Assembly: GCA_914767715.1 (NCBI GenBank)
Contig: OU612074.1
Span: 10,884,062-10,948,061 of the forward strand
DNA length: 64,000 bases
Direction of reading: 5' to 3'
Source of the DNA: Membranipora membranacea
Lineage: Eukaryota; Bryozoa; Gymnolaemata; Cheilostomatida; Membraniporidae
Part shown: in pieces, positions 1 to 64,000 of the stretch
Numbering within the stretch: position 1 is the first letter of the stretch
How the letters are laid out: each line of letters opens with the position of its first letter
The notes under the pieces: model-generated
Told to the model about the DNA's origin: nothing
The model's database searches: none
What the model saw: only the letters and a program-made list of their open reading frames with translations
Made by a program: the position numbers and the translations under genes

Positions 1-180
1 CGTTGGAAAGCTACCGAGCTACTGAAAATGAATACCTGAACAAAAACTCGATTCGATGACGTTGTGTCATTTTAGGAAGGGAATGAGGCAGAAAACGCTT
101 TTTTTGTCAATGCAGATGGAAGAGTCAAAACGATTGCAAGAAATTTTAAAACAGGTGATATGTATTCTTAGAGATTGCGT

Positions 181-520
181 TCATCGTAAAATTTAATTTT
201 CTTTGATATATGACTAGTCTAAATTGACTTTTTACGTCACGCCATACAATGCAATTTTTTGTGAGGCCGTGAAAATATGTGAAATTTCAATCATTAATGC
301 AGAACAGATCGTAGGCTCGTAACAAATTGTATTGTGATGTAGAGTATTGTTCAAATGTCATACACATTGGCTTTCAACAAATTAGCTTGCATATTGCAAT
401 GATAGTAGAATTTCAAATACATCCAATATTTTCGCATAACGTCAAACATGCTGTCCAAATGACCATTATTGTGAGCAAACATAAATTTTTTGAAAGTTCT
501 CACATACGAAGCCGCTTTCG
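181..520. repeat. Segmental duplicate block, copy A (partner near 10,475-10,860)
   Basis: The stretch beginning with CTTAGAGATTGCG and running through GATATATGACTAGTCTAAA is repeated with scattered substitutions and small indels about 10.3 kb downstream. Both copies keep similar short open frames, but these carry no recognisable domain and do not look coding. It marks the left flank as part of the locally duplicated gene-family territory. Confidence 0.75.
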
Positions 521-1639
521 TTAACCATGGTGCACATAGGAACTGTCGAAAGAACTTTTTATTGCATCTTCATTTTTTTTTAATTTAACGCAAAAGAATG
601 CCAAAACCAGCTATTTTTTGGGACTTTTGAGGTGCTTTTGGGCATTATTTTGCGTTAAATTAAAAAAAAAAGAAGATGCAGTGAAAAATTCTGTTCGCAC
701 TTATATAGGTGACATACCCAGTCAACCATAATATTGAAAATACCAACTTCTGCTGATGTATTTTTCCAAACATCCTAAAATAACTGGCAGGCAATGTCGA
801 AATTTTTTTCAAGTAGATACCAGTTATTGCCCGATTCAATGCATGATTGCTCCACTGTGAGGAAATTACCGCTAATAGCAGCAACTAATTCTCACTGACT
901 CCAGACAGGGACCATTCAAACTTCACTGCGATTACAAATTTATTCAACAAACTGTATTTCTATCAATAACATAGCACTGTTACTTGAAATACTCTGGCTC
1001 CCATTGAGAACATTTCAAATTTTGGCTCCCAATATCTTCTTAGTATGACATCCATGCTTTTTTTCACTTCATCATTAGGACAGTAAAAAATAAGAAAATT
1101 CGAAGCCTTTTATTCGCTAGCCAAGATGAATTTTGAAATCTGATTCCCAAAAGACTGTAGCCATATCATGTAAGTCTATGATAATCATAAGATACAAATC
1201 AATTTCATGCTTTTTGTTGGGATAAACCTAATATAATTTTTTCTCCCCATCTTGATATTGTGAGTCCCTTAGATGATTTTAAGTTTAAAAGAAATCAAGC
1301 CACAGTTAATTATAACCCAAAAGTCAAATGTCAAGATTTGAATCTATAACTGATATGATTCCTGGCTATTGTTTTTTAACATATCGATAAGTAGTCTCAA
1401 TGATTATCTGCACCTATTCAGATATTTAAATTACTTTAGAGGTCCCTATACACAGAAATGTTGACAAAATAACCTCAATTTTGAAAATCAGTTTGCTAAA
1501 TTGTAGTGAGCTTACTATGTGTATGAATTTGTAGTTGATGATTGTGCTCCTAGGAATGGTGATGATATTTTATATCTGTGCATTCTAGATATCCTAAGCA
1601 TAACTTGTCTCTTATTGCTGAGGGGAATCCGACACAATG

Positions 1640-1970
1640 GAGCTGATAATTTGCAATAATTGACATATGACATCTTCCATTGATTGATTTGCCAAACCAC
1701 TATTATGGGAGACGCCCAAGAGCATTATTTATAAATATCCGGTTCAATATTAAGGATAATATAATACTTTGTGTGACTTGCGAATTTTTCATCCTGAAAC
1801 TTATGGAGACTTGATTCATCAGTTGGCTGTCAGTATTTTTTAATATGTTTTTGACGTCATACTGAGAGCTAAATATTAATGTGACATTTTTGGGCGTTCA
1901 ATGACTGAAATAGATGTATATCTGCGTAATTGATAATATATAATGGATCAATTCATGTCACCCAGTACCA
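1640..1970. repeat. About 330-bp local repeat, copy 1
   Basis: This block contains the recognisable segments CCAAACCACTA, ACGCCCAAGAGCA, GTGTGACTTGC, TTTTTGACGTCATACT and AATATTAATGTGACA in order. The same series, more or less decayed, recurs near 2.4, 7.7, 8.47, 9.3, 13.6 and 16.7 kb. No coding potential is seen. It may be an old transposon or a part of the duplicated unit. Confidence 0.6.
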
Positions 1971-2394
1971 GTTACAAAAAAAAAAGAATAACTCAGATTG
2001 TATTGAATGCTTATAGAGTGTAGATATGTGTTGCCTTCCATACAGTTTTTACCAGAACATATTCAAAATTGAAAATTCTAAAACATAATCACTGGCGCTT
2101 CACAATATTTAGAAATTATTGTTTTTGGCTCTGATCACACAATCACAATGATTGAGGGTATGCCTCCTTGTGAGAAAGGTACGGCCATATAACAAACAAC
2201 TGTGGATCATTGCTAAAAATAATTATTGTGAGATAGTTACTGTATTGCAGCGATAAAGGTTTCAACAGTGTCAAGATAGCAAACAGGCGTAACTTGATGG
2301 GTCATCCCAGATTTCTAAGATGGTGAAATGACTTGCATATCTAGTCGATATATTTTTCAATTGAAAGCTGACACAGTGACGTTGATAAAAAGCA

Positions 2395-2590
2395 CATGAT
2401 TGACTTATGATATCACTCATTGATTGATATGCCAAACCACTAATATTGAAAAACGCCCAAGAGAGCACTTATAAAATACACAGTTTGGTATCTAGGTACA
2501 TACAATACCTCAATCTGATTTGCAGATTCTCCACACTGAAAAGCATGGCTAATTGATTCATCAAATGTGCTAGGATCTACTTTTTAAAGC
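2395..2590. repeat. Local repeat, copy 2 (left half)
   Basis: This is a second copy of the block at 1,640. It keeps GATATGCCAAACCACTA and ACGCCCAAGAG, then a diverged TGATTTGCAGATTCT segment. The CRE-like right half seen in copy 1 is not recognisable here. Confidence 0.5.
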
Positions 2591-2920
2591 TATTCAGGCT
2601 TGTGCACTGCTCAACATAATGTCATGAAGCTGCATAAACTTAAATGCCACTGATAATCCTTTATTTTGTGGATGCAAGTATGCAAATAATAAGTTTAACA
2701 TCCAACAATACTCTATAAATGACCTCACCTGTCAGTATGATGTTATTTGATTCATTATAATTTTTATGTAATCAAACACTTACGTCAGTTACCAGCTAAT
2801 TTGATCATGATCTGTTGCTAACAAGGATGTCATTATGTCAATGTCAATTGGCCTGTATGAATTAAAATCAGGATTGACTGTTAATTTTTTAATTTTTTAG
2901 GACCACTTGCAAACTAATAA

Positions 2921-3286
2921 ATGAAAACCAAAAAACAAACTGTAGAAATTGCCTGTTTTCCCGACATTAAAGGACAACATATACGAACAGGGATAAAGGG
3001 TAAGAGTTTGTTGTCAAAACAAAGAGTCTGCGGGCTCATTAGTGTCTCTACTGATGAAACTCACCACAACGGTCAGCAGGATTTATTTTCAAATGTACTT
3101 AGAAGGGAATTTGTCTGCCGTTGGCGCGGACTGACACCACAGAAAAACAGATTTGTCATATCTAGAGCTATCCATAACCAGAAGGCCTTGTTCATTCAAA
3201 AACTTGTTGGCAATATGGTCAAATCTCAAGGTAACTGGGTTAACAACTTAACCAAACCAAAGCAGTTCAATCGCACAATAAACTAA
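2921..3286 (+). other. Unassigned 121-codon open frame, probably not a gene
   Basis: A 121-residue open frame with no signal peptide, no recognised domain and mixed composition. It lies inside the flank duplicated between P1 and P2; the counterpart near 10.43 kb diverges right at the start and keeps no such frame. No TATA box of the cluster type precedes it. I cannot assign a function; a chance frame or old transposon scrap is most likely. Confidence 0.12.
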
Positions 3287-3913
3287 AAGAGTGCCAATGG
3301 GAGTATCCCTAACCACTTGTAATCCAGAAATAGTAAAATATCTCAACCTCATCTCATCGCCACGGCAATGGGTTGTCTGTTTACCCTGCCGCCACTATTT
3401 TCTATACAATCTGAAATATGTATTCGTTATGTCATTTGAAAATTGAAGTTCCTTGATTGAAAAGCGATTTTTTTAACTTACTCATTATCAGCCCAGACAG
3501 CATCAGCCAATTTGTGCGACCAGAGCATAACTTTACATCTTGTAGTTCATGCCTATTCTTGCTGCATCTATGTGTCCCTCAATTGAGTTTTATAATTTCC
3601 TATCTGCAAGTATTTGTGTTTGGCCTGAAATGTAAAAAGTTAATTAGTTTAAAAATACACAATCAACAATCACAACAATCAACCGCTTTTGTTCAATAAT
3701 TTCACATTCTGTAATACATCTACCCTTATTTGTAACTTGCAAGTCCTTCTCAGGATATGAAAACATAGTACAAAATTAACTTTGGATCTAAGTAACATAT
3801 CACCTGTGTCTCAATTGACAATGAAATGTAAATTTCTCTATGCAAATTTTGGTTTTGAGACGCCAATTGAGTTATTTCTGTAGTTATTATGGTAATGGTC
3901 TCCCTTTCCAAGC

Positions 3914-4008
3914 TCATCTGTCATCATTATTATTTAGGGAATACGTCAACAACAATGCCTGAATCATTATGGTTGATGCAGTTGACTGATTTCATCACCT
4001 ATATAAAG
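3914..4008 (+). promoter_or_regulatory. P1 promoter: upstream module plus TATA box
   Basis: A module with TCATCATTATTATT and ATACGTCAAC (3,921-3,950) is followed by a TATATAAAG box at 4,000-4,008. The conserved leader beginning TCAGGTTGAACAGC lies about 35 bp further on. The same order and wording occur before seven other family members, which supports a functional core promoter. Confidence 0.85.
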
Positions 4009-4094
4009 AGTGAGAGACATGAGAACAAATCATATCAGGTTGAACAGCAAACAGTATAACATCGGAGCAAAAATTGATTAGACAAACTTTAAAT

Positions 4095-5050
4095 ATGCAG
4101 AAACTCACAGCTTTTCTTCTTCTGGCTACAGTCGTAGTAGGTATGAGACTAAACAAAGTATTACTAGATTTATGGATTTATGTCACCTCATTGGACAGTG
4201 ATTAATAATCTTGTTAGTAATTTTATTAAACACAAATCATCTGTTTTATTTTCCTCTTTTTCTAATTAATCCAATAAAATATGTTTCACTGTCTACTGTA
4301 TTTGAATAGGTGTATGCTTAGCCGTGGAAAAGACTCAGGAGCCAAAAAATGGTAAAGATAACGCCGGAAATGTGGGTGACAAGGCACACGCGATGAGTAA
4401 GAAGATGGGCAAGCCAGATATGCAGAAGGAGGGACAAAAGGACAGACACATGAGAGGAGAAAACAAAAATGAGGCTGGAAAACCTAACAGAAGAGGCTGC
4501 AAGTGTGGACCAAGAAGAAGAGGTCGGGGACAAAGAAGAGGAGGAAACCAAATGGATCGTGCTGGTGAAGAAAAGAAAGCTCAGCAAGATGGAAAGATGA
4601 AAACATCAATAAGTGAAGGTGATATACAGATGGGACAAAGATCACAAGGAAAAGGAAACGGACAAAGAACAAATGGCAACAGAGGAGCTTCAAAAAATAG
4701 AGTTAAAGGTGATCGCAAAGGGCAAAGAAATGGACGCAATTATTGTAAATGTGGACCACGAGGAGGTAGAGGAGGTAGAAGAGGAATAAGCAACAAGGGC
4801 CAAAGCGGCAATCGTCGTGGTGATGACAAAGACAAGGTAATTTGAGTTGATATATTCAAAATTTGTTGCAAATATGACTTAGCTGCAATCTACCTGGATT
4901 TCTGCGTTATTGTTGATGGCAATCAAGGACTTAAAAATGTAACCACATAACAATATACATCAAATAAAATATCCTCTTTGTTTTTTTTTTAAATGCCTTG
5001 ACAACATTTTATCTTTGTTTTTGCAGAAAACCACAACCAAAGGGTACTAA
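4095..5050 (+). CDS. P1: secreted twin-CxCGP basic repeat-type protein (new family)
   Basis: Spliced as 4095-4140, 4310-4836 and 5027-5050, giving 198 aa. All junctions are GT-AG, and the ATG is the only one after the TATA box that opens a signal peptide (MQKLTAFLLLATVVVG, then VCLA, with probable cleavage after residue 20). The mature chain is hydrophilic and rich in Lys, Arg, Gly, Gln and Asn, with no predicted globular core that I can see. Two CKCGP motifs lie at residues 79-83 and 161-165; the second is followed by RGGRGGRRG. The last exon adds KTTTKGY. I do not recognise the family. By sequence it is an exported, cationic, probably disordered protein; a mucus, matrix, adhesive or antimicrobial role is only inference. 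It has its own promoter and is the first of eight related genes. Confidence 0.8.
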
Positions 5051-5249
5051 ATACCTGAAAACCAACCAGAGAGATCATCGAAAAGAATATCTTCCATAAA
5101 TTGTTGCACAGTAGAATTCATTGATTTATGTATGAATTTGAAAGATTTAGATATACTAATAACATAGCCTATTTCGCAATAATTTCAGATTTTCAGTGAC
5201 TCATGTAATTTTTTCCTCATTTCTTTGAAACATTGCAGAGATGCTACAA

Positions 5250-5255
5250 AATAAA
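5250..5255 (+). terminator. P1 poly(A) signal AATAAA
   Basis: AATAAA stands 200 nt after the P1 stop, in the context CAAAATAAAGCTGC. The P2 signal has the matching context CAAAATAAAGGCTGC. Confidence 0.65.
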
Positions 5256-5259
5256 GCTG

Positions 5260-6100
5260 CAAAGAATTTAAGTAATTATTGTATGGAATCAAAATCAATC
5301 TGAAACCTTTGCCAGCGATCTTGTGGCCATCAGCATACTTCCAAATCTGAGCAGAATCTTCTAAGCAACAGAAAATGAAATAAAAATGTTTACTATTATG
5401 TGAAGCGCACTTTGACCCTACAGTTACAAAATACCTGGCTTAACTTAACTCAAATTAAATTTCTATAAATGAAAATATCAGCAGATATTTACTTGCAGCG
5501 AGATGTTGCTGTATTTGGCACTCTTTCAAATAGAAAGTCAATTAAAAACTCTATTCATCTCATTGCTCATCTTGTTGCTTGGACAAAAAGCTAACACAGC
5601 GAACCAAAATCTTATTGCAAAAAACTGCTAGTCTGTACACCAAGAATGGCGGTATTATTTCCTTTGGTGCAACGTTATCGTCATGATTAGTTAGACAGAC
5701 TATTCAGTTCCTGTGAGTGCCTGATTTCTCCTTGTGGTAAAAATGTAAACTGATGTTTACTACTCAAGACTTCACCTTCATGACCTTCCTCTGCAATGGT
5801 CAACAGTTAAAAACAGGTATATTTCCAAGACATGAGGATGCTTGTGTCCTTTGAGCTTATTCGGAGCCAAGTGTAATAATAAGCAATTTAATTTCTGTAA
5901 ACATCATATGGAGAACAGAATACTTATGTGATATATTTGGACAATCGAAGACCAATTATAAGCTGTATGTTTGCTAATTGATAATCAAATATTCAAATTT
6001 TGTCACCATTACACAGGCACAGTATATATTTATAGTCATTTTTATTGTGCAATGTGATCATAGAGCCTAGATACACACCACTCTTATTGCCAGTCCTAGT
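5260..6100. other. Intergenic, no feature seen
   Basis: AT-rich sequence with no open frame, repeat or motif that I can support. Confidence 0.6.
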
Positions 6101-6104
6101 GATA

Positions 6105-6360
6105 TCCCTAGGTTGCTATTGCTATCGCTATGGTCCCATGCTTCGAATGAGTGGTCCATTGTGAAACTAACAAAGAATGGATTCGATTTCCATGTTGATT
6201 AAACATCCAAAAAAGCTGCAGCAAGGATTTGAACCCGGGCCTACAGTCAGACTCATTGAAACAAAGTGTGTTATCCAGACATCTGTGACGCCGATCGGCA
6301 TGGGTGCGGTTACCCGATAGAAATGAAGGAACGCGAACCAATGCTTTCAATTTTAGTCAG
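6105..6360 (-). mobile_element. tRNA-derived SINE-like element
   Basis: Read on the minus strand it contains GGGTTCAAATCC, a good RNA polymerase III B box, after a tRNA-like stretch, with non-tRNA sequence following. No acceptor-stem pairing closes it into a real tRNA. A short open frame across it is incidental. Confidence 0.5.
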
Positions 6361-7680
6361 ATTGATACAGATTATTGCTGATATTCATGTGGGTAAATAC
6401 ATTTTTTCGTAAACTATTAACTTTTGTTCACTGCTATGTAAATCAGTCTAGCATACCCTGGCTGATGAAAATTTAACAAAATGTAGACTTATTTTGAATT
6501 TTAGTGAAGTGTCACCCCTACAAACTGGCTAGTTCACTACATTTCAAGTTTGATAAACATATCTTGATATAGATAGAACGGTCAGCTAGATGATTTACTG
6601 ATCAAAATATCTGCCTGTAGTCATTCATTCTAGTTGTAAAACTCTTCCTTTGATAATGCTAGATTGGAATTACCTTTTTCTAGGAACAATTTCTCTTTAA
6701 AAGAATATTGTCTACTATGAATTTCAATTTTGTTTTAAGTTTTGTGAGGTCCGGCCTTGACTTGTTTACCTCCAACTGTCTCTGTTAATCACATTCCAAT
6801 AATGTTGGTGGATATTTTGTCATGACATTTATTATTGTGTATGCCTGGCTCAAAATGAGCAAATGCAAATTCAAATGCTTGCTTCCCCAGTAACTCCAAG
6901 AAAGAAGTTCCTGAACTACCTAGTTATACTTGAGCTAAAAGGCAAAACAGACCATCAAATTGATCTCCACAAGCTAGTGAATCTATTGCTATTTTCAAAA
7001 TCAAGATCCAATCAAAATTGATAAGGAAAAAAACTTTGAATCAGGGCTGAAACAGCAAAAAAATTTATAGCTGTAAGTCTATGCACCGTTTTCAATAGCT
7101 TGCTCTTTTGATACTACTTAAACTACTTAAACTACGATGCTAAATAGACTATCAAAATGATTGCCAGAAACTGCTGAATCTACTGCAATTTTCAAACTTA
7201 ATTTCCGATTGATGCCAATTGAGTTATCAACATTTAACCAGAGCTGGGACCGGTAAATCAATGATAGCTATGAGTAAAAATCACTGTTTCTACACCCTCC
7301 AGTGACGTCGCGTTCCCACAATTAAGTGCCTCACTGCCTCAATTCTAATGCTCCATATAGTGTCCTGTCTAGGTTTATCATTAAGTCTATGGTCTACACC
7401 CATCTAGACTCTATAAATAGAGAAAGCAGACAGTATGAGGAATGAGGATTTGATCGATCGTGATTTCTGTAGATAGCCAACAGCTATAAAACCTTTGCAA
7501 TAATCACATCTGCTTTATAAACTATGGAGAGAGTGAATGATGATTTTAGAGTTTATTTCAATGATACAAAAAAGCATAACTTGTTGAATAATTTCAGATT
7601 TCGCGGATTGTGAAACGGCTAGCATACTTTGTTGATAGTTTTTTTGTGGAAACTTGACACAGAGAAGCTGATCATATGCA
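6361..7680. other. Intergenic, no feature seen
   Basis: AT-rich sequence. I find no supported gene or promoter module here. Confidence 0.55.
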
Positions 7681-7684
7681 ATAA

Positions 7685-7935
7685 TTGACCTTTGATATAA
7701 TTGATTGATTTATATGCAGAACCACTACTATAGGAAATGCCCAAGACCATTTGGTTCAGTACAGCATATGAAATACAATAGCGTGACTTGCAAATTCTTC
7801 ATCCTGAATCAAGTAAAGACTTTATTCATCAATTAAATCTAAGTGCTCTGTGCCATGTTTTGAACGTCATACTTAGAGCAGAATATCAATGTGACACTCT
7901 AAGGGCAATTGATGACCAAAATAGCTGTATATTAT
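7685..7935. repeat. Local repeat, copy 3
   Basis: A decayed copy of the 1,640 block, keeping CAGAACCACTACTATAGG, GTGACTTGCAAATTCTTCA and TTTTGAACGTCATACT. Confidence 0.5.
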
Positions 7936-8464
7936 AGGAATCTGGCACCATGAAGCCGCATCACTATAAAACACCATCAGGAACATTTTTCGATGTTTGC
8001 TCTCAAGATCATTTTAGTATGAGATACATGCTTAAGCGGCTCAAAGATTAGCAGGGTAAGATAAATGAAGTCATTGCTATTTTCCGCTGGCAAACAGCTG
8101 CATAAATGTGTAACTTTAATATTCAAAATTCTGTAAGCATATTTTATAAATTTTAAACCGGCTCAAGAAACACATTTAATTCATGTGTTTTTTTTGGAAC
8201 AATACAATGTTATATTTGTTCTAAATCTTACAACTGTGAGTCTTTTTACATGATTCAACTACCAAGAAATTCAATCTACAGCTTATCATTATACAATTCT
8301 GAATGTGTAACTGATTTGCTAAATATAAGGATGCTGGGCATGAGGATTGGCGCCCCTAGTATTATGAATTTCTGAGCATTCTAGACTTCAGTCATTTCAG
8401 ACCTCAAAGAGAGTTAAATTGCAATCTTGCTAAAACTGATATTTTTTTCCAAGTAAGCTGATGA

Positions 8465-8765
8465 TATGATAATTGACACTTTAACAACATTTATTAATTG
8501 ATATGCCATAACCTTGTATATAGGAAACACCCAAGAGCACTATTTTTAACGTTGAGGTTCAGGATCTAGGCCCATACACAATAGTGTGACTTGCAAATTC
8601 TTCATTGTAACACAAGCACAGAATTGAATCATCAGTTGGCTCTCAGTGCTCTCTAATATGTTTGGGACATCATACTTAGACCAGAATATTAACATGACAC
8701 TTTTAGGCGATCAATGACCGAAATAGCTGTATGTCTGCGTAAATGATAGTAAACAATTAATCATA
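8465..8765. repeat. Local repeat, copy 4
   Basis: Keeps GATATGCCATAACC, ACACCCAAGAGCACT, GTGTGACTTGCAAATTC and GACATCATACTTAGA. It is followed at about 8,828 by GTGTAGATATGTTTGCC, as copy 1 is followed by GTGTAGATATGTGTTGCC at about 2,018. This shows that the 1.6-2.1 kb stretch was duplicated as a unit. Confidence 0.6.
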
Positions 8766-9274
8766 TCAAGTCACCCTGTACAAGTTACAAAAAGATTAAT
8801 TTCTCAAATTGTATAGAATATTTATAGAGTGTAGATATGTTTGCCCTCCATACCGTTTTGGCAAAAACCTATCGACAAATGGAAGTCCTCAAACATTATC
8901 ACTAACACTTCAAAATATCTTTAAAATGTTGTTTGTGGATCTATTCATACAGTATATTGTACTGCCAATACCACTAACTGTGGCACTTCGCTACTGCTCA
9001 TTATAATGGTATATTTGCTGTCTTGCAGAGAGCATGGTATAGAAAGGCTGTACTTTACATTGCAAATTTTATTTCAAATTTTGGTTGTATTGGGCCGTTT
9101 AAAAATCTTCTGCACTACTCACTTCCATTCAGCAAGAAGCTGAATGTATATTAATTGCAACTTATGAAATTTCTATTTTATTATGCAAGCACACAACAAA
9201 TACTAGGGTAACACTTATGAACACTTTTGCTTTCTAGTCTATGGCGAGAGTGAGTGACATGGAAAGCCACCACT

Positions 9275-9370
9275 ATGGAGCTGATAATATGCAATGATTG
9301 ACATCCAACATAATTCATCGATTGCTATGCCAAACTTATATTATGGGAAACGCCCAAGAGCGCTTTCTTA
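9275..9370. repeat. Local repeat, copy 5 (short)
   Basis: Contains GAGCTGATAATATGCAA and GGGAAACGCCCAAGAGCG. Only the left end of the block is present. Confidence 0.5.
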
Positions 9371-10470
9371 ATTTAGGAATATCAAAGACGGATATTTATA
9401 TGTGATTTAAATTGAGCTTGCATCTAAATCATATCACTCTCTGCAAGCAGTCAAGAATTAAACCATCATGGTATCTATGTGTCCCCTTTTTTTTCAGTTC
9501 GGCCAGAACACTTTGAAAATAGAAGCTCCTAAAAGATATAAATGAACTCCTGTAATAATAAATTTGACAATGAGCTTTAATTTTAGGTCAGGTTGATACA
9601 ATTGAATATAAAGCCAGCAACTGTCGTTTATTGCTATCTTTAATCATAGTGGTAGGAACTGTCTCAGCCCCAAGCCTCTTTCAGGTGTCAGTGTATCTCT
9701 TATTACTTACTGTCTACCCATAGTATTTACATCAATCTATGCAGGTGATAAGAAGTTCATACTTAAACTTTTTAAAGACGCTATCAAGCTAGACAACTCG
9801 CATCCTGAAATTGATGCTGTGATGACTACCCAAACTTAGTCACCAGGACTCTGCTGCACCATGGGGTACAGAGGGACCGAGACTGCTAATTCTGATTCTC
9901 ACACATGTAATTTTTTAACTTTTACCACTGAGACCTGATTTGTCTCTGTTTTTTATTTTACCAGTGCCAGAGCCTACACCAAACTTCCCGTCTTGTTGCC
10001 CGTGATTGCACTTCATTCCTACTCCTATTCACTATCCTCACAATGATCATGTTTAATCTTTCTCTAACGTTAATCTAGGAACAACAATTTCCATTAACGG
10101 AATGCCATATAATTTGGTTGTTTGAGACTTAAAACGAACATTGACAAAAAATTCCTCGTTTCTTACTACTCGCCATCTGTTACAATGAAGATGCATAAAA
10201 GTTAATTGGCACCGATAACCTTTTCTTCTTCTGATGCAAGTACCCAACTCAAAACGAGAGTAACACCAAATACAGAAAACTGTCAAAGTGAGGATTTGTT
10301 TGATTTAATATTTATGTGTGACAACAGTAATGTAGGTTCCCAGCCATCTGAGTCATCGCATTCCTAACATCAACACATTATATGCCAATGTCAATTTGCT
10401 GCATAACCTAAAATCAGGATTGACCTCTTTTTTTAGGTCGTCTATTTCCCGAACCACTGAATATATTCCC
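9371..10470. other. Flanking DNA duplicated from the 2.6-2.9 kb region
   Basis: The segments near 10,185 (ATGCATAAAAGTTAATTGGC) and 10,391 (TGCCAATGTCAATT, then AAAATCAGGATTGAC) match 2,630 and 2,840 at an offset near 7.55 kb. No gene is seen. Confidence 0.5.
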
Positions 10471-10474
10471 CATA

Positions 10475-10860
10475 TACTTAGAGATTGCGTCCATCATAAA
10501 AATTGATTTTCTTTGATATATGACTAGTCTAAATTGACTTTTTATGTCACTCCACACAATGCATTTTTTTGAAGCCGTTAAAATATGTGAAATTTCAATT
10601 ATTAATTGAGAACAGATCAGAGGCTCGAAACAAAATTAATTATGTATTTGTCTTAGGGTACTCTTCAAATGTCATACACATTGACTTTCAACAAATTAGC
10701 TTGCATAATGCAATGACAGTAGACTCTCGAATACAGCTTATATTTTCCCCACTTTTGCATAACGTCAAATATGCTGTCCAAATGACCATTATTGTGGCCA
10801 AACAAAGTTTTGATGAAAGTTCTCACATACAAATGTACCACATGCCACTTGCATGGATCG
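10475..10860. repeat. Segmental duplicate block, copy B
   Basis: Partner of 181-520. It shares GATATATGACTAGTCTAAA, CTCTTCAAATGTCATACACA-type sequence and GTCCAAATGACCATTATTGT, with small insertions. Confidence 0.75.
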
Positions 10861-11500
10861 AAGTAAATAACGTGGGTAGACAGAAATTGATTAGAGATAC
10901 AATGTAACGAACAAATGAAATAAAAAAGAAGGCTTGGACCTAAGATACAAAAATCTTTCAACAATGTACATCCATTTGTGAGGTTGAGCATTGTTGCAGT
11001 ATCACAGTACGGAGGGAGTTATTATCCGAAATTGGCTTTAAAGCTTATGCCATCCACTGCTTGTTAGTTTGAAGGATGGTAAATTTATTATGGAAGGTTT
11101 AGGGATTGTCAAACTCAGGTGAATTTGAGACCTATTACCCTGCTAGTCCTCCTCACAAAGAAAGTCTATTAAAAAGTTCATGCAAATACATCAACATAGT
11201 TATTTATGCCGACAGCCAACACTATACAGCTTGCCGGGTCAAAATTGTTGATTGTTTTTCTACAATTCAATGTATGCCAAAGCACATCACCATTCCTATC
11301 TTTAACTCTGCTTGCATTTTCATTTCTCCCTCAGAAAATAATTTCATAGTACACAATCAACCCCTTTTTGGATCTGAGTAAGCAATTGCCTGTATCTCAA
11401 TTCACAAGAAATGTAAATTTTGTTATGCAGAGTTGGGTGTGGTTCAGTTTAGGCTGAGTTATTTTCGTGGTTATGACGATAATAGTGTTCCTTTCAAAGT

Positions 11501-11595
11501 TCATCTATCATCATTATTATTTGGCAAATATGTCAATGACCAATTATAAACATCTTTGGTTGATCCGGCTGACTGGTCCCTTCCGCTATATAAAG
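11501..11595 (+). promoter_or_regulatory. P2 promoter: upstream module plus TATA box
   Basis: TCATCTATCATCATTATTAT and then ATATGTCAATG (CRE-like core altered by one base compared with P1) precede TATATAAAG at 11,587-11,595. The conserved leader ATCAGCTTGAGTAGCAACCA follows. Confidence 0.8.
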
Positions 11596-11682
11596 CATCT
11601 CAGACATGAGAACAAACCACATCAGCTTGAGTAGCAACCAGTACAACATCAGAAAAAAGTAATCCTCCAAAAAACTTTCAAT

Positions 11683-12340
11683 ATGCAGAAACTCACAGCA
11701 TTTCTTCTTCTGGCTACAGTCGTATTAGGTATGTACATTAGTCTACTTATAGTGTTTATAACTTTTCCTTATGTGTAACTTGACTGGAGATAATAATAAT
11801 CTTTTGTTTTACATATAACCAAAAAAGTTCTTTTTTTGCCTAATGTATCAAAAAATAACTGTTTATTTTTCCACTTTGTTTGAATAGGTGTTTGCATAGC
11901 TGGGGAAAAAACTCCGGAGCCCAAAGGCGGTAAAGAAAAAGCAGGACATGTGAGTGATAAGGCACATCCAATACAAAAGCAGATGGGCAAGCCAAATGCA
12001 CAGAAGGATGGACTAAAAGGCGGACACATGGGAAGAGGGAATGGGAGTGAGGCTGGAAAACCAAACAGAAGAGGCTGTAAGTGTGGACCAGAAAGAAGAG
12101 TGCGTGGACCAAGAACTGAAGAAGAGAAAATGGCTCATGCTGCAGGGGAAAAGAAAGGTCAGCAAGAAGGAAAGCTGAAGAGATCAATCACTGAAGGAAA
12201 GATCCAGATGACCCAAAGATCACAGGGGAATGGAGACAAGCGAGGAGCCAATGGCAAAAGAGGAGCAATACACAGTGGAACTAAAGGTGATCGCAAAGGT
12301 GACAAAAATAAACGCAAAGAATGTAGATGTGGACCACAAG

Positions 12341-12375
<35 letters not shown>

Positions 12376-12662
12376 AGAGGAGGAAGAAGAGGAAGAGGCG
12401 GCATGGGAGAGAGTGGCAGCCGTCGCGGTGAAAACAAAGACAAGGTAATACGAGTTGAGGCATCATTTTGATACCTGCTGTAATTATTTTGAATTGACTG
12501 CGGCATCTATTTGAAATCCTGCTACACTATCTTTGGGAATCAATTGATATAAATGTCATTTAATAACATAAAGGGTTATAGTGAATGATATCTTAGATTA
12601 AAATATACATTTACCGTTCTTTTTCTTTGTTTTTTCAGAAGACCACAACCGAAGGCTACTAA
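11683..12662 (+). CDS. P2: secreted twin-CxCGP basic protein
   Basis: Exons 11683-11728, 11888-12444 and 12639-12662 give 208 aa. Signal peptide MQKLTAFLLLATVVLG, then VCIA and a mature chain starting GEKTPEPK. CKCGP lies at residues 79-83 and CRCGP at 161-165, the same positions as in P1. After the second motif a (GGAAGA)-type hexamer tract expands the tail into an RGRGGGRGGRGG run. The last exon codes KTTTEGY. It is the closest relative of P1, and both lie in a roughly 7-kb tandem duplication. The frame is intact and splice sites are canonical. Function is unknown; export is well supported by the signal sequence, and charge and disorder are read from composition only. Confidence 0.8.
12335..12400 (+). 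repeat. (GGAAGA)n-type purine hexamer tract inside P2 exon 2
   Basis: Near-perfect GGAAGA/GGAGGAAGA repeats code Arg-Gly repeats in the P2 frame and a long Glu run in the next frame. It is likely length-variable. Confidence 0.7.
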
Positions 12663-12770
12663 ATAGCTGCTGGAGACAAACAAGAGAGTCATCGATCATC
12701 AATTCTTTCAATTGAAAACTGAAAAATTGAAACTTTTAAATGAATCAAGGAAGCCTTATTCACTTTTCAA

Positions 12771-12776
12771 AATAAA
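12771..12776 (+). terminator. P2 poly(A) signal AATAAA
   Basis: AATAAA lies about 110 nt after the P2 stop and shares the AAAATAAAG...CTGC context with P1. Confidence 0.65.
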
Positions 12777-12799
12777 GGCTGCTTTACAAATAAGATTTT

Positions 12800-13260
12800 G
12801 TCATTTAATCACTGAAACTTACCAGTTGTTGAAATAGTACAGAAATACAGTAAAAATAAATTGCAAAAACTTCAGGTGAATATTGTTTGAAATTTGTTTG
12901 CTCCCTCTACCAAACAATTCGAATACTCAAGACAAATGAGAATTGTTTAGATTCCAAGACCGATATTATCATTCATATTTTTCTTGGAAAGTAGACAAGG
13001 AACTATTCATATGAAGTTGAGCTAATATTGAATTCAGAGTCGGTTTATTAATGCATTTCTGTGATATCTAATCTGGTATAAGTTGATAGCATATAAATTA
13101 TTGTACAAAAGTGTCCAGAGTTTGAATTAAAAAGAGTCTTAGCTGCATAAGATGAAACACGCATACAAATTACAGAATAAGTGCATTGTCTTATTTTGGT
13201 TCTACACAATTATAGATAGGAGTATGTATCTGTGTTCAACTATTTCCCTTTTTTTGATAC
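12800..13260. other. Intergenic, no feature seen
   Basis: No supported feature before the G run. Confidence 0.5.
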
Positions 13261-13268
13261 AAGAGTTC

Positions 13269-13293
13269 GGGGGGGGGGGGGGGGGGGGGGGGG
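13269..13293 (+). repeat. Poly-G homopolymer, 25 bases
   Basis: An uninterrupted run of G. True length is uncertain because such tracts are error-prone in sequencing. The short open frame across it is not a gene. Confidence 0.85.
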
Positions 13294-13579
13294 TGAGCAC
13301 CATTAACTATGTTGGTGAAGTGTGGAGAGCAAGAGCTGTGCAGGAAGGTTCAGATTGTTCTCAGTGCTAGATTGTCAATTCTCTGTTCATCAGATAATGA
13401 CAGCATAATCATATTGACATGCGTTCCACCTGAGACTTGTAAACTGATGATGGCCGACCTGTAGCCGCAAAGATTCTTTCTGTTGGATAATATAGCCAAC
13501 CAAAGAAACAGGATTAATTGGGTCAACACAAAGTCACGGAATTCTGTTAGTTCCAAGATAGCACAATAAAGCTGATAAT

Positions 13580-13855
13580 TCACTTTAAAATTACTTTTGC
13601 TTAGTAATATGTATAACAACTTCAATGGGAAACACGCCAAAGTAGTATTTATGAATTTACAACTCAGTTATCTTAGGCTCATCAACTACAGACGTGACTT
13701 GCTCATTCTCTACCCTAACACGTGAAGACCTGATTGATTAATTGTATCAGTACTATTTTACTATCAGGAATCGCTTAGTTTTTGACGTCATACTAATAAA
13801 AAAATATTAATGTGACATTGTTAGGGCAATCAAAGACCAAATTAGCTGTAAAATA
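13580..13855. repeat. Local repeat, copy 6
   Basis: Contains ACGCCAAAGTAGTATTTAT, GACGTGACTTGC, TTTTTGACGTCATACT and AATATTAATGTGACATTG, colinear with copy 1. Confidence 0.55.
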
Positions 13856-14451
13856 CTAATGAATAACAAATAAATCAAGAAGCCGGTCCATATATTGTCA
13901 CCATTATTGAGTCAAACCATATTGTCTCTTACGTCTTGAATGAAGAAGGAGGTTGCTTTGTAGCAGTTTCTCAAGCAGTACCCTTCGCACTCCAAAAAAT
14001 CAAAGCAGGAATTGCGCTTCCATTTTGTGTCCGAATGATACAATATATTGCTGATTACAGGCTTCCCCATAGGAAAAGTGCCGCAAATAAGAACATCCTT
14101 TGCTCACTGCTTTGTTTCTCATTCTAGCACCTGAGAAGAAGTAGCAATTCAACAAAGGTAGACTGGCTTCGAATTTTATCTTTCCGGACTGGGTAATTAA
14201 CTGTATTTCAAATTTGATCCTAGCCTAATTGTCAGTTTTTCTCGAAAATGGCAATTTCGTAATACAGTATACGTATACTCAATCATGTAATACAGGTATA
14301 TAGCTAAATAACCAAATAGCCAAACCTGTACTATATATTTCAAATTTTGATAAAGTTAAAATTGACTGCATAACATAAAAGCAAAACAGGAAATAACATA
14401 TTATATTCGCTTAAGTGATATCTTTACGATCTGTTTTCTTTCTTTGCACAG

Positions 14452-14475
14452 AAGATCACAACTGAAGAGTACTAG
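14452..14475 (+). pseudogene. Orphan last exon of a lost family member
   Basis: A pyrimidine-rich tract ending TTGCACAG is followed by AAG ATC ACA ACT GAA GAG TAC TAG (K-I-T-T-E-E-Y-stop). This matches exon 3 of P1/P2 (K-T-T-T-K/E-G-Y-stop) codon for codon with the same acceptor context. No exon 2 with a CxCGP motif lies between P2 and here, so it is the 3' stub of a deleted copy. The spacing fits a member that once stood between P2 and P3. Confidence 0.7.
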
Positions 14476-15870
14476 ATGAAGGAAAACAAGAAAGCCAGAC
14501 ACAGAATGCCTGCAAATTATCAATGCTAAAGACAATTAATTAAGACCTATGTGATTTTCAAAACAAACTCAAATTCGCAATAATTATAGACTGGTCTCGA
14601 TTACTCAGTAAATTTTACTCGTTCGGTTGAATTAGTACAGGAATACGGAAAAATGAATTGTATTTATTTTAAATGGCCTAAAGTTTGCTTGCATCCCAAA
14701 AAAATTGAAATATTGAAAACAAATAACAATTCACTGGAAAACTTTGCCTATCATCCATGCACATAATATCAGGCACAAAAATGCTGGAATTACATTTTCG
14801 TCCATGTAGCCATAAGGTTCTATATGAGGCCACATGACACATAAGTTTTTGATGCACTCTTCAAGATCAAATTTAAATTGATTGACTGTATGCTGGTTGA
14901 GTTTTGATCATATTTTGATCATTTCCAGACTTATCAATGTAGATCAGCATGCCTCCTCAGGTTTTGTTCAAATTCGAAGAATGTAACTTTTCTCAATTAT
15001 CACCAAGAACGTTGCTCTCTTTGGTTTTTCAGGTTTCTAAAATACTAGGAGTTTCAAGCTAAAAAAAAATAAAGTTGCATTCGAACTGATAAAAAATTGC
15101 ACCATGATCCGGTTTATGATGAGATGACTTTATAAAAGACACACTAGGACCAATGTGGTTATTTTTAGACTTCCTTCGATTTGTGATATGACTATAATAT
15201 TAGAAATGTGAGAAAAGACAATTGATTGATAGACAGTTAATATTGCGTGAAATCCAGACATTCTGACTCTGGATTGCTCTAAAAATGTCACTTCATGTAT
15301 GCGGTGTCAGTATGACATATAAGATAAATTAATTACAAGTCAACATACAGAGGATTTTTGCTGTCATGGCCAACTGGCACTAGAATGCGTTTGCTGATTT
15401 AATGCCGATGATAATGGTATCGTTTTTTTGAAAATAGAGTACAAAAATAGTAGTAGGGAAACACCCATTGACATTTCATGAATACAGTGGCTATAATATT
15501 GTTGTGGTTAATAAAGTTGAAGATATGTTCAATTTGTCATTTGATTGACATGAAGGTATGAGAAATGTACATTTGAATGATTTATAGTTGACATTTACGT
15601 AAATAACCAGACTTTCTGATCCTTGATTGTTTCCAAAGATGAATCACCAATTTTATTTGCGTCCGTTATGATCGTATGACATGACCATTACCAGCTAAAT
15701 TCATTGCTCATGGCTCCAGCTATGATCAAGCAGGGTATCAAGCTTAGATCAATGTTGTGTTCACCAGACATAAATACTGACTCTGCTGTATTTGAAGACT
15801 GTCTCTAATACATCCTGCACATATTATTCAAATGCATCAATGGCATCCAGTTTATCAGCTATCAGTAGGC
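14476..15870. other. Intergenic, no gene seen
   Basis: AT-rich. A fragment near 15,450 (GGGAAACACCCATTGACATT) faintly recalls the local repeat. Nothing else can be supported. Confidence 0.5.
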
Positions 15871-15877
15871 ATGAGAA

Positions 15878-16290
15878 ATGACCCGCTTTTCTGAAGATTT
15901 GGTCACCGAAATCCTCGATTCATCAAAGACAGTAGTGCTGAACACCAGTTTGTCAAGTAGATTTTCTCATGATGCTAATGTTAGTTTTGATAATCATATC
16001 TTAGAGCCATCCAACAGCATCAAATTTTCAGGAGCTCACTTGGATAACAGACTGAATTTTAACCATCATATTGATACAATCATATCAAAGTGTAACACAC
16101 AAGACAATTGGGCTCAATGCTGATGGGCTGAAGATCTTCTACATCTCCAACATGCAATTTATCATCAGCTATGCTGCCCCATCATGGTACATTATCCTAT
16201 CTGAAAAAAACAAACGAAGACTAGAATCAATCCAGAAACAATCTCTCAATATCATACTCCCGAGTTTAGCTATGACAAATCTTTAATCGC
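15878..16290 (+). mobile_element. LINE fragment: reverse transcriptase C-terminal part, broken
   Basis: Two overlapping frames join to a non-LTR retrotransposon pattern. The first has the KFSGAHLDNRLNFNHHID segment (typical F-L-G-v-x-l-D...l-x-f-x-x-H-I motif after the RT core); the second continues with YISNMQFIISYAAPSWY and RRLESIQKQSLNIILP. A frameshift near 16,090 separates them. The catalytic part is missing, so this is a 5'-truncated, dead copy. Clade not resolved. Confidence 0.7.
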
Positions 16291-16674
16291 TCTTGACATA
16301 CCATCTCTCAATTATTTTTTGTTTCAACGCGCTGATTCCCACTTTAGTAAAGTTTTAAATGATCCTTCCCACCCTTTTTTAAAATAGCATTATTTTTAAT
16401 GACTCCAGGTGCATATCTTCTCGTAGAATCACAAATTTCAGACCATAGCTATGTCGCACTGAGAAGAGGCGTTATAGCTTTTTGATTTTTTTATGTCGAA
16501 CCGTGACAACAACTTTTATGTAAGCTGAAAAATTTATAGTACCATTTTTACCCAGAGCACCCGTGATCCATGTTTATTATCATATGGTAATATCGGATCT
16601 GATATTAATAAAACTAAACTAAGCTTCAGATTATTGGAGTGTCTACCAAGTGTAATCAAATGGAAATCTGACAC

Positions 16675-16925
16675 CTAATATCAACCATTAAGTAATGAGC
16701 AAAACCACTAATATTGGAAACACCCAGTAGCACTTTAGAAATAGACAGGTCTCAAAATCAAGTGTGACTTGCATTTTTTCACACTGGAACATCCAATGAT
16801 TTAACTGATCAGTTACTAGTAAGTGCCATTGACCATAGTCAAAGCCATGAGACTTATAATTCATGCGAAATTAATTTGGTTAAGACGTCATTGTGATTTT
16901 GGTGATAGAAAAAATAAGCTGTATT
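16675..16925. repeat. Local repeat, copy 7
   Basis: Keeps CAAAACCACTAATATTGG, AACACCCAGTAGCACTTTA, GTGTGACTTGCA and AAGACGTCATTGTGA. Confidence 0.5.
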
Positions 16926-18580
16926 AGTAAATACGGATAAATGATAACATTTTTTTCATTTCCTTAACTGTCAACAGCTTTTAGTAATAACTTCTATTTT
17001 TTGATAGACCTGGTAACATTTTACATTTTTATTGCCGAGTTGAATGATGACATGATTCCCGGTGAAGAAAGAGAACTTCTTCCCAATAGAAACATCAGTG
17101 ATTCTTTTTTAATGTTTTATACTATTTTGAAAGTTTGCTGAGATTGTCTTCCGATTTGGTAAGAGGAAAAAGTCACAGTAAACAAGTATCTGTGTAGGCT
17201 GCGCTTAATAAATACACAATCGTGACAGCATGAGATATGAGGATATGAATGACTTTCCTTTTCGAGTAAGCTAACAGATGTGTATATTACTCCCAGCCAT
17301 TTGATTGCTGATTGTCCTCACGATAACACATTATTTTCCCTTGTCTATCTTGTCTTGCAAAATAAAATGCATCCCTTTTTGAGTATCTGATAGAATAGTA
17401 AATGTGCCTATCGATAAATTTTGGGACTAGTCCTGTCAAAATGAAAACTTGATGCAATCGTGTTAATGCTGATGATAAATAATCAATTCAGTACACAATT
17501 CTCAAGCTGACAAAATTGACAAGTCACAAATTTATCGGATTCGTAACCATTGATATGAATTTATGGATTAATGGTGAATACACAGTATGGCTATTTTGTG
17601 TAGAAACTTTATCAGTATATTACTTATTGTCAGTAATTGGATGCTATCTGACGTCTCAGTAATGATCTTTAGTAACACAGTCAAGCTATTTTAGAAATGT
17701 TCACAAGGGGTCAGCTGTAGCACTTCTGAATATCGGACCAATCAAAGATCAAAAATTGTTTTGAGCAATCATACGTAAATTGCCATTTGCTTGTTCAGAA
17801 TTTTATATCCATGTTTGCAGCGTTTGCAAACATGGTTGCTCTTTAACACAAACTTTGTTTACTGTGTTTGAATTTTGAGCTCCTAATGCTCATTCCTTAG
17901 CCGTCTTAAACAACCAGAAAAACTATGGTGGTAGTAGAAACTGCCGTTCCCTGAATGTTGAATTTCATACTTTACATAGCCTTTGCCCGCCTAGTGATCA
18001 GGTTTAACATTTGTAGCTTAACATCGTGCCTCATGTCAGTTCCTTCCACATATACACACATATAGCCCTATCAATAATCCTTCTTAAGGGAGTTAGTTTT
18101 GTGAATTGAGTTTGCTTAAGTAACAAATAGTTATGAATTTATAATTCCAACCATCTATCAGGTCAGCAATACAATTTGCTACTGATTGTTGAGTGAGAAG
18201 CATTATAGTCATACAAAATTCATTTTATTCTTTAAATTTTTGTATTCAATTGTCACAAAATGCCACAAGCTGTTAGTAAGGATGAAAATACTTCCTAGCT
18301 ATGCAAAACAAGTTTTGGATTTTGATTACTGGTATCCGTACCAGACATGCCACACAAAAAACCATGAAATTTTATTTTTAGCAACTTCAGTAACAGTAAG
18401 GATTTTGCATAATTATTTTTTGTGTTCAATGTGTCCCAAATTTTTACACTTGCGTCTTGAAATAGATGCATTAATATATTTTTATTTAGGCGGCTTGTTA
18501 CTGTTCCCACTTTCGCAGGTTGCGGTTGATTTGCATAAAACGACAGTAGATATTTATGGTGACAACCATCCTCAAATTGC
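16926..18580. other. P3 upstream flank, no gene seen
   Basis: A 141-codon open frame at 18,186-18,611 is AT-driven, has no domain and overlaps the P3 promoter module, so I do not call it. A stretch near 17,290 (CCCAGCCATTTGATTG) resembles 10,340 and probably belongs to the duplicated flank. Confidence 0.45.
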
Positions 18581-18582
18581 TA

Positions 18583-18664
18583 GTCAATCATCATTATTTG
18601 CAAGTGAATAGTCAACAAATGAGACCACTTTATTTAAATGTGCTTGACTTGCTCCTATATAAAG
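18583..18664 (+). promoter_or_regulatory. P3 promoter: upstream module plus TATA box
   Basis: GTCAATCATCATTATTTGCA and AATAGTCAACAA are followed by TATATAAAG at 18,656-18,664. The leader then carries TAGCCTGAATAGCAATCAG. Confidence 0.8.
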
Positions 18665-18748
18665 CATGAGACAGATAGAACTAAAACATCTTAGCCTGAA
18701 TAGCAATCAGTTCAACATTAAAAGAAGTGTTCGAGTCTAATCTTAACC

Positions 18749-19682
18749 ATGCAGAAGATAACAGTTTTAATTCTTTTGGCTGCAATCGTAGCAGGTATGT
18801 TCATTAAAAAGCTCTAAAAATCATGTTTCTGTATTATTTGTATAGATACTAGTAAGATTTGTTTGTGAATTTCCTTTACAACCAGTGAACGCTTATTATT
18901 AATAATAATGCTCAAAAATTTCTAACTCCTCAAAATTTTACTTTGATTCAATAGGCCTGTGTGTAGCTGGGGAAAAATCTGAGACTCATGAGGGCAGAGG
19001 GGATTTGACAAGTCAAGCTGGCGACAAAGGTCATGGAATGGGAAGACGAGGTGGAAAAAAGAGTGAACACAAGGATGGACATATGGACAGAGCAGAAGGT
19101 AGTGAAGTCGGAAATTCAGGAAGAAGAGCCTGTAAGTGTCGACCAGGAAGAAGAGGTCGCGGTCCAAGAACAGAAGAAGAGAAAATGGCACATGCTGCAG
19201 GAGAGAGGAAAAATCATCAAGAGGGAGAGATGAGAAGTGATGGAAAGAGATCAATGGGTGAAGGAAAGACTCAGATGAGACAGAGATCCATGGGTGACAG
19301 GAGGCAAGGAAACAGCCACGGAGGCAGCAGCAATAGAGAAGCAGGACAGAAGAAATATGGAAAGTCTAATCAAATAAAAGAGATGAAGGGATCACAAGGT
19401 GAGGGACAAAGGGGCTGCAGATGTGGACCTAGAGGAGGAAGAGGAGGAAAAGGAGGAAAAGGTGGAAAAGGCAATCATTGGAGTCAACATAGTGAAAATA
19501 AGACTGAGGTGAGTTGTATTACAGCTACTTTGTTTTGATTGAACTACCCGAATGTTGCTGCGTTATTAGAACCATTGAAATCATCACACATGTTCTGCTT
19601 TTTTCCTCTTAACACCGTTCTTGTTGATCTTATTCATCTATATTATTGTTTTTAGAAGAAGACAGCAACTAAACATTATTAA
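18749..19682 (+). CDS. P3: secreted twin-CxC basic protein
   Basis: Exons 18749-18794, 18955-19508 and 19656-19682 give 208 aa. Signal peptide MQKITVLILLAAIVAG, then LCVA and a mature chain starting GEKSETHEG. The first motif is CKCRP (residues 75-79; Gly replaced by Arg) and the second is CRCGP (170-174), followed by RGGRGGKGGKGGKG. The last exon acceptor reads TAGAAGAAG, so splicing may use either of two AG sites three bases apart, giving KKTATKHY or KTATKHY. The middle region (EGKTQMRQRSMGDR, NSHGGSSN) is shared with P4 and defines a P3/P4 subgroup. Intact frame, own TATA promoter. Function unknown. Confidence 0.78.
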
Positions 19683-19864
19683 AAGCCTGGAGGAGACACG
19701 ACTCTAACTATATGATGAAGCTGACAATGAGATATCATTATATCCAAATTACATTTTTACCAACTTACCAATTGATTAATGAATTTCACAAAAATCTTTG
19801 AACTTAAATTTTGACCTGATTTTTTAAAGAGAAGGTTTTAATTTTAAGTCACTGCCTGATGAGC

Positions 19865-19870
19865 AATAAA
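19865..19870 (+). terminator. P3 poly(A) signal in conserved 3' block
   Basis: AATAAA within AGCAATAAATGCATACATT, then GCCAACCAAATA. The same block ends P4, P6, P7 and (partly) P8 and P9. Confidence 0.75.
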
Positions 19871-19899
19871 TGCATACATTGCCAACCAAATACCTTTAC

Positions 19900-22460
19900 T
19901 GTTGCTTTTATTGCAGTATTTATATTAAGCAAAATACCGATTGTAGCTGAAGGAAGAAATCTTAAGGAAAATTTCAATACATCTTGTAATCTGACTTCAC
20001 TTGACCCCACATCAAATGTAGTTTTGTTGCAGTGTAATTGAAGGTCATTTACCATTATATATCATGTAAAAGATATTATTGCGACAACGGCATCAATTGG
20101 CAGTAAATTACAGAGCCTGAGTTAATGTTCTCTGTTATATGGTCGGGCTATGACAATATGCAAATGTTTTGAATGTGTCCAAGTCATAAAATATCATATC
20201 CACAATTTGTAGAATGATTTGGCATCTGAGCTGAGCTAATTTGATGAAGAACTACCTTTTATTTTCAGAAAGCAAAGGCAAACTTGAATATGGTTCTGAT
20301 TCACCAATTAAAGATTATTTTATTAAAATTAAAAAAGTAAGCGTCTAAATTATATGTATATAATTTGACAAACAGAGATAAAGTAATTGCTTATCATATC
20401 CAGGCTGTCATGGCCACAAATTCCTAATATTGAAGATAAAGTCAAATTGACACGCTTCATTCTGACATTGCAGAATGTAATCGGTCATAGTTGCAAGCCA
20501 GGATTCAAGTGGCTGAATATTTGCACAGTAGTTAATTAAAGTGTATTCCTTTTTCTCGTGATGTCACAACCTCCGTGTCACGAGCATTATCCTCTACTTT
20601 ATCATTAGATTGCACGTGGGTTCTCACTTTTCACAAATTTAAAACTTCTATCTCAAAAGGGAAAAGATATTGAATTAAATTTCTCCAAATACTTGCAAAG
20701 TGTACTGGTGCCAGTTTCTTTGTGTTATTTTTTCCTAGATCTTGATGTTATGAAATAAATATGGGCATGAATGATCAACTTAGTTTTAGCCCAGTCTCTT
20801 CTAAGCCAAAGCCTAGATGTCATACTCACACTATTTGGGACGTTGGGTATCAAAATTGACTGCATTTTGGTTAATCATATATTCAGTTTTCATTCGAACA
20901 CTGAAGTCGTCACCAGCTAATAATTAAAATGGTTCCGTTATTTTATCTGTACGAAAAAACGCAGTCAAGTTTCTTATGTATTTTCAAAATAAAGATATAT
21001 ATTTCTCATGAAAATACATTATGTTACAGACAAAATGTTCACGATACTCTGTAGTTTAATGAATCTTGGGAAAAGATACTGAGTTTTTCACACAATATTA
21101 TAATAACATTTTGTGCGCCTTTTTATGATCAGACCATACACCAGATAATAGTAAACCAGGATCGGAAACTCTGTGCAGTATCAATGTGGCACTTGAAAAA
21201 TGTCAACACGACGACACAGTTGCAAAGGAATCTGCTGGATCTTGTGAAATGTGTTATAAATGTTCAGTTAATGATAAAAGTCAGTAGATACAACTTATTG
21301 AAATATTATCGAAGGACCACAACCCTCAGGGCTCCTGGATCGCGATATCGATCCAACTTTAATAGCTCCATTTGATGTGGCCTTGACATCATTATTTTAA
21401 ATGTTTTGATATACTGTTGGTCAATATCCATTATCTGACTTTGGCTTCAGAATAAAATTGTGACATTGTTTAAAAATATTAAGGTAGATATCACATAAAT
21501 AATGCAACCAATAATGGGCTGACTTGGTACTATACCTTTAATATCAAAATCACTATAAATATAGGCCTAAAATATCAGCCTACACAGAAAATGCAGGCAA
21601 TGTGAGGCTAAAAACAACAGTCAGACCTGACTGTAGCCCAAAAAAGTCCTCTGAGATGATTGATTATGTAGTGAGTAATATCGGGGTCGGATGCCATTAT
21701 ATCATAAAGAGTTTTTGGCTGGGCAGCTGGGCAGATTATCCCCCTCCCCGGTCAATCAAGAAATGTAGAAGTTATTACTATCATATTAGTGTCCTATCTG
21801 TACTGGATATGCTATGATATTTAATTCTGTATGAAGTGGAACTACCATATTCGTTGCAATCCTGCATTTCAATAGCTTGTGAAGGATGCCATATGCCATG
21901 ATGCCATAAATTACTATAAAGTTTGAATAGATCATAACAAGAACAGGAACAAGGAGGCAAAAATTGATTGTGCATACTAATTATTTTAAACTTGCCAACT
22001 AACTTTGCTGAGGTTGGAACTTGATTGACAGCTAGCTCTGCTTCTGTGTCAATGTGACGAAAAGAGCGTCGCACTTAGCAGGTAAATATGTCATATGCGT
22101 CAAAATGACACAGCAGAAAATTACAATTCATGATTTGAAAACCATCCAGGATCAGAACGCCTGGGTATTTACGTGCATGTTAATCGAAATTTATTCAAAT
22201 ACACATTTCTCATTATCAAATGTCAGTCTAATGACAAATTAAAAATATCAACAACTACGAATAACCACAGCTGCAGTACTAAAGCGGATGTATTCATAGG
22301 GTATGATGGGTGTTGCCCTAACTACTATTTTAGTACTATTGATTAAAAAAGGATACCATTATCAACCTCATTTTACCAGCAACCCCATCCTGGTGACAAT
22401 TGGCTCTCATTTCATATGCCAGGATTCTTTTCAAATTAAAGTTATGCTGATGCTGTTTCC
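19900..22460. other. Intergenic, no gene seen
   Basis: Many short AT-rich open frames, none with a domain, signal peptide or neighbouring splice sites that fit. I see no family member and no transposon protein. Confidence 0.5.
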
Positions 22461-22464
22461 ATTG

Positions 22465-22645
22465 GATTTTTCATTCGAGAGGTCGATGTTCGATTCCCGG
22501 CAGATCGCAGTGGTGTCAGGAAGAGCATCCGATCTCGAATGCTCCTGTGCCACATTAGTGTGTACCGTTGGTAGACCCATACTGATGGTACCAAAACAAA
22601 TAAACCGAACAACATCAAGGTTATCACATGGTATCACAAGGTATC
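22465..22645 (+). mobile_element. SINE-like element with RTE-type tail motif
   Basis: A tRNA-like B box (GTTCGATTCCCGGC) is followed by GTGGTGTCAGGAAGAGCATC, very close to a tail phrase common to many RTE LINEs and their partner SINEs. The A box is not clear. The open frames here are incidental. Confidence 0.5.
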
Positions 22646-23600
22646 GCGACTATATAACGATGTGAGTATTTTTAATGCAGCTTCCATCGCAATCTGAAAC
22701 AATTGGGCAAACAGAAATGTTGTCCGTCAAAGTTGCCTTTCAAAGAAGCCATTCTAGTTATTGTTTATGCCAGCCTAGGAAGGATAGATATCAAGTGTTT
22801 GTATTGAGCAGATCAAAATTTAATGAGTGCAAATTGTAAAACAAGCCAGCCTACTACACATAAATTTGTTACTCCTTGGAGTATCGGAATTTGGTAACAC
22901 ATCCTATCAAGATGTCTCGTTACCGGGTAGTTTAGATTGCTATTTGAGTTTGATATGTGGTGAGAAAATATATCTTTAAATCTAATACACTCATCAATAA
23001 AGCAAGCCCAATAGTTTACTGATGCTGCTTACTGAGTGAGGGGCGTTGTTACGATGGACACCTGATTGGATGTTCAAAACATGATTGTATTCATTTGTCC
23101 AGAAACACCATGTAAACTGTTTGTAAGTTTGATAGCTTAATCTTTCTACTGCACTAAGTGTTTGATATTTTTTCCTTGTATGAGAGTCTCGGTATTAAAG
23201 TAAATAAGCCATCCAATTTATTTCTTAGGAGACTATCACATCTTAATTAATTTTCACTATGACATCGCTTGTATAATTATTCGCGATGGAAATTTAGTTG
23301 TTCTTGTTCCAGTGTACGCTCATCTCTGTCACAATGCTATTTACATTTCAAGTTTTCCTCACATAGCTAATTTATGAGCATTTCTTTGTGGCAAAAACGT
23401 AAGCAACTAAGTCTGTCAGTATGGAATTGGGGGAAAGGGTGATGAAAATACAATCAGCCATTCCTTACCATATCATTAGCATATTTATACTCCTAAGTAG
23501 GATACAACTTGACAGCTGAAATGTGATTACAATTCAGTCATTTCTGTTTGATTTTCGTTTGACAAGTAGCTATTTATAGTGACAATCATTCTTACTTCAT
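22646..23600. other. P4 upstream flank, no gene seen
   Basis: No supported feature until the P4 promoter module. Confidence 0.5.
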
Positions 23601-23694
23601 TAATCACTCATCTTTATTTCTGAACAAGTACGTCAACAAATGATATTTCTTAGTTACCATAGTATGGTTGACTGAGTCTGGTTCCTATATAAAC
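23601..23694 (+). promoter_or_regulatory. P4 promoter: upstream module plus TATA box
   Basis: TAATCACTCATCTTTATTTC and AAGTACGTCAACAAATG precede TATATAAAC at 23,686-23,694. The leader AGCTTGAATAGTCATCAG follows. Confidence 0.78.
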
Positions 23695-23781
23695 TTGGAG
23701 ACAACATGGAAATAAAGCATTTTAGCTTGAATAGTCATCAGTTCAACAACAAGAAAAGTATACTTTCTATAAATCTCAACC

Positions 23782-24717
23782 ATGCAGAAAATAACGTCTT
23801 TGATTCTTATGACTGTTGTTGTAGTAGGTAAGTTCTATGATCAAACCTGAAGTAGAACAAAGTTTGTGATTCATTTGATGGGCAGAAATATCTTCTGAAA
23901 ACTTTTCTTCAAGCATTGAATAAATGTAAATATGTTTTTGGTTATAATGATCTGCATTTTTTTAATATTAAACTATTTAAAAAAAGTTTTCTCCTGATTC
24001 AATAGCTGTATGTTCCGCTGGAGAAAAATCTAAGGTGGGTAAAGGGAGAAAGGATATAGAAGGTCAACAAAGATCATCCAATGGGAAGACCAGTCAACCA
24101 AAAGAGTGAACACAAGGATGGAAACATGAGCAGAGCAGGAGAAAGTGAAGATGGAAATTCAAGAAGAAGAGGCTGTAAATGCGGACCAGGAAGAAGAGGT
24201 CGCGGTCCAAGAACTGAGGAAGAGAAAATGGCTCAGGCTGCAGGAGAGATGAAAAATCATCAAGAGGAAGATATGAAAAGAAGTGATGGAAAGGGATCAA
24301 TGGGGGAAGGAAAGACTCAGATGAGACAGAGATCAATGGGTGACAGAACACAAGGAAACAGCCACGGAGGCAGCAGCAATGTAGAAGTAGGACAAAAGAA
24401 AGATGGCAGGTCTAAGCAAATGAAAGAGATAGGGGGATCACGAGGTGATGGACAAAAGAACTGTAGATGTGGACCAAGAGGAGGAAGAGGAGACAACCGT
24501 AGAGGTGGAAGCCATCATAAGGAAAAGAAGACTGAGGTGAGTTCGGTCAAGAGACAGTCAATTGTACTTACATTGTTCATATCAAACTCTTGCTGAATCA
24601 TTTGAACCATTAATCAGGTCACACAGATTCCGCAATATCCATGTTAAAGTCTTTCTTGTTAAACATATCCATCTTTATATTTGTTGTTAGCAGAAGACAG
24701 TGACTAAGGAGTATTAA
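23782..24717 (+). pseudogene. P4: family member with an exon-2 frameshift
   Basis: Exon 1 23782-23827 (MQKITSLILMTVVVVG), exon 2 24006-24536, exon 3 24694-24717 (KTVTKEY). Read from the signal exon, the frame runs AVCSAGEKSKVGKG and ends at TGA 24,107-24,109. The rest of exon 2, from about 24,081 on, is open in another frame and codes the full family body with CKCGP, then CRCGP and RGGRG. Aligned with P3, about 8 bases are missing just before ACAAAG (near 24,068). Promoter, splice sites and poly(A) signal look sound, so the break is recent or a sequence error. As given, only a short peptide of about 50 aa would be made. Confidence 0.75.
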
Positions 24718-24855
24718 ACGCCTGGCAAAGACATGTCTCTTACTATGCAATGAAGTTGACGATGATATGTCGTTCAATCAAATGTTATTTTGTATCAACA
24801 TGCAAACTGGTATATGGAAGAGAAAGTTTGTTTTTTAAGTCAGAGGCTCAAAAGC

Positions 24856-24861
24856 AATAAA
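24856..24861 (+). terminator. P4 poly(A) signal in conserved 3' block
   Basis: AATAAA in AGCAATAAATGCAAATAAA, then TTGCCAATCAAC, matching the P3 3' end. Confidence 0.7.
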
Positions 24862-25000
24862 TGCAAATAAATTGCCAATCAACAACAGATTACAGATTTA
24901 TTTATCATCCACTGTTGTAATACCTTGAGGCATGAAATAAAACAGTTGGCGAGCTCCGGTAAAAAATAAAATTGGATACCATAAAAATGTTGTAGCACCC

Positions 25001-26520
25001 TCAAGGAAAAAAAGATTTTCTGCGTTTTGTAGTATTCGCCTTGACTAAAAAATTGTCCTTCAGTCGACTCGAATGTCTATACTGTGACGACTGCCTCTCA
25101 GGGACTAACGTGTGGAGCCTATGCCCGCGGTTGCTGGCTATCTTGATAAAATGATTCTGATAAAGTGATTCACTAAAAAGTCTTAACTCAGGAATGGCTA
25201 GTGCTGATAGTCTCTCAGAATAATCCTCTATGTGGGGTGAAATAACTCTAGTGCACAATTTCTGAAATCGTTCCAAGGATTTCAGCTGACTGTCAGTTAA
25301 CAATGGAAAAAAAGCAGGAATACAATGAGCAAGGAGTTTTAAAGGAGTTAAAGTCTTTAACTCCTTGCAATAAGTAAGGATTGATTGTATGTTGGCAACA
25401 TAAACAAGCACAAGTTTGACACTAGACACACCAAAACTTTTCAGCTGTAGCAGACTGTAAACTTCTTTTGGGCTTTATCAAGCACATTGTTAATGTGGGT
25501 ATGAAAATTCAAATACTGATCTATGATAACTCCCAAACATTTCCAACTGGTAACCATTTCTACTGGGGAGAAAACTGTTTGAGGTTTGCTATTCCAGCCT
25601 AAAGTAAGCATCATGCTCTTAGTTTTATTTAGATTGAATGTCATCTTTTGCTCACTGCTCCGCGGGATACCCTAGTCTACCAAAGGTTGTAAGTTATCAT
25701 CTGTGGCACAGGCGGCAGGTGTTGAACAGGTTATGTCATCGGTGTACATGGTCAGACAGTTAGCTGATGGAGGACTGTAGGAGTTAAAGGGCAACCAAGG
25801 TTACGCAGCAATGCATAAATGGGCAGTACATAGTGTGCTAGGTAGCATCAGCTTTGTGTATTACGCGATGCAAAACTCAAACTAGTTGCTGACTCTAAGC
25901 TGGGTAACACTTCGGTTTAGGGGAGGTTCCGAGACGTTGCTGTAATGATGATAGAGCACAGGCTAAATAATAACAGGAACAGGAAACTGCTCTGTGGTAT
26001 TCTATTTTAGCTGAGTTTGAGTACCTGATGGATGAAATGTTTCAGAATTCGAATTCTGGCTGAATAATCATCCAAATTAGATTTTGTCTTTTTCCCTCTG
26101 CAGAAGGTGCAATCTGCTATTAATCAATGAGGGCCAATGAGAAGTTGTTTGAAACCCTGGTTGCCCTTTAATAAAAGCCAACCATAACATTGGCCCTGAG
26201 AGTGTGCCCTGTCGAACCCCTACGTGTATCGGTATATAGTCTGAAGTTGCGGATTTTATCCTAACGCATTGCTGTCTTCTGGAAATGAAATTTAGAGAAA
26301 GTCTCAATATGTCAGGAGTCACACTGCTATATTGTAGGGCTTCAGCAAGTGTTGATGGTTGTAATGAATCGAAAGCCTTGCTGAAATCTTTATAAATGAC
26401 CTCAACAGCGTTGACATCCTTTTTGTCAACGCTTTTGAGGTCCTTTTTAAAGACTTCAGCAAGGCTTTTGATTCATAACAACCATCAAAACTTGCTGAAG
26501 CCCTACAAATCACCTTTGCT
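25001..26520 (-). mobile_element. LINE fragment, reverse transcriptase, broken
   Basis: Minus-strand pieces in order: DFSKAFDSLQPSTLAEAL-like core (about 26,400-26,330), VGVRQGTLSGPMLW (VPQGT-type motif, about 26,220), MYTDDI (YADD-type catalytic box with Ala to Thr, about 25,745), KCLGVIIDQYLNFHTHIN (about 25,530), and the C-terminal thumb-like part ending KRRKSFFP at 25,001. Frames are interrupted several times, so it is dead. It sits directly downstream of P4. Confidence 0.75.
26334..26506. repeat. Inverted repeat inside the LINE remnant
   Basis: The left arm starts GTAGGGCTTCAGCAAG and ends CAGCGTTGAC; the right arm starts GTCAACGCTTTTGAGG and ends CTTGCTGAAGCCCTAC. Arms are about 80 nt with a loop near 10 nt and few mismatches. 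It is a fold-back of the RT KAFDS-coding segment. Confidence 0.8.
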
Positions 26521-26529
26521 GTTGCTATT

Positions 26530-27480
26530 CATTCACTATCTATGTCAAGATAAATATGTGTACTGATGGTAGGCGGTAGACAAAGACTGAAATCGATATT
26601 TGATGTATATTTACATTACAGGTATCACATGAGGACTACACTTTCTCCTTGTTGGCATAATATCATATTCACAGGCATGACTTATTAGCTTGAGAAATGA
26701 GACTAATGCCATTATTAACTGCTATCACCAAGAATAAATAAATAGGATACAATCATCAGCTCAAGAAGACATGTGAACGGTTTATTGGTCGTAGTAAAGT
26801 GAAGTCAAAAACAAATAATGGTGTTAAAACATGGGCATCAATTTTCCTTAGACCGACAGCTTTCTCTCATGTTGCATTCATTTTTGATTTTCTATATTTA
26901 AAAATGGTCTCAAATTTCCGTATCAACATTTCTAATAGGACTGACCCTTTAGGAAAAGGTAGACACAGAAAGAACAAAAAGTAAAATTGCTTGTAAGATA
27001 GGAAGATTTGAAATGAGAAATCTCCAATAAGGCTCTCTGTTTACTTGAATTGAAATAACAGAATCTTGCTTCTCTAGTTTTATCCTCAATTTGGACCATA
27101 CAGAGCAGTTTTACAGTAGATTATGAAATGATGTCAAATGAAATATTTTGTTTTCTCAAAGCATTTATTTGTTACCCTCAAACCATGTAACTTTCAAGAA
27201 CCCTCTTTCATGGCCTTCGAGCACTGCCATGAAATCAATTGACTCCCAAGCTTAGTCATAATTATTATGCTATTCAATATTATTTTTGCTATCACATGCC
27301 ATGATGGGCAACGATCTAACTAAGCAATGGCAGGCTAGAAACTAAATCTGCTTTCACTTTCTTGAATCCTAAGGTTAGGCTGGCACCAAAATTATAGCAG
27401 ACAAAATTATTTGAATATAGCCGTTGCCTATCACTAGTATAGGAATCTTTCTGCATCCATGTCTTATATCTGAATAAATA
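26530..27480. other. Intergenic, no gene seen
   Basis: No supported feature. Confidence 0.5.
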
Positions 27481-27494
27481 TCTATAAATATTTT

Positions 27495-27500
27495 TTTATT
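27495..27500 (-). terminator. Possible P5 poly(A) signal
   Basis: TTTATT on the plus strand (AATAAA on the minus strand) about 180 nt beyond the P5 stop. It aligns with the P7 signal position, but the conserved GCATAAATTGCC part is lost. Confidence 0.45.
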
Positions 27501-27678
27501 AAAAGCATTCATTTCTACTCAGGCTGTGATTTGAAAAATAACATTTTATATTATACAGCTGTGGTAGATTTCACAAAAGAAACATTCATTTGTCAGGATG
27601 AAAATAATAGACAAATAATATTTAACTAAATGATTGATCATTAACAACCTCATCGTGTATTTCATTGGCAGGTATTAC

Positions 27679-28968
27679 TCATTCCTCAGTTCCTGTCATC
27701 TATAAGAAACAATAAAAACAAGGCAGGTTAAGAAAAAGTAGACAGGTATATTAACATATATATGGAAGAAGTTGGAAAAATAAAAAGTGAAAGTACTATA
27801 ATGGTTCAGGATGAATTAGACAGTTTAGTCAACAAAATCATGGCAGTGCCAAATGAAACATTATCTAAACTCAACTAACCTTCGTTTTATCTTCACTATG
27901 ACGGCTTCCATTTTTACCGTTGCCTCCTCTTCCTCCTTTTGGTCCACATCTGCAGTGCATCTTTCTATCACTTTTTCTGCTTTGTTCTCCTCTAGATCCC
28001 TTCAGCTCATTCATTTTCTCAGTTCCTCCATCTTTTTTTTGTCCTGCCTCACTATTGTTTTTGCCACTGTGGCTTTCTCCTTGTTTACTGCGGCTCTCTG
28101 ATTTTTGTCCCAACTCACTCTTTCCCTCACTCCTTGTTCCCTTTCTGTCACTTCTTTTCATCTCTCCCACTGGCTGACCTTCCTCTTCCTCAGTTCTTGG
28201 ACCACGACTTTTTCTTCCGGGTCCGCACTTACAGTCTCTTCTTCTTGAATTTCCAATATCACTTCCCTCTTTTTTGTCCATCTGACCATCCTTTTGTCCA
28301 CCCATTTGCCCTTTTGGTCTGCCCATTTGTCTGTCCTTTTGTTCATCCATTTGCCCTTCTGGTTTGCCCATCTTTCCATTCTTTTGTCCACCCATTTGCC
28401 CTTCTGGTTTTCCCATCTGTCTGTCCTGTTGTCCACCCATTTGCCCTTCTGGTCTGCCTATTTTTCTTTCCTTTTGTCCATCCATTTGCTCTTCTGGTTT
28501 GCCAATCTATCCATCATTTTGTCCACCCATTTGCCCTTCTGGTTTGCCCATCTGTCTGTCCTGTTGTCCACCCATTTGCCCTTCTGGTTTCCCCATCTTT
28601 TCATCCTTCTCTCCACCCATTTGCCCATCTGGTCTGCCCATCTGTCCATCCTTATGTCCATCCATTTTTCCTTCTGGTCCGCCCCTTGAATGACCTTTGT
28701 CACTAACTTGACCGCTAACATCCTTGTTGCCTTCATGTGTCTTAGCTTGATGGTCAGCTAAACACACACCTATTTGATCACAATAAGAATTGAATACATT
28801 TAACAAATTTAAAATGAGAATCAATCAAATTTTTAAAAAAAATCAAAACATTAGGTCTATGATGTCTACATATATAAAGCAAATACTATGCATAAGCATT
28901 TAGGGTAGTCTTAGGTACATACCTACTACAACAGCAGCCAAGAGAATCAAAGCTGTTATCTTCTGCAT
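27679..28968 (-). pseudogene. P5: longest-repeat family member with in-frame TAG
   Basis: Minus-strand exons 28968-28923 (MQKITALILLAAVVVG), 28769-27880 and 27699-27679 (MTGTEE). The frame is continuous except for one TAG at 28,509-28,507. It lies inside the 15-aa repeat (units like MGKPEGQMGGQKDGQ, about nine) at the place where other units have CAG (Gln). Beyond the stop the frame stays open and codes CKCGP, SRGPRTEEEEG, then HCRCGPKGGRGG. Without the stop it would be 318 aa; as written, translation ends after 102 aa. Splice sites and promoter are intact, so the stop may be a recent or polymorphic allele. Head-to-head with P6. Confidence 0.75.
28262..28665 (-). repeat. 45-bp coding minisatellite in P5 exon 2
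   Basis: About nine tandem 45-bp units coding variants of M-G-K/R-P-E-G-Q-M-G-G-Q-K-D-G-Q. The opposite strand reads as Pro/Cys/Ser-rich frames, which are shadows. P6, P7 and P8 hold about 3-4 units; P1-P4 hold about one degenerate unit. Confidence 0.85.
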
Positions 28969-29056
28969 GGTTGAGATTTAGGAGATCTAATGTATTGGTA
29001 GATCGTGAACTGAATGCTATTCAAGCTTTCGAGACTTGTCTTCATCTGTCCCATGC

Positions 29057-29150
29057 TTTTATATAGGAGATGAGAACAGTCAACCGTATTGATGAGATTT
29101 AGTTATGATCATTGTTGACGTATTTGCTTGATAATAATGATGATTGATAA
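29057..29150 (-). promoter_or_regulatory. P5 promoter: upstream module plus TATA box
   Basis: On the minus strand TTATCAATCATCATTATTAT and CAAGCAAATACGTCAACAA are followed by TATATAAAA (29,065-29,057). The leader AGCTTGAATAGCATTCAG follows. Confidence 0.8.
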
Positions 29151-30250
29151 GCTTGGGAAGGAGAGTTGTATCCAAAAATATAAACAAATAGGATACGACT
29201 CAACTTTGACAGACAATATTGAAGCTGAGATATTTTAGATAAAGGATATACTTGAATGTAAAATAGATGCAGTTAGGGTAAAAATAGGGATTTTGTTGCG
29301 TTTAGGAAAACCTTCAATGCTGATTCCGGCTATTATTGATGGTAGCCAAACTTTTTAAAAGAACATTACTGCAAAAACCTAATGATATAAATAACTGATC
29401 AGGGTGTGCCTTTAACATAATTATATAATTGCAAATTAATGACATTTTGTCATACATGAGTACAAAATAGATGCAATCACGTGCTTAGGAAGACAGTAAG
29501 TGTCTGTGCACTATACTGAATCAGCATTTTACCATATGCATAATTGATTTCAAACTCACAAAACCTCGTTTACTGTGTTATGACCAGTCGTTACCATCAT
29601 CAAGCCAACTGGGACGATCTTTCCTGTCAGAACTGTAGACAGGATTAGTAGCATAGCTGCTGTCCTTCAATTCACTCCGTTCGCGTATTATTAATTCAGA
29701 AGTGGGGTGTGTATAGAAATGGTATCAACTTATCAATTTCATCAAAAATGCAGGCCTATATTTAAAGGGACTGGGGAGGGGAGTGCCCCAAGACAATAAA
29801 TTACCAAAGTTCAATTTAAAATCAGGTAAAGAGCGGGCTCAGTTTGGGTCTCTCTCCATACATTCATGCACATTTATAGTATTTGATGGCTTGGGCATCT
29901 ACGCTGACGGCTTTTAATACCTCTCTCTATCGCTAATGTAACCCCGGACACCAGCCTCACTGATTTTATATTGTGTATGTTGTATTTTGTATGTTGAGGT
30001 GAAGTGCAAGTCACAGTATATTTTTTGTCAGATCAGATAAAGTTGCTAGCATAAGGCATGCTAAAAGTGACTCTCCTCACTCTGGGAATCTTCACCTATG
30101 GAATCTTCTAGAGCTTTCAGATGGCAAAAGGAACAGGATGAAGTTTGACGTATGAATATTATGGCAGGCAATCTGATAATAGATTGGCACCATCATGTGA
30201 GTTGAAAATTTTAAAAAAATGTATCGACGAGGGGCACACCCATCGTCACT
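29151..30250 (-). repeat. P5 upstream duplicated block
   Basis: Read on the minus strand this matches the upstream DNA of P6 (about 30,880-31,760) and P8 (about 40,080-41,170) in order: GGGCACACCC near the far end, CTGTGCCATCTGAAAGCTC-type, CAGTTGGCTTGATGATGGTA, GTGATTGCATCTATTTT and CTATTTTTACCC segments. It has no open frame. It shows that the duplicated unit carries about 1-1.5 kb of upstream DNA. Confidence 0.7.
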
Positions 30251-30374
30251 TTATAATTGCTATGGTTGTTTTATTTATTTTTATGTTCATCTGACACATG
30301 ACTTTACAATCTTGACATTCAAAGATAAGAGAATTTGAATGACCGATTAGGTTGATTAAAAGGTTGATCAAAGG

Positions 30375-30614
30375 TTGATTAAGATCCGATGTCTTATCAC
30401 TCGCCCATCCCGAAGCATGGGCGGCGAAATATTATTGCCTTATTGGCGAGGCCGCAATATCTGCGCCAAATTGCTCTCAGTTTGCAGGCAGGTCAGAGCA
30501 CTCCTGGGGGACCAACCTATCCCCGGTAGAACGTGGACTACAGTGGGATTCGAACTCACGACCTTCAACACTTGCGTGTTGAAATACGACGCTCTAACCA
30601 ACTGAGCCACCTCC
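30375..30614 (-). mobile_element. tRNA-derived SINE
   Basis: The minus strand begins GGAGGTGGCTCAGTTGG (A box) and has GAGTTCGAATCCC (B box, 30,557-30,545), then non-tRNA body sequence. The 3' side does not pair with the 5' stem, so it is not a tRNA gene. A similar head stands at 56,588 on the plus strand. Confidence 0.7.
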
Positions 30615-30879
30615 TACTCCTGACATTAACAATTACGCACACCCCCAGGCATTCTGATTAAAATAGCAATGTCAATCAGCATAATATTTCATCTAAAAAC
30701 TCTGAGAATTATTTCTGCAGCAAGGTCACAGCAAATATCAATGAATTCATTATACTAGTAAACATTATTCTTAAAAAGTAAAAAAAAATACAATCTTTAT
30801 CCACTAAATAACTCACTGAATTTGATTTCTTTTTGGATTAAAATGTGCCGAATATATCAAGAAGAACTGTTATAGAGTG

Positions 30880-31760
30880 GGAGCCTTTTGACCCTTTGAC
30901 CTCATGATGTTTATTTTGCCATCTAAAAGCTCTAAAAGATAGAAATACCTAGATTTACGGCAGAATATTTAAGCAATGCTTATGCTAGCAGATATATGTG
31001 ATCCAAACTTGACTTGTACTTCAATTTCTGCATTCTACCTACATGATATACAGAGGAGAGGCTTGAGTCCTGGGGCAGGTCCTAGGTGCAGTCTGCTTAA
31101 AAGCCCAACCCATCAAATCATTTCAAAACATACAAATGTAGGTATGAATTTAATTTACTCTAGCTGAGTGAAATGAATGGCAGCTACTATGCTACTATAC
31201 AGGGTGCGCAGTTCTGATAGGAACTATTGTCCTAGTTGGCTTGATGATGGTATCCATTGGTCACAAAACATTTAACAGGTTTTTGTAAGTTTGAAATCCA
31301 TCATTCATGGATATGGTAAATTGCTGTGAGTATATTTCCCTGATTCATTATAGTGCAGAAACACTAAGAGTCTTCCTAAGCACATGATTGCATCTATTTT
31401 TTTACTCTCATAGGATATCTCATCAATTTGCAATTATATGTTTATTTTAGTTATGTTTAGGGCACACCCTTTTCAGTTGAAGCTCATTTCTATTTTTAGT
31501 TATTCACAGTAATGATCTTAGACCAATTTCAGCTATCATCAAAAACACATTGTCAACAAAATTGAAAATAATGTCATGACATTGTATTTCACCATTCATT
31601 GTCTTCCAAAGCACATCATCATTTCTATTTTTACGCCTGTATCCTGCTTTACATTTGCATATAACCCTGATTATGACTCACTTTGAGTCAGGCTATATAC
31701 CATTTGGACTGACCTAGTTTGAGTTGTATGCAATATGTGTTCACGGATATACTCTTCCTT
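30880..31760 (+). repeat. P6 upstream duplicated block
   Basis: Direct-strand copy of the block upstream of P5 and P8 (GCCATCTAAAAGCTCTAAAA, AGTTGGCTTGATGATGGTAT, CACATGATTGCATCTATTTT). With the P5 block it forms the arms of a large inverted repeat centred near 30.5 kb. Confidence 0.7.
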
Positions 31761-31763
31761 ACC

Positions 31764-31860
31764 AAGCTAATCGATCACCATTACTATCAAGCAAATACGT
31801 CAACAGCAATCATAACTCATCTCATTAACATGTTTGACTGGACCTGTCTCCTATATAAAG
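31764..31860 (+). promoter_or_regulatory. P6 promoter: upstream module plus TATA box
   Basis: GATCACCATTACTATCAAGC and AAATACGTCAAC precede TATATAAAG at 31,852-31,860. The leader ATCAGCTTGAATAACAATCA follows. Confidence 0.78.
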
Positions 31861-31945
31861 CGTGAAAGAGATAGAAACATGTCATATCAGCTTGAATAAC
31901 AATCAGGTCACCATCTACCAATACATCATCTCCTAAATCTCAATC

Positions 31946-32959
31946 ACGCAGAAGATAACAGCTTTAATTCTTGTGGCTTCTGTTGTAGTAGGTATGTACC
32001 TTAGACTGCACCAGATGCATAGCTAAGTATATACTTTGTTTCTGAAAACATTGATTATCATTTCACATTTGTTAAATGTTTCAAACAACCTTCAATTGTT
32101 ATTGTGTTTAAATAGGTGTGTGTTCAATTGGCGATCAAGCTGAGACATATCAAGGCAAAAAGGATGGACAAGTGGACGGACAGATGGGCAGACCAGAAGG
32201 GCAAATGGGACGAGAGAAGGATGGACAGATGGGAAGACCAGAAGGGCAAATGGATGGACAAAGGGATGGACAGATGGGAAGACCAGAAGGGAAAATGAAT
32301 GGACAAAAGGACGGACAGATGGGCAGACCAGATAGGCAAATGAGTGGACAAAAGAAAGGACAGACAAAGAACAAGGAAGTGATGCCGGATATTCAGGAAG
32401 AGGAGGCTGTAAGTGCGGGCCAGGAAGAAAAGGTCGCGGACCAAGGACAGAGGAAGAGAAGATGGCTCATGCTGAAGGACAGAAATATCAGCAAGAGGGA
32501 GAGATGAATAGAAGTGATAAAATGGGACAAAAGAGTGAAGGAAAGAGTGAGATGGGACATAAATCAAAGAGCGACAGTAAACAAGGAGAAGGAGAAAGCC
32601 ACAGAAGCAACAACAATAGAGAGGCAGGACAAAATAGAGATGGAAAATCTGAGAAAATGAACAAGATGGAGAGATCTAGAGGAGAACAAAGTGGAAATAG
32701 AAATGGAAAAATGCACTGCAGATGTGGACCAAGAGGAGGAAGAGGAGGCAAGGGTAAAGATGGAAGCCGCCAGAGTGAAAATAAAACCAAGGTTTGTTTA
32801 GTAAAGATGATGTTTCAAACAAATTAATTGCAAATACTTGTACTGAACCCTGAATACTTCGACTTTTTACGATTTACGATTTTATGTTTACACACCTGTC
32901 CAGCTTTTCTTAACCACTCACATCTTTGTTTCTTATAGATGACAGAAACTGAGCAGTAA
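31946..32959 (+). pseudogene. P6: family member without start codon and with frameshift
   Basis: Homologous exons 31946-31991, 32116-32791 and 32939-32959 (MTETEQ). The signal-peptide exon is otherwise intact (QKITALILVASVVVG), but its ATG reads ACG at 31,946-31,948. Exon 2 opens with four 15-aa repeat units (MGRPEGQMGREKDGQ type), then slips frame near 32,365-32,375, before the GGAAGTGATG segment. In the first frame the CKCGP site is lost and a stop falls at about 32,505. In the other frame the body, HCRCGPRGGRGG and the splice donor are intact. Two independent hits make a dead copy likely. Tail-to-tail with P7. Confidence 0.8.
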
Positions 32960-33146
32960 CTTATGCCTGCCGAAGACTCGCCCCTACAAACATCATTGTT
33001 GATGATCAACAAAACACATGTTATTTGTTTACTGACCTGCTGATTGATCTACTTTATTTTGTAAAATCTACTGCCAATGTTACACTGAAGTATTGAATAA
33101 AATGTAATTTTTCAAATCAAAATAATCGCAATCACAAATCAGAAGC

Positions 33147-33152
33147 AATAAA
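33147..33152 (+). terminator. P6 poly(A) signal in conserved 3' block
   Basis: AATAAA in AGCAATAAATGTGCATAAA, then TTGCCAACCTAATA. This is nearly identical to the inverted P7 end. Another AATAAA lies at 33,096-33,101. Confidence 0.7.
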
Positions 33153-33179
33153 TGTGCATAAATTGCCAACCTAATAATT

Positions 33180-34355
33180 TCACTGAGGATATTTATTTAT
33201 ACACAGTATGTTGTTGCAGAAAGGATTCAAAATTTACAAAATGCCATGGCTAACTAACTAACTACATATTGTTTGAATTTATTTCAAAAATTGCTGTAAA
33301 AACTGCCTTGTCGGGCCAAAATTTAGCTCAAGGCTTATAGTATTGCAGGAGAACTCTGTTATTCAAATTCAAAGAGCCCTAATGAAGATTGTTTATTACA
33401 AATATTCCTATACCGCAATCAATTTAACTGATTGTTCTCTCAATTTCGACTTTTTTTATAACCGAAGCAAGTCTACTTTTATTCTTCTCTTGATCACATC
33501 ACATGTTGTTAACAATGGGACTCAAAACCTTCTATAGAAAATCATGTGTAATCTTTGTGTGCACTGAGACCAAAACAATAGGAATACACCAAATGAACAT
33601 CAAGCAAATCCAGCCATTAAAAACTGATAGTACAAACCATTTTGTTTATCATTTGCCCTAACAGTGGTAACATCAATTCGCTTGTGTAACAAAGATTCAG
33701 AATTGACATGTTTTTAACCTTTTGCTCGCCTAGCTGATGATATTTTTCAAGAATCTCTGGAATGGGTAACAATCAAGGGCAAATGGGAAGGAGAACTTAT
33801 TTTAGACAAGTCATCAGGGACAGCTAGGCCATTTTTGATTGATATGGATTTAATAAGCCTACAATATTGATTACATTAGGATAGCTATCCCTCACTGTCA
33901 AAGTCGGAGACTTTTGACTGTATCTTGATGGCAATTTATTTGCGTTACTATCATACATACTATACACTTATATCTCATGAGATGCATGGGCATGGATAGC
34001 GATGGCCTAAAAGCATTCTATGTAGCTGATATTAAGCTCTAATCGCCTACGCCTGCCCTTATTTGTACAATCTGTGTACAGAGGCTGAAAGAAACCAGAG
34101 GAGAGAGAATCCGTCACTCTGCTTCTTATGCTGCCATTATCTTACAACTACGGAAAGAGGCGTGACAGGATCTTCCTGCGATAGTATAAGCATTGAGCTA
34201 AACTTTGATCTCACAAGGCAGTTTTTCAGTAACCTTTATAATAATATCGATCACACAGTAGTAGACAATATTATCATAAATTAGCTGCGGCATTTTGTAA
34301 ATTTAAAATGTTTTATGCAACAACATCCTGTATATGAATAAATATCATCAGTGAA
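33180..34355. other. Spacer between convergent P6 and P7, no gene seen
   Basis: No supported open frame or repeat. It is the loop of the P6/P7 inverted repeat. Confidence 0.5.
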
Positions 34356-34381
34356 AGTATTAGGTTGGCAATTTATGCATA

Positions 34382-34387
34382 TTTATT
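34382..34387 (-). terminator. P7 poly(A) signal in conserved 3' block
   Basis: The minus strand reads AGCAATAAATATGCATAAA, then TTGCCAACCTAATA, matching P6 almost base for base. Confidence 0.75.
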
Positions 34388-34577
34388 GCTTCTGATTTGT
34401 GATTGCGATTACTGTGATTTGAAAAATAACATTTCATTTAATACATCAGCGTAACATTTGGCAGTAGATTTCACAAAAGAAGTGTTAATCAGTCAGCATG
34501 TCAGTAAACAAATAACATTTTATTGATCGTCGACAGTCTAATCATGAATGTAGGGGCAAGACTCCGGCAGGCATTAT

Positions 34578-35624
34578 TTACTGCTCAGTTTCTGTCATCT
34601 ATAAGAAACAAAAATATGGGATGTTAACAAAAGCTGGACAGGTGTTCAAACGTAAATAGATAATGGGTAAAAGGTTGAAGTACTAAAATGGTTCAGCGCA
34701 CATATTTGCAATTAAGTCTACACAAGGGCATTGTAGGACTGTATGAAACCTTATCTTAAATAAACTTACCTTAGTTTTATTTTCACTGTGGCGGCTTCCA
34801 TATCTACCCTTGCCTCCTCTTCCTCCTCTTGGTCCACATCTGCAGTGCATTTTTCTATCACTATTTCCATTTTGTTCTCCTCTAGATCCCTTTATCTTGT
34901 TCATTTTCTCAGATTTTCCATCTTTATTTAGTCCTGCCTCTCTATTGTTGTTGCCTCTGTGGCTTTCTCCTTCTCCTTTTTTGCTGTGGCTCTTTGATTT
35001 ATGTCCCATCTCACCCTTTCCTTCATTATTTTGTCCCATTTTATCACTTCTATTCATCTCTCCCTCTTGCTTACTTTTCTCTCCTTCAGCATGAGCCATC
35101 TTCTCTTCCTCTGTTTTTGGACCGCGACTTTTTCTTCCTGGTCCGCACTTACAGCCTCTTCTTCCTGATTTTCCAACATCAATGTGCCCTTCTGGTTTGC
35201 TCATTTGTCCGCCCCTTTGTCCACCCATTTGCCCTTCTGGTTTGCCCATCTGTCCATCCTTCTTTCCACCCATTTGCCCTTCTGGTTTGCCCATCTGTCC
35301 ATCCTTCTCTCCACCCATTTGCCCTTCTGGTCTGCCCATCTGTCTATCCCTTTGTCCATCCTTTTTGCCTTGATGTGTCCTAGCTTGTTCACCAGCTAAA
35401 CACACACCTATTTAATCACAATAAGAATTGTTTGAAACATTTAAAGAATGTGAAATGTTAATCAATCAAGTGAAATGCATTTAATAATGTCCAGAAAAAT
35501 CCCAATGTTTCTCTCAAAATATCTTAATAAACAAAGCATGAACGCAGCTAGGCACATTTGATAGTCTTATTCACATACCTACTACAACAGAAGCCAAAAG
35601 AATCAAAGCTGTTATCTTCTGCAT
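34578..35624 (-). CDS. P7: secreted twin-CxCGP protein with 15-aa repeats, intact
   Basis: Minus-strand exons 35624-35579, 35407-34770 and 34598-34578 give 234 aa. Signal peptide MQKITALILLASVVVG, then VCLA and a mature chain starting GEQARTHQGKK. About three to four 15-aa units (MGKPEGQMGGKKDGQ) precede CKCGP at residues 101-105. A Lys/Glu/Ser-rich middle (EEEKMAHAEGEKSKQEGE, ESHRGNNNREAG) leads to HCRCGP (C204-P208) and RGGRGGKG, and the last exon codes MTETEQ. All signals are intact: it is the only unbroken full-length member of the P5-P8 subgroup here. Its 5' flank holds the hAT insertion at 36,061. Exported by its signal peptide; role unknown. Confidence 0.8.
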
Positions 35625-35710
35625 AGTTGAGATTTAGGAGATCCAATGTATTGTTAGATGGTGAACTGAATGCTATTCAAGCTGATATGACTTGTCTCTA
35701 TCTCGCTCCG

Positions 35711-35808
35711 CTTTATATAGGAAATGGGCTCAGTTGACTATATCAATGGGATTAGGCTATGCTTGTCAATGGCGTACTTGCTTGATAGTAATGATGATTG
35801 ATAAGCTT
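35711..35808 (-). promoter_or_regulatory. P7 promoter: upstream module plus TATA box
   Basis: On the minus strand TTATCAATCATCATTACTAT and CAAGCAAGTACGCCA (CRE-like core altered) precede TATATAAAG (35,719-35,711). The leader ATCAGCTTGAATAGCATTCA follows. Confidence 0.8.
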
Positions 35809-36052
35809 GGTTAGGAGGGTCGAGGATCCATAAATAAAATCATATTGACAGGATTAAAAATGGCTAGAACCAAAGTTAATTTTGATCAAGGATATATTCA
35901 AATGCAAACTTGGGACACAGCTAGGCGTAAAAATAGGGATGAGGGTGTGCTCAGGCAGACACTTGATGGTGAACCACACTGTCATGACATAATTGCAAAT
36001 TTCCATGGGGCTTCAGAACTTGTAGTCAACATTATAATGATGATAGCTGAAT

Positions 36053-36060
36053 TTGGTAAA
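36053..36060. repeat. hAT target-site duplication, left copy
   Basis: TTGGTAAA directly before the element's left end. The identical 8 bases follow the right end at 38,623-38,630. Confidence 0.85.
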
Positions 36061-38622
36061 CATGGGCGTAGCTGGGGGGATTCAAAGGGTTCGAACGAAC
36101 ACCCTTCTAGTCCAATCACAAATTTTTTTTTCTTCATATTTTCAACCTCTTTGTGTTTTGGTACAAAACTATGTATTGACATGCACTATGATTGATGTTA
36201 TAACAGATGTTCACATACTACCTGCAACTTATGTGTTGCAGGACTATAGCACAACAGCTGTTGTTAGGGAAACCTGAAAAGCAACAAATGCCATCATTGC
36301 TTCTATATATTCATGACTTTTGACATCAATGTTTAATGATGTCACCTAATAGTTGAAAATGAAAAATTACAGGTAAATTTAAAACATAGTCTGTCAATGT
36401 TGAATAAGTAAATGCAGACTAGGCTCCATTGCATGAACTTAGTCAGAAGGAAAAAGCGTGGGAAATATAGAGAGAGGGAGAGAGATAGAGACATGTCATC
36501 TAAGAAAGAGAGGAGAGGGCAGCCAAAGCTAGACAGTGTTTTTTCAACACTATCCAGGTAGAGGAGAATCTTTTGTGGATTTGCAATATGCATTGCAAGG
36601 TAGAAGAAGCCTAACTGCTAGCTAGTCATTCTTCATAGTTCAATTTAAATTGAATTGAAGATTTCCCTTACTACTATTGGTTGTGATTATTTAAATTATT
36701 TACTTTGGTCTGCAGAGATTACTAGACTAGAGTGAGTTCCTAGATGGCCCATCAGATGAGGGCCTTAGACATAAATAGCTGGTGGAAGTAGTAGACTGGG
36801 TTATGTCATATTTGGGTCTCATGAACTGATTGAGTTGGTGCTGGCAACCCCATGATATATATCATTATATTACACAATACATATTATACAATACACAAAA
36901 CTTCCCATCACAATTATGAATATTTTTGAAATCATTTTTAGATATGTTGTTGAGTCACTAGAATCAATCTGCTATGGTAGTCACCACAACAGTGTGCCGA
37001 TAGATCTCTGTGACAGCTGGCCATCACAGGTGAAAACAGAAGCTGCTAATCTGCTGCAATCCATCACAAACTTTCAGTTTAAAGCTAACTTCTGTATTGT
37101 GTACACGCTACTATCACCACTGGAAGGGATCACCACAAAACTCCAGGGACGTTGCAATGACATTTGTAACGCCTATGCTCTAGTAAGTGTCTAGTCTCCG
37201 ACTCTTCGGCTAAAACTTACATATAACCTGATTTGCATACCTTATTACATTGTATTAGGTTTTAATCTTTCACCCCTTATTATGTACAATGTGTAGAGAG
37301 TGTTTTTAAAATCTCATTTAGCATTTAACAAATAAAACTGTGTGATCATTACCATTATAATTATTCCACTCATCATATGACCCTGTATAACATTTCTTTG
37401 TTAATAATGTGAGTGTTGTAACAGGTGACAAAGGAAAAAGAGTTTTACAGCAATATGTGAGAAACTGAAGATGGGCTTTGGTACTTGATGGCTAGAGATA
37501 TGGCGGGTACCGTGAATGTGGAGCCGATAAAACCAAGATCCGTAACCAGAAGCATGCACAGGCCTAGTGCCCCTGCTGTCAGCACAGAAGACTACTATAG
37601 AATCAACAGCTTTATTCCCATGCTAGACCACATCATATCAGAACTGGATAGTATGTTTGATGGTGAGTTGAACCTTAGTTTTATATATCGTTCGTAGTAT
37701 TCATGTTCGAAACGGAGTACAAAAAGTTGTGTCCATCTTTGTTAGAATCGACCCAATAGACTTATCTTGGGACATTTCAGCAAAGGTAGATGAGACTAAG
37801 AAGCAAATAATAATGAGACGAGGCCTTGTAAACTGGGACATTTAGGAAGAACGGCTACCTTTATCCTACCTCAATTTATCTTTAGGATTATGCGGAGCAG
37901 CCATTAAGGTTCTCTACTTGGTGCCTTCTGAGGTATGTAAGCCTGCAGCTATGGAAGACTTTAGTGAGGTTATAGAGTTGTATTTAATCAGGAATACAAA
38001 CGCTGGCAGGCCATGTGCAGGAAACTTGAGGAATTGGCTTCAACTCTTGCATCAGCTATCAAATTATGTGACTCGGACATTTATCCGAATATTTATATCA
38101 TGCTATCTATCGCCTGCACGTGGCCTGTGACCAGCTGTGAGTGTGAGCGATGGTTCAGTGGATTCAGGAGGCTTAACACTTACCTTCGTGCTGCACAGAG
38201 CTCCGAGAGACATGACACTCTCGCCATGATGAGCATCCATCGAAGCATGGAAATAGATGTTGAACACATTGTAAATCTATTTGCTCAGCTCCACCCACGG
38301 CGAATGGAGTTAAATATTTTGAGCTAACTAACATGTTGATAATATAATATATAGTAAAACTTACATCACAATTCAAGGTCACTACTAAAAATTACCACTG
38401 ATTGGGCAAGACTGGGCCATTTATTTCATTTTGACTTTAAAAGTAATAAAAAAATCATTTTATTTTACTGTTACATTTCTATGATTTATACAGCTGAAAT
38501 CGATTCTGGTGATATGTTGGCTAACCAAAAGCTTCGGCGGCCGGACCCTACTGGGGGGCTTACAGCGCCCCCCCCCCAGACCCCCCAGCTGTATTACCAA
38601 TGATGACCCAGCTTCGCCCATG
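36061..38622 (+). mobile_element. hAT DNA transposon, complete ends, decayed transposase
   Basis: The left end CATGGGCGTAGCTGGG and the reverse complement of the right end CATGGGCGAAGCTGGG agree in 15 of 16 bases. Both are flanked by the perfect 8-bp duplication TTGGTAAA, the hallmark of hAT insertion. Inside are fragments of a ZMYM/52-kDa-repressor-type hAT transposase, ending with the C-terminal dimerisation domain. The element is about 2.56 kb. It lies in the duplicated upstream flank of P7: sequence resuming at 38,631 continues the homology with the P5 flank (ACTAGGGTGTGCCC versus ATCAGGGTGTGCCT), so it arrived after the gene duplication. Confidence 0.88.
36916..38327 (+). pseudogene. hAT transposase remnant (ZMYM-like), interrupted
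   Basis: Pieces in order: 36,916-37,194 (YVVESLESICYG...FKANFCIVYTLLSPLEGITTKL), 37,485-37,697 (PSAPAVSTEDYYRINSFIPM, then LDHIISELDSMF), and 37,890-38,327 with the hAT C-terminal signature (TWPVTSCECERWFSGFRRL, then RHDTLAMMSIHR and LFAQLHPRRMEL). The pieces lie in different frames with stops between, and the zinc-finger N-terminus is not seen. Some gaps could be introns, but in-frame stops near 37,850 suggest decay. In the family this protein cuts and pastes the element. Confidence 0.75.
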
Positions 38623-38630
38623 TTGGTAAA
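38623..38630. repeat. hAT target-site duplication, right copy
   Basis: TTGGTAAA, identical to 36,053-36,060. Confidence 0.85.
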
Positions 38631-38639
38631 ATACCATCA

Positions 38640-39060
38640 CTGTGAATAACCAAAATACAAATGAGCTATAACTGACTAGGGTGTGCCCAAACATCACTCA
38701 AAACACATATGATTGAAAATTAATGACATGTCATATGAGAGTCAAAAATAGTTGCAATCATGCACGATAATGAATAAGGGGAAAATATACAAAGTTTGTA
38801 AAGTCATGAGTCAAATGAATATAAAAATAAAATAAATTATGAATATTAAAATAAATAATAGACTGTCAATGGGTGTGCCTCTTATACTATATTGGTACAT
38901 TTTTTAACAGAATATCATCAGTCATTCACATGATGATGCCAATCTGTTATCAGATTGTCTACAATAATATCTATACGTCAAACTTCATCTTGTTCCCTTT
39001 GCCATCTGAAAGCTCTAAAAGATTCCTGGAGTCTCGGGGCACATGACCATGCTATTTTAA
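38640..39060. repeat. Flank fragments of the duplicated unit
   Basis: 38,671-38,770 (ACTAGGGTGTGCCC, ATTAATGACATGTCATATGA) continues the P7 minus-strand flank. 38,871-39,050 (GGGTGTGCCTCTTATACTA, then CATCTTGTTCCCTTTGCCA) runs in the plus direction and matches 40,090 onward. Two duplicated units therefore abut here. Confidence 0.55.
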
Positions 39061-39479
39061 GCAGAATGCCTCGGGTGTGGGTAATTGTTATTGTCAATCA
39101 TTCAAATTATCTTTTCAAATGTCAAGTTTGTAAAGTCACGAGTCAAATGAATATAAAAATAAAACTATCATATCTATCAGAAACGCCACAACACTTCAGG
39201 GGTGTCGATGACACACACTCAGGCTGTCGATTGAGTTTATGATGGATGGCCAATTGGCAATGTCATTATAAGCGCAAATTATAATGGCTGTCCTTTCCAT
39301 ACTACCTATGCGGTAGACAGCCTGATTAACGTTGCCCTATTATGTCGCAGAACTCCCCCACTATCATTCTCAATGTATACAGCCATAGAATATAGCCCAA
39401 CAAACATTTTATAATTGTGGTATATTTATAAAAATAGTATAAAAATAAGAGGTCCTCCCATGCTCCTCAATCTTTTCTT

Positions 39480-39805
39480 AATCTGGCCTCACCGAAATTT
39501 AAACTCGGGCCTCTCGCGCTGAGATCAAACACTCTAACTGCTCAGCCATGCTGGCCCGCTGAAGCTTGCAAGGCTCAGTGCGAAATAATCCGGGTGTAAG
39601 TAGTAATAAATAGGTACCATAACAAAACAGTTAAACCACCATGTAGGAAAAGAGGTGATATGTAAATAAAATCTGGCTTCAATGGGAATTGAACTTGGGA
39701 TTCTCGTGCAAGATGCATGGTTTAGCTGTGGACCATACCGGGATTCAAACTTAAGCTTCTTGTTATGTGATTGAGCACCACTCAGCCACGCCTGCCCGCT
39801 AAAGC
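39480..39805 (-). mobile_element. Two tRNA-derived SINE-like fragments
   Basis: On the minus strand, 39,805-39,755 carries GCGTGGCTGAGTGGTGCTC (A-box-like) with GTTTGAATCCCGG (B box) next to it. 39,560-39,490 carries GCATGGCTGAGCAGTTAG with CGAGTTTAAATTTCGG. Both resemble class II tRNA heads, but the stems do not close. The 152-codon minus-strand open frame over them is incidental. Confidence 0.5.
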
Positions 39806-40079
39806 TTACAGATTTAAATTGGAGATGAATGGGTAAAGTTAGTTGTTGTGTAATTTTGTTTCGTTTTTTCATTTTTTTCAAGCTTTGATGGCACAAAACA
39901 AAAAACAAAAAAAGTTTTGAAAATATGATATACATACTCTCAACTGGTCTTACTGCACATATGTGTTGAGGACAGGACTTTGATTCAGCCATTTCTTCTA
40001 TTTTCCAACAAAAACACTTTTCGAAAAAGTATTATGAGGCACTGAATATGGATACAGTTTGGTGGATAACCAAAGCAAT

Positions 40080-41170
40080 TTTAGAGTGTTGATGGGTGTG
40101 CCCCTCATACTAAGTTGGTACATTTTTCACGGAATTTCATCAGCAACCCACATGATGTTGCCAATCCGTTAGCAGATTGTTTGCCATAATATTTATATGA
40201 CAAACTTCATCTTGCTCCCTGTGCCATCTGAAAGCTCGAGAAGATTCTATAGGTGAAGATTTCTAGAGTGAAGACAGTCATTTTTAGCATGCCTAGCAGA
40301 TTCATGTGATATGACTAAAATTTTACTGTGACCTGCACTTCATTTGAACATACAACACACACTATATAAAATCAGTGAGGCTGGAGCCCCGAGGTACATG
40401 ACCATAAAGAGAGATATTACAAGCTTCATTGTGCCGTTTGTGTAGAAGCTATCAAAAGATATGAATATGTATGAATGTATAGATGTATGGAGACCCAAAC
40501 TGAGCGATTTCTTTACCTGATTTTAAACTGAGCTTCATTAATTATATTTTCTTCTGTCACCACGGTTAGCTTCATAAAGGGGGAGCGGGGCCCCTCTCAG
40601 TCTCTCCATATAGGCCTGACTGAAACTGACGAGTTGGTACTATTTCTATAATCCCCCCCCCCGCGCTATTGAATTCATTATACATAAGCAGAGTGAAATC
40701 AAGGGCAGCGGTTTAGCTACTATCCCCAAGTACAGTTCTGACAGGAATGATTGTCCCAGTTGGCTTGATGATGGTATCCATAGGTAACAAAACAGGGAAA
40801 CATTTTTTTGTAATTTTGTAATCTTTTCCTACTGGGTAAGACAAATAATTTCATAATAATATGTTTCCCTGATTCATCATAGATAAACTTGCAGTCTCCC
40901 TTAGCACATGATTGCATCTATATTTTACTGCCTTTGACATGTCATCATTTTGCAATTATATGCATTATTGCATTATCCACAGTAATAGCCTTTCACCAAG
41001 TTCAGTGATAAGCTTTAATAGATTGACAACTACTGCTGATGCTCTTTAGTCTATAAAATAGGCAGTATGTCATGACAGTTCGATTCACCATTGAAGGTCT
41101 TCCTTAGCACATCATCATTCCTATTTTTACCCCTCACTGCATCCTATTTTACATTTGAATATATCCTTTA
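40080..41170 (+). repeat. P8 upstream duplicated block
   Basis: GATGGGTGTGCCCCTCATAC, CTGTGCCATCTGAAAGCTCG, CAGTTGGCTTGATGATGGTA and CACATGATTGCATCTAT are colinear with the P5 and P6 flanks. It is interrupted at about 41,175 by the LINE fragment and resumes at about 42,070 (TTGGGTTCAATTTAG, then GTTGTATCCTATTTG). Confidence 0.7.
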
Positions 41171-41180
41171 TCTAGAATCA

Positions 41181-42065
41181 GTTTGTTTGTTTGTTTGTCT
41201 GTTTGTTTAATTTATGACTTCTCATCCGAGAATGCTTACATAATAAAAGAAGTGTGCTTTCAAAAAGCCCCTCTAAAAATATATGAACAAAAATAAAATA
41301 AATCATTTCAAACGGCATAAAACTCAGGATTGGCAAAAATTCCACATTTTCTCTTCTCAGTTCGACATTTAGGCATACAAATGGTGCCCTCAGAGTTACG
41401 GGTTGAGCGTCTGAGTCTGGTTTTATTGAGCGGAAGTCGATTGTGTAGGGGATGGTTATCGTCAGATAAAATACGATGTACGTATTTGTGGCATATGTCG
41501 TTTAGTAAGTCATTCAGTGGTAGCAAATTCGCAGCTGCAAGTCGATCATCGTAGTGTTCGAGGTCAGAGAAAATAATCCTCATAGCAAGCCGCTGACATC
41601 TCTCAATATCATTCCTCAGACATTCGGTGGTGTAAGGGTACCAAGCACCTGCAGCGTGGGTGATAGCTGCGACTACTTGGGTTTTGTACATTAGTACTAG
41701 GCTTTGTTGGTTTACTCCGGACTGTTTTAATACGAGCAGACCGTGACATCTTTTGTTCGCTGACTTAGTGATGTTAGCCACATGCTCATTGAATCGTAGA
41801 TGTTGGTCGATGGTAAGACCGAGTAGTTTGGTAGAAGCTACGTTGTCTACGTTGTGTGATTGATTCATTGTGAGAGTTTTCGACATTATCATCTGTTTCT
41901 TAAGAGAAAGGTTCAATGTCTTAGTTTTTGTAGCATTCAGTAGCATTTTGTTGTCGTGCGCCCATTTAGTACATTCATCGATAAGCTGCTGACTGACGGG
42001 TGGAGGTTCAAACTTGACAGCGTTGTAAGTATTGCTTATTATTTGAAGATCAGCTTTCTGGAGAG
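41181..42065 (-). mobile_element. LINE fragment: RT C-terminal part with (AAAC)n tail
   Basis: A long minus-strand frame (41,946-41,308, continuing upstream to about 42,020 as PPPVSQQLIDECTKWAHDNK) reads KLLGLTIDQHLRFNEHV, YKTQVVAAITHAAGAWYPY, ERCQRLAMRIIFSD and ends KRKCGIFANPEFYAV. This is the usual C-terminal run of a CR1/Jockey-like RT. An (AAAC)n tail follows on the minus strand (plus-strand TTTG repeats 41,181-41,209). It is 5'-truncated and lacks the catalytic box, but the frame is unbroken, so the insertion is fairly young. It interrupts the duplicated P8 flank. Confidence 0.8.
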
Positions 42066-42128
42066 ACAGTTGGGTTCAATTTAGTCTCTTGAGTTGTATC
42101 CTATTTGTTTTTATTTTTGGATGAGACC

Positions 42129-42222
42129 AAGCTTATCAATCATCATTGCTAACAAGCGAATACGTCAACAATGACCAAAATGTAATCTCAATAGCCAAAC
42201 TTAGCCCATCTCCTATATAAAG
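42129..42222 (+). promoter_or_regulatory. P8 promoter: upstream module plus TATA box
   Basis: TTATCAATCATCATTGCTAA and CAAGCGAATACGTCAACAA precede TATATAAAG at 42,214-42,222. The leader AGCTTGAATAGACATCAG follows. Confidence 0.8.
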
Positions 42223-42306
42223 GGTAGGAGCGTAGAGACAATTCATATAAGCTTGAATAGACATCAGTTCAACAGCTTGGAAAACTTAACCTCCTAAATC
42301 TCAATC

Positions 42307-43170
42307 ATGCAGCAGATAACAGCTTTGATTCTCTTTGCTGCAGTAGTAGTAGGTTAGTACCTAAATCTACCCTAAACACTCAACAGAATATTTGCTTTGT
42401 TTGGTATTGACATTTTAGAACACATGTACTGATTTTCAGAAACAAGTGAATACGCAAATGATTTTCATATTCTGTCTTTGTTAAATGTCTAAGACAACCT
42501 CTATAATTCTTAATTTGATTGAATAGGGGTGTGTTTAGCTGGCGAGCAAGCTAAGACACATGTAGGCAAAAAGGATACAACTGGTCAAGTTAGTGATAAA
42601 GGTCATTCGATGGGTAAACCAGATGAGACAAAAGGTGACCAAAAGTATGGACAGATGGACAGAGCAGAAGGGCAAATGGGTGGAAAAAAGAACGCAAATA
42701 TGGGCAGACCAGAAGGGCAAATGGGTGGACATAAGGACGCAAATATGGGCAGACAAGAAGGGCAAATGGATGAACAAAAGGGCGGTCAGATGGGCAGAGA
42801 AGAAGGAAGTGATGTTGGAAATTCAGGAAGAGGAGGCTGTAAGTGCGGACCTGGAAGAAGAGGTCGCAGCCAAAAACCAGGGGAAGAGAAAAGTCAGCAA
42901 GAGGGAGATATAAAAAGAAGTGATAAAATGGGACAAAAGAGTGAAGGAGAGAGTGGGATGGGACATAAATCAGAGAGCGGCAGTAAAAAAGGAGAAGGAG
43001 AAAGCCACAGAGGCAACAACAATAGAGAGGCAGGACTAAATAAAGATGGAAAATCTGAGAAAATTAACGAGAGAAAGGGATCTAGAGGAGAACAAAATGG
43101 AAATAGTGATACAAAAATGCACTGCAGATGTAGACCAAGAGGAGGAAGAGGAAGCAATGGTAAAGATTGA
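42307..43170 (+). CDS. P8: family member with early stop in exon 2
   Basis: Exons 42307-42352 and 42527-43170 give 229 aa. Signal peptide MQQITALILFAAVVVG (Lys3 replaced by Gln), then VCLA and a mature chain starting GEQAKTHVGKK. About three to four 15-aa units (MGRPEGQMGGHKDAN type) precede CKCGP at 120-124; the second motif is CRCRP (215-219, Gly to Arg), then RGGRGSNGKD. The chain ends at TGA 43,168-43,170, where P6 has GGA (Gly). Just after it the usual splice donor is missing: relative to P6, the AAAACCAAGGTTTGTTTAG-type stretch has been deleted. The old last exon survives unused at 43,337. A slightly shortened secreted protein could still be made; it may equally be on the way to a pseudogene. 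Confidence 0.65.
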
Positions 43171-43336
43171 AGCCGTCATAGTGAAGATAATGTTTCATTC
43201 GGCACTGCAATGACTTTGTTTGCTAATTTCAAAACCATTTTAGTACTTTCACTTTCTATTTTTCTAACTTCTTCCATATTTACATTTAAATGCGTGTATA
43301 GTTGGTCTTGTACACTCATATTTTTGTTTAATATAG

Positions 43337-43357
43337 AAGACAGAAATTGAGGAATAA
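43337..43357 (+). pseudogene. P8 relict last exon
   Basis: After TTTAATATAG comes AAG ACA GAA ATT GAG GAA TAA (K-T-E-I-E-E-stop), homologous to exon 3 of P5-P7, followed by the shared TAAATGCCTGCC. With the upstream donor deleted and a stop in exon 2, it is no longer needed for coding. Confidence 0.7.
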
Positions 43358-43559
43358 TAAATGCCTGCCAAAGACATCACCCCAGAGACATGTTGAAGAT
43401 GACGATCATCAACCATTCAATAATTTTGATAAATATTTTGAAGTTGTCAAGACATATTACTAATTGATGATTCATCGGTGAATTCTACTGCCAAAGTAAA
43501 TATTGTTTTTTCCGAAGACAACCATTTATTAAACCATAGTCTGTTTAACGATAAATGCA

Positions 43560-43565
43560 TATTTG
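43560..43565 (+). terminator. P8 3'-end block with variant signal GATAAA
   Basis: CGATAAATGCATATTTGCC, then AACTAAA, aligns with the conserved 3' block, but the hexamer is GATAAA instead of AATAAA. Confidence 0.55.
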
Positions 43566-43589
43566 CCAACTAAAAAACTTCATTGGTGC

Positions 43590-45200
43590 TTTTCATCCAT
43601 ATATAAGACTGTGATATACAGAAATTTCAATACTGATAGTACACACAGATAGAAATCCGAAAAAAATTGTTTGCTATTTGGGTTCCAACACAATATTTTG
43701 ATATCAGAATGAGAAGGCAGAATTGGTTGAAGCCATAAACTTGCCCATCATTATGACATCAAGTTTTGGATTGTTGCCCAAGTTTCCTTCACTGGTATCT
43801 TCAGAAGTGGGTTAAGTCTGTCACAGGGGCATGCTAGTATTACAAGCAACTGTTTTAAACATATATAAACTTCCTCAAATTTAGTTTCAAAATGTAAATT
43901 GAAGTGGTTTCAAGATTCCTGTATCAGCTGCAAAATTTTTTTTTTCTCATTGGGTCAAAAGACCAGTTGGTCATGATGCTGCACCACACCTAGAAAGACA
44001 TTCGATTCTTGCAATAGATTTTTCCTCAACAATCTTGTTGGCAGTCTGAAGTCCAATAAAGATTAGATCAGGTTGATCTAGATTTACTTCAGCCAATCCC
44101 TTCCCAAAGACAAGACAAGATTTAGCCTTCAAGCCAGATTAAATGAATGCAACTTGTGACAAACTCCATTTAGCAGGGCAATACATAAGCTTCTTTAGGG
44201 TCTTCTAACCAACATCAACACTATAAAATGGCCCTACTAACAATAATGCTGGATGAGGACAAGCAGAGATATTTCAGCTACTTACACCAAAGCTAAATCA
44301 TCATAGTCTCAAAACTGAAGTTTTCGCATAACAATTGATGGAAAATGTCAGTTGCTTAGTATCTTGATGCTAATTTCCTTGGTTGCATTTCATCAGTGAA
44401 GTCCTAATTGGATGATAAGCGATTGTCAGATGTCAATTGCTTACGAGCTCAACCTGTTCCTGCAGAAAGTAATAGGTCGTTGTTAGTGTCAGCCAGGATA
44501 TACACAATTTTAAATTCTCGCAACGGTGACTGAACAATTAATCAGATCCTCATTTCTTTTAATATCACTGTTTTCAAGTAACAAGCTAAATTAACATAAA
44601 ACCAAAAGAACCAATAAATTTTATCATGCAAGACATTGATAGAATGCACTATTATGGTTTTCCCCTTGTTATGACTTTTTCACTAAGATTGGATTAAAAT
44701 TGGGCACATTTTCAATGGTATTTCATTGGGCTTCAGGATGTTGATTGTTGAGTGTCATTATGACTGCATTATAATATAGAAATAGCTGAAAGATATAAAA
44801 ACTGAAATAAAGTTACCTTTTAGTTTAAACTCAATACGGACATGGCTCCCTTTGGGCAATAATTCATAACTTGCATGAAATTCTTATTCTCCATCGTTCA
44901 GTCTGGCTCACTGGTCTTATGTTCAGGCTTCAGAGGCCTCCATGATACCTCTACCTCAAACCAAAGTGAAAGTTGATGGCTCCCTAGGTAGTGAGTCCAG
45001 TTAAACATCGTAGGGTAATTGTTGTTGGTAATGCTTAATTAACTTACATTCATCGTTTTTTTATTCATTGAACTGAATTGAAAATTAAATTAAAATTAAA
45101 TTTGAGCATGTAAATTGCAAATAAGATTTCACCAAATGCTTGGTATCTTAATATCAAAGAGAGAATTATATACAGCAGATGTAATCACTGTGAAGTCAAC
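43590..45200. other. Intergenic, no exon 2 for P10 found
   Basis: I searched the minus strand here for CxCGP-coding sequence that would complete the orphan exon at 45,285 and found none. One acceptor-like site near 45,000 opens about 29 codons without family features. No other feature. Confidence 0.5.
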
Positions 45201-45239
45201 CCAGTTACAGTTATACAGTAATAGACAGTGATAACTAAC

Positions 45240-45285
45240 CTATGATTGCATCAGCGAGGAGAAATAGAGCTGTAACCTTCTGCAT
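45240..45285 (-). pseudogene. P10: orphan signal-peptide exon
   Basis: The minus strand gives ATG then 46 nt in all, coding MQKVTALFLLADAIIG, ending in a G before the GTTAGT donor. Length, phase, MQK start and hydrophobic run match exon 1 of P1-P8 exactly. A degenerate family promoter lies upstream. No matching exon 2 follows, so it is either the 5' stub of a deleted member or a signal exon now serving an unrelated, unrecognised downstream exon. Confidence 0.7.
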
Positions 45286-45373
45286 GATTGAATATCGTTT
45301 GAAGTCGCTCTATATTTCTCTATTGAGGGGATGGTTCTCCTAACTGATGTGATGATTTATCTTATGGACCTTA

Positions 45374-45480
45374 ATTTTATATCGAATAATGATAATATAT
45401 GATAATCCCCAAATCATTGACATAAACAACAACAGAGGACATGACGGTTGACCCATTTACTCAAAATGATGATGATGAAT
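45374..45480 (-). promoter_or_regulatory. P10 degenerate promoter
   Basis: On the minus strand ATTCATCATCATCATTTTGA and AAATGGGTCAACC (45,480-45,446) and a GATATAAAAT box (45,383-45,374) stand about 90 bp before the orphan ATG, as in P1-P8. Confidence 0.55.
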
Positions 45481-46650
45481 TAGCTAGAAAATTAGATTGT
45501 TACCATGGATAATAAGTTGATGCTGAAAATGAATGGGACTGTCCTGTGAAATCTCAATATTCAGCTCTCGGCCAGCACAGTTTTTTAATGAGCACTAATC
45601 TAGACTAGGACATTTGAAATGACATATTAAGATGGTCATAGATTATTAGTAAACAAACTAAGATATAGCCGGTGATTGTCTTTCGGATATTACAAGGATA
45701 GAGATGTTTTATTGTGCCCAAACGTCACTTCACATATGTGTCCAAGATGTTATCATTTAGAAGGTATCGCATAACAATAAGTGCATCGGAGTCCTTCTGA
45801 GAACTGTGACGAAAATAAATTAAAATCCTGTTCTTCTTGCATAGCACTTTTTAATGACTCACAAGTGAGGTTGTGACCTGTATATTGGGTTATTTAACAG
45901 TTAAGAGACAAAAACACAATCGAGATAAGAACTGTGTTCTGAATGTGTAGGATTTTTTGATAAAAAAACCGATTCTGCCTGAATCGTTGATACGAGCATG
46001 TAGTTAGGGCTACATCCAGCTGCTTTATTGAATGTTTTCTAGATGATAGTCTCAGTGGCATGTGTAGTCATGCTGCTAGCTAACTAACCCAAACCAAATT
46101 AAAACAAAACCATCTTCAGCAACTAAGTATTGAATTTTGAAAGGACACAAAAGTCTTCTCTCATTATCTCTCTTCTTATGGCTGGGAACTGCCTGGCATT
46201 GTTTATTACAGTCTGCTGGAAATTTATATTATGGCCTGGCACTGACCCTCCCGAACAAGTTCCAACCAGCGTCAAAACGCACAAACGACGACAGGTAGCA
46301 CTAGGTTCTTATATATCAGATCGATTCAGGTATAAAATAGTTACAACAGTGCAGGATAGTTGTAACTCATAAAACATACCCATGACAGGTAATATACTAG
46401 CCGCCGATATTATAGTCGCATAGCAATCGATCGTCGCATGACTAACAGTGACAGTACAATCAACTTACTAGTTGTCAAGGTTTCTAACCATACTACCATC
46501 TCTTGATGGTAGATTCACTTTCAATAAGACAGATTTTAGACTACTTTGTCTACATAATCTGGCGGACATGTATTCACTTGTACCATGTACAAAGCTGGGC
46601 CCAATTTGTTAGTATGAAAGTGTAATAGAAACAAAGAAAACAGTAATTGC

Positions 46651-47440
46651 AAGCAACAGCAAGCAACAGCAAGCAACAGCAAGCAACAGCAAGCAACAGC
46701 AAGCAACAGCAAGCAACAGCAAGCAACAGCAAGCAACAGCAAGCAACAGCAAGCAACAGCAAGCAACAGCAAGCAACAGCAAGCAACAGCAAGCAACAGC
46801 AAGCAACAGCAAGCAACAGCAAGCAACAGCAAGCAACAGCAAGCAACAGCAAGCAACAGCAAGCAACAGCAAGCAACAGCAAGCAACAGCAAGCAACAGC
46901 AAGCAACAGCAAGCAACAGCAAGCAACAGCAAGCAACAGCAAGCAACAGCAAGCAACAGCAAGCAACAGCAAGCAACAGCAAGCAACAGCAAGCAACAGC
47001 AAGCAACAGCAAGCAACAGCAAGCAACAGCAAGCAACAGCAAGCAACAGCAAGCAACAGCAAGCAACAGCAAGCAACAGCAAGCAACAGCAAGCAACAGC
47101 AAGCAACAGCAAGCAACAGCAAGCAACAGCAAGCAACAGCAAGCAACAGCAAGCAACAGCAAGCAACAGCAAGCAACAGCAAGCAACAGCAAGCAACAGC
47201 AAGCAACAGCAAGCAACAGCAAGCAACAGCAAGCAACAGCAAGCAACAGCAAGCAACAGCAAGCAACAGCAAGCAACAGCAAGCAACAGCAAGCAACAGC
47301 AAGCAACAGCAAGCAACAGCAAGCAACAGCAAGCAACAGCAAGCAACAGCAAGCAACAGCAAGCAACAGCAAGCAACAGCAAGCAACAGCAAGCAACAGC
47401 AAGCAACAGCAAGCAACAGCAAGCAACAGCAAGCAACAGC
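46651..47440. repeat. 10-bp satellite, about 79 identical units
   Basis: AAGCAACAGC repeated head-to-tail without a single change over about 790 bp. Because 10 is not a multiple of 3, all three frames cycle through the same peptide; all are open on the minus strand and some on the plus strand, giving artefact frames of more than 300 codons. None has a start or context that suggests a gene. Confidence 0.97.
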
Positions 47441-47620
47441 AAGCAAGCATGCAACAGCAGGCAACAGCAAGCAACAGCAATCAACAGCAAGCAACAGCAA
47501 GCAAGCAAGCAACGGCAGGCAAGCAACGGCAAGCCAGCAACGGCAAGCCAGCAACGGCAAGCCAGCAACGTCAAGCCAGCAACAGCAAGCCAGCAACGGC
47601 AAGCCAGCAACGGCATTACT
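47441..47620. repeat. Diverged satellite edge with 14-bp higher unit
   Basis: The right edge passes from the 10-mer to GCAAGCAAGCAACGG and then to tandem AACGGCAAGCCAGC (14 bp) with single-base variants. This is the usual picture of an older array border beside a homogenised core. Confidence 0.8.
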
Positions 47621-47859
47621 CCCTGGTAGAGCTTAATAATTTTAAATGATTGCACATGATTAATATAGAACTTATTTTATGCCAATGATGAAATTATAAA
47701 TGGTTTGGCGAAACTTATTCACATATTCAATGGCTTGCTGAGCAGTTGAACATGGTTCGACATCAAATTTAATCTTTTTGTTTCATATTTGGTTACAATG
47801 TGGTGATAAAAGAAAAAATCTAGTGAATCTGCCACGCAAGTCACTATCTTATCCGTCCT

Positions 47860-48213
47860 TCAACAATTGATATGACGATGAATTAAAGTCTTGTTCACAA
47901 TACCCAGCTGACCAATGTACATCGATGGCTGATTGATGGAGGTCATATCTTGCAGACAGTGATGGCTTGAATCTATAGTGGTTTCTTTGACATTTTCATT
48001 GGAAGAGGGATATGAAATTGATGATATGACATCATTTTTATAAGAACTTGTTCCATTGTTCACCTCATTCTTCGACCGAATTTTGGTGCTCTGTGACTTA
48101 TGTGGATTTTGTAGTTCGATAGCTGCAGGAATTATCATCTCCTTATTTGTATGAATATTTAAACCAGAGTTATTACGCCACAAATTTGATATGCATATAG
48201 AAAATCTTTTGTT
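47860..48213 (-). CDS. Possible terminal exon of a GPCR (cytosolic tail), tentative
   Basis: After a minus-strand TTTGTTTAGTAG acceptor an open frame of 117 codons runs to TGA at 47,860-47,862. It begins NKRFSICISNLWRNNSG, which is how many class A receptors continue right after the seventh helix (…N-K-R-F-R…), followed by a polar Ser/Asn/Thr-rich tail and a last Cys. No transmembrane exons are visible upstream within 1.4 kb, so the rest would lie across a long intron or is gone. Composition is less AT-driven than random frames nearby. The identification is weak. Confidence 0.28.
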   Translation of the reverse strand, partial: NKRFSICISNLWRNNSGLNIHTNKEMIIPAAIELQNPHKSQSTKIRSKNEVNNGTSSYKNDVISSISYPSSNENVKETTIDSSHHCLQDMTSINQPSMYIGQLGIVNKTLIHRHINC

Positions 48214-48219
48214 CTACTA

Positions 48220-49550
48220 AACAAAATCCACGGGAAATTCAGAAGAATAGAAACAAAAGACAGTAGGTATTCTAGTTTGTATCAACTGATGTGTCTTTTG
48301 ATTGAAGCCCAGCAGTTTTGAATTTGACGCACCATATTAAAATCAAGTGTCAATGCCAATTCCATGTATCCAATTTGGCCCTCACATCGATGCCACATCG
48401 ACATAAGGAAACATTGCCATTTTGAAATAAAATTTCAATGCACAAAGAATGCTGCTATACTGAATTAAACAAAAGTATTGGAAAAAAATTCATGCATCAG
48501 CAGTGTATCTTTGTCAATTGTAACTTTAATAGCATCCAAAAATTAACAAGTGATATTATCAATACAATTTACTGGTCCATTAAATTTGATTTTGATTCAG
48601 CAAGGATTTGGTAGCTTTGGTCTTAGCCCAGTTTGGTACTTTCAAATTGGCCGATCGTTTACCATGCTCACTGGATAGGAACTTTATCAACAGAGGACTG
48701 AGGACTATGAAGTATAAATTTCCTGAACCAAACTTGTCAATTTGATGATAATCTAGAGCGGCAGCATTTCACTCAGGATGGCAGCATTAGAGCTGCAACA
48801 ACTTAGTGTCCAATAGTATCCACTACTCTATGACTATGATGCTTTTGAATTTCTTGCTACAAGCTGGTATTACTGGTCTGTGGGGTAGAGTCAGTAGTTC
48901 ACTCATCGGAAGGGCTTGGCCTTGGGGGATTACCCTAACAGTTTTCAGCGTGTCAATTTTGAAATTCCCCTAAATGTGCATAGTTGATATGAATGTATTG
49001 ATTAAATTGACAATATTCTTGTTTTTAATCACTAAGTGCTTTGAATCTGAGCAAATAACTATTGCCAGCGTCACTAGCCACCGATTTTCTTCATCCTAGA
49101 TTTGGGTACAACAATCCACACATACTTAAAATTAAGAACAATAAAACAATGTTCTGAAATAACAAACTCAAGCAACTTAATTTGAGTCCATAATTGCGAA
49201 CAATTTGATAGGTTCTTCTTCTATAATATAGCTAGTCTACAGGAGCGAACTCTCACTGTAGGAGCCATTTAATTTTCTCAGAGTTGACAATAGCAGGATA
49301 ATCTCATTTACCAAACTCACCATACACAGACCATTTATAAGAGATCATTGTTTCTTGGGGGATTAGGTATCAAACCCATTGTAAATTTAATGTAAATAAA
49401 AACTATTTCAAGGCGACAGGAGACACCTATCCTTGTCTAGGTGAACAAACTCAGAGTTGTACTCACAAGATGTTTCAATAACAATAAGAAAACCCAGGTG
49501 AAATCACCAAGTAGGGTTTATGGTTATGTTTGATCTATCACATTTAGTTA
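48220..49550. other. Intergenic, no gene seen
   Basis: No supported feature. I looked for GPCR helices on the minus strand and for a family signal exon on the plus strand and found neither. Confidence 0.45.
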
Positions 49551-49639
49551 GGTTCCTTTGGGTGATAACTGGTCGATAGTGTGTCGACTTTGCGCCTATT
49601 TAAAACGCTGGCAATACACAGTACACAAACATGTAAAAA

Positions 49640-50160
49640 GGCCGACCAATGAGGGAGAAAAGGTCAGAAGTGAAGGAAAGGGATCAAGAGGAGAGGGAAA
49701 GAAGCGAATCAATGAGGGAGAAATGAGCGGAAGTGAAGGCAAGGAGGGACCACGCAGTGAGGGCAAAAGAGAAATGGATGGAAGCGCACGAAATGGATCA
49801 AGAATAGAAGGCAAAAGGCCAATGTGAGAGGGTGAAATGAGTGAAGGTGAAGCTGAAGGACCGAGAGGAAAGGGCAAAGTAGAAAGTGATGGAAGTGCAG
49901 GAAACGAAAGAGAGAGGGTAAAAAGCCAATGGGATAGAAAGAAACGGGAAACAGTGAAGGTGAAGGACAATGGAGAGGAGGCATGAGGCCAATGGGAACT
50001 GATGCCCAAGGTGGTCAAGATGGTGATGGACACAGACATTGCAGATGTGGACCAAGAGGAGGTAGAGGTGGAGATGGAAATAAAATCAGATGGAACCCAT
50101 GGTGGCGCACAGGGCGTTAGAGGTGACTCAGACAAGGCTGAAGCTGAGGGGCAATAAATG
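49640..50160 (+). pseudogene. P9: distant, decayed family member
   Basis: Near 50,030-50,075 one frame reads GHRHCRCGPRGGRGGDGN, the family's second motif with its RGG tail. The upstream 400 bp code Gly/Glu/Lys/Ser-rich sequence in shifting frames, with an internal repeat of the phrase E-G-K-(R/K)-(K-)P-M. Stops include TGA after KRPM (49,825) and TAG after KKPMG (about 49,934), plus a frame slip near 49,905. No CKCGP first motif, signal exon or TATA promoter was found. It diverges strongly from P1-P8 and may be an older branch. Confidence 0.65.
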
Positions 50161-50383
50161 GGCTTCAATACAATGAGGCCTGCCTTCATGATAAATTGTA
50201 AAATCATTGGCCCATCATTAGTAACATTCAATCAGTATTGGGCCTCAATCCTTATTTTTTGGAGACTGATGTTAAAGAAAGCCTAATTTGACCGAACATG
50301 ACTTTGAAATTTAAAATTGTAACAATAAGTTGACAATGAAATTTTTTGTATCATTTCATGTCAATATGTGTATTCCTGTGAGC

Positions 50384-50389
50384 AATAAA
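50384..50389 (+). terminator. P9 poly(A) signal in conserved 3' block
   Basis: AGCAATAAATGTTTCAACTA then AATAACC resembles the 3' block of P3-P8. Another AATAAA lies at 50,153-50,158. Confidence 0.5.
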
Positions 50390-50409
50390 TGTTTCAACTA
50401 AATAACCGT

Positions 50410-51270
50410 CAATTCAAATTTGTATCGATTTAGCTTAAGCCTACCCAGTATGACAAATGTTTTCTCATTACGATACTCTTTACTCTTGTGATTGGAGTGT
50501 GTTTACAACAGTAGAAGTACGGGAGGTTCAGGATACTCTCTTAATCTCCAAAGTGGTGTGCTGTATAGGAAGTGGCGTATAACCAGGAGGGGGAGGGGGA
50601 GGGGGTGATGTTGAATCGATTTGCTAGACTATGAATTTATTCACCCTCAATTCATATCCTCTCCTGCAATGCACCTACTCTCCAAAGTGAACTTTCTCTC
50701 ACCCACTAAATCCGGCTCCAGAGAGAGGGAAAGAGGGTCATATTGATAGATTGGCAGGGAGAACCAGTATAGAAGCAATATTTTAGACTTGGTTAATTTG
50801 TATTAAGAAAATATAATTTATACTTGAATATAACAATCACTACTACTTTATAGAGTCGAAGGGGAGCAAAAAAAACCATTTTACCACAGGTTTCACTGAC
50901 ACAAATGATGACTTGGTCCTCTGAACTTTTATTGGACAAAAATGTTATTATAAGGATGGGAATGGAACCAGGCTGGGCTGTCCAGGCCGCTATGAAAATA
51001 GACGATATGGTAAAAGAGACATGGTCCACCTCCCGATGAATCTCTCTGTATGTTGGTAACAAGTTTTATATGAATAATTCATGACCAGGCGAGAATCATG
51101 CACAATTTATAAAAAAATACTATGTATAGGGTGTCCAATAAGTTTGCCAAGCCGACTCAAGAAATCAAAAACTGAATGAGCTTTAACACATCCCTATTGG
51201 CACACCAAGAAATCATGAATTAGGGAACGACAAAAATAGATAAAATCAATCATGAGAGGACTGTTGATAG
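50410..51270. other. Intergenic between P9 and RNF14, no gene seen
   Basis: Contains a G-rich stretch near 50,590 (GGAGGGGGAGGGGGAGGGGG, possible quadruplex). Part of the right side should be RNF14 3' UTR; no clear poly(A) signal was found. Confidence 0.45.
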
Positions 51271-51276
51271 GCAGTG

Positions 51277-54200
51277 CTACAAGTCCTCCATGAGCTGCAT
51301 CCATTCCATGTTTTCAAATACGATATCAGGATCTTCATCGATAGGGAAGAGTTTACATCCCCTGCCGCTGCGGTAATGTCCATATGGGTCTCCTCGAGGT
51401 AGTATCATCTTACATAACCAGCAGAAATATACCTTACACTTTGAGCATACCATCTTATTACAGCCATCACCTTTCTGCGTTAAAATAAATACAAACCAAT
51501 ATTAAAATATCATTATATGGTATATCACAAATATATTGTACATTTGTATTATAAATTCTTTTATACTACATTGATTCCATTTGAGTGAAGAGATTAATAC
51601 ATGTTAAATCTAAACCAGAAAATAAAATACCTCTGAAGCGTTTAAATCGGTTATTCTCTTTTTTTTCCGTAGGGTGAAAAAGGGTTTTGCTTGTTTGCTT
51701 GTGTTCTCATTGAGCTTGCCAATTTCAAGGTTCAGGAGCAGAACAACTCCTAATTGTGTAACAAAAATTCCAGAACAAAATCAACCTTTCATGCATGCTT
51801 GAAATGACGAGATACATGGCAACCTAACCTTCACTCAACTTCACTGCTCAAAAATATTGTTTAGCTAATTAAATGCCAAATATTTGCTAGCTGCAATGAT
51901 TTTTTCCTGCCATTGAACACCCTTTACTTACAGGATAGGTAAATCCCTTTTCTATTCAAGAGAAATAGTTGCCATATGGTTGAAAAAGAACAGAGATACA
52001 ACAACCGACACTTACATTTACCTTATTCAACGGAGATTCTTTTTTGCAATTTCATGCACCCAGTAAAAAAATTATCATTGTATGTAAACATCACGGGTTT
52101 AAAAATTAAACAAACAAACTTACCGTAACTTGAATGTTACATTTAGGACATGGTTCACAGTTTTTGTCGACCCAGGCGTAAGTGGCGACTTCTCGGCATA
52201 ATGCTTCCACAAACCTCTTTCCATATCTCTCCTTATATTCTTCTAACGATTCCTCTGTGGCTCCATTCAGCAGAGTTTTAATCGCATCTATTGGAGAAAA
52301 AAATTAAGTGTCATATAGTTCAAACCTCAAGTGGTGTGGAAACATGAATGTGATAGAGTGATCAATACAAAGTGGTTCAATTTAAGCCTAACCTAAATAT
52401 TAAGCTCTGGAAATCGATTATGACACCGATGACAGTGATAGTCAGAGCCCCTATCGACTTGTTCTCCTGTACCCTACCGATTAGATAGTATTATAGCAAC
52501 AACACCAAAATTAAACTTGGAATATCAGAATGGGTTAGAAAATATAGGTTGAACTAGCTGCAGTTGACGGTCGGATATTGTTGAGGTCTTCCATCACCCT
52601 CAAGCATTGGAAATATATACTATATTGAGCTGATATATCTAGATCGGTGTTCTAGATCACAGTGGAGTCGTGTGAATATATTTAGATCATTGCTGTATCT
52701 ATCACACTAACTTTGAGAGAGTGTTTTGACCACAATGTGTGTACTTGCTAGTTAGAGTTAGTTAATCCATAACACTACCTCTGCACCACCCCCAATGACA
52801 GGATACAGTTAGGGTGCATATACAATCCCTGGTTGAGGCGCTAAGGCTTCATAAATTATTCAATGGTCCATCTAGCAAAGACAGCCATGCTAAGTGTGTT
52901 TCAGCACAATGATCACTGGAGGTCAAGTGCTAGCATTAAGGGCGTCAACAGAAAGGCGATGTGACTTAATTGACACTAACGATCAGAAATACACATGCTA
53001 AATGTAATCTTGAAAGCTATGAGGTGATTGGTGTGCTTTCTACATACCTTTCCTGATATGACAGGGGTGAATGCCATGATAAGACTGTTTGCACTGCTTG
53101 CAGAATACAAAGTGGCAGCCCGAGCAGGTCACCATATCCGAGTCCGCGTCGAGTACGAGCGGGGTCTGACAGAAGGTACGAGGACAGTAGGCTACGTCAG
53201 GCATCCCGTCGAGAGCAGTCTGTAGTAGAAGCTTCTCGTATCGAGCGAACAGGTCTGCCTCCAGAAGTGCCTTCAACTGTATAATGCACAACAATTAAGA
53301 GGTGTATTGAATCGGCTGAAACCAGGTTGCATTAATCATTTTCAACTGGTTTTCACTCAAAGTTAAGATAAGAAGTTACGAAAAGGTACTATTCTGTAAA
53401 TACTACTAAAAAAATGTTAGCTTCTAATCTCAACATTGAATGAAACTACGCCACAAGCTGTTATAGAACCTTGTATCAGTATTCTGAATTAGACTGAGAA
53501 CTCTAGAATGATATGGTAGTATTTTCACAATCACTTTAAAGATTTTGTACAAAACTATCAAATTAACCATGATAAGTTTTACCTGGGAGGGGTGTGCCTG
53601 TGTTTCACATTTATCTTCTGGACAGGTGAGCTGTTTGACATCCCCTGCTTCGATCCTGACAGTGAAATGCTGCCTCATGCAGTCTTCGCAGTAAATATGT
53701 CCACATTGGTTAAACTTGAAACTATTGGATCCAAGTCTATCGCTGAAACACACAGCACAGGGCCACGAGGAGCGCTCAAAGTCCTACAATCAAAGTACAA
53801 ACGTTTCAAATAGTCAATAGTCAACTTTTATCCTATAAATAGTAATGGATTCTTCACCTTCACTCCATAGTTACTCCCTAATTAAGCTTCAATGTTATTC
53901 AAAAACATGTCACAACATTTGTCGATAAAGTGTAGTTCAATTCCTTTCCAACATTCTGTGGATGTTCCAAACTATATATGTTAGCAACCAAATTTGCAAA
54001 AATAATTTCCAAAACACGAATGTCAGCATAAATGAGCATGAGTTGTCTTCATACAGGACAGGAAAAGGCAATTCCCATATCATTATGTTTGTAAATTCCT
54101 GAATTTTTCCTGTTTTTGATACCTTACCAGTTGTTTCATAGTCGCATCATATTCTATAAGAGTATCAAATAGAAGTTTAAGTGATGCTATATCCTGTATC

Positions 54201-56353
54201 ACCCTCGGGTCTGGGTGAGTGGCTGGGGCCGCCTTATCTTGTGCTTTGATCTCCAATGTGTCTGTGATACCTTCAAAATATCAACACTTGAAAATAGCAT
54301 CCATGTCAGAATGGTCCCAGGTATGCATGAAGAAATGTGATAGATCTAAGACCATTCTTTGAACTTGAATTCAATCTTCACTAGTTAATGTGAGTGGCCA
54401 TTTATGAAATAATGTGTAGAGTAATAGTGTATAGCGTTGCAGGCTTATTACTTTCATATTCAGTGGTTTCTACATAGAAGACAACTACATATGACACATA
54501 GTATGCAGGTCTGTCACCTCCTGTTCTGACATTATTACGGAACATATTCAAGTTGAAGTTATAAACAAGAACACTGAGTGAGAGATATACCAGAGTAAGG
54601 TGCTCTGTTCTTTTTTTCTCCTAAACCTTTCCCTAACGGTTCCTATATAGAGGAAAAAATAACCGGCGTCATCATTGTGATAGGGCTACTTTAGAATACA
54701 ATATACAATGCAATATATGTATGGCGCAATCGTGACAAAAAGCCTTATGAGCAACAAATTAGAATTATCCAATAAAGATTCTGTATTCTCCATCGAATTA
54801 TTAAGTTGTTAATGGTACTTACCAAGTACTGATATGGACTCGTGCTGCAGAAAGTCAAACCAGATAAAAAGAATCGGCTCTCCATTGTTCTCCTCCCATA
54901 GTGTATCCAGTCTTCGACTCAGCATTGTTAGCTATGTAAAAGGAGAGAACAGTGCGTAAGCATAAATCCTAAAGCTCAAATATTTTTTTGCATGCCGTAG
55001 TGTCGCCTCCCAATATAAAGTATCAAATTGAAGGTCCCCAGGCTAATTAAGAGCACTGTTACAACCTTTTAAATGTCATATGGACACATTTGAGAGAATT
55101 AGCTTTACTGGGAAGAAAATTCTTCTCAACTTTTCTCGACCGCTAAAGTTCATGAAATGCTACGATTTCAACTTACGGTCTTCTGAAGTCGGGAAAAATC
55201 TTTGAAAAACGTGTTTACTGGAATGTGAATCGCAACTCAAAAGCGCTACTATAGCTTTGAGGGTTAACTGCGTTGAGGTGATAGAAAACAATACATATGC
55301 ATCTTGTTATCACAATAAAAATGTGGCTTATAAACTTAGAGTATCTGCATGGCATTGTGTTGAGTGAAAATGGAATAGTAAGTAAGTAGCAGTTCACATA
55401 CACTCAACCTCAGGTCAAAATCACAGTATATCCCGCTTAATTTTAAAACCTAGAAATAATAAATTTGGGGTCCCCAACGGTTATTTATTGAGGTGCAGTA
55501 CACTGTCAAACTGTTTGAACCATGTATACCTGAGTTGCAAGAAGCCATTTGCAGCTTAAATTAAATTTTGGCGGTGAGTTAGCTGGATAGTCTGCTGGAA
55601 GCTCAAAACCGAGTACAATAGGAGGGAGAAACTTTATTTCAGCTGTCCTCTCTATATCTGATGTTTGGTCTATAATACAAGCAAATAAGTATCTTGAAAC
55701 AAGAATAGATCCACAGAATTACAAAAAATAAACAGAAATGTATAAATCCCAGTCAGTGAGACTGTTGTGTAGTTGGTATCACTGGTCAAACAACAATACT
55801 GTAATGATTATAGTTTTCATGGTCACACATTTGTAGCCTATCCAAAACTGATGAACACCCCGAGAAATCGGGTTAAACAGGTATTAAACAATTTGTATAC
55901 CTTGCTCAATTCATTATTAAATTAAGCCCCCTGAAACGAAAAAATCCAGATTAATCAGCTGAGCAATTAAGACTGGTCCATGCAAGCTGCGCAGCAAGGT
56001 AGGGGTTGCAACCGGCTCTATTTCCGCTGTGCAGATTCATTTATCAAAGCATTTATAAACCGAAACATACCTTTTATGGTGAACTCCGATTCTAGTTGAA
56101 GATGTGATGAGAAGTCTCCAGATATTAAGTTACCGCCATCATCAGGATCTACAGAAGCTGCTGGGGCGGCAGCACCTTCAGCACTTTGAGAGTCATCTCC
56201 TCGTGCTTCTATTATAGACCCTGATCTAGAGAATACATCCGTTAATGATTTATCTGTAGCGTTCAGTTTTAGGAATTCCTCTTCACTGTAAATTGATGTC
56301 AGTACTTCAATCTCCTCTTCTTGCTGTTCCCTCAACTCAGCCATGGATGACAT
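51277..56353 (-). CDS. RNF14: E3 ubiquitin-protein ligase RNF14 (RWD + RBR)
   Basis: Eight minus-strand coding exons: 56353-56071, 55669-55530, 54931-54823, 54270-54128, 53783-53583, 53276-53048, 52287-52124 and 51474-51277. All are GT-AG and phases agree, giving 488 aa (human RNF14 has 474). An N-terminal RWD domain opens with EIEVLTSIYSEEEF (residues 14-28) and keeps the YP...SPP motif (DYPANSPPKF). RING1 starts at C234 (CAVCFSDRLG...CGHIYCEDCM). The in-between-RING region contains YCPRTFCQ and CSGCHFVFCKQC. The Rcat domain has CPKC and GDGCNKMVC with probable catalytic Cys428, then YFCWLC. RBR ligases take ubiquitin from an E2 onto this Cys before passing it to substrate; RNF14 acts on stalled-ribosome factors and crosslinked proteins in other animals. 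Single-copy, unrelated to the repeat cluster. Confidence 0.95.
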
Positions 56354-56370
56354 ATTCTTCTTTTTTATGT

Positions 56371-56379
56371 TTATTTATC
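56371..56379 (-). other. RNF14 5'-UTR splice acceptor
   Basis: The minus strand reads TTTTGTCTTACAG before GATAAATAAAC and the ATG 26 nt on. This suggests that the first coding exon has a spliced leader or an upstream non-coding exon, not located here. Confidence 0.45.
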
Positions 56380-56587
56380 CTGTAAGACAAAACAGATTCT
56401 TATAAAGTTAATTCATGAGACTGTAGTTTAAGTTAGGGCCCTTGGTCTTGTATCAACAACCCAGTATGCTGCCTAGCAGTGGCACTCAAAGCAGGCGCTG
56501 ACAATAAACTGGCTTGGGGACTTCAACCTGTTAACTGTTAGACCACGATATTGACAGCAATAGGCTAAGTGGAACACAACCAGGGGT

Positions 56588-56665
56588 AGGAGGTGGCTCA
56601 GTTGGTTAGGGCGCCACAATTTCATCACACAGTGTTGAAGATCCCGAGTCTGGGTGCCAACTGTA
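56588..56665 (+). mobile_element. tRNA-derived SINE head
   Basis: GGAGGTGGCTCAGTTGG and TTAGGGCGCC match the head of the minus-strand SINE at 30,614 almost exactly. The B-box region is altered (AAGATCCCGAGTCTGGG). A TA-rich microsatellite follows at about 56,738-56,775. Confidence 0.65.
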
Positions 56666-57069
56666 TTCCACTGACTTCTTGGATTTTAGGGCTCCCACAT
56701 ATGCGTTGTAATGGTGGCTTGTGATTCTGACCAACATATATATATATATATTATATATAAATGTATATATTATCAACAAACATTTAGAAGAAAAGCGGCA
56801 GTCACACACACACACTGAGACACCAATGAAATACAAGCAGTAGAAATCAATGAGTAAGGCAGTGATAAATAACACAGGATGAGTGTATCACTTAAAATTA
56901 CTTGTGCTATAATGGTTAGGCCTACAGTAGGTAATTAGCATATAAGCCTAGGCAAACTAACATAATTTTCCTACATTTTCCTACAGAGACAAATTCTTTC
57001 AAATTCTCGTTCAGTCCAATCACTAGTAAAACAATTACTTTGCTCATAAATTCACTCAACTCAGACAAG

Positions 57070-58060
57070 CCGGTGGTCTAAGTGACATACCAGCAATGAT
57101 TTATAAAATAATAGTTGACTTAATTGCCTACCCGCTATCCATTCTGGTCAATGAATGCTATCAAAAATCAATCTTCCCTGACTGCTTTAAATCTGCCCTT
57201 GTCACGGCAATTCATAAAAAGGGTAAAAAATGTGACCCATCAAATTATCGACCAATATCCTCGCTTCCAATTCTGTCAAAGATATTTGAACATGACATGA
57301 AAAATCAGATGATGTCTTACTTAGAGAAACACAACCTATTTTCAGACCAACAATTCGGATTTCGTCAGAATCATTCAACCGAGCAAATGTTGCTATCTGC
57401 GCTGCAACAATGGAAAATTAACTTGACCAATCCACTCAATGTTACATTGGAGCCTTATCCCTAGTTGTCCGAAAAGCATTTGATACAATCAATCACAAAC
57501 TTTTTCTATACATGCTGGATAAAAAACAATTCTCCAGTTCTGCAATAGCACTACTTCGATCATATCTTCAAAACCGATCCCAAGTAATGAAAGTGGGATT
57601 GTCACGATCTAATTCACAAGCAATCACCTGTGGGGTACCTCAAGGTTCAATTCTGGGTCCTATCCTCTTTAACTTAGCCATCAATGGATTGCTAGCAACA
57701 TTTGACAATTCATTCGCTTATGCAGATGATACGCTAATCTACTGTACAGCCACAAGCATAGATGAAGTACTAGTGGAGTCCAATACTATGCTAAAGAAAG
57801 CATAGGATTGGTATCATAGCCACTTACTGAGACTCAACATTGAGAAAACACAATTGTGCATATTTTCCAACAGAAACATTAAAAACTTTTACCACATCAA
57901 TTTCAAAACACAAAAATTGAGACAAGACTCTCTATCAATGTACTAGGGGTTACCCTGGATACTGATCTATCTTTCCACATCCATGCCAATGAAACGGTAA
58001 CCAAAGCAAACAAAGTAGTATACCTACTCTCCAAACTTAAAAATACATAGGGCATACATA
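57070..58060 (+). mobile_element. LINE fragment: reverse transcriptase core, broken
   Basis: In order: KAGGLSDIPAMIYK, VTAIHKKGKKCDPSNYRPIS, FGFRQNHSTEQML, KAFDTINHKLF, GVPQGSILGPILFNLAING, FAYADDTLIY (catalytic YADD intact), and VLGVTLDTDLSFHIHANE. Stops and slips occur near 57,463, 57,805 and 57,925. It is a Jockey/CR1-like non-LTR RT without endonuclease, lying between RNF14 and the VPS13-like gene. Confidence 0.88.
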
Positions 58061-58226
58061 GTTTTTTGGGTGTACTTAGCTGTGTGTAGAGGTCAACAAG
58101 TTACTTTTTAACTACTCTGTTATCTGTAAACGTTTTAGAAAACCTCTTTAAACAAATAAATAAATACTTTATGAAGGTGGCAACATCATAACAGGTTAAC
58201 AATAGATACTGTTCATATTTACTCAC

Positions 58227-58454
58227 AATATTGTGCTGCAGCCTTATCTCTTCTCCTGCTAGTATCTCATTGTCTGAGTGAACTAAGATGTCAGTCAAAT
58301 AATTATCTTGTGCATTAGTACTGCCAAAAGTTCTCTTTCTTGGTGTTTCATGATCATCAAGTTGCACCACATCTTGAAAAATGTAATACCGGAAACGCCA
58401 AGATGTAATAGAACTTGACCAGCTGTAGCTTGTGTTTGTCATGCGCAGTTTCAT
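58227..58454 (-). CDS. Possible first coding exon of an unidentified gene
   Basis: The minus strand has an ATG-initiated frame of 76 codons (MKLRMTNTSYSWSSS...QLDDHETPRKRTFGS...GEEIRLQHNI) ending exactly at a good GTGAGT donor in phase 0. Composition looks protein-like (mixed hydrophobic and charged, few simple runs). I do not recognise it. No downstream exon is identified before RNF14; joining to the RNF14 acceptor at 56,379 would give a stop after three codons. It could be an exon of a gene interleaved here, an upstream RNF14 leader exon, or chance. Confidence 0.3.
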
Positions 58455-58459
58455 TGGAC

Positions 58460-59360
58460 AACTTGATTAACATAGTTGTGGTCAAATATTAGAAAGTCAG
58501 GTGTCGCCTCAATGGTTTTGGATCTAAGGTTATTGGCATTTTGTAAATATCAAAATGCAAAACACAAACTCACTATCTATAGATAGGAGACAGAATATAG
58601 ACACAAACTTGAATATATCTTAAGAGACATTCTACATTGGCATCAACTTTCGGATTACCAGATTCACTTGTTACTGAGGTGAGAGTTGTTTCATTGCAAG
58701 TAATAATATTTACTTCAGGGTAGCTAAAATTAGTAGTGTATATCATATATATGATTGTGATAGATCAGCAAGTAACTAATCTTGAAGTTCACTACTACTC
58801 TTGCTGTAGCAGCACATAAAACTGCTACTACTTGACAGTAGTACTTCTCATTTCTCTTTTCCTAAGCTACTGCCAATTGTTTCCTTTCCTTGTTTTAGAC
58901 TGCATGTCTTGGAACTTCCAAACTCCAAATAATACACCTAAGAACTAGATGAAGATATTATTCCTAGTTGAAGAGTGGCTGTAAGCTCTACTGGCTATAG
59001 TGGGCCCATTATGCTTTAAAGCTTTTCCTGTCGGGTCGACTCTTGATTATGTTGATTGAGTGTTTGTAATCTTTGTAACTGTTAATGCTGTGCTGATGTA
59101 AGCTTGGCACCAGGCTAGAACTGTTCGGTTGCTTAGTTCTGCAGGCCATAGTAGGCCTAGGCCTATTAGTTGAATGTTAGGATATACATTTCATGGAGTC
59201 TACCTCAGTGGATGTTGGACTGGTTATGTCTCGATGTTAAAGAATGCTGTGCCCTTCTTCTGGCCACCACTTTATCAAAATTGATACTATTGTGCACTGT
59301 TGTATCTGTCTAATGTTTTCAGGGTGTAATGGCGAGTGACTCACCGTAGAAGGCTAGCTA
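58460..59360. other. Divergent spacer before the VPS13-like gene
   Basis: No repeats or motifs that I can support. It should hold the promoter of the VPS13-like gene; no TATA box of the cluster type is present. Confidence 0.4.
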
Positions 59361-59365
59361 CCACT

Positions 59366-62300
59366 ATGTTGGGATTAAGCAGCGTGCCACAGACGCTGGT
59401 GTCTTGGCTACTACATAAAGTAGCCGGCAAATATATCGAGGACATAGACAGTAGAATCAAAGATGTGTCCTTTGGACCTTTCGGTGGTAAGTTTGTCTCG
59501 ATATCTTGTCATGGCAGTTGTATACCAGCTGAATATATGACTTTGTGTCATTGGTGTGCTTTGATGATACTTGAGCCAATAAACACAGTGTTCAATAAAA
59601 AATTCACAAACAGGAATTAAAGAATTTGTTCGTTTAATCTTCTTCTTGCATCGGCTTAAGTCAATATATGCCAGAAGCGTTTACCTATATTCAAAACAAA
59701 GTGGTGTTGCAGCTTCAGCTGTATTCTGTGATGTTTCTTACTAGTAGCTAATTTGTTCACCCTGCTTTTAAATAGATCATTTTGTTCCTCTTTCTAACAG
59801 GCAGCATTGTAAGGCTGCAGAATCTCAATCTCAAACCGGAGGCTCTGGTCGGACTAGATCTACCTATCGAGGTCAAGGCCGGACATATTGGTGAGTTTAT
59901 AACTGACTGTATTGTTTTGTTTTCATAATATTATGTTCATTGTAATCTCTTAAGGTGTCCCTATAGGTGTTTCCTCCATCACTGGCAGGTAGTTGTAGGA
60001 TCACTGCAAATCTCCAGATGATAAGATATTTTAGTTTCACCGACTCATCAGATCAGACAAATCAGGTTATTCAGAGATATATAGTTGCGTCGTAGGACGT
60101 ATTCATAAGTTGTTGCTGTTGTTTTTGTTAGACCTAGACTACTGTTTTAGTCGAATATGGTTGCCAATTGCAGTTAGATAGCAATCAAGATTGTAAAAAG
60201 CTGTTATTTAATATTTTTATTGCCAACTATGACAGAGTAAGGATATACAGAGGGGACACTTCAATGATAGTTATAGTGCCTGTGGTTTTTGATTCACTGG
60301 GGGAAAATTGTGCACAGCTAGATGCTAAAAACTCTTTATCTCTTTATGTTATAATGGCAATTTTCTTGCAGACATCTCTACCTTTGATGGGCCATAATTC
60401 ATTCTGTATTTATCCTAAAGACTGATTTCCAAATTTGTTGGAATGTACAACCTTCAAGCTATACACCATATTGTTGTCATTTTTTGCTAGGATACATAGG
60501 CTATGAGCTATCTGTGTTTGTAAAATGAGTTTTATCATATATAGTTGCGTTGTGACAATTGATAAACTTCTGGTCATCAAAATTAGGAAATGTCCGTGTA
60601 TTGACCCGGGCCACATGTAAATCTATATGATATGACTCATTTTAAACATTATTCATTATAACATATAGAGATAATGAGTTTTTGGCATCCAGCTGTGCAC
60701 AATTTTCCCCCAGTGAATCAAAAACCACAGGCACTATAACTATCTTTGAAGCGTCCTCTCTGTATATCCTTACTCTGTGTAACTATCGTCATAAGATATT
60801 TTTAAACGTTGATGAGAGAAGTAGCCAAGCTGCAAAATTACTTGAATGTCCTCTAGTGTTTCCCGTTTCACCATCAGGCTCAATGTTTATCAGTGAACTT
60901 TAATCTATTTAAGCAAACTTATCAGGCCTATCATAGTCTGAGCCCCTCTGACTTTTGCCCCTAGCTGGACAGGATTAAATGAGTACTGTGGTGTCTTTGA
61001 TATGATGAATCTATTTCTAAACATCATTCAAATTGTCTTGTCAGTCAATTTCCTGAACAAACTATTAATCTTCTCAAGCCTGTTAGCTCAATGAATAGTG
61101 TGAATAGGGGCTTATTGAGGAAATTACAGGTGACTGGGTAGAAATTAAAAACCAGTCTAGCAACCAGAACAATTGTAAACATCTGTGAGTTGTAACGCCA
61201 AGAACACACTGTGCGCTTCTATTTTGCATTGTACTACGTGTACTCTTGCATTGTGGCAGCGTACAGTGGATGTTGAGACAACTATTTGAGTGTTGCCATG
61301 CTATGCTACAGCACTGACAATGCGGGTAGCTTGATGTTTAGGGGTGAGCAACAATGGAAAGGATGTCTACATTGAAATCAGCAGTTATGTTTATTTCAGT
61401 CATATAATAATAAGGAATTGTGGATAGTCAGGTTGATTTTTAGATGACCAACCAAAAAGCAATATAGAATTTAGGTCATATCAGATCAAAGATGGCAAAT
61501 GGAGATACTATCATTGAGTCCTTACATCTGTGATAGTATCTTATAGGGTTACTGACCCTTTCAATAAGTCATTATACATCTTCAGCAAGCACTACCTAAT
61601 GGTCACTCTAATGGTCCACTCCATCGGGTGTTTCTTGGTGCATGATATCCTTTATATGGTGTGTGTTATCCTTTGCAGTGCTTAGACCCCTAGAATCTCT
61701 TGACTCCCTATTGGTTGTGCATTTCTTTGCTCCAGCAGTAGTTTAAGTGCTCAAACAGTGCATGATGCTGGTGGAGGCATTTCATTATCAACCACTTGGT
61801 TGATAATGAAATGTCTCTACCAGCATCTTGCACGTTTGAGCACTTGAACTACTCCAGCAGTTAAGTTTCAAAAGTGTTTGCTTTTGCCATCCAGTGCTAA
61901 ACAAGGATATGTATTAACTAATATGGGATAGATGATAATAATATGTCAAAGCTCTAATTGTCATTATTGTTTACACAATCAAGCAATTACTTTTCAACCT
62001 CAATAGATCATTGTGGTGTGATTATAACTAGGTTCTTGGCACTAGTAGTGGGGTATTCTTTTGAAAATCTGCTGATATTGCATAGCATAAAGTTTAGCGA
62101 CCTCAATACACCCGATGCCTGCCAAATACGCTGTTATGCGTTGAAAGACTTGAATATAGTCACCTTTATACCATAGAGGAGTAAAGTATTGGACGGAGGA
62201 AGATTTTGTCATTTCATGCGTGCTTTTTATGATGAGAGTTAAGGCTAGCTAACATTACCACCATCTCATTGCATAGCCATAACTCCTGCCATAGCGAGTG

Positions 62301-63833
62301 AAATTTGGTGCTAGCTAACATTTAGTCAGCTCTTAACCTCAATACATTGTAATAACTTCCACCTTGGCTAGCGAAATTTGGTGCTAGCTATTAAATATTC
62401 ACCTCTTGACTAGGGACACTATACTTGACCTTGTATTTATTACTCCAGGATATACCCTAGATTAAGTTAGCCATAAATCTACTCACTATCTGTTATGGCT
62501 TAACTTTGTGTGCTTCCAAAATATTTATCTTATCAAGCGAGATTGGAATTTAATGGCATTTTTATGACAAATCCACACTATACACTCATTGACTTGAGGA
62601 AAACCAGTAGTCAGCTGATTAAACCTTATCTAAAGTCTATAGTAGACTAGATGTGATACACCAAGTCAAACAGCCTGTATTTGCTTGCCAAAAATGTGCT
62701 GTCAGAGGATTTGCCAGCTTTCTCATATCTGACTCATTATATCAGCTTTGGGGTCAGTAGTACGTTTGATAATGGATGTGACGACTTAGTAAGTCATAAC
62801 AGTGAGTGAGGCAGTGAGATTGCTTCATGTCTGATAGATACACTGAATTTGAATGCATATCTGTATAATTATGATAATAATAGACAGCTATTGCCATATT
62901 CAAATATTAATTCAGAGTAAGGATATATTAACAGAGTAATGAAATATCCATTCTCTGCAATTATAAATTGCTCAACCAGCTGTTACATAAGTCAGTGTGG
63001 TGTTGTGTGTTTGGTCACATGGTGCTTTGTTGACTTGTGTACTAGACACTTGGTTCCAATGTAGGAAGTAGATTGTCCTTCAAGTTCAGTGTCCAGATTT
63101 CGTATTACAGGAAGAGTATTTACCTGTTAAGCCTAAATAAGCCAATCGTCGAACAATAGCTTTTCTTAGTATTTCCTGATTAGTAAACCAGAGAGGCATT
63201 GGTATGGTTGACAGCAATGTAAAAAAATTGCCAGCATGCTATCTCTGGTCTCTTATGAGTTATGCCAAAAATTTCTCTGCAGACTTCTTGAATAACGAAA
63301 TACCGATCTTGGTCAAGGAATAAGATTAATTGCGTTGCAAGGATTAGCAATTTCAGCGACCATGGGCCTAATCCTAATTTACAGGCTTGTCTTTTTTAAT
63401 ATGTTTCTCTTCTACCTATGTAGCTGGTTGTGGCATTCCCTTATCGACCACATCCCAACTAATGGGTGGTGGTTAATAATGGATTTCGCTAACAATGGAC
63501 CCTAACCTGCAATGTTTGAGCGCTTAAATTGAAGAATCTTACAGATTGTCTTCACACCCCTGAGGATCCTCCCCCTAGGGCTAACCTGCTTTTGTTATAA
63601 TACTTTCACTGCAATTATTATATGGCCTCTGATTTTTTTTGCAGGCTTGCTGGAGTTGCGTATACCAGCTATTACTCGAATATACTCAGATTCTATCGTG
63701 GTTACCGTTGAGAACCTACTACTTCTCTCTAGCCCTGTAGTCGACAGACAGTATGACCCAGCTCGAGATGAGGCCCTCAAAGAAGCCCGCAAACGTGATA
63801 CACTCGAAAAGTTGGAACAACTGCTACAACAAG
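59366..63833 (+). CDS. VPS13/chorein-type lipid-transfer protein, N-terminal exons (partial)
   Basis: Exons 59366-59486, 59801-59890 and 63645-63833 (all GT-AG, phases 1-1-1) code the first 133 residues; the gene continues past the window. The chain reads VSWLLHKVAGKYIEDIDS, FGPFGGSIVRLQNLNLKPEAL, LDLPIEVKAGHIGLLELRIP, SIVVTVENLLLLSSP, then a charged helix (DEALKEARKRDTLEKLEQ). This follows the chorein N-terminal pattern step for step (…GKYV.NLD…L..L.GG.V.L.NL.LK..AL..L.LPF.VKAG.IG.L.L.IP…V.I..V.LL..P). Such proteins are long rods that move bulk lipid between membranes at contact sites. Which paralogue (A/C, D or other) is not decided by this part. The ATG follows an upstream in-frame CTC-rich stretch; 59,366 fits best. 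Confidence 0.85.
60230..60780. repeat. Fold-back element in VPS13-like intron 2
   Basis: The left arm (about 60,230-60,355: GAGTAAGGATATACAGAG, CACTGGGGGAAAATTGTG) and the right arm (about 60,647-60,778: CACAATTTTCCCCCAGTG, CTCTGTATATCCTTACTC) are reverse complements with few mismatches. The loop is about 290 bp. No transposase inside; MITE-like. The two open frames here are mirror images of each other and not genes. Confidence 0.75.
61735..61857. repeat. Near-perfect hairpin in VPS13-like intron 2
   Basis: The left arm runs AGTAGTTTAAGTGCTCAAAC ... CATTATCAACCA and the right arm TGGTTGATAATG ... GTTTGAGCACTTGAACTACT. Arms are about 58 nt with almost no loop. A decayed relative may lie at 63,425-63,535 (GGTTAATAATGG, TTTGAGCGCTTAAATTGA). 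Confidence 0.8.
62280..62400. repeat. Short tandem duplication in intron 2
   Basis: GCGAAATTTGGTGCTAGCTA-type sequence occurs at about 62,297 and 62,370, each preceded by an AACT(C/T)C...CC(A/T)T(A/G)GC context. Two diverged copies of about 75-100 bp. Confidence 0.5.
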
Positions 63834-64000
63834 GTTTGACAGTCACTATTTTTTTGATGTCTCTTCGGTTTTGGTCAACTCATTGTTAATCTAGTTTGTT
63901 CAGAGTCAACAGCACAGTTAGATAATGTAAATGTCGCAAGCCTTGTCGGGACACTTATTCGACTATGGCCTATGGCTCCAACTCTTTGCCCTCCTTGTGG

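Follow-up and report, generated by a model that had tools for sequence, protein, structure and literature searches.

Does the run of similar small reading frames in this stretch of the Membranipora membranacea genome represent a family of genes, and what might its products do? We analysed a window of 64,000 nucleotides, in which eight tandem copies (P1–P8) lie between positions 4095 and 43357, four of them intact and four broken under our gene model. The copies share one layout, in which a signal exon is followed by a single body exon and a short last exon. The signal exon measures 46 nt in all eight copies, as the original prediction had it, and the last exon holds 6–8 codons before the stop, in agreement with the predicted 7–9 codons when the stop is counted. 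Intron 1 is bounded by GT-AG in 8/8 copies and intron 2 in 7/8, the donor having been lost in P8, and a TATA box (CTATATAAA) stands at −94 to −98 relative to the start of every copy. ARAGORN and Rfam scans returned no matches. Judged from the DNA, the gene structure of the cluster and its shared TATA promoter are established.

The intact copies are P1 (4095–5050, forward strand; exons 4095–4140, 4310–4836 and 5027–5050; 198 aa), P2 (11683–12662, forward; exons 11683–11728, 11888–12444 and 12639–12662; 208 aa), P3 (18749–19682, forward; exons 18749–18794, 18955–19508 and 19656–19682; 208 aa) and P7 (34578–35624, reverse; exons 35624–35579, 35407–34770 and 34598–34578; 234 aa). Among the broken copies, P4 (23782–24717, forward; exons 23782–23827, 24006–24536 and 24694–24717) changes frame early in exon 2, and P5 (27679–28968, reverse; exons 28968–28923, 28769–27880 and 27699–27679) carries an in-frame TAG within its repeat array. 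P6 (31946–32959, forward; exons 31946–31991, 32116–32791 and 32939–32959) has ACG for its start codon and a frame change in exon 2, while P8 (42307–43357, forward; exon 1 42307–42352, open body 42527–43167, last-exon sequence 43337–43357) meets an early TGA after its CRCRP, in addition to the lost second splice donor. The prediction of eight copies with accompanying stubs is thus borne out in number, with four relics located, but half of the copies are broken. The relics comprise a P2-like last exon with 3′ part (14402–14660, forward; blastn E 1.7e-5 and 6.1e-5, with a last-exon match), a relic or shared repeat like the far upstream part of P5–P7 (41066–41188, forward; blastn E down to 3.3e-21), a signal exon alone (45234–45291, reverse) and a 3′ body with one CRCGP and an RGG tail (49651–50078, forward).

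The motif C-x-C-G-P occurs 15 times in the six frames, whereas 200 order-1 Markov sequences averaged 0.185 and never exceeded 2; 14 of the 15 sites fall in the eight copies and the remaining one in a single relic. The predicted pairing of two CxCGP motifs holds for the cysteines, which are present at both CxC pairs in 8/8 copies, but both exact motifs are found in only 6/8, with motif 1 of P3 reading CKCRP and P8 carrying CRCRP. Since the exact motif varies in P3 and P8, CxC is the constant part, and the GP is, on this comparison, dispensable; a database relative, P0001, has CRCGA. Both TGT and TGC are used at three of the four cysteine columns. Cys-to-Cys spacing is 82, 82, 95 and 103 residues in P1, P2, P3 and P7, within the range first reported (82–103), and 95 in the broken P8.

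To follow conservation along the chain, we averaged pairwise identity over the four intact copies in blocks of 10 residues. Motif 1 scores 0.77 and motif 2 0.54, and the RGG stretch that follows motif 2 reaches 0.70, in keeping with the proposed retention of a basic RGG-like tail. Constant parts had also been set against a freely changing middle. The cysteines and tail are indeed kept, but identity is 0.53–0.60 over the 40 residues following motif 1 and 0.35–0.43 over the 30 residues preceding motif 2, while the first 50 residues show 0.32–0.52, so that, by this measure, only half of the middle changes freely, and variation is as great in the N-terminal part. Length varies as well through a 45-nt coding unit (15 residues) that is expanded in P5–P8, with 9.0, 4.6, 4.0 and 3.4 units in P5, P6, P7 and P8, respectively; counted by one pattern, canonical units number three in the database relative P0003 and seven in P5.

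Evidence that these reading frames are maintained comes from comparing copies. Exon 2 is more similar than both introns in 28/28 copy pairs, as in P1–P2 (0.76 versus 0.61 and 0.61), with a narrow margin in P5–P6 (0.81 versus 0.80 and 0.66). For the six intact pairs, dN/dS is 0.43–0.60, or 0.46–0.65 in a variant calculation and 0.48–0.65 from motif 1 onward, against a weak frame control in which the true frame is lowest in five pairs and tied in one, the next frame lying only 0.00–0.14 higher. Because exon 2 is kept over the introns and intact pairs give 0.43–0.65, the copies look like real genes for secreted proteins. A decaying repeat that retains reading frames by chance would account for the four broken copies and for the dN/dS values of at least 0.8 in 14 of the 22 pairs with a broken copy from motif 1 onward (8/22 on longer open pieces, where P5 pairs are affected by a misaligned start of the P5 piece, for which reason rates were recomputed from motif 1). 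We regard this as very improbable, given the values in the intact pairs, the uniform excess of exon over intron identity and the retained splice sites and TATA boxes.

From motif 1 onward, dN/dS exceeds 1 in 5/22 pairs with a broken copy, and the closest copies show no visible constraint (P6–P7 1.15, P7–P8 1.45 and P4–P7 1.20). Each of these three pairs has one broken partner, and the values may reflect decay, relaxed selection or diversifying selection. An egg or seminal/sperm coat protein diversifying through duplication would fit such values, together with the diverged tandem duplicates and pseudogenes, yet none of the six intact pairs has a dN/dS above 1 and no gamete-specific feature was seen, and we consider a reproductive secretion of this kind improbable. 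In the tree, clades P1+P2, P3+P4 and P5–P8 each have support of 100/100, and the tandem family looks like a young one, evolving by birth-and-death with pseudogenes.

The family had been said to match none with a name, and our searches agree. Three bodies found no Pfam family at E up to 1, and the seven rows of our family alignment yielded no more in Pfam than three weak hits (best E 0.098), each from one of seven members, and no NCBIfam family; a profile from this alignment matched no PDB sequence. In a set of 5.8 billion proteins we found three relatives (P0001, P0002 and P0003), none named and all apparently genomic reading frames, P0002 being identical to P3 at 172/177 residues with CKCRP kept. 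One scan each of viral and prokaryote collections with the P2 body gave no relative. In the flanking DNA, an RNF14-like stretch had no phage match and its RWD piece no PDB sequence match at E up to 0.1. Pfam-A, NCBIfam and PDB sequences thus provide no credible match for the family, and no named family emerged from the libraries searched. In the literature, the strings CxCGP, C-x-C-G-P and CKCGPG led to a single paper, which is unrelated, and CKCGP/CRCGP led, among the matches listed, mostly to giant-panda papers, in which the string is guessed to be an abbreviation, and one Daphnia metallothionein paper.

What would such proteins do? Assuming that the leader is cut after residue 20, the intact mature chains have 178–214 residues of low-complexity G/K/R/Q composition, with 20–24 % glycine, 11–12 % hydrophobic residues and 1–3 aromatics per chain. 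They are strongly basic, with pI 10.84 and net charge +31 for P1, 10.75 and +30 for P2, 10.28 and +21 for P3, and 9.88 and +18 for P7, and P1, P2 and P7 each contain 4 Cys. Charge-hydropathy predicts disorder, and AlphaFold2 gave a mean pLDDT of 47.1 and a pTM of 0.13 with no residue reaching 70, although low pLDDT is also expected from an input alignment of six sequences. The tail, GPRGGRGGRRG, resembles RGG boxes, and glycine-arginine-rich (RGG/GAR) tails bind nucleic acid; known RGG proteins are generally intracellular, whereas the proteins here bear a leader. A peptide-hormone precursor, with repeated peptides between dibasic cleavage sites, was considered and rejected on P7, in which residues 31–95, the part with its repeats, lack KR, RR and RK altogether and have KK only once.

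With less than even confidence, we favour a young, lineage-restricted family of secreted, disordered polycations that would bind polyanionic surfaces and be cross-linked via their CxC pairs. The K/R/G-rich parts would bind microbial surface polymers, mucins, glycosaminoglycans or nucleic acid, basic composition being insufficient to identify the ligand. After leader removal no cysteines remain besides those of the CxC pairs, which may join chains by disulfides into multimers. Disulfide-linked multimers of polyanion-binding chains would lead to a secretion forming a coat or gel on a surface, where it would most likely serve as a barrier or an anti-microbial layer, although a secretion with a structural or reproductive role would fit nearly as well. 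In the structural case, the chains would be subunits of an extracellular matrix, mucus gel, glue, egg coat or biomineral matrix, their length tuned by repeat number and their network held by the CxC pairs. The composition, the expandable 15-residue unit, the constancy of the pairs and the common promoter suit this account, which we nonetheless find possible rather than probable: so few aromatics leave little room for tyrosine-based (DOPA) cross-linking, and the net charge is basic, unlike that of acidic mineral-binding proteins.

Alternatively, the CxC pairs could be metallothionein-like metal ligands, a reading suggested by the letters CKCGP within Daphnia metallothionein sequences (PMC2234263). 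In the alignment of that source these proteins are short and cysteine-dense, with 24 numbered Cys columns, against 4 Cys in 178–214 mature residues here; on this low density we reject a metallothionein, and with the leader present and a Pfam match absent, metal binding of any such kind is very unlikely.

The favoured family of cross-linked polycations may be compared, by description only and with no claim of kinship, with sea-urchin SpTransformer (Sp185/333), which it appears to resemble in style and whose characters include induction in phagocytes by microbes and microbe binding. Clustered lineage-specific secreted proteins are one route by which animals acquire private immune and surface chemistries, and homology annotation misses them; here, one window yields gene models with their promoters, copies both intact and broken, and a coding repeat that expands and contracts. 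As described in excerpts of PMC8634487 and PMC5491942, SpTransformer genes are small, clustered and variable in copy number, with one variable exon bearing imperfect repeats, and encode secreted, glycine-rich, disordered proteins. The clustering, the short signal exon, the variable exon with repeats and the glycine-rich, predicted-disordered mature protein recur here. The SpTransformer genes have two exons with a signal exon of 51 or 54 nt (excerpts of PMC8634487), whereas here there are three, the first of 46 nt. In the same excerpted descriptions, their proteins have a histidine-rich region and isoforms mainly in the acidic range, whereas mature P1, P2, P3 and P7 are basic and carry 2, 5, 10 and 8 His without a run. 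RGD, an SpTransformer feature, occurs in P1 and P3 (2/4 intact copies), and cysteine goes unmentioned in the available part of PMC5491942, whereas two CxC pairs are constant here. That the family is a cysteine-bearing counterpart, evolved independently in another animal lineage as expandable, lineage-specific polycations coating microbes in CxC-locked multimers, we consider unlikely; a CxC-locked polycation, if shown, would solve a known task in a new way.

Six-frame translation of the window yielded 15 C-x-C-G-P strings, against a chance expectation of 0.185 on average and 2 at most in 200 order-1 Markov sequences of the same composition, and all 15 belong to eight tandem gene copies (P1–P8, within 4095–43357; P5 and P7 on the minus strand) and one 3' body relic (49651–50078, plus strand). 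The originally predicted design, a 46-nt signal exon followed by a single body exon, was found in all eight copies: exon 1, 46 nt long and beginning with ATG (ACG in P6), encodes a hydrophobic leader, MQ(K/Q)(I/L)T..., and joins in phase 1 a body exon of 527–890 nt that opens with VCLA or near variants. The last exon is short and carries a T-x-T string in seven of the eight. Introns are 124–194 nt long with GT-AG ends, except at the second donor of P8, which is lost. P1, P2, P3 and P7 keep an uninterrupted frame between the ATG and the stop in the last exon (198, 208, 208 and 234 aa), and under the gene model used P4, P5, P6 and P8 are broken, each in a different way. A tree of whole gene regions grouped P1 with P2, P3 with P4, and P5–P8 (100/100 each), with branching inside the P5–P8 clade only partly settled; as neighbouring copies are the most similar, the pattern is that of tandem duplication.

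Promoter elements, exon conservation and dN/dS all point to real genes, within the limits attached to each. The element CTATATAAA lies 94–98 nt ahead of the start in every copy. TACGTCA stands 52–57 nt farther upstream, exact in five copies, one base different in P2 and P7 and unmatched in P3; seven of eight copies carry a TACGTCA-like element between −146 and −154. A TCATCATTA-like element occurs at −161 to −175 in all but P8, and these two upstream elements are possible shared control sites. Exon 2 identity exceeded that of either intron in all 28 pairs (0.76 vs 0.61 and 0.61 for P1–P2; 0.62 vs 0.50 and 0.48 for P1–P7; 0.89 vs 0.78 and 0.78 for P6–P7; smallest gap in P5–P6, 0.81 vs 0.80 and 0.66), a difference that may be partly compositional, since exon 2 is purine-rich and of low complexity, which raises chance identity.

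By a simple method on non-independent pairs, dN/dS was 0.43–0.60 in the six intact–intact pairs (0.46–0.65 in a variant count; 0.48–0.65 from 15 codons ahead of the first CxC motif), with bootstrap upper bounds of 0.67–0.81, and 1.00 for P3–P7. In the 0.43–0.60 set the true frame gave the smallest value among the six in five pairs and tied in P2–P7, a weak control because the second-lowest frame lay just 0.00–0.14 above it. Pairs with a broken copy, counted from the same 15 codons, ranged from 0.44 to 1.52 and reached at least 0.8 in 14 of 22 (8 of 22 in the variant count). The closest pairs (dS ~0.1) exceeded 1 (P6–P7 1.15, P7–P8 1.45, P6–P8 1.52), as expected if P6 and P8 are decaying, though relaxed or diversifying selection could produce such values too.

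In 10-residue blocks, identity averaged over pairs of the four intact bodies was 0.77 where the first CxC lies, 0.54 at the second one, 0.70 in the RGG stretch beyond it and 0.32–0.52 over the initial 50 residues. The freely changing middle of the original prediction holds for its second half, the 30 residues ahead of motif 2 (0.35–0.43), and not for its first, the 40 residues past motif 1 starting RGPRTEEEKMAHAAGE (0.53–0.60). Nor is the CxCGP pair constant throughout: the four cysteines are kept in all eight copies, with both TGT and TGC used at three of four columns, but the G-P after them varies, the motif reading CKCRP in P3 and the relative P0002, CRCRP in P8 and CRCGA in the relative P0001. 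A 45-nt unit encoding 15 residues, QMG(R/K)PEGQMGGQKDG-like, is present in 9.0 copies in P5, 4.6 in P6, 4.0 in P7 and 3.4 in P8; no such array was found in P1–P4.

Among ~5.8 billion proteins, a P2 query found two relatives, P7 one and a seven-row profile one more, three in total (P0001–P0003) and none named, in a search that detects relatives of similar length with short exact words in common and may therefore miss distant ones. P0002 matches P3 at 172/177 residues, pointing to the same species or a very near one as its source. Its end, KTEVSCITATLF, is identical to P3 read through into the intron, and P0001 ends in NKDKVL, much like P1; both thus appear to be genomic frames. P0003 matches the first piece of P5 at 73 of 86 aligned residues and departs from its frame right at motif 1; by one pattern it has 3 canonical repeat units vs 7, so array length changes within the lineage. 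Searches of Pfam-A and NCBIfam with seven members each, and of PDB with the profile, yielded no credible match, in keeping with the expectation of no named family, and no published account was found among the matches listed in open-licence literature, with few subscription journals covered.

Between and beside the copies lie reverse transcriptase pieces and a hAT dimerisation region (57030–57805, plus; 26077–26472, minus, a weak reverse transcriptase match, E 0.004; 37968–38327, plus). A 25-G run occupies 13269–13293, and at 46649–47522 the 10-nt unit GCAAGCAACA is repeated about 88 times, which keeps several long frames open. Downstream, Pfam RWD, RING and IBR exons form, in pieces, an RBR ubiquitin ligase gene (51277–56374, minus; first RWD and last IBR pieces slightly under cut-offs), which we take to be RNF14-like, and VPS13_N-like exons follow at 59776–59925 and 63533–63889 (plus; E 3.5e-8 and 0.003, both under the family cut-off). 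Together with the reverse transcriptase and hAT pieces, these flanking genes mark the DNA as eukaryotic, and probably as that of an animal.

Leaders of this kind direct secretion, and the products are accordingly predicted to be secreted. With cleavage assumed after residue 20, the intact mature chains have a pI of 9.9–10.8, a net charge of +18 to +31, 11–12% hydrophobic residues, 1–3 aromatics and exactly four cysteines, and their charge-hydropathy values place every one of them among disordered proteins. An AlphaFold2 model of the P2 body, built with five relatives, had a mean pLDDT of 47.1 and a pTM of 0.13, with two low-confidence helices inside residues 77–104. From their charge, their disorder and the invariant CxC pairs, we suggest that the chains could bind polyanions and form disulfide-linked multimers. 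We tentatively favour a barrier or anti-microbial coat; a structural matrix protein is somewhat less likely, and no result separates these two. A reproductive secretion appears unlikely and metal binding very improbable, the choice among all four following general likeness. In no intact pair does dN/dS exceed 1, which makes a simple arms race somewhat less likely.

The sea-urchin SpTransformer (Sp185/333) proteins, which bind microbes and multimerise, share with P1–P8 a short conserved signal exon, a variable second exon that contains repeats, a clustered arrangement and disorder, but differ in exon number, histidine-rich region and charge and, as far as the source passages show, in their cysteines (PMC8634487, PMC5491942, PMC5940198, in part). 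Two defining SpTransformer features were sought and neither was found here, and we therefore do not file the family as a member; it may nonetheless work in a similar way.
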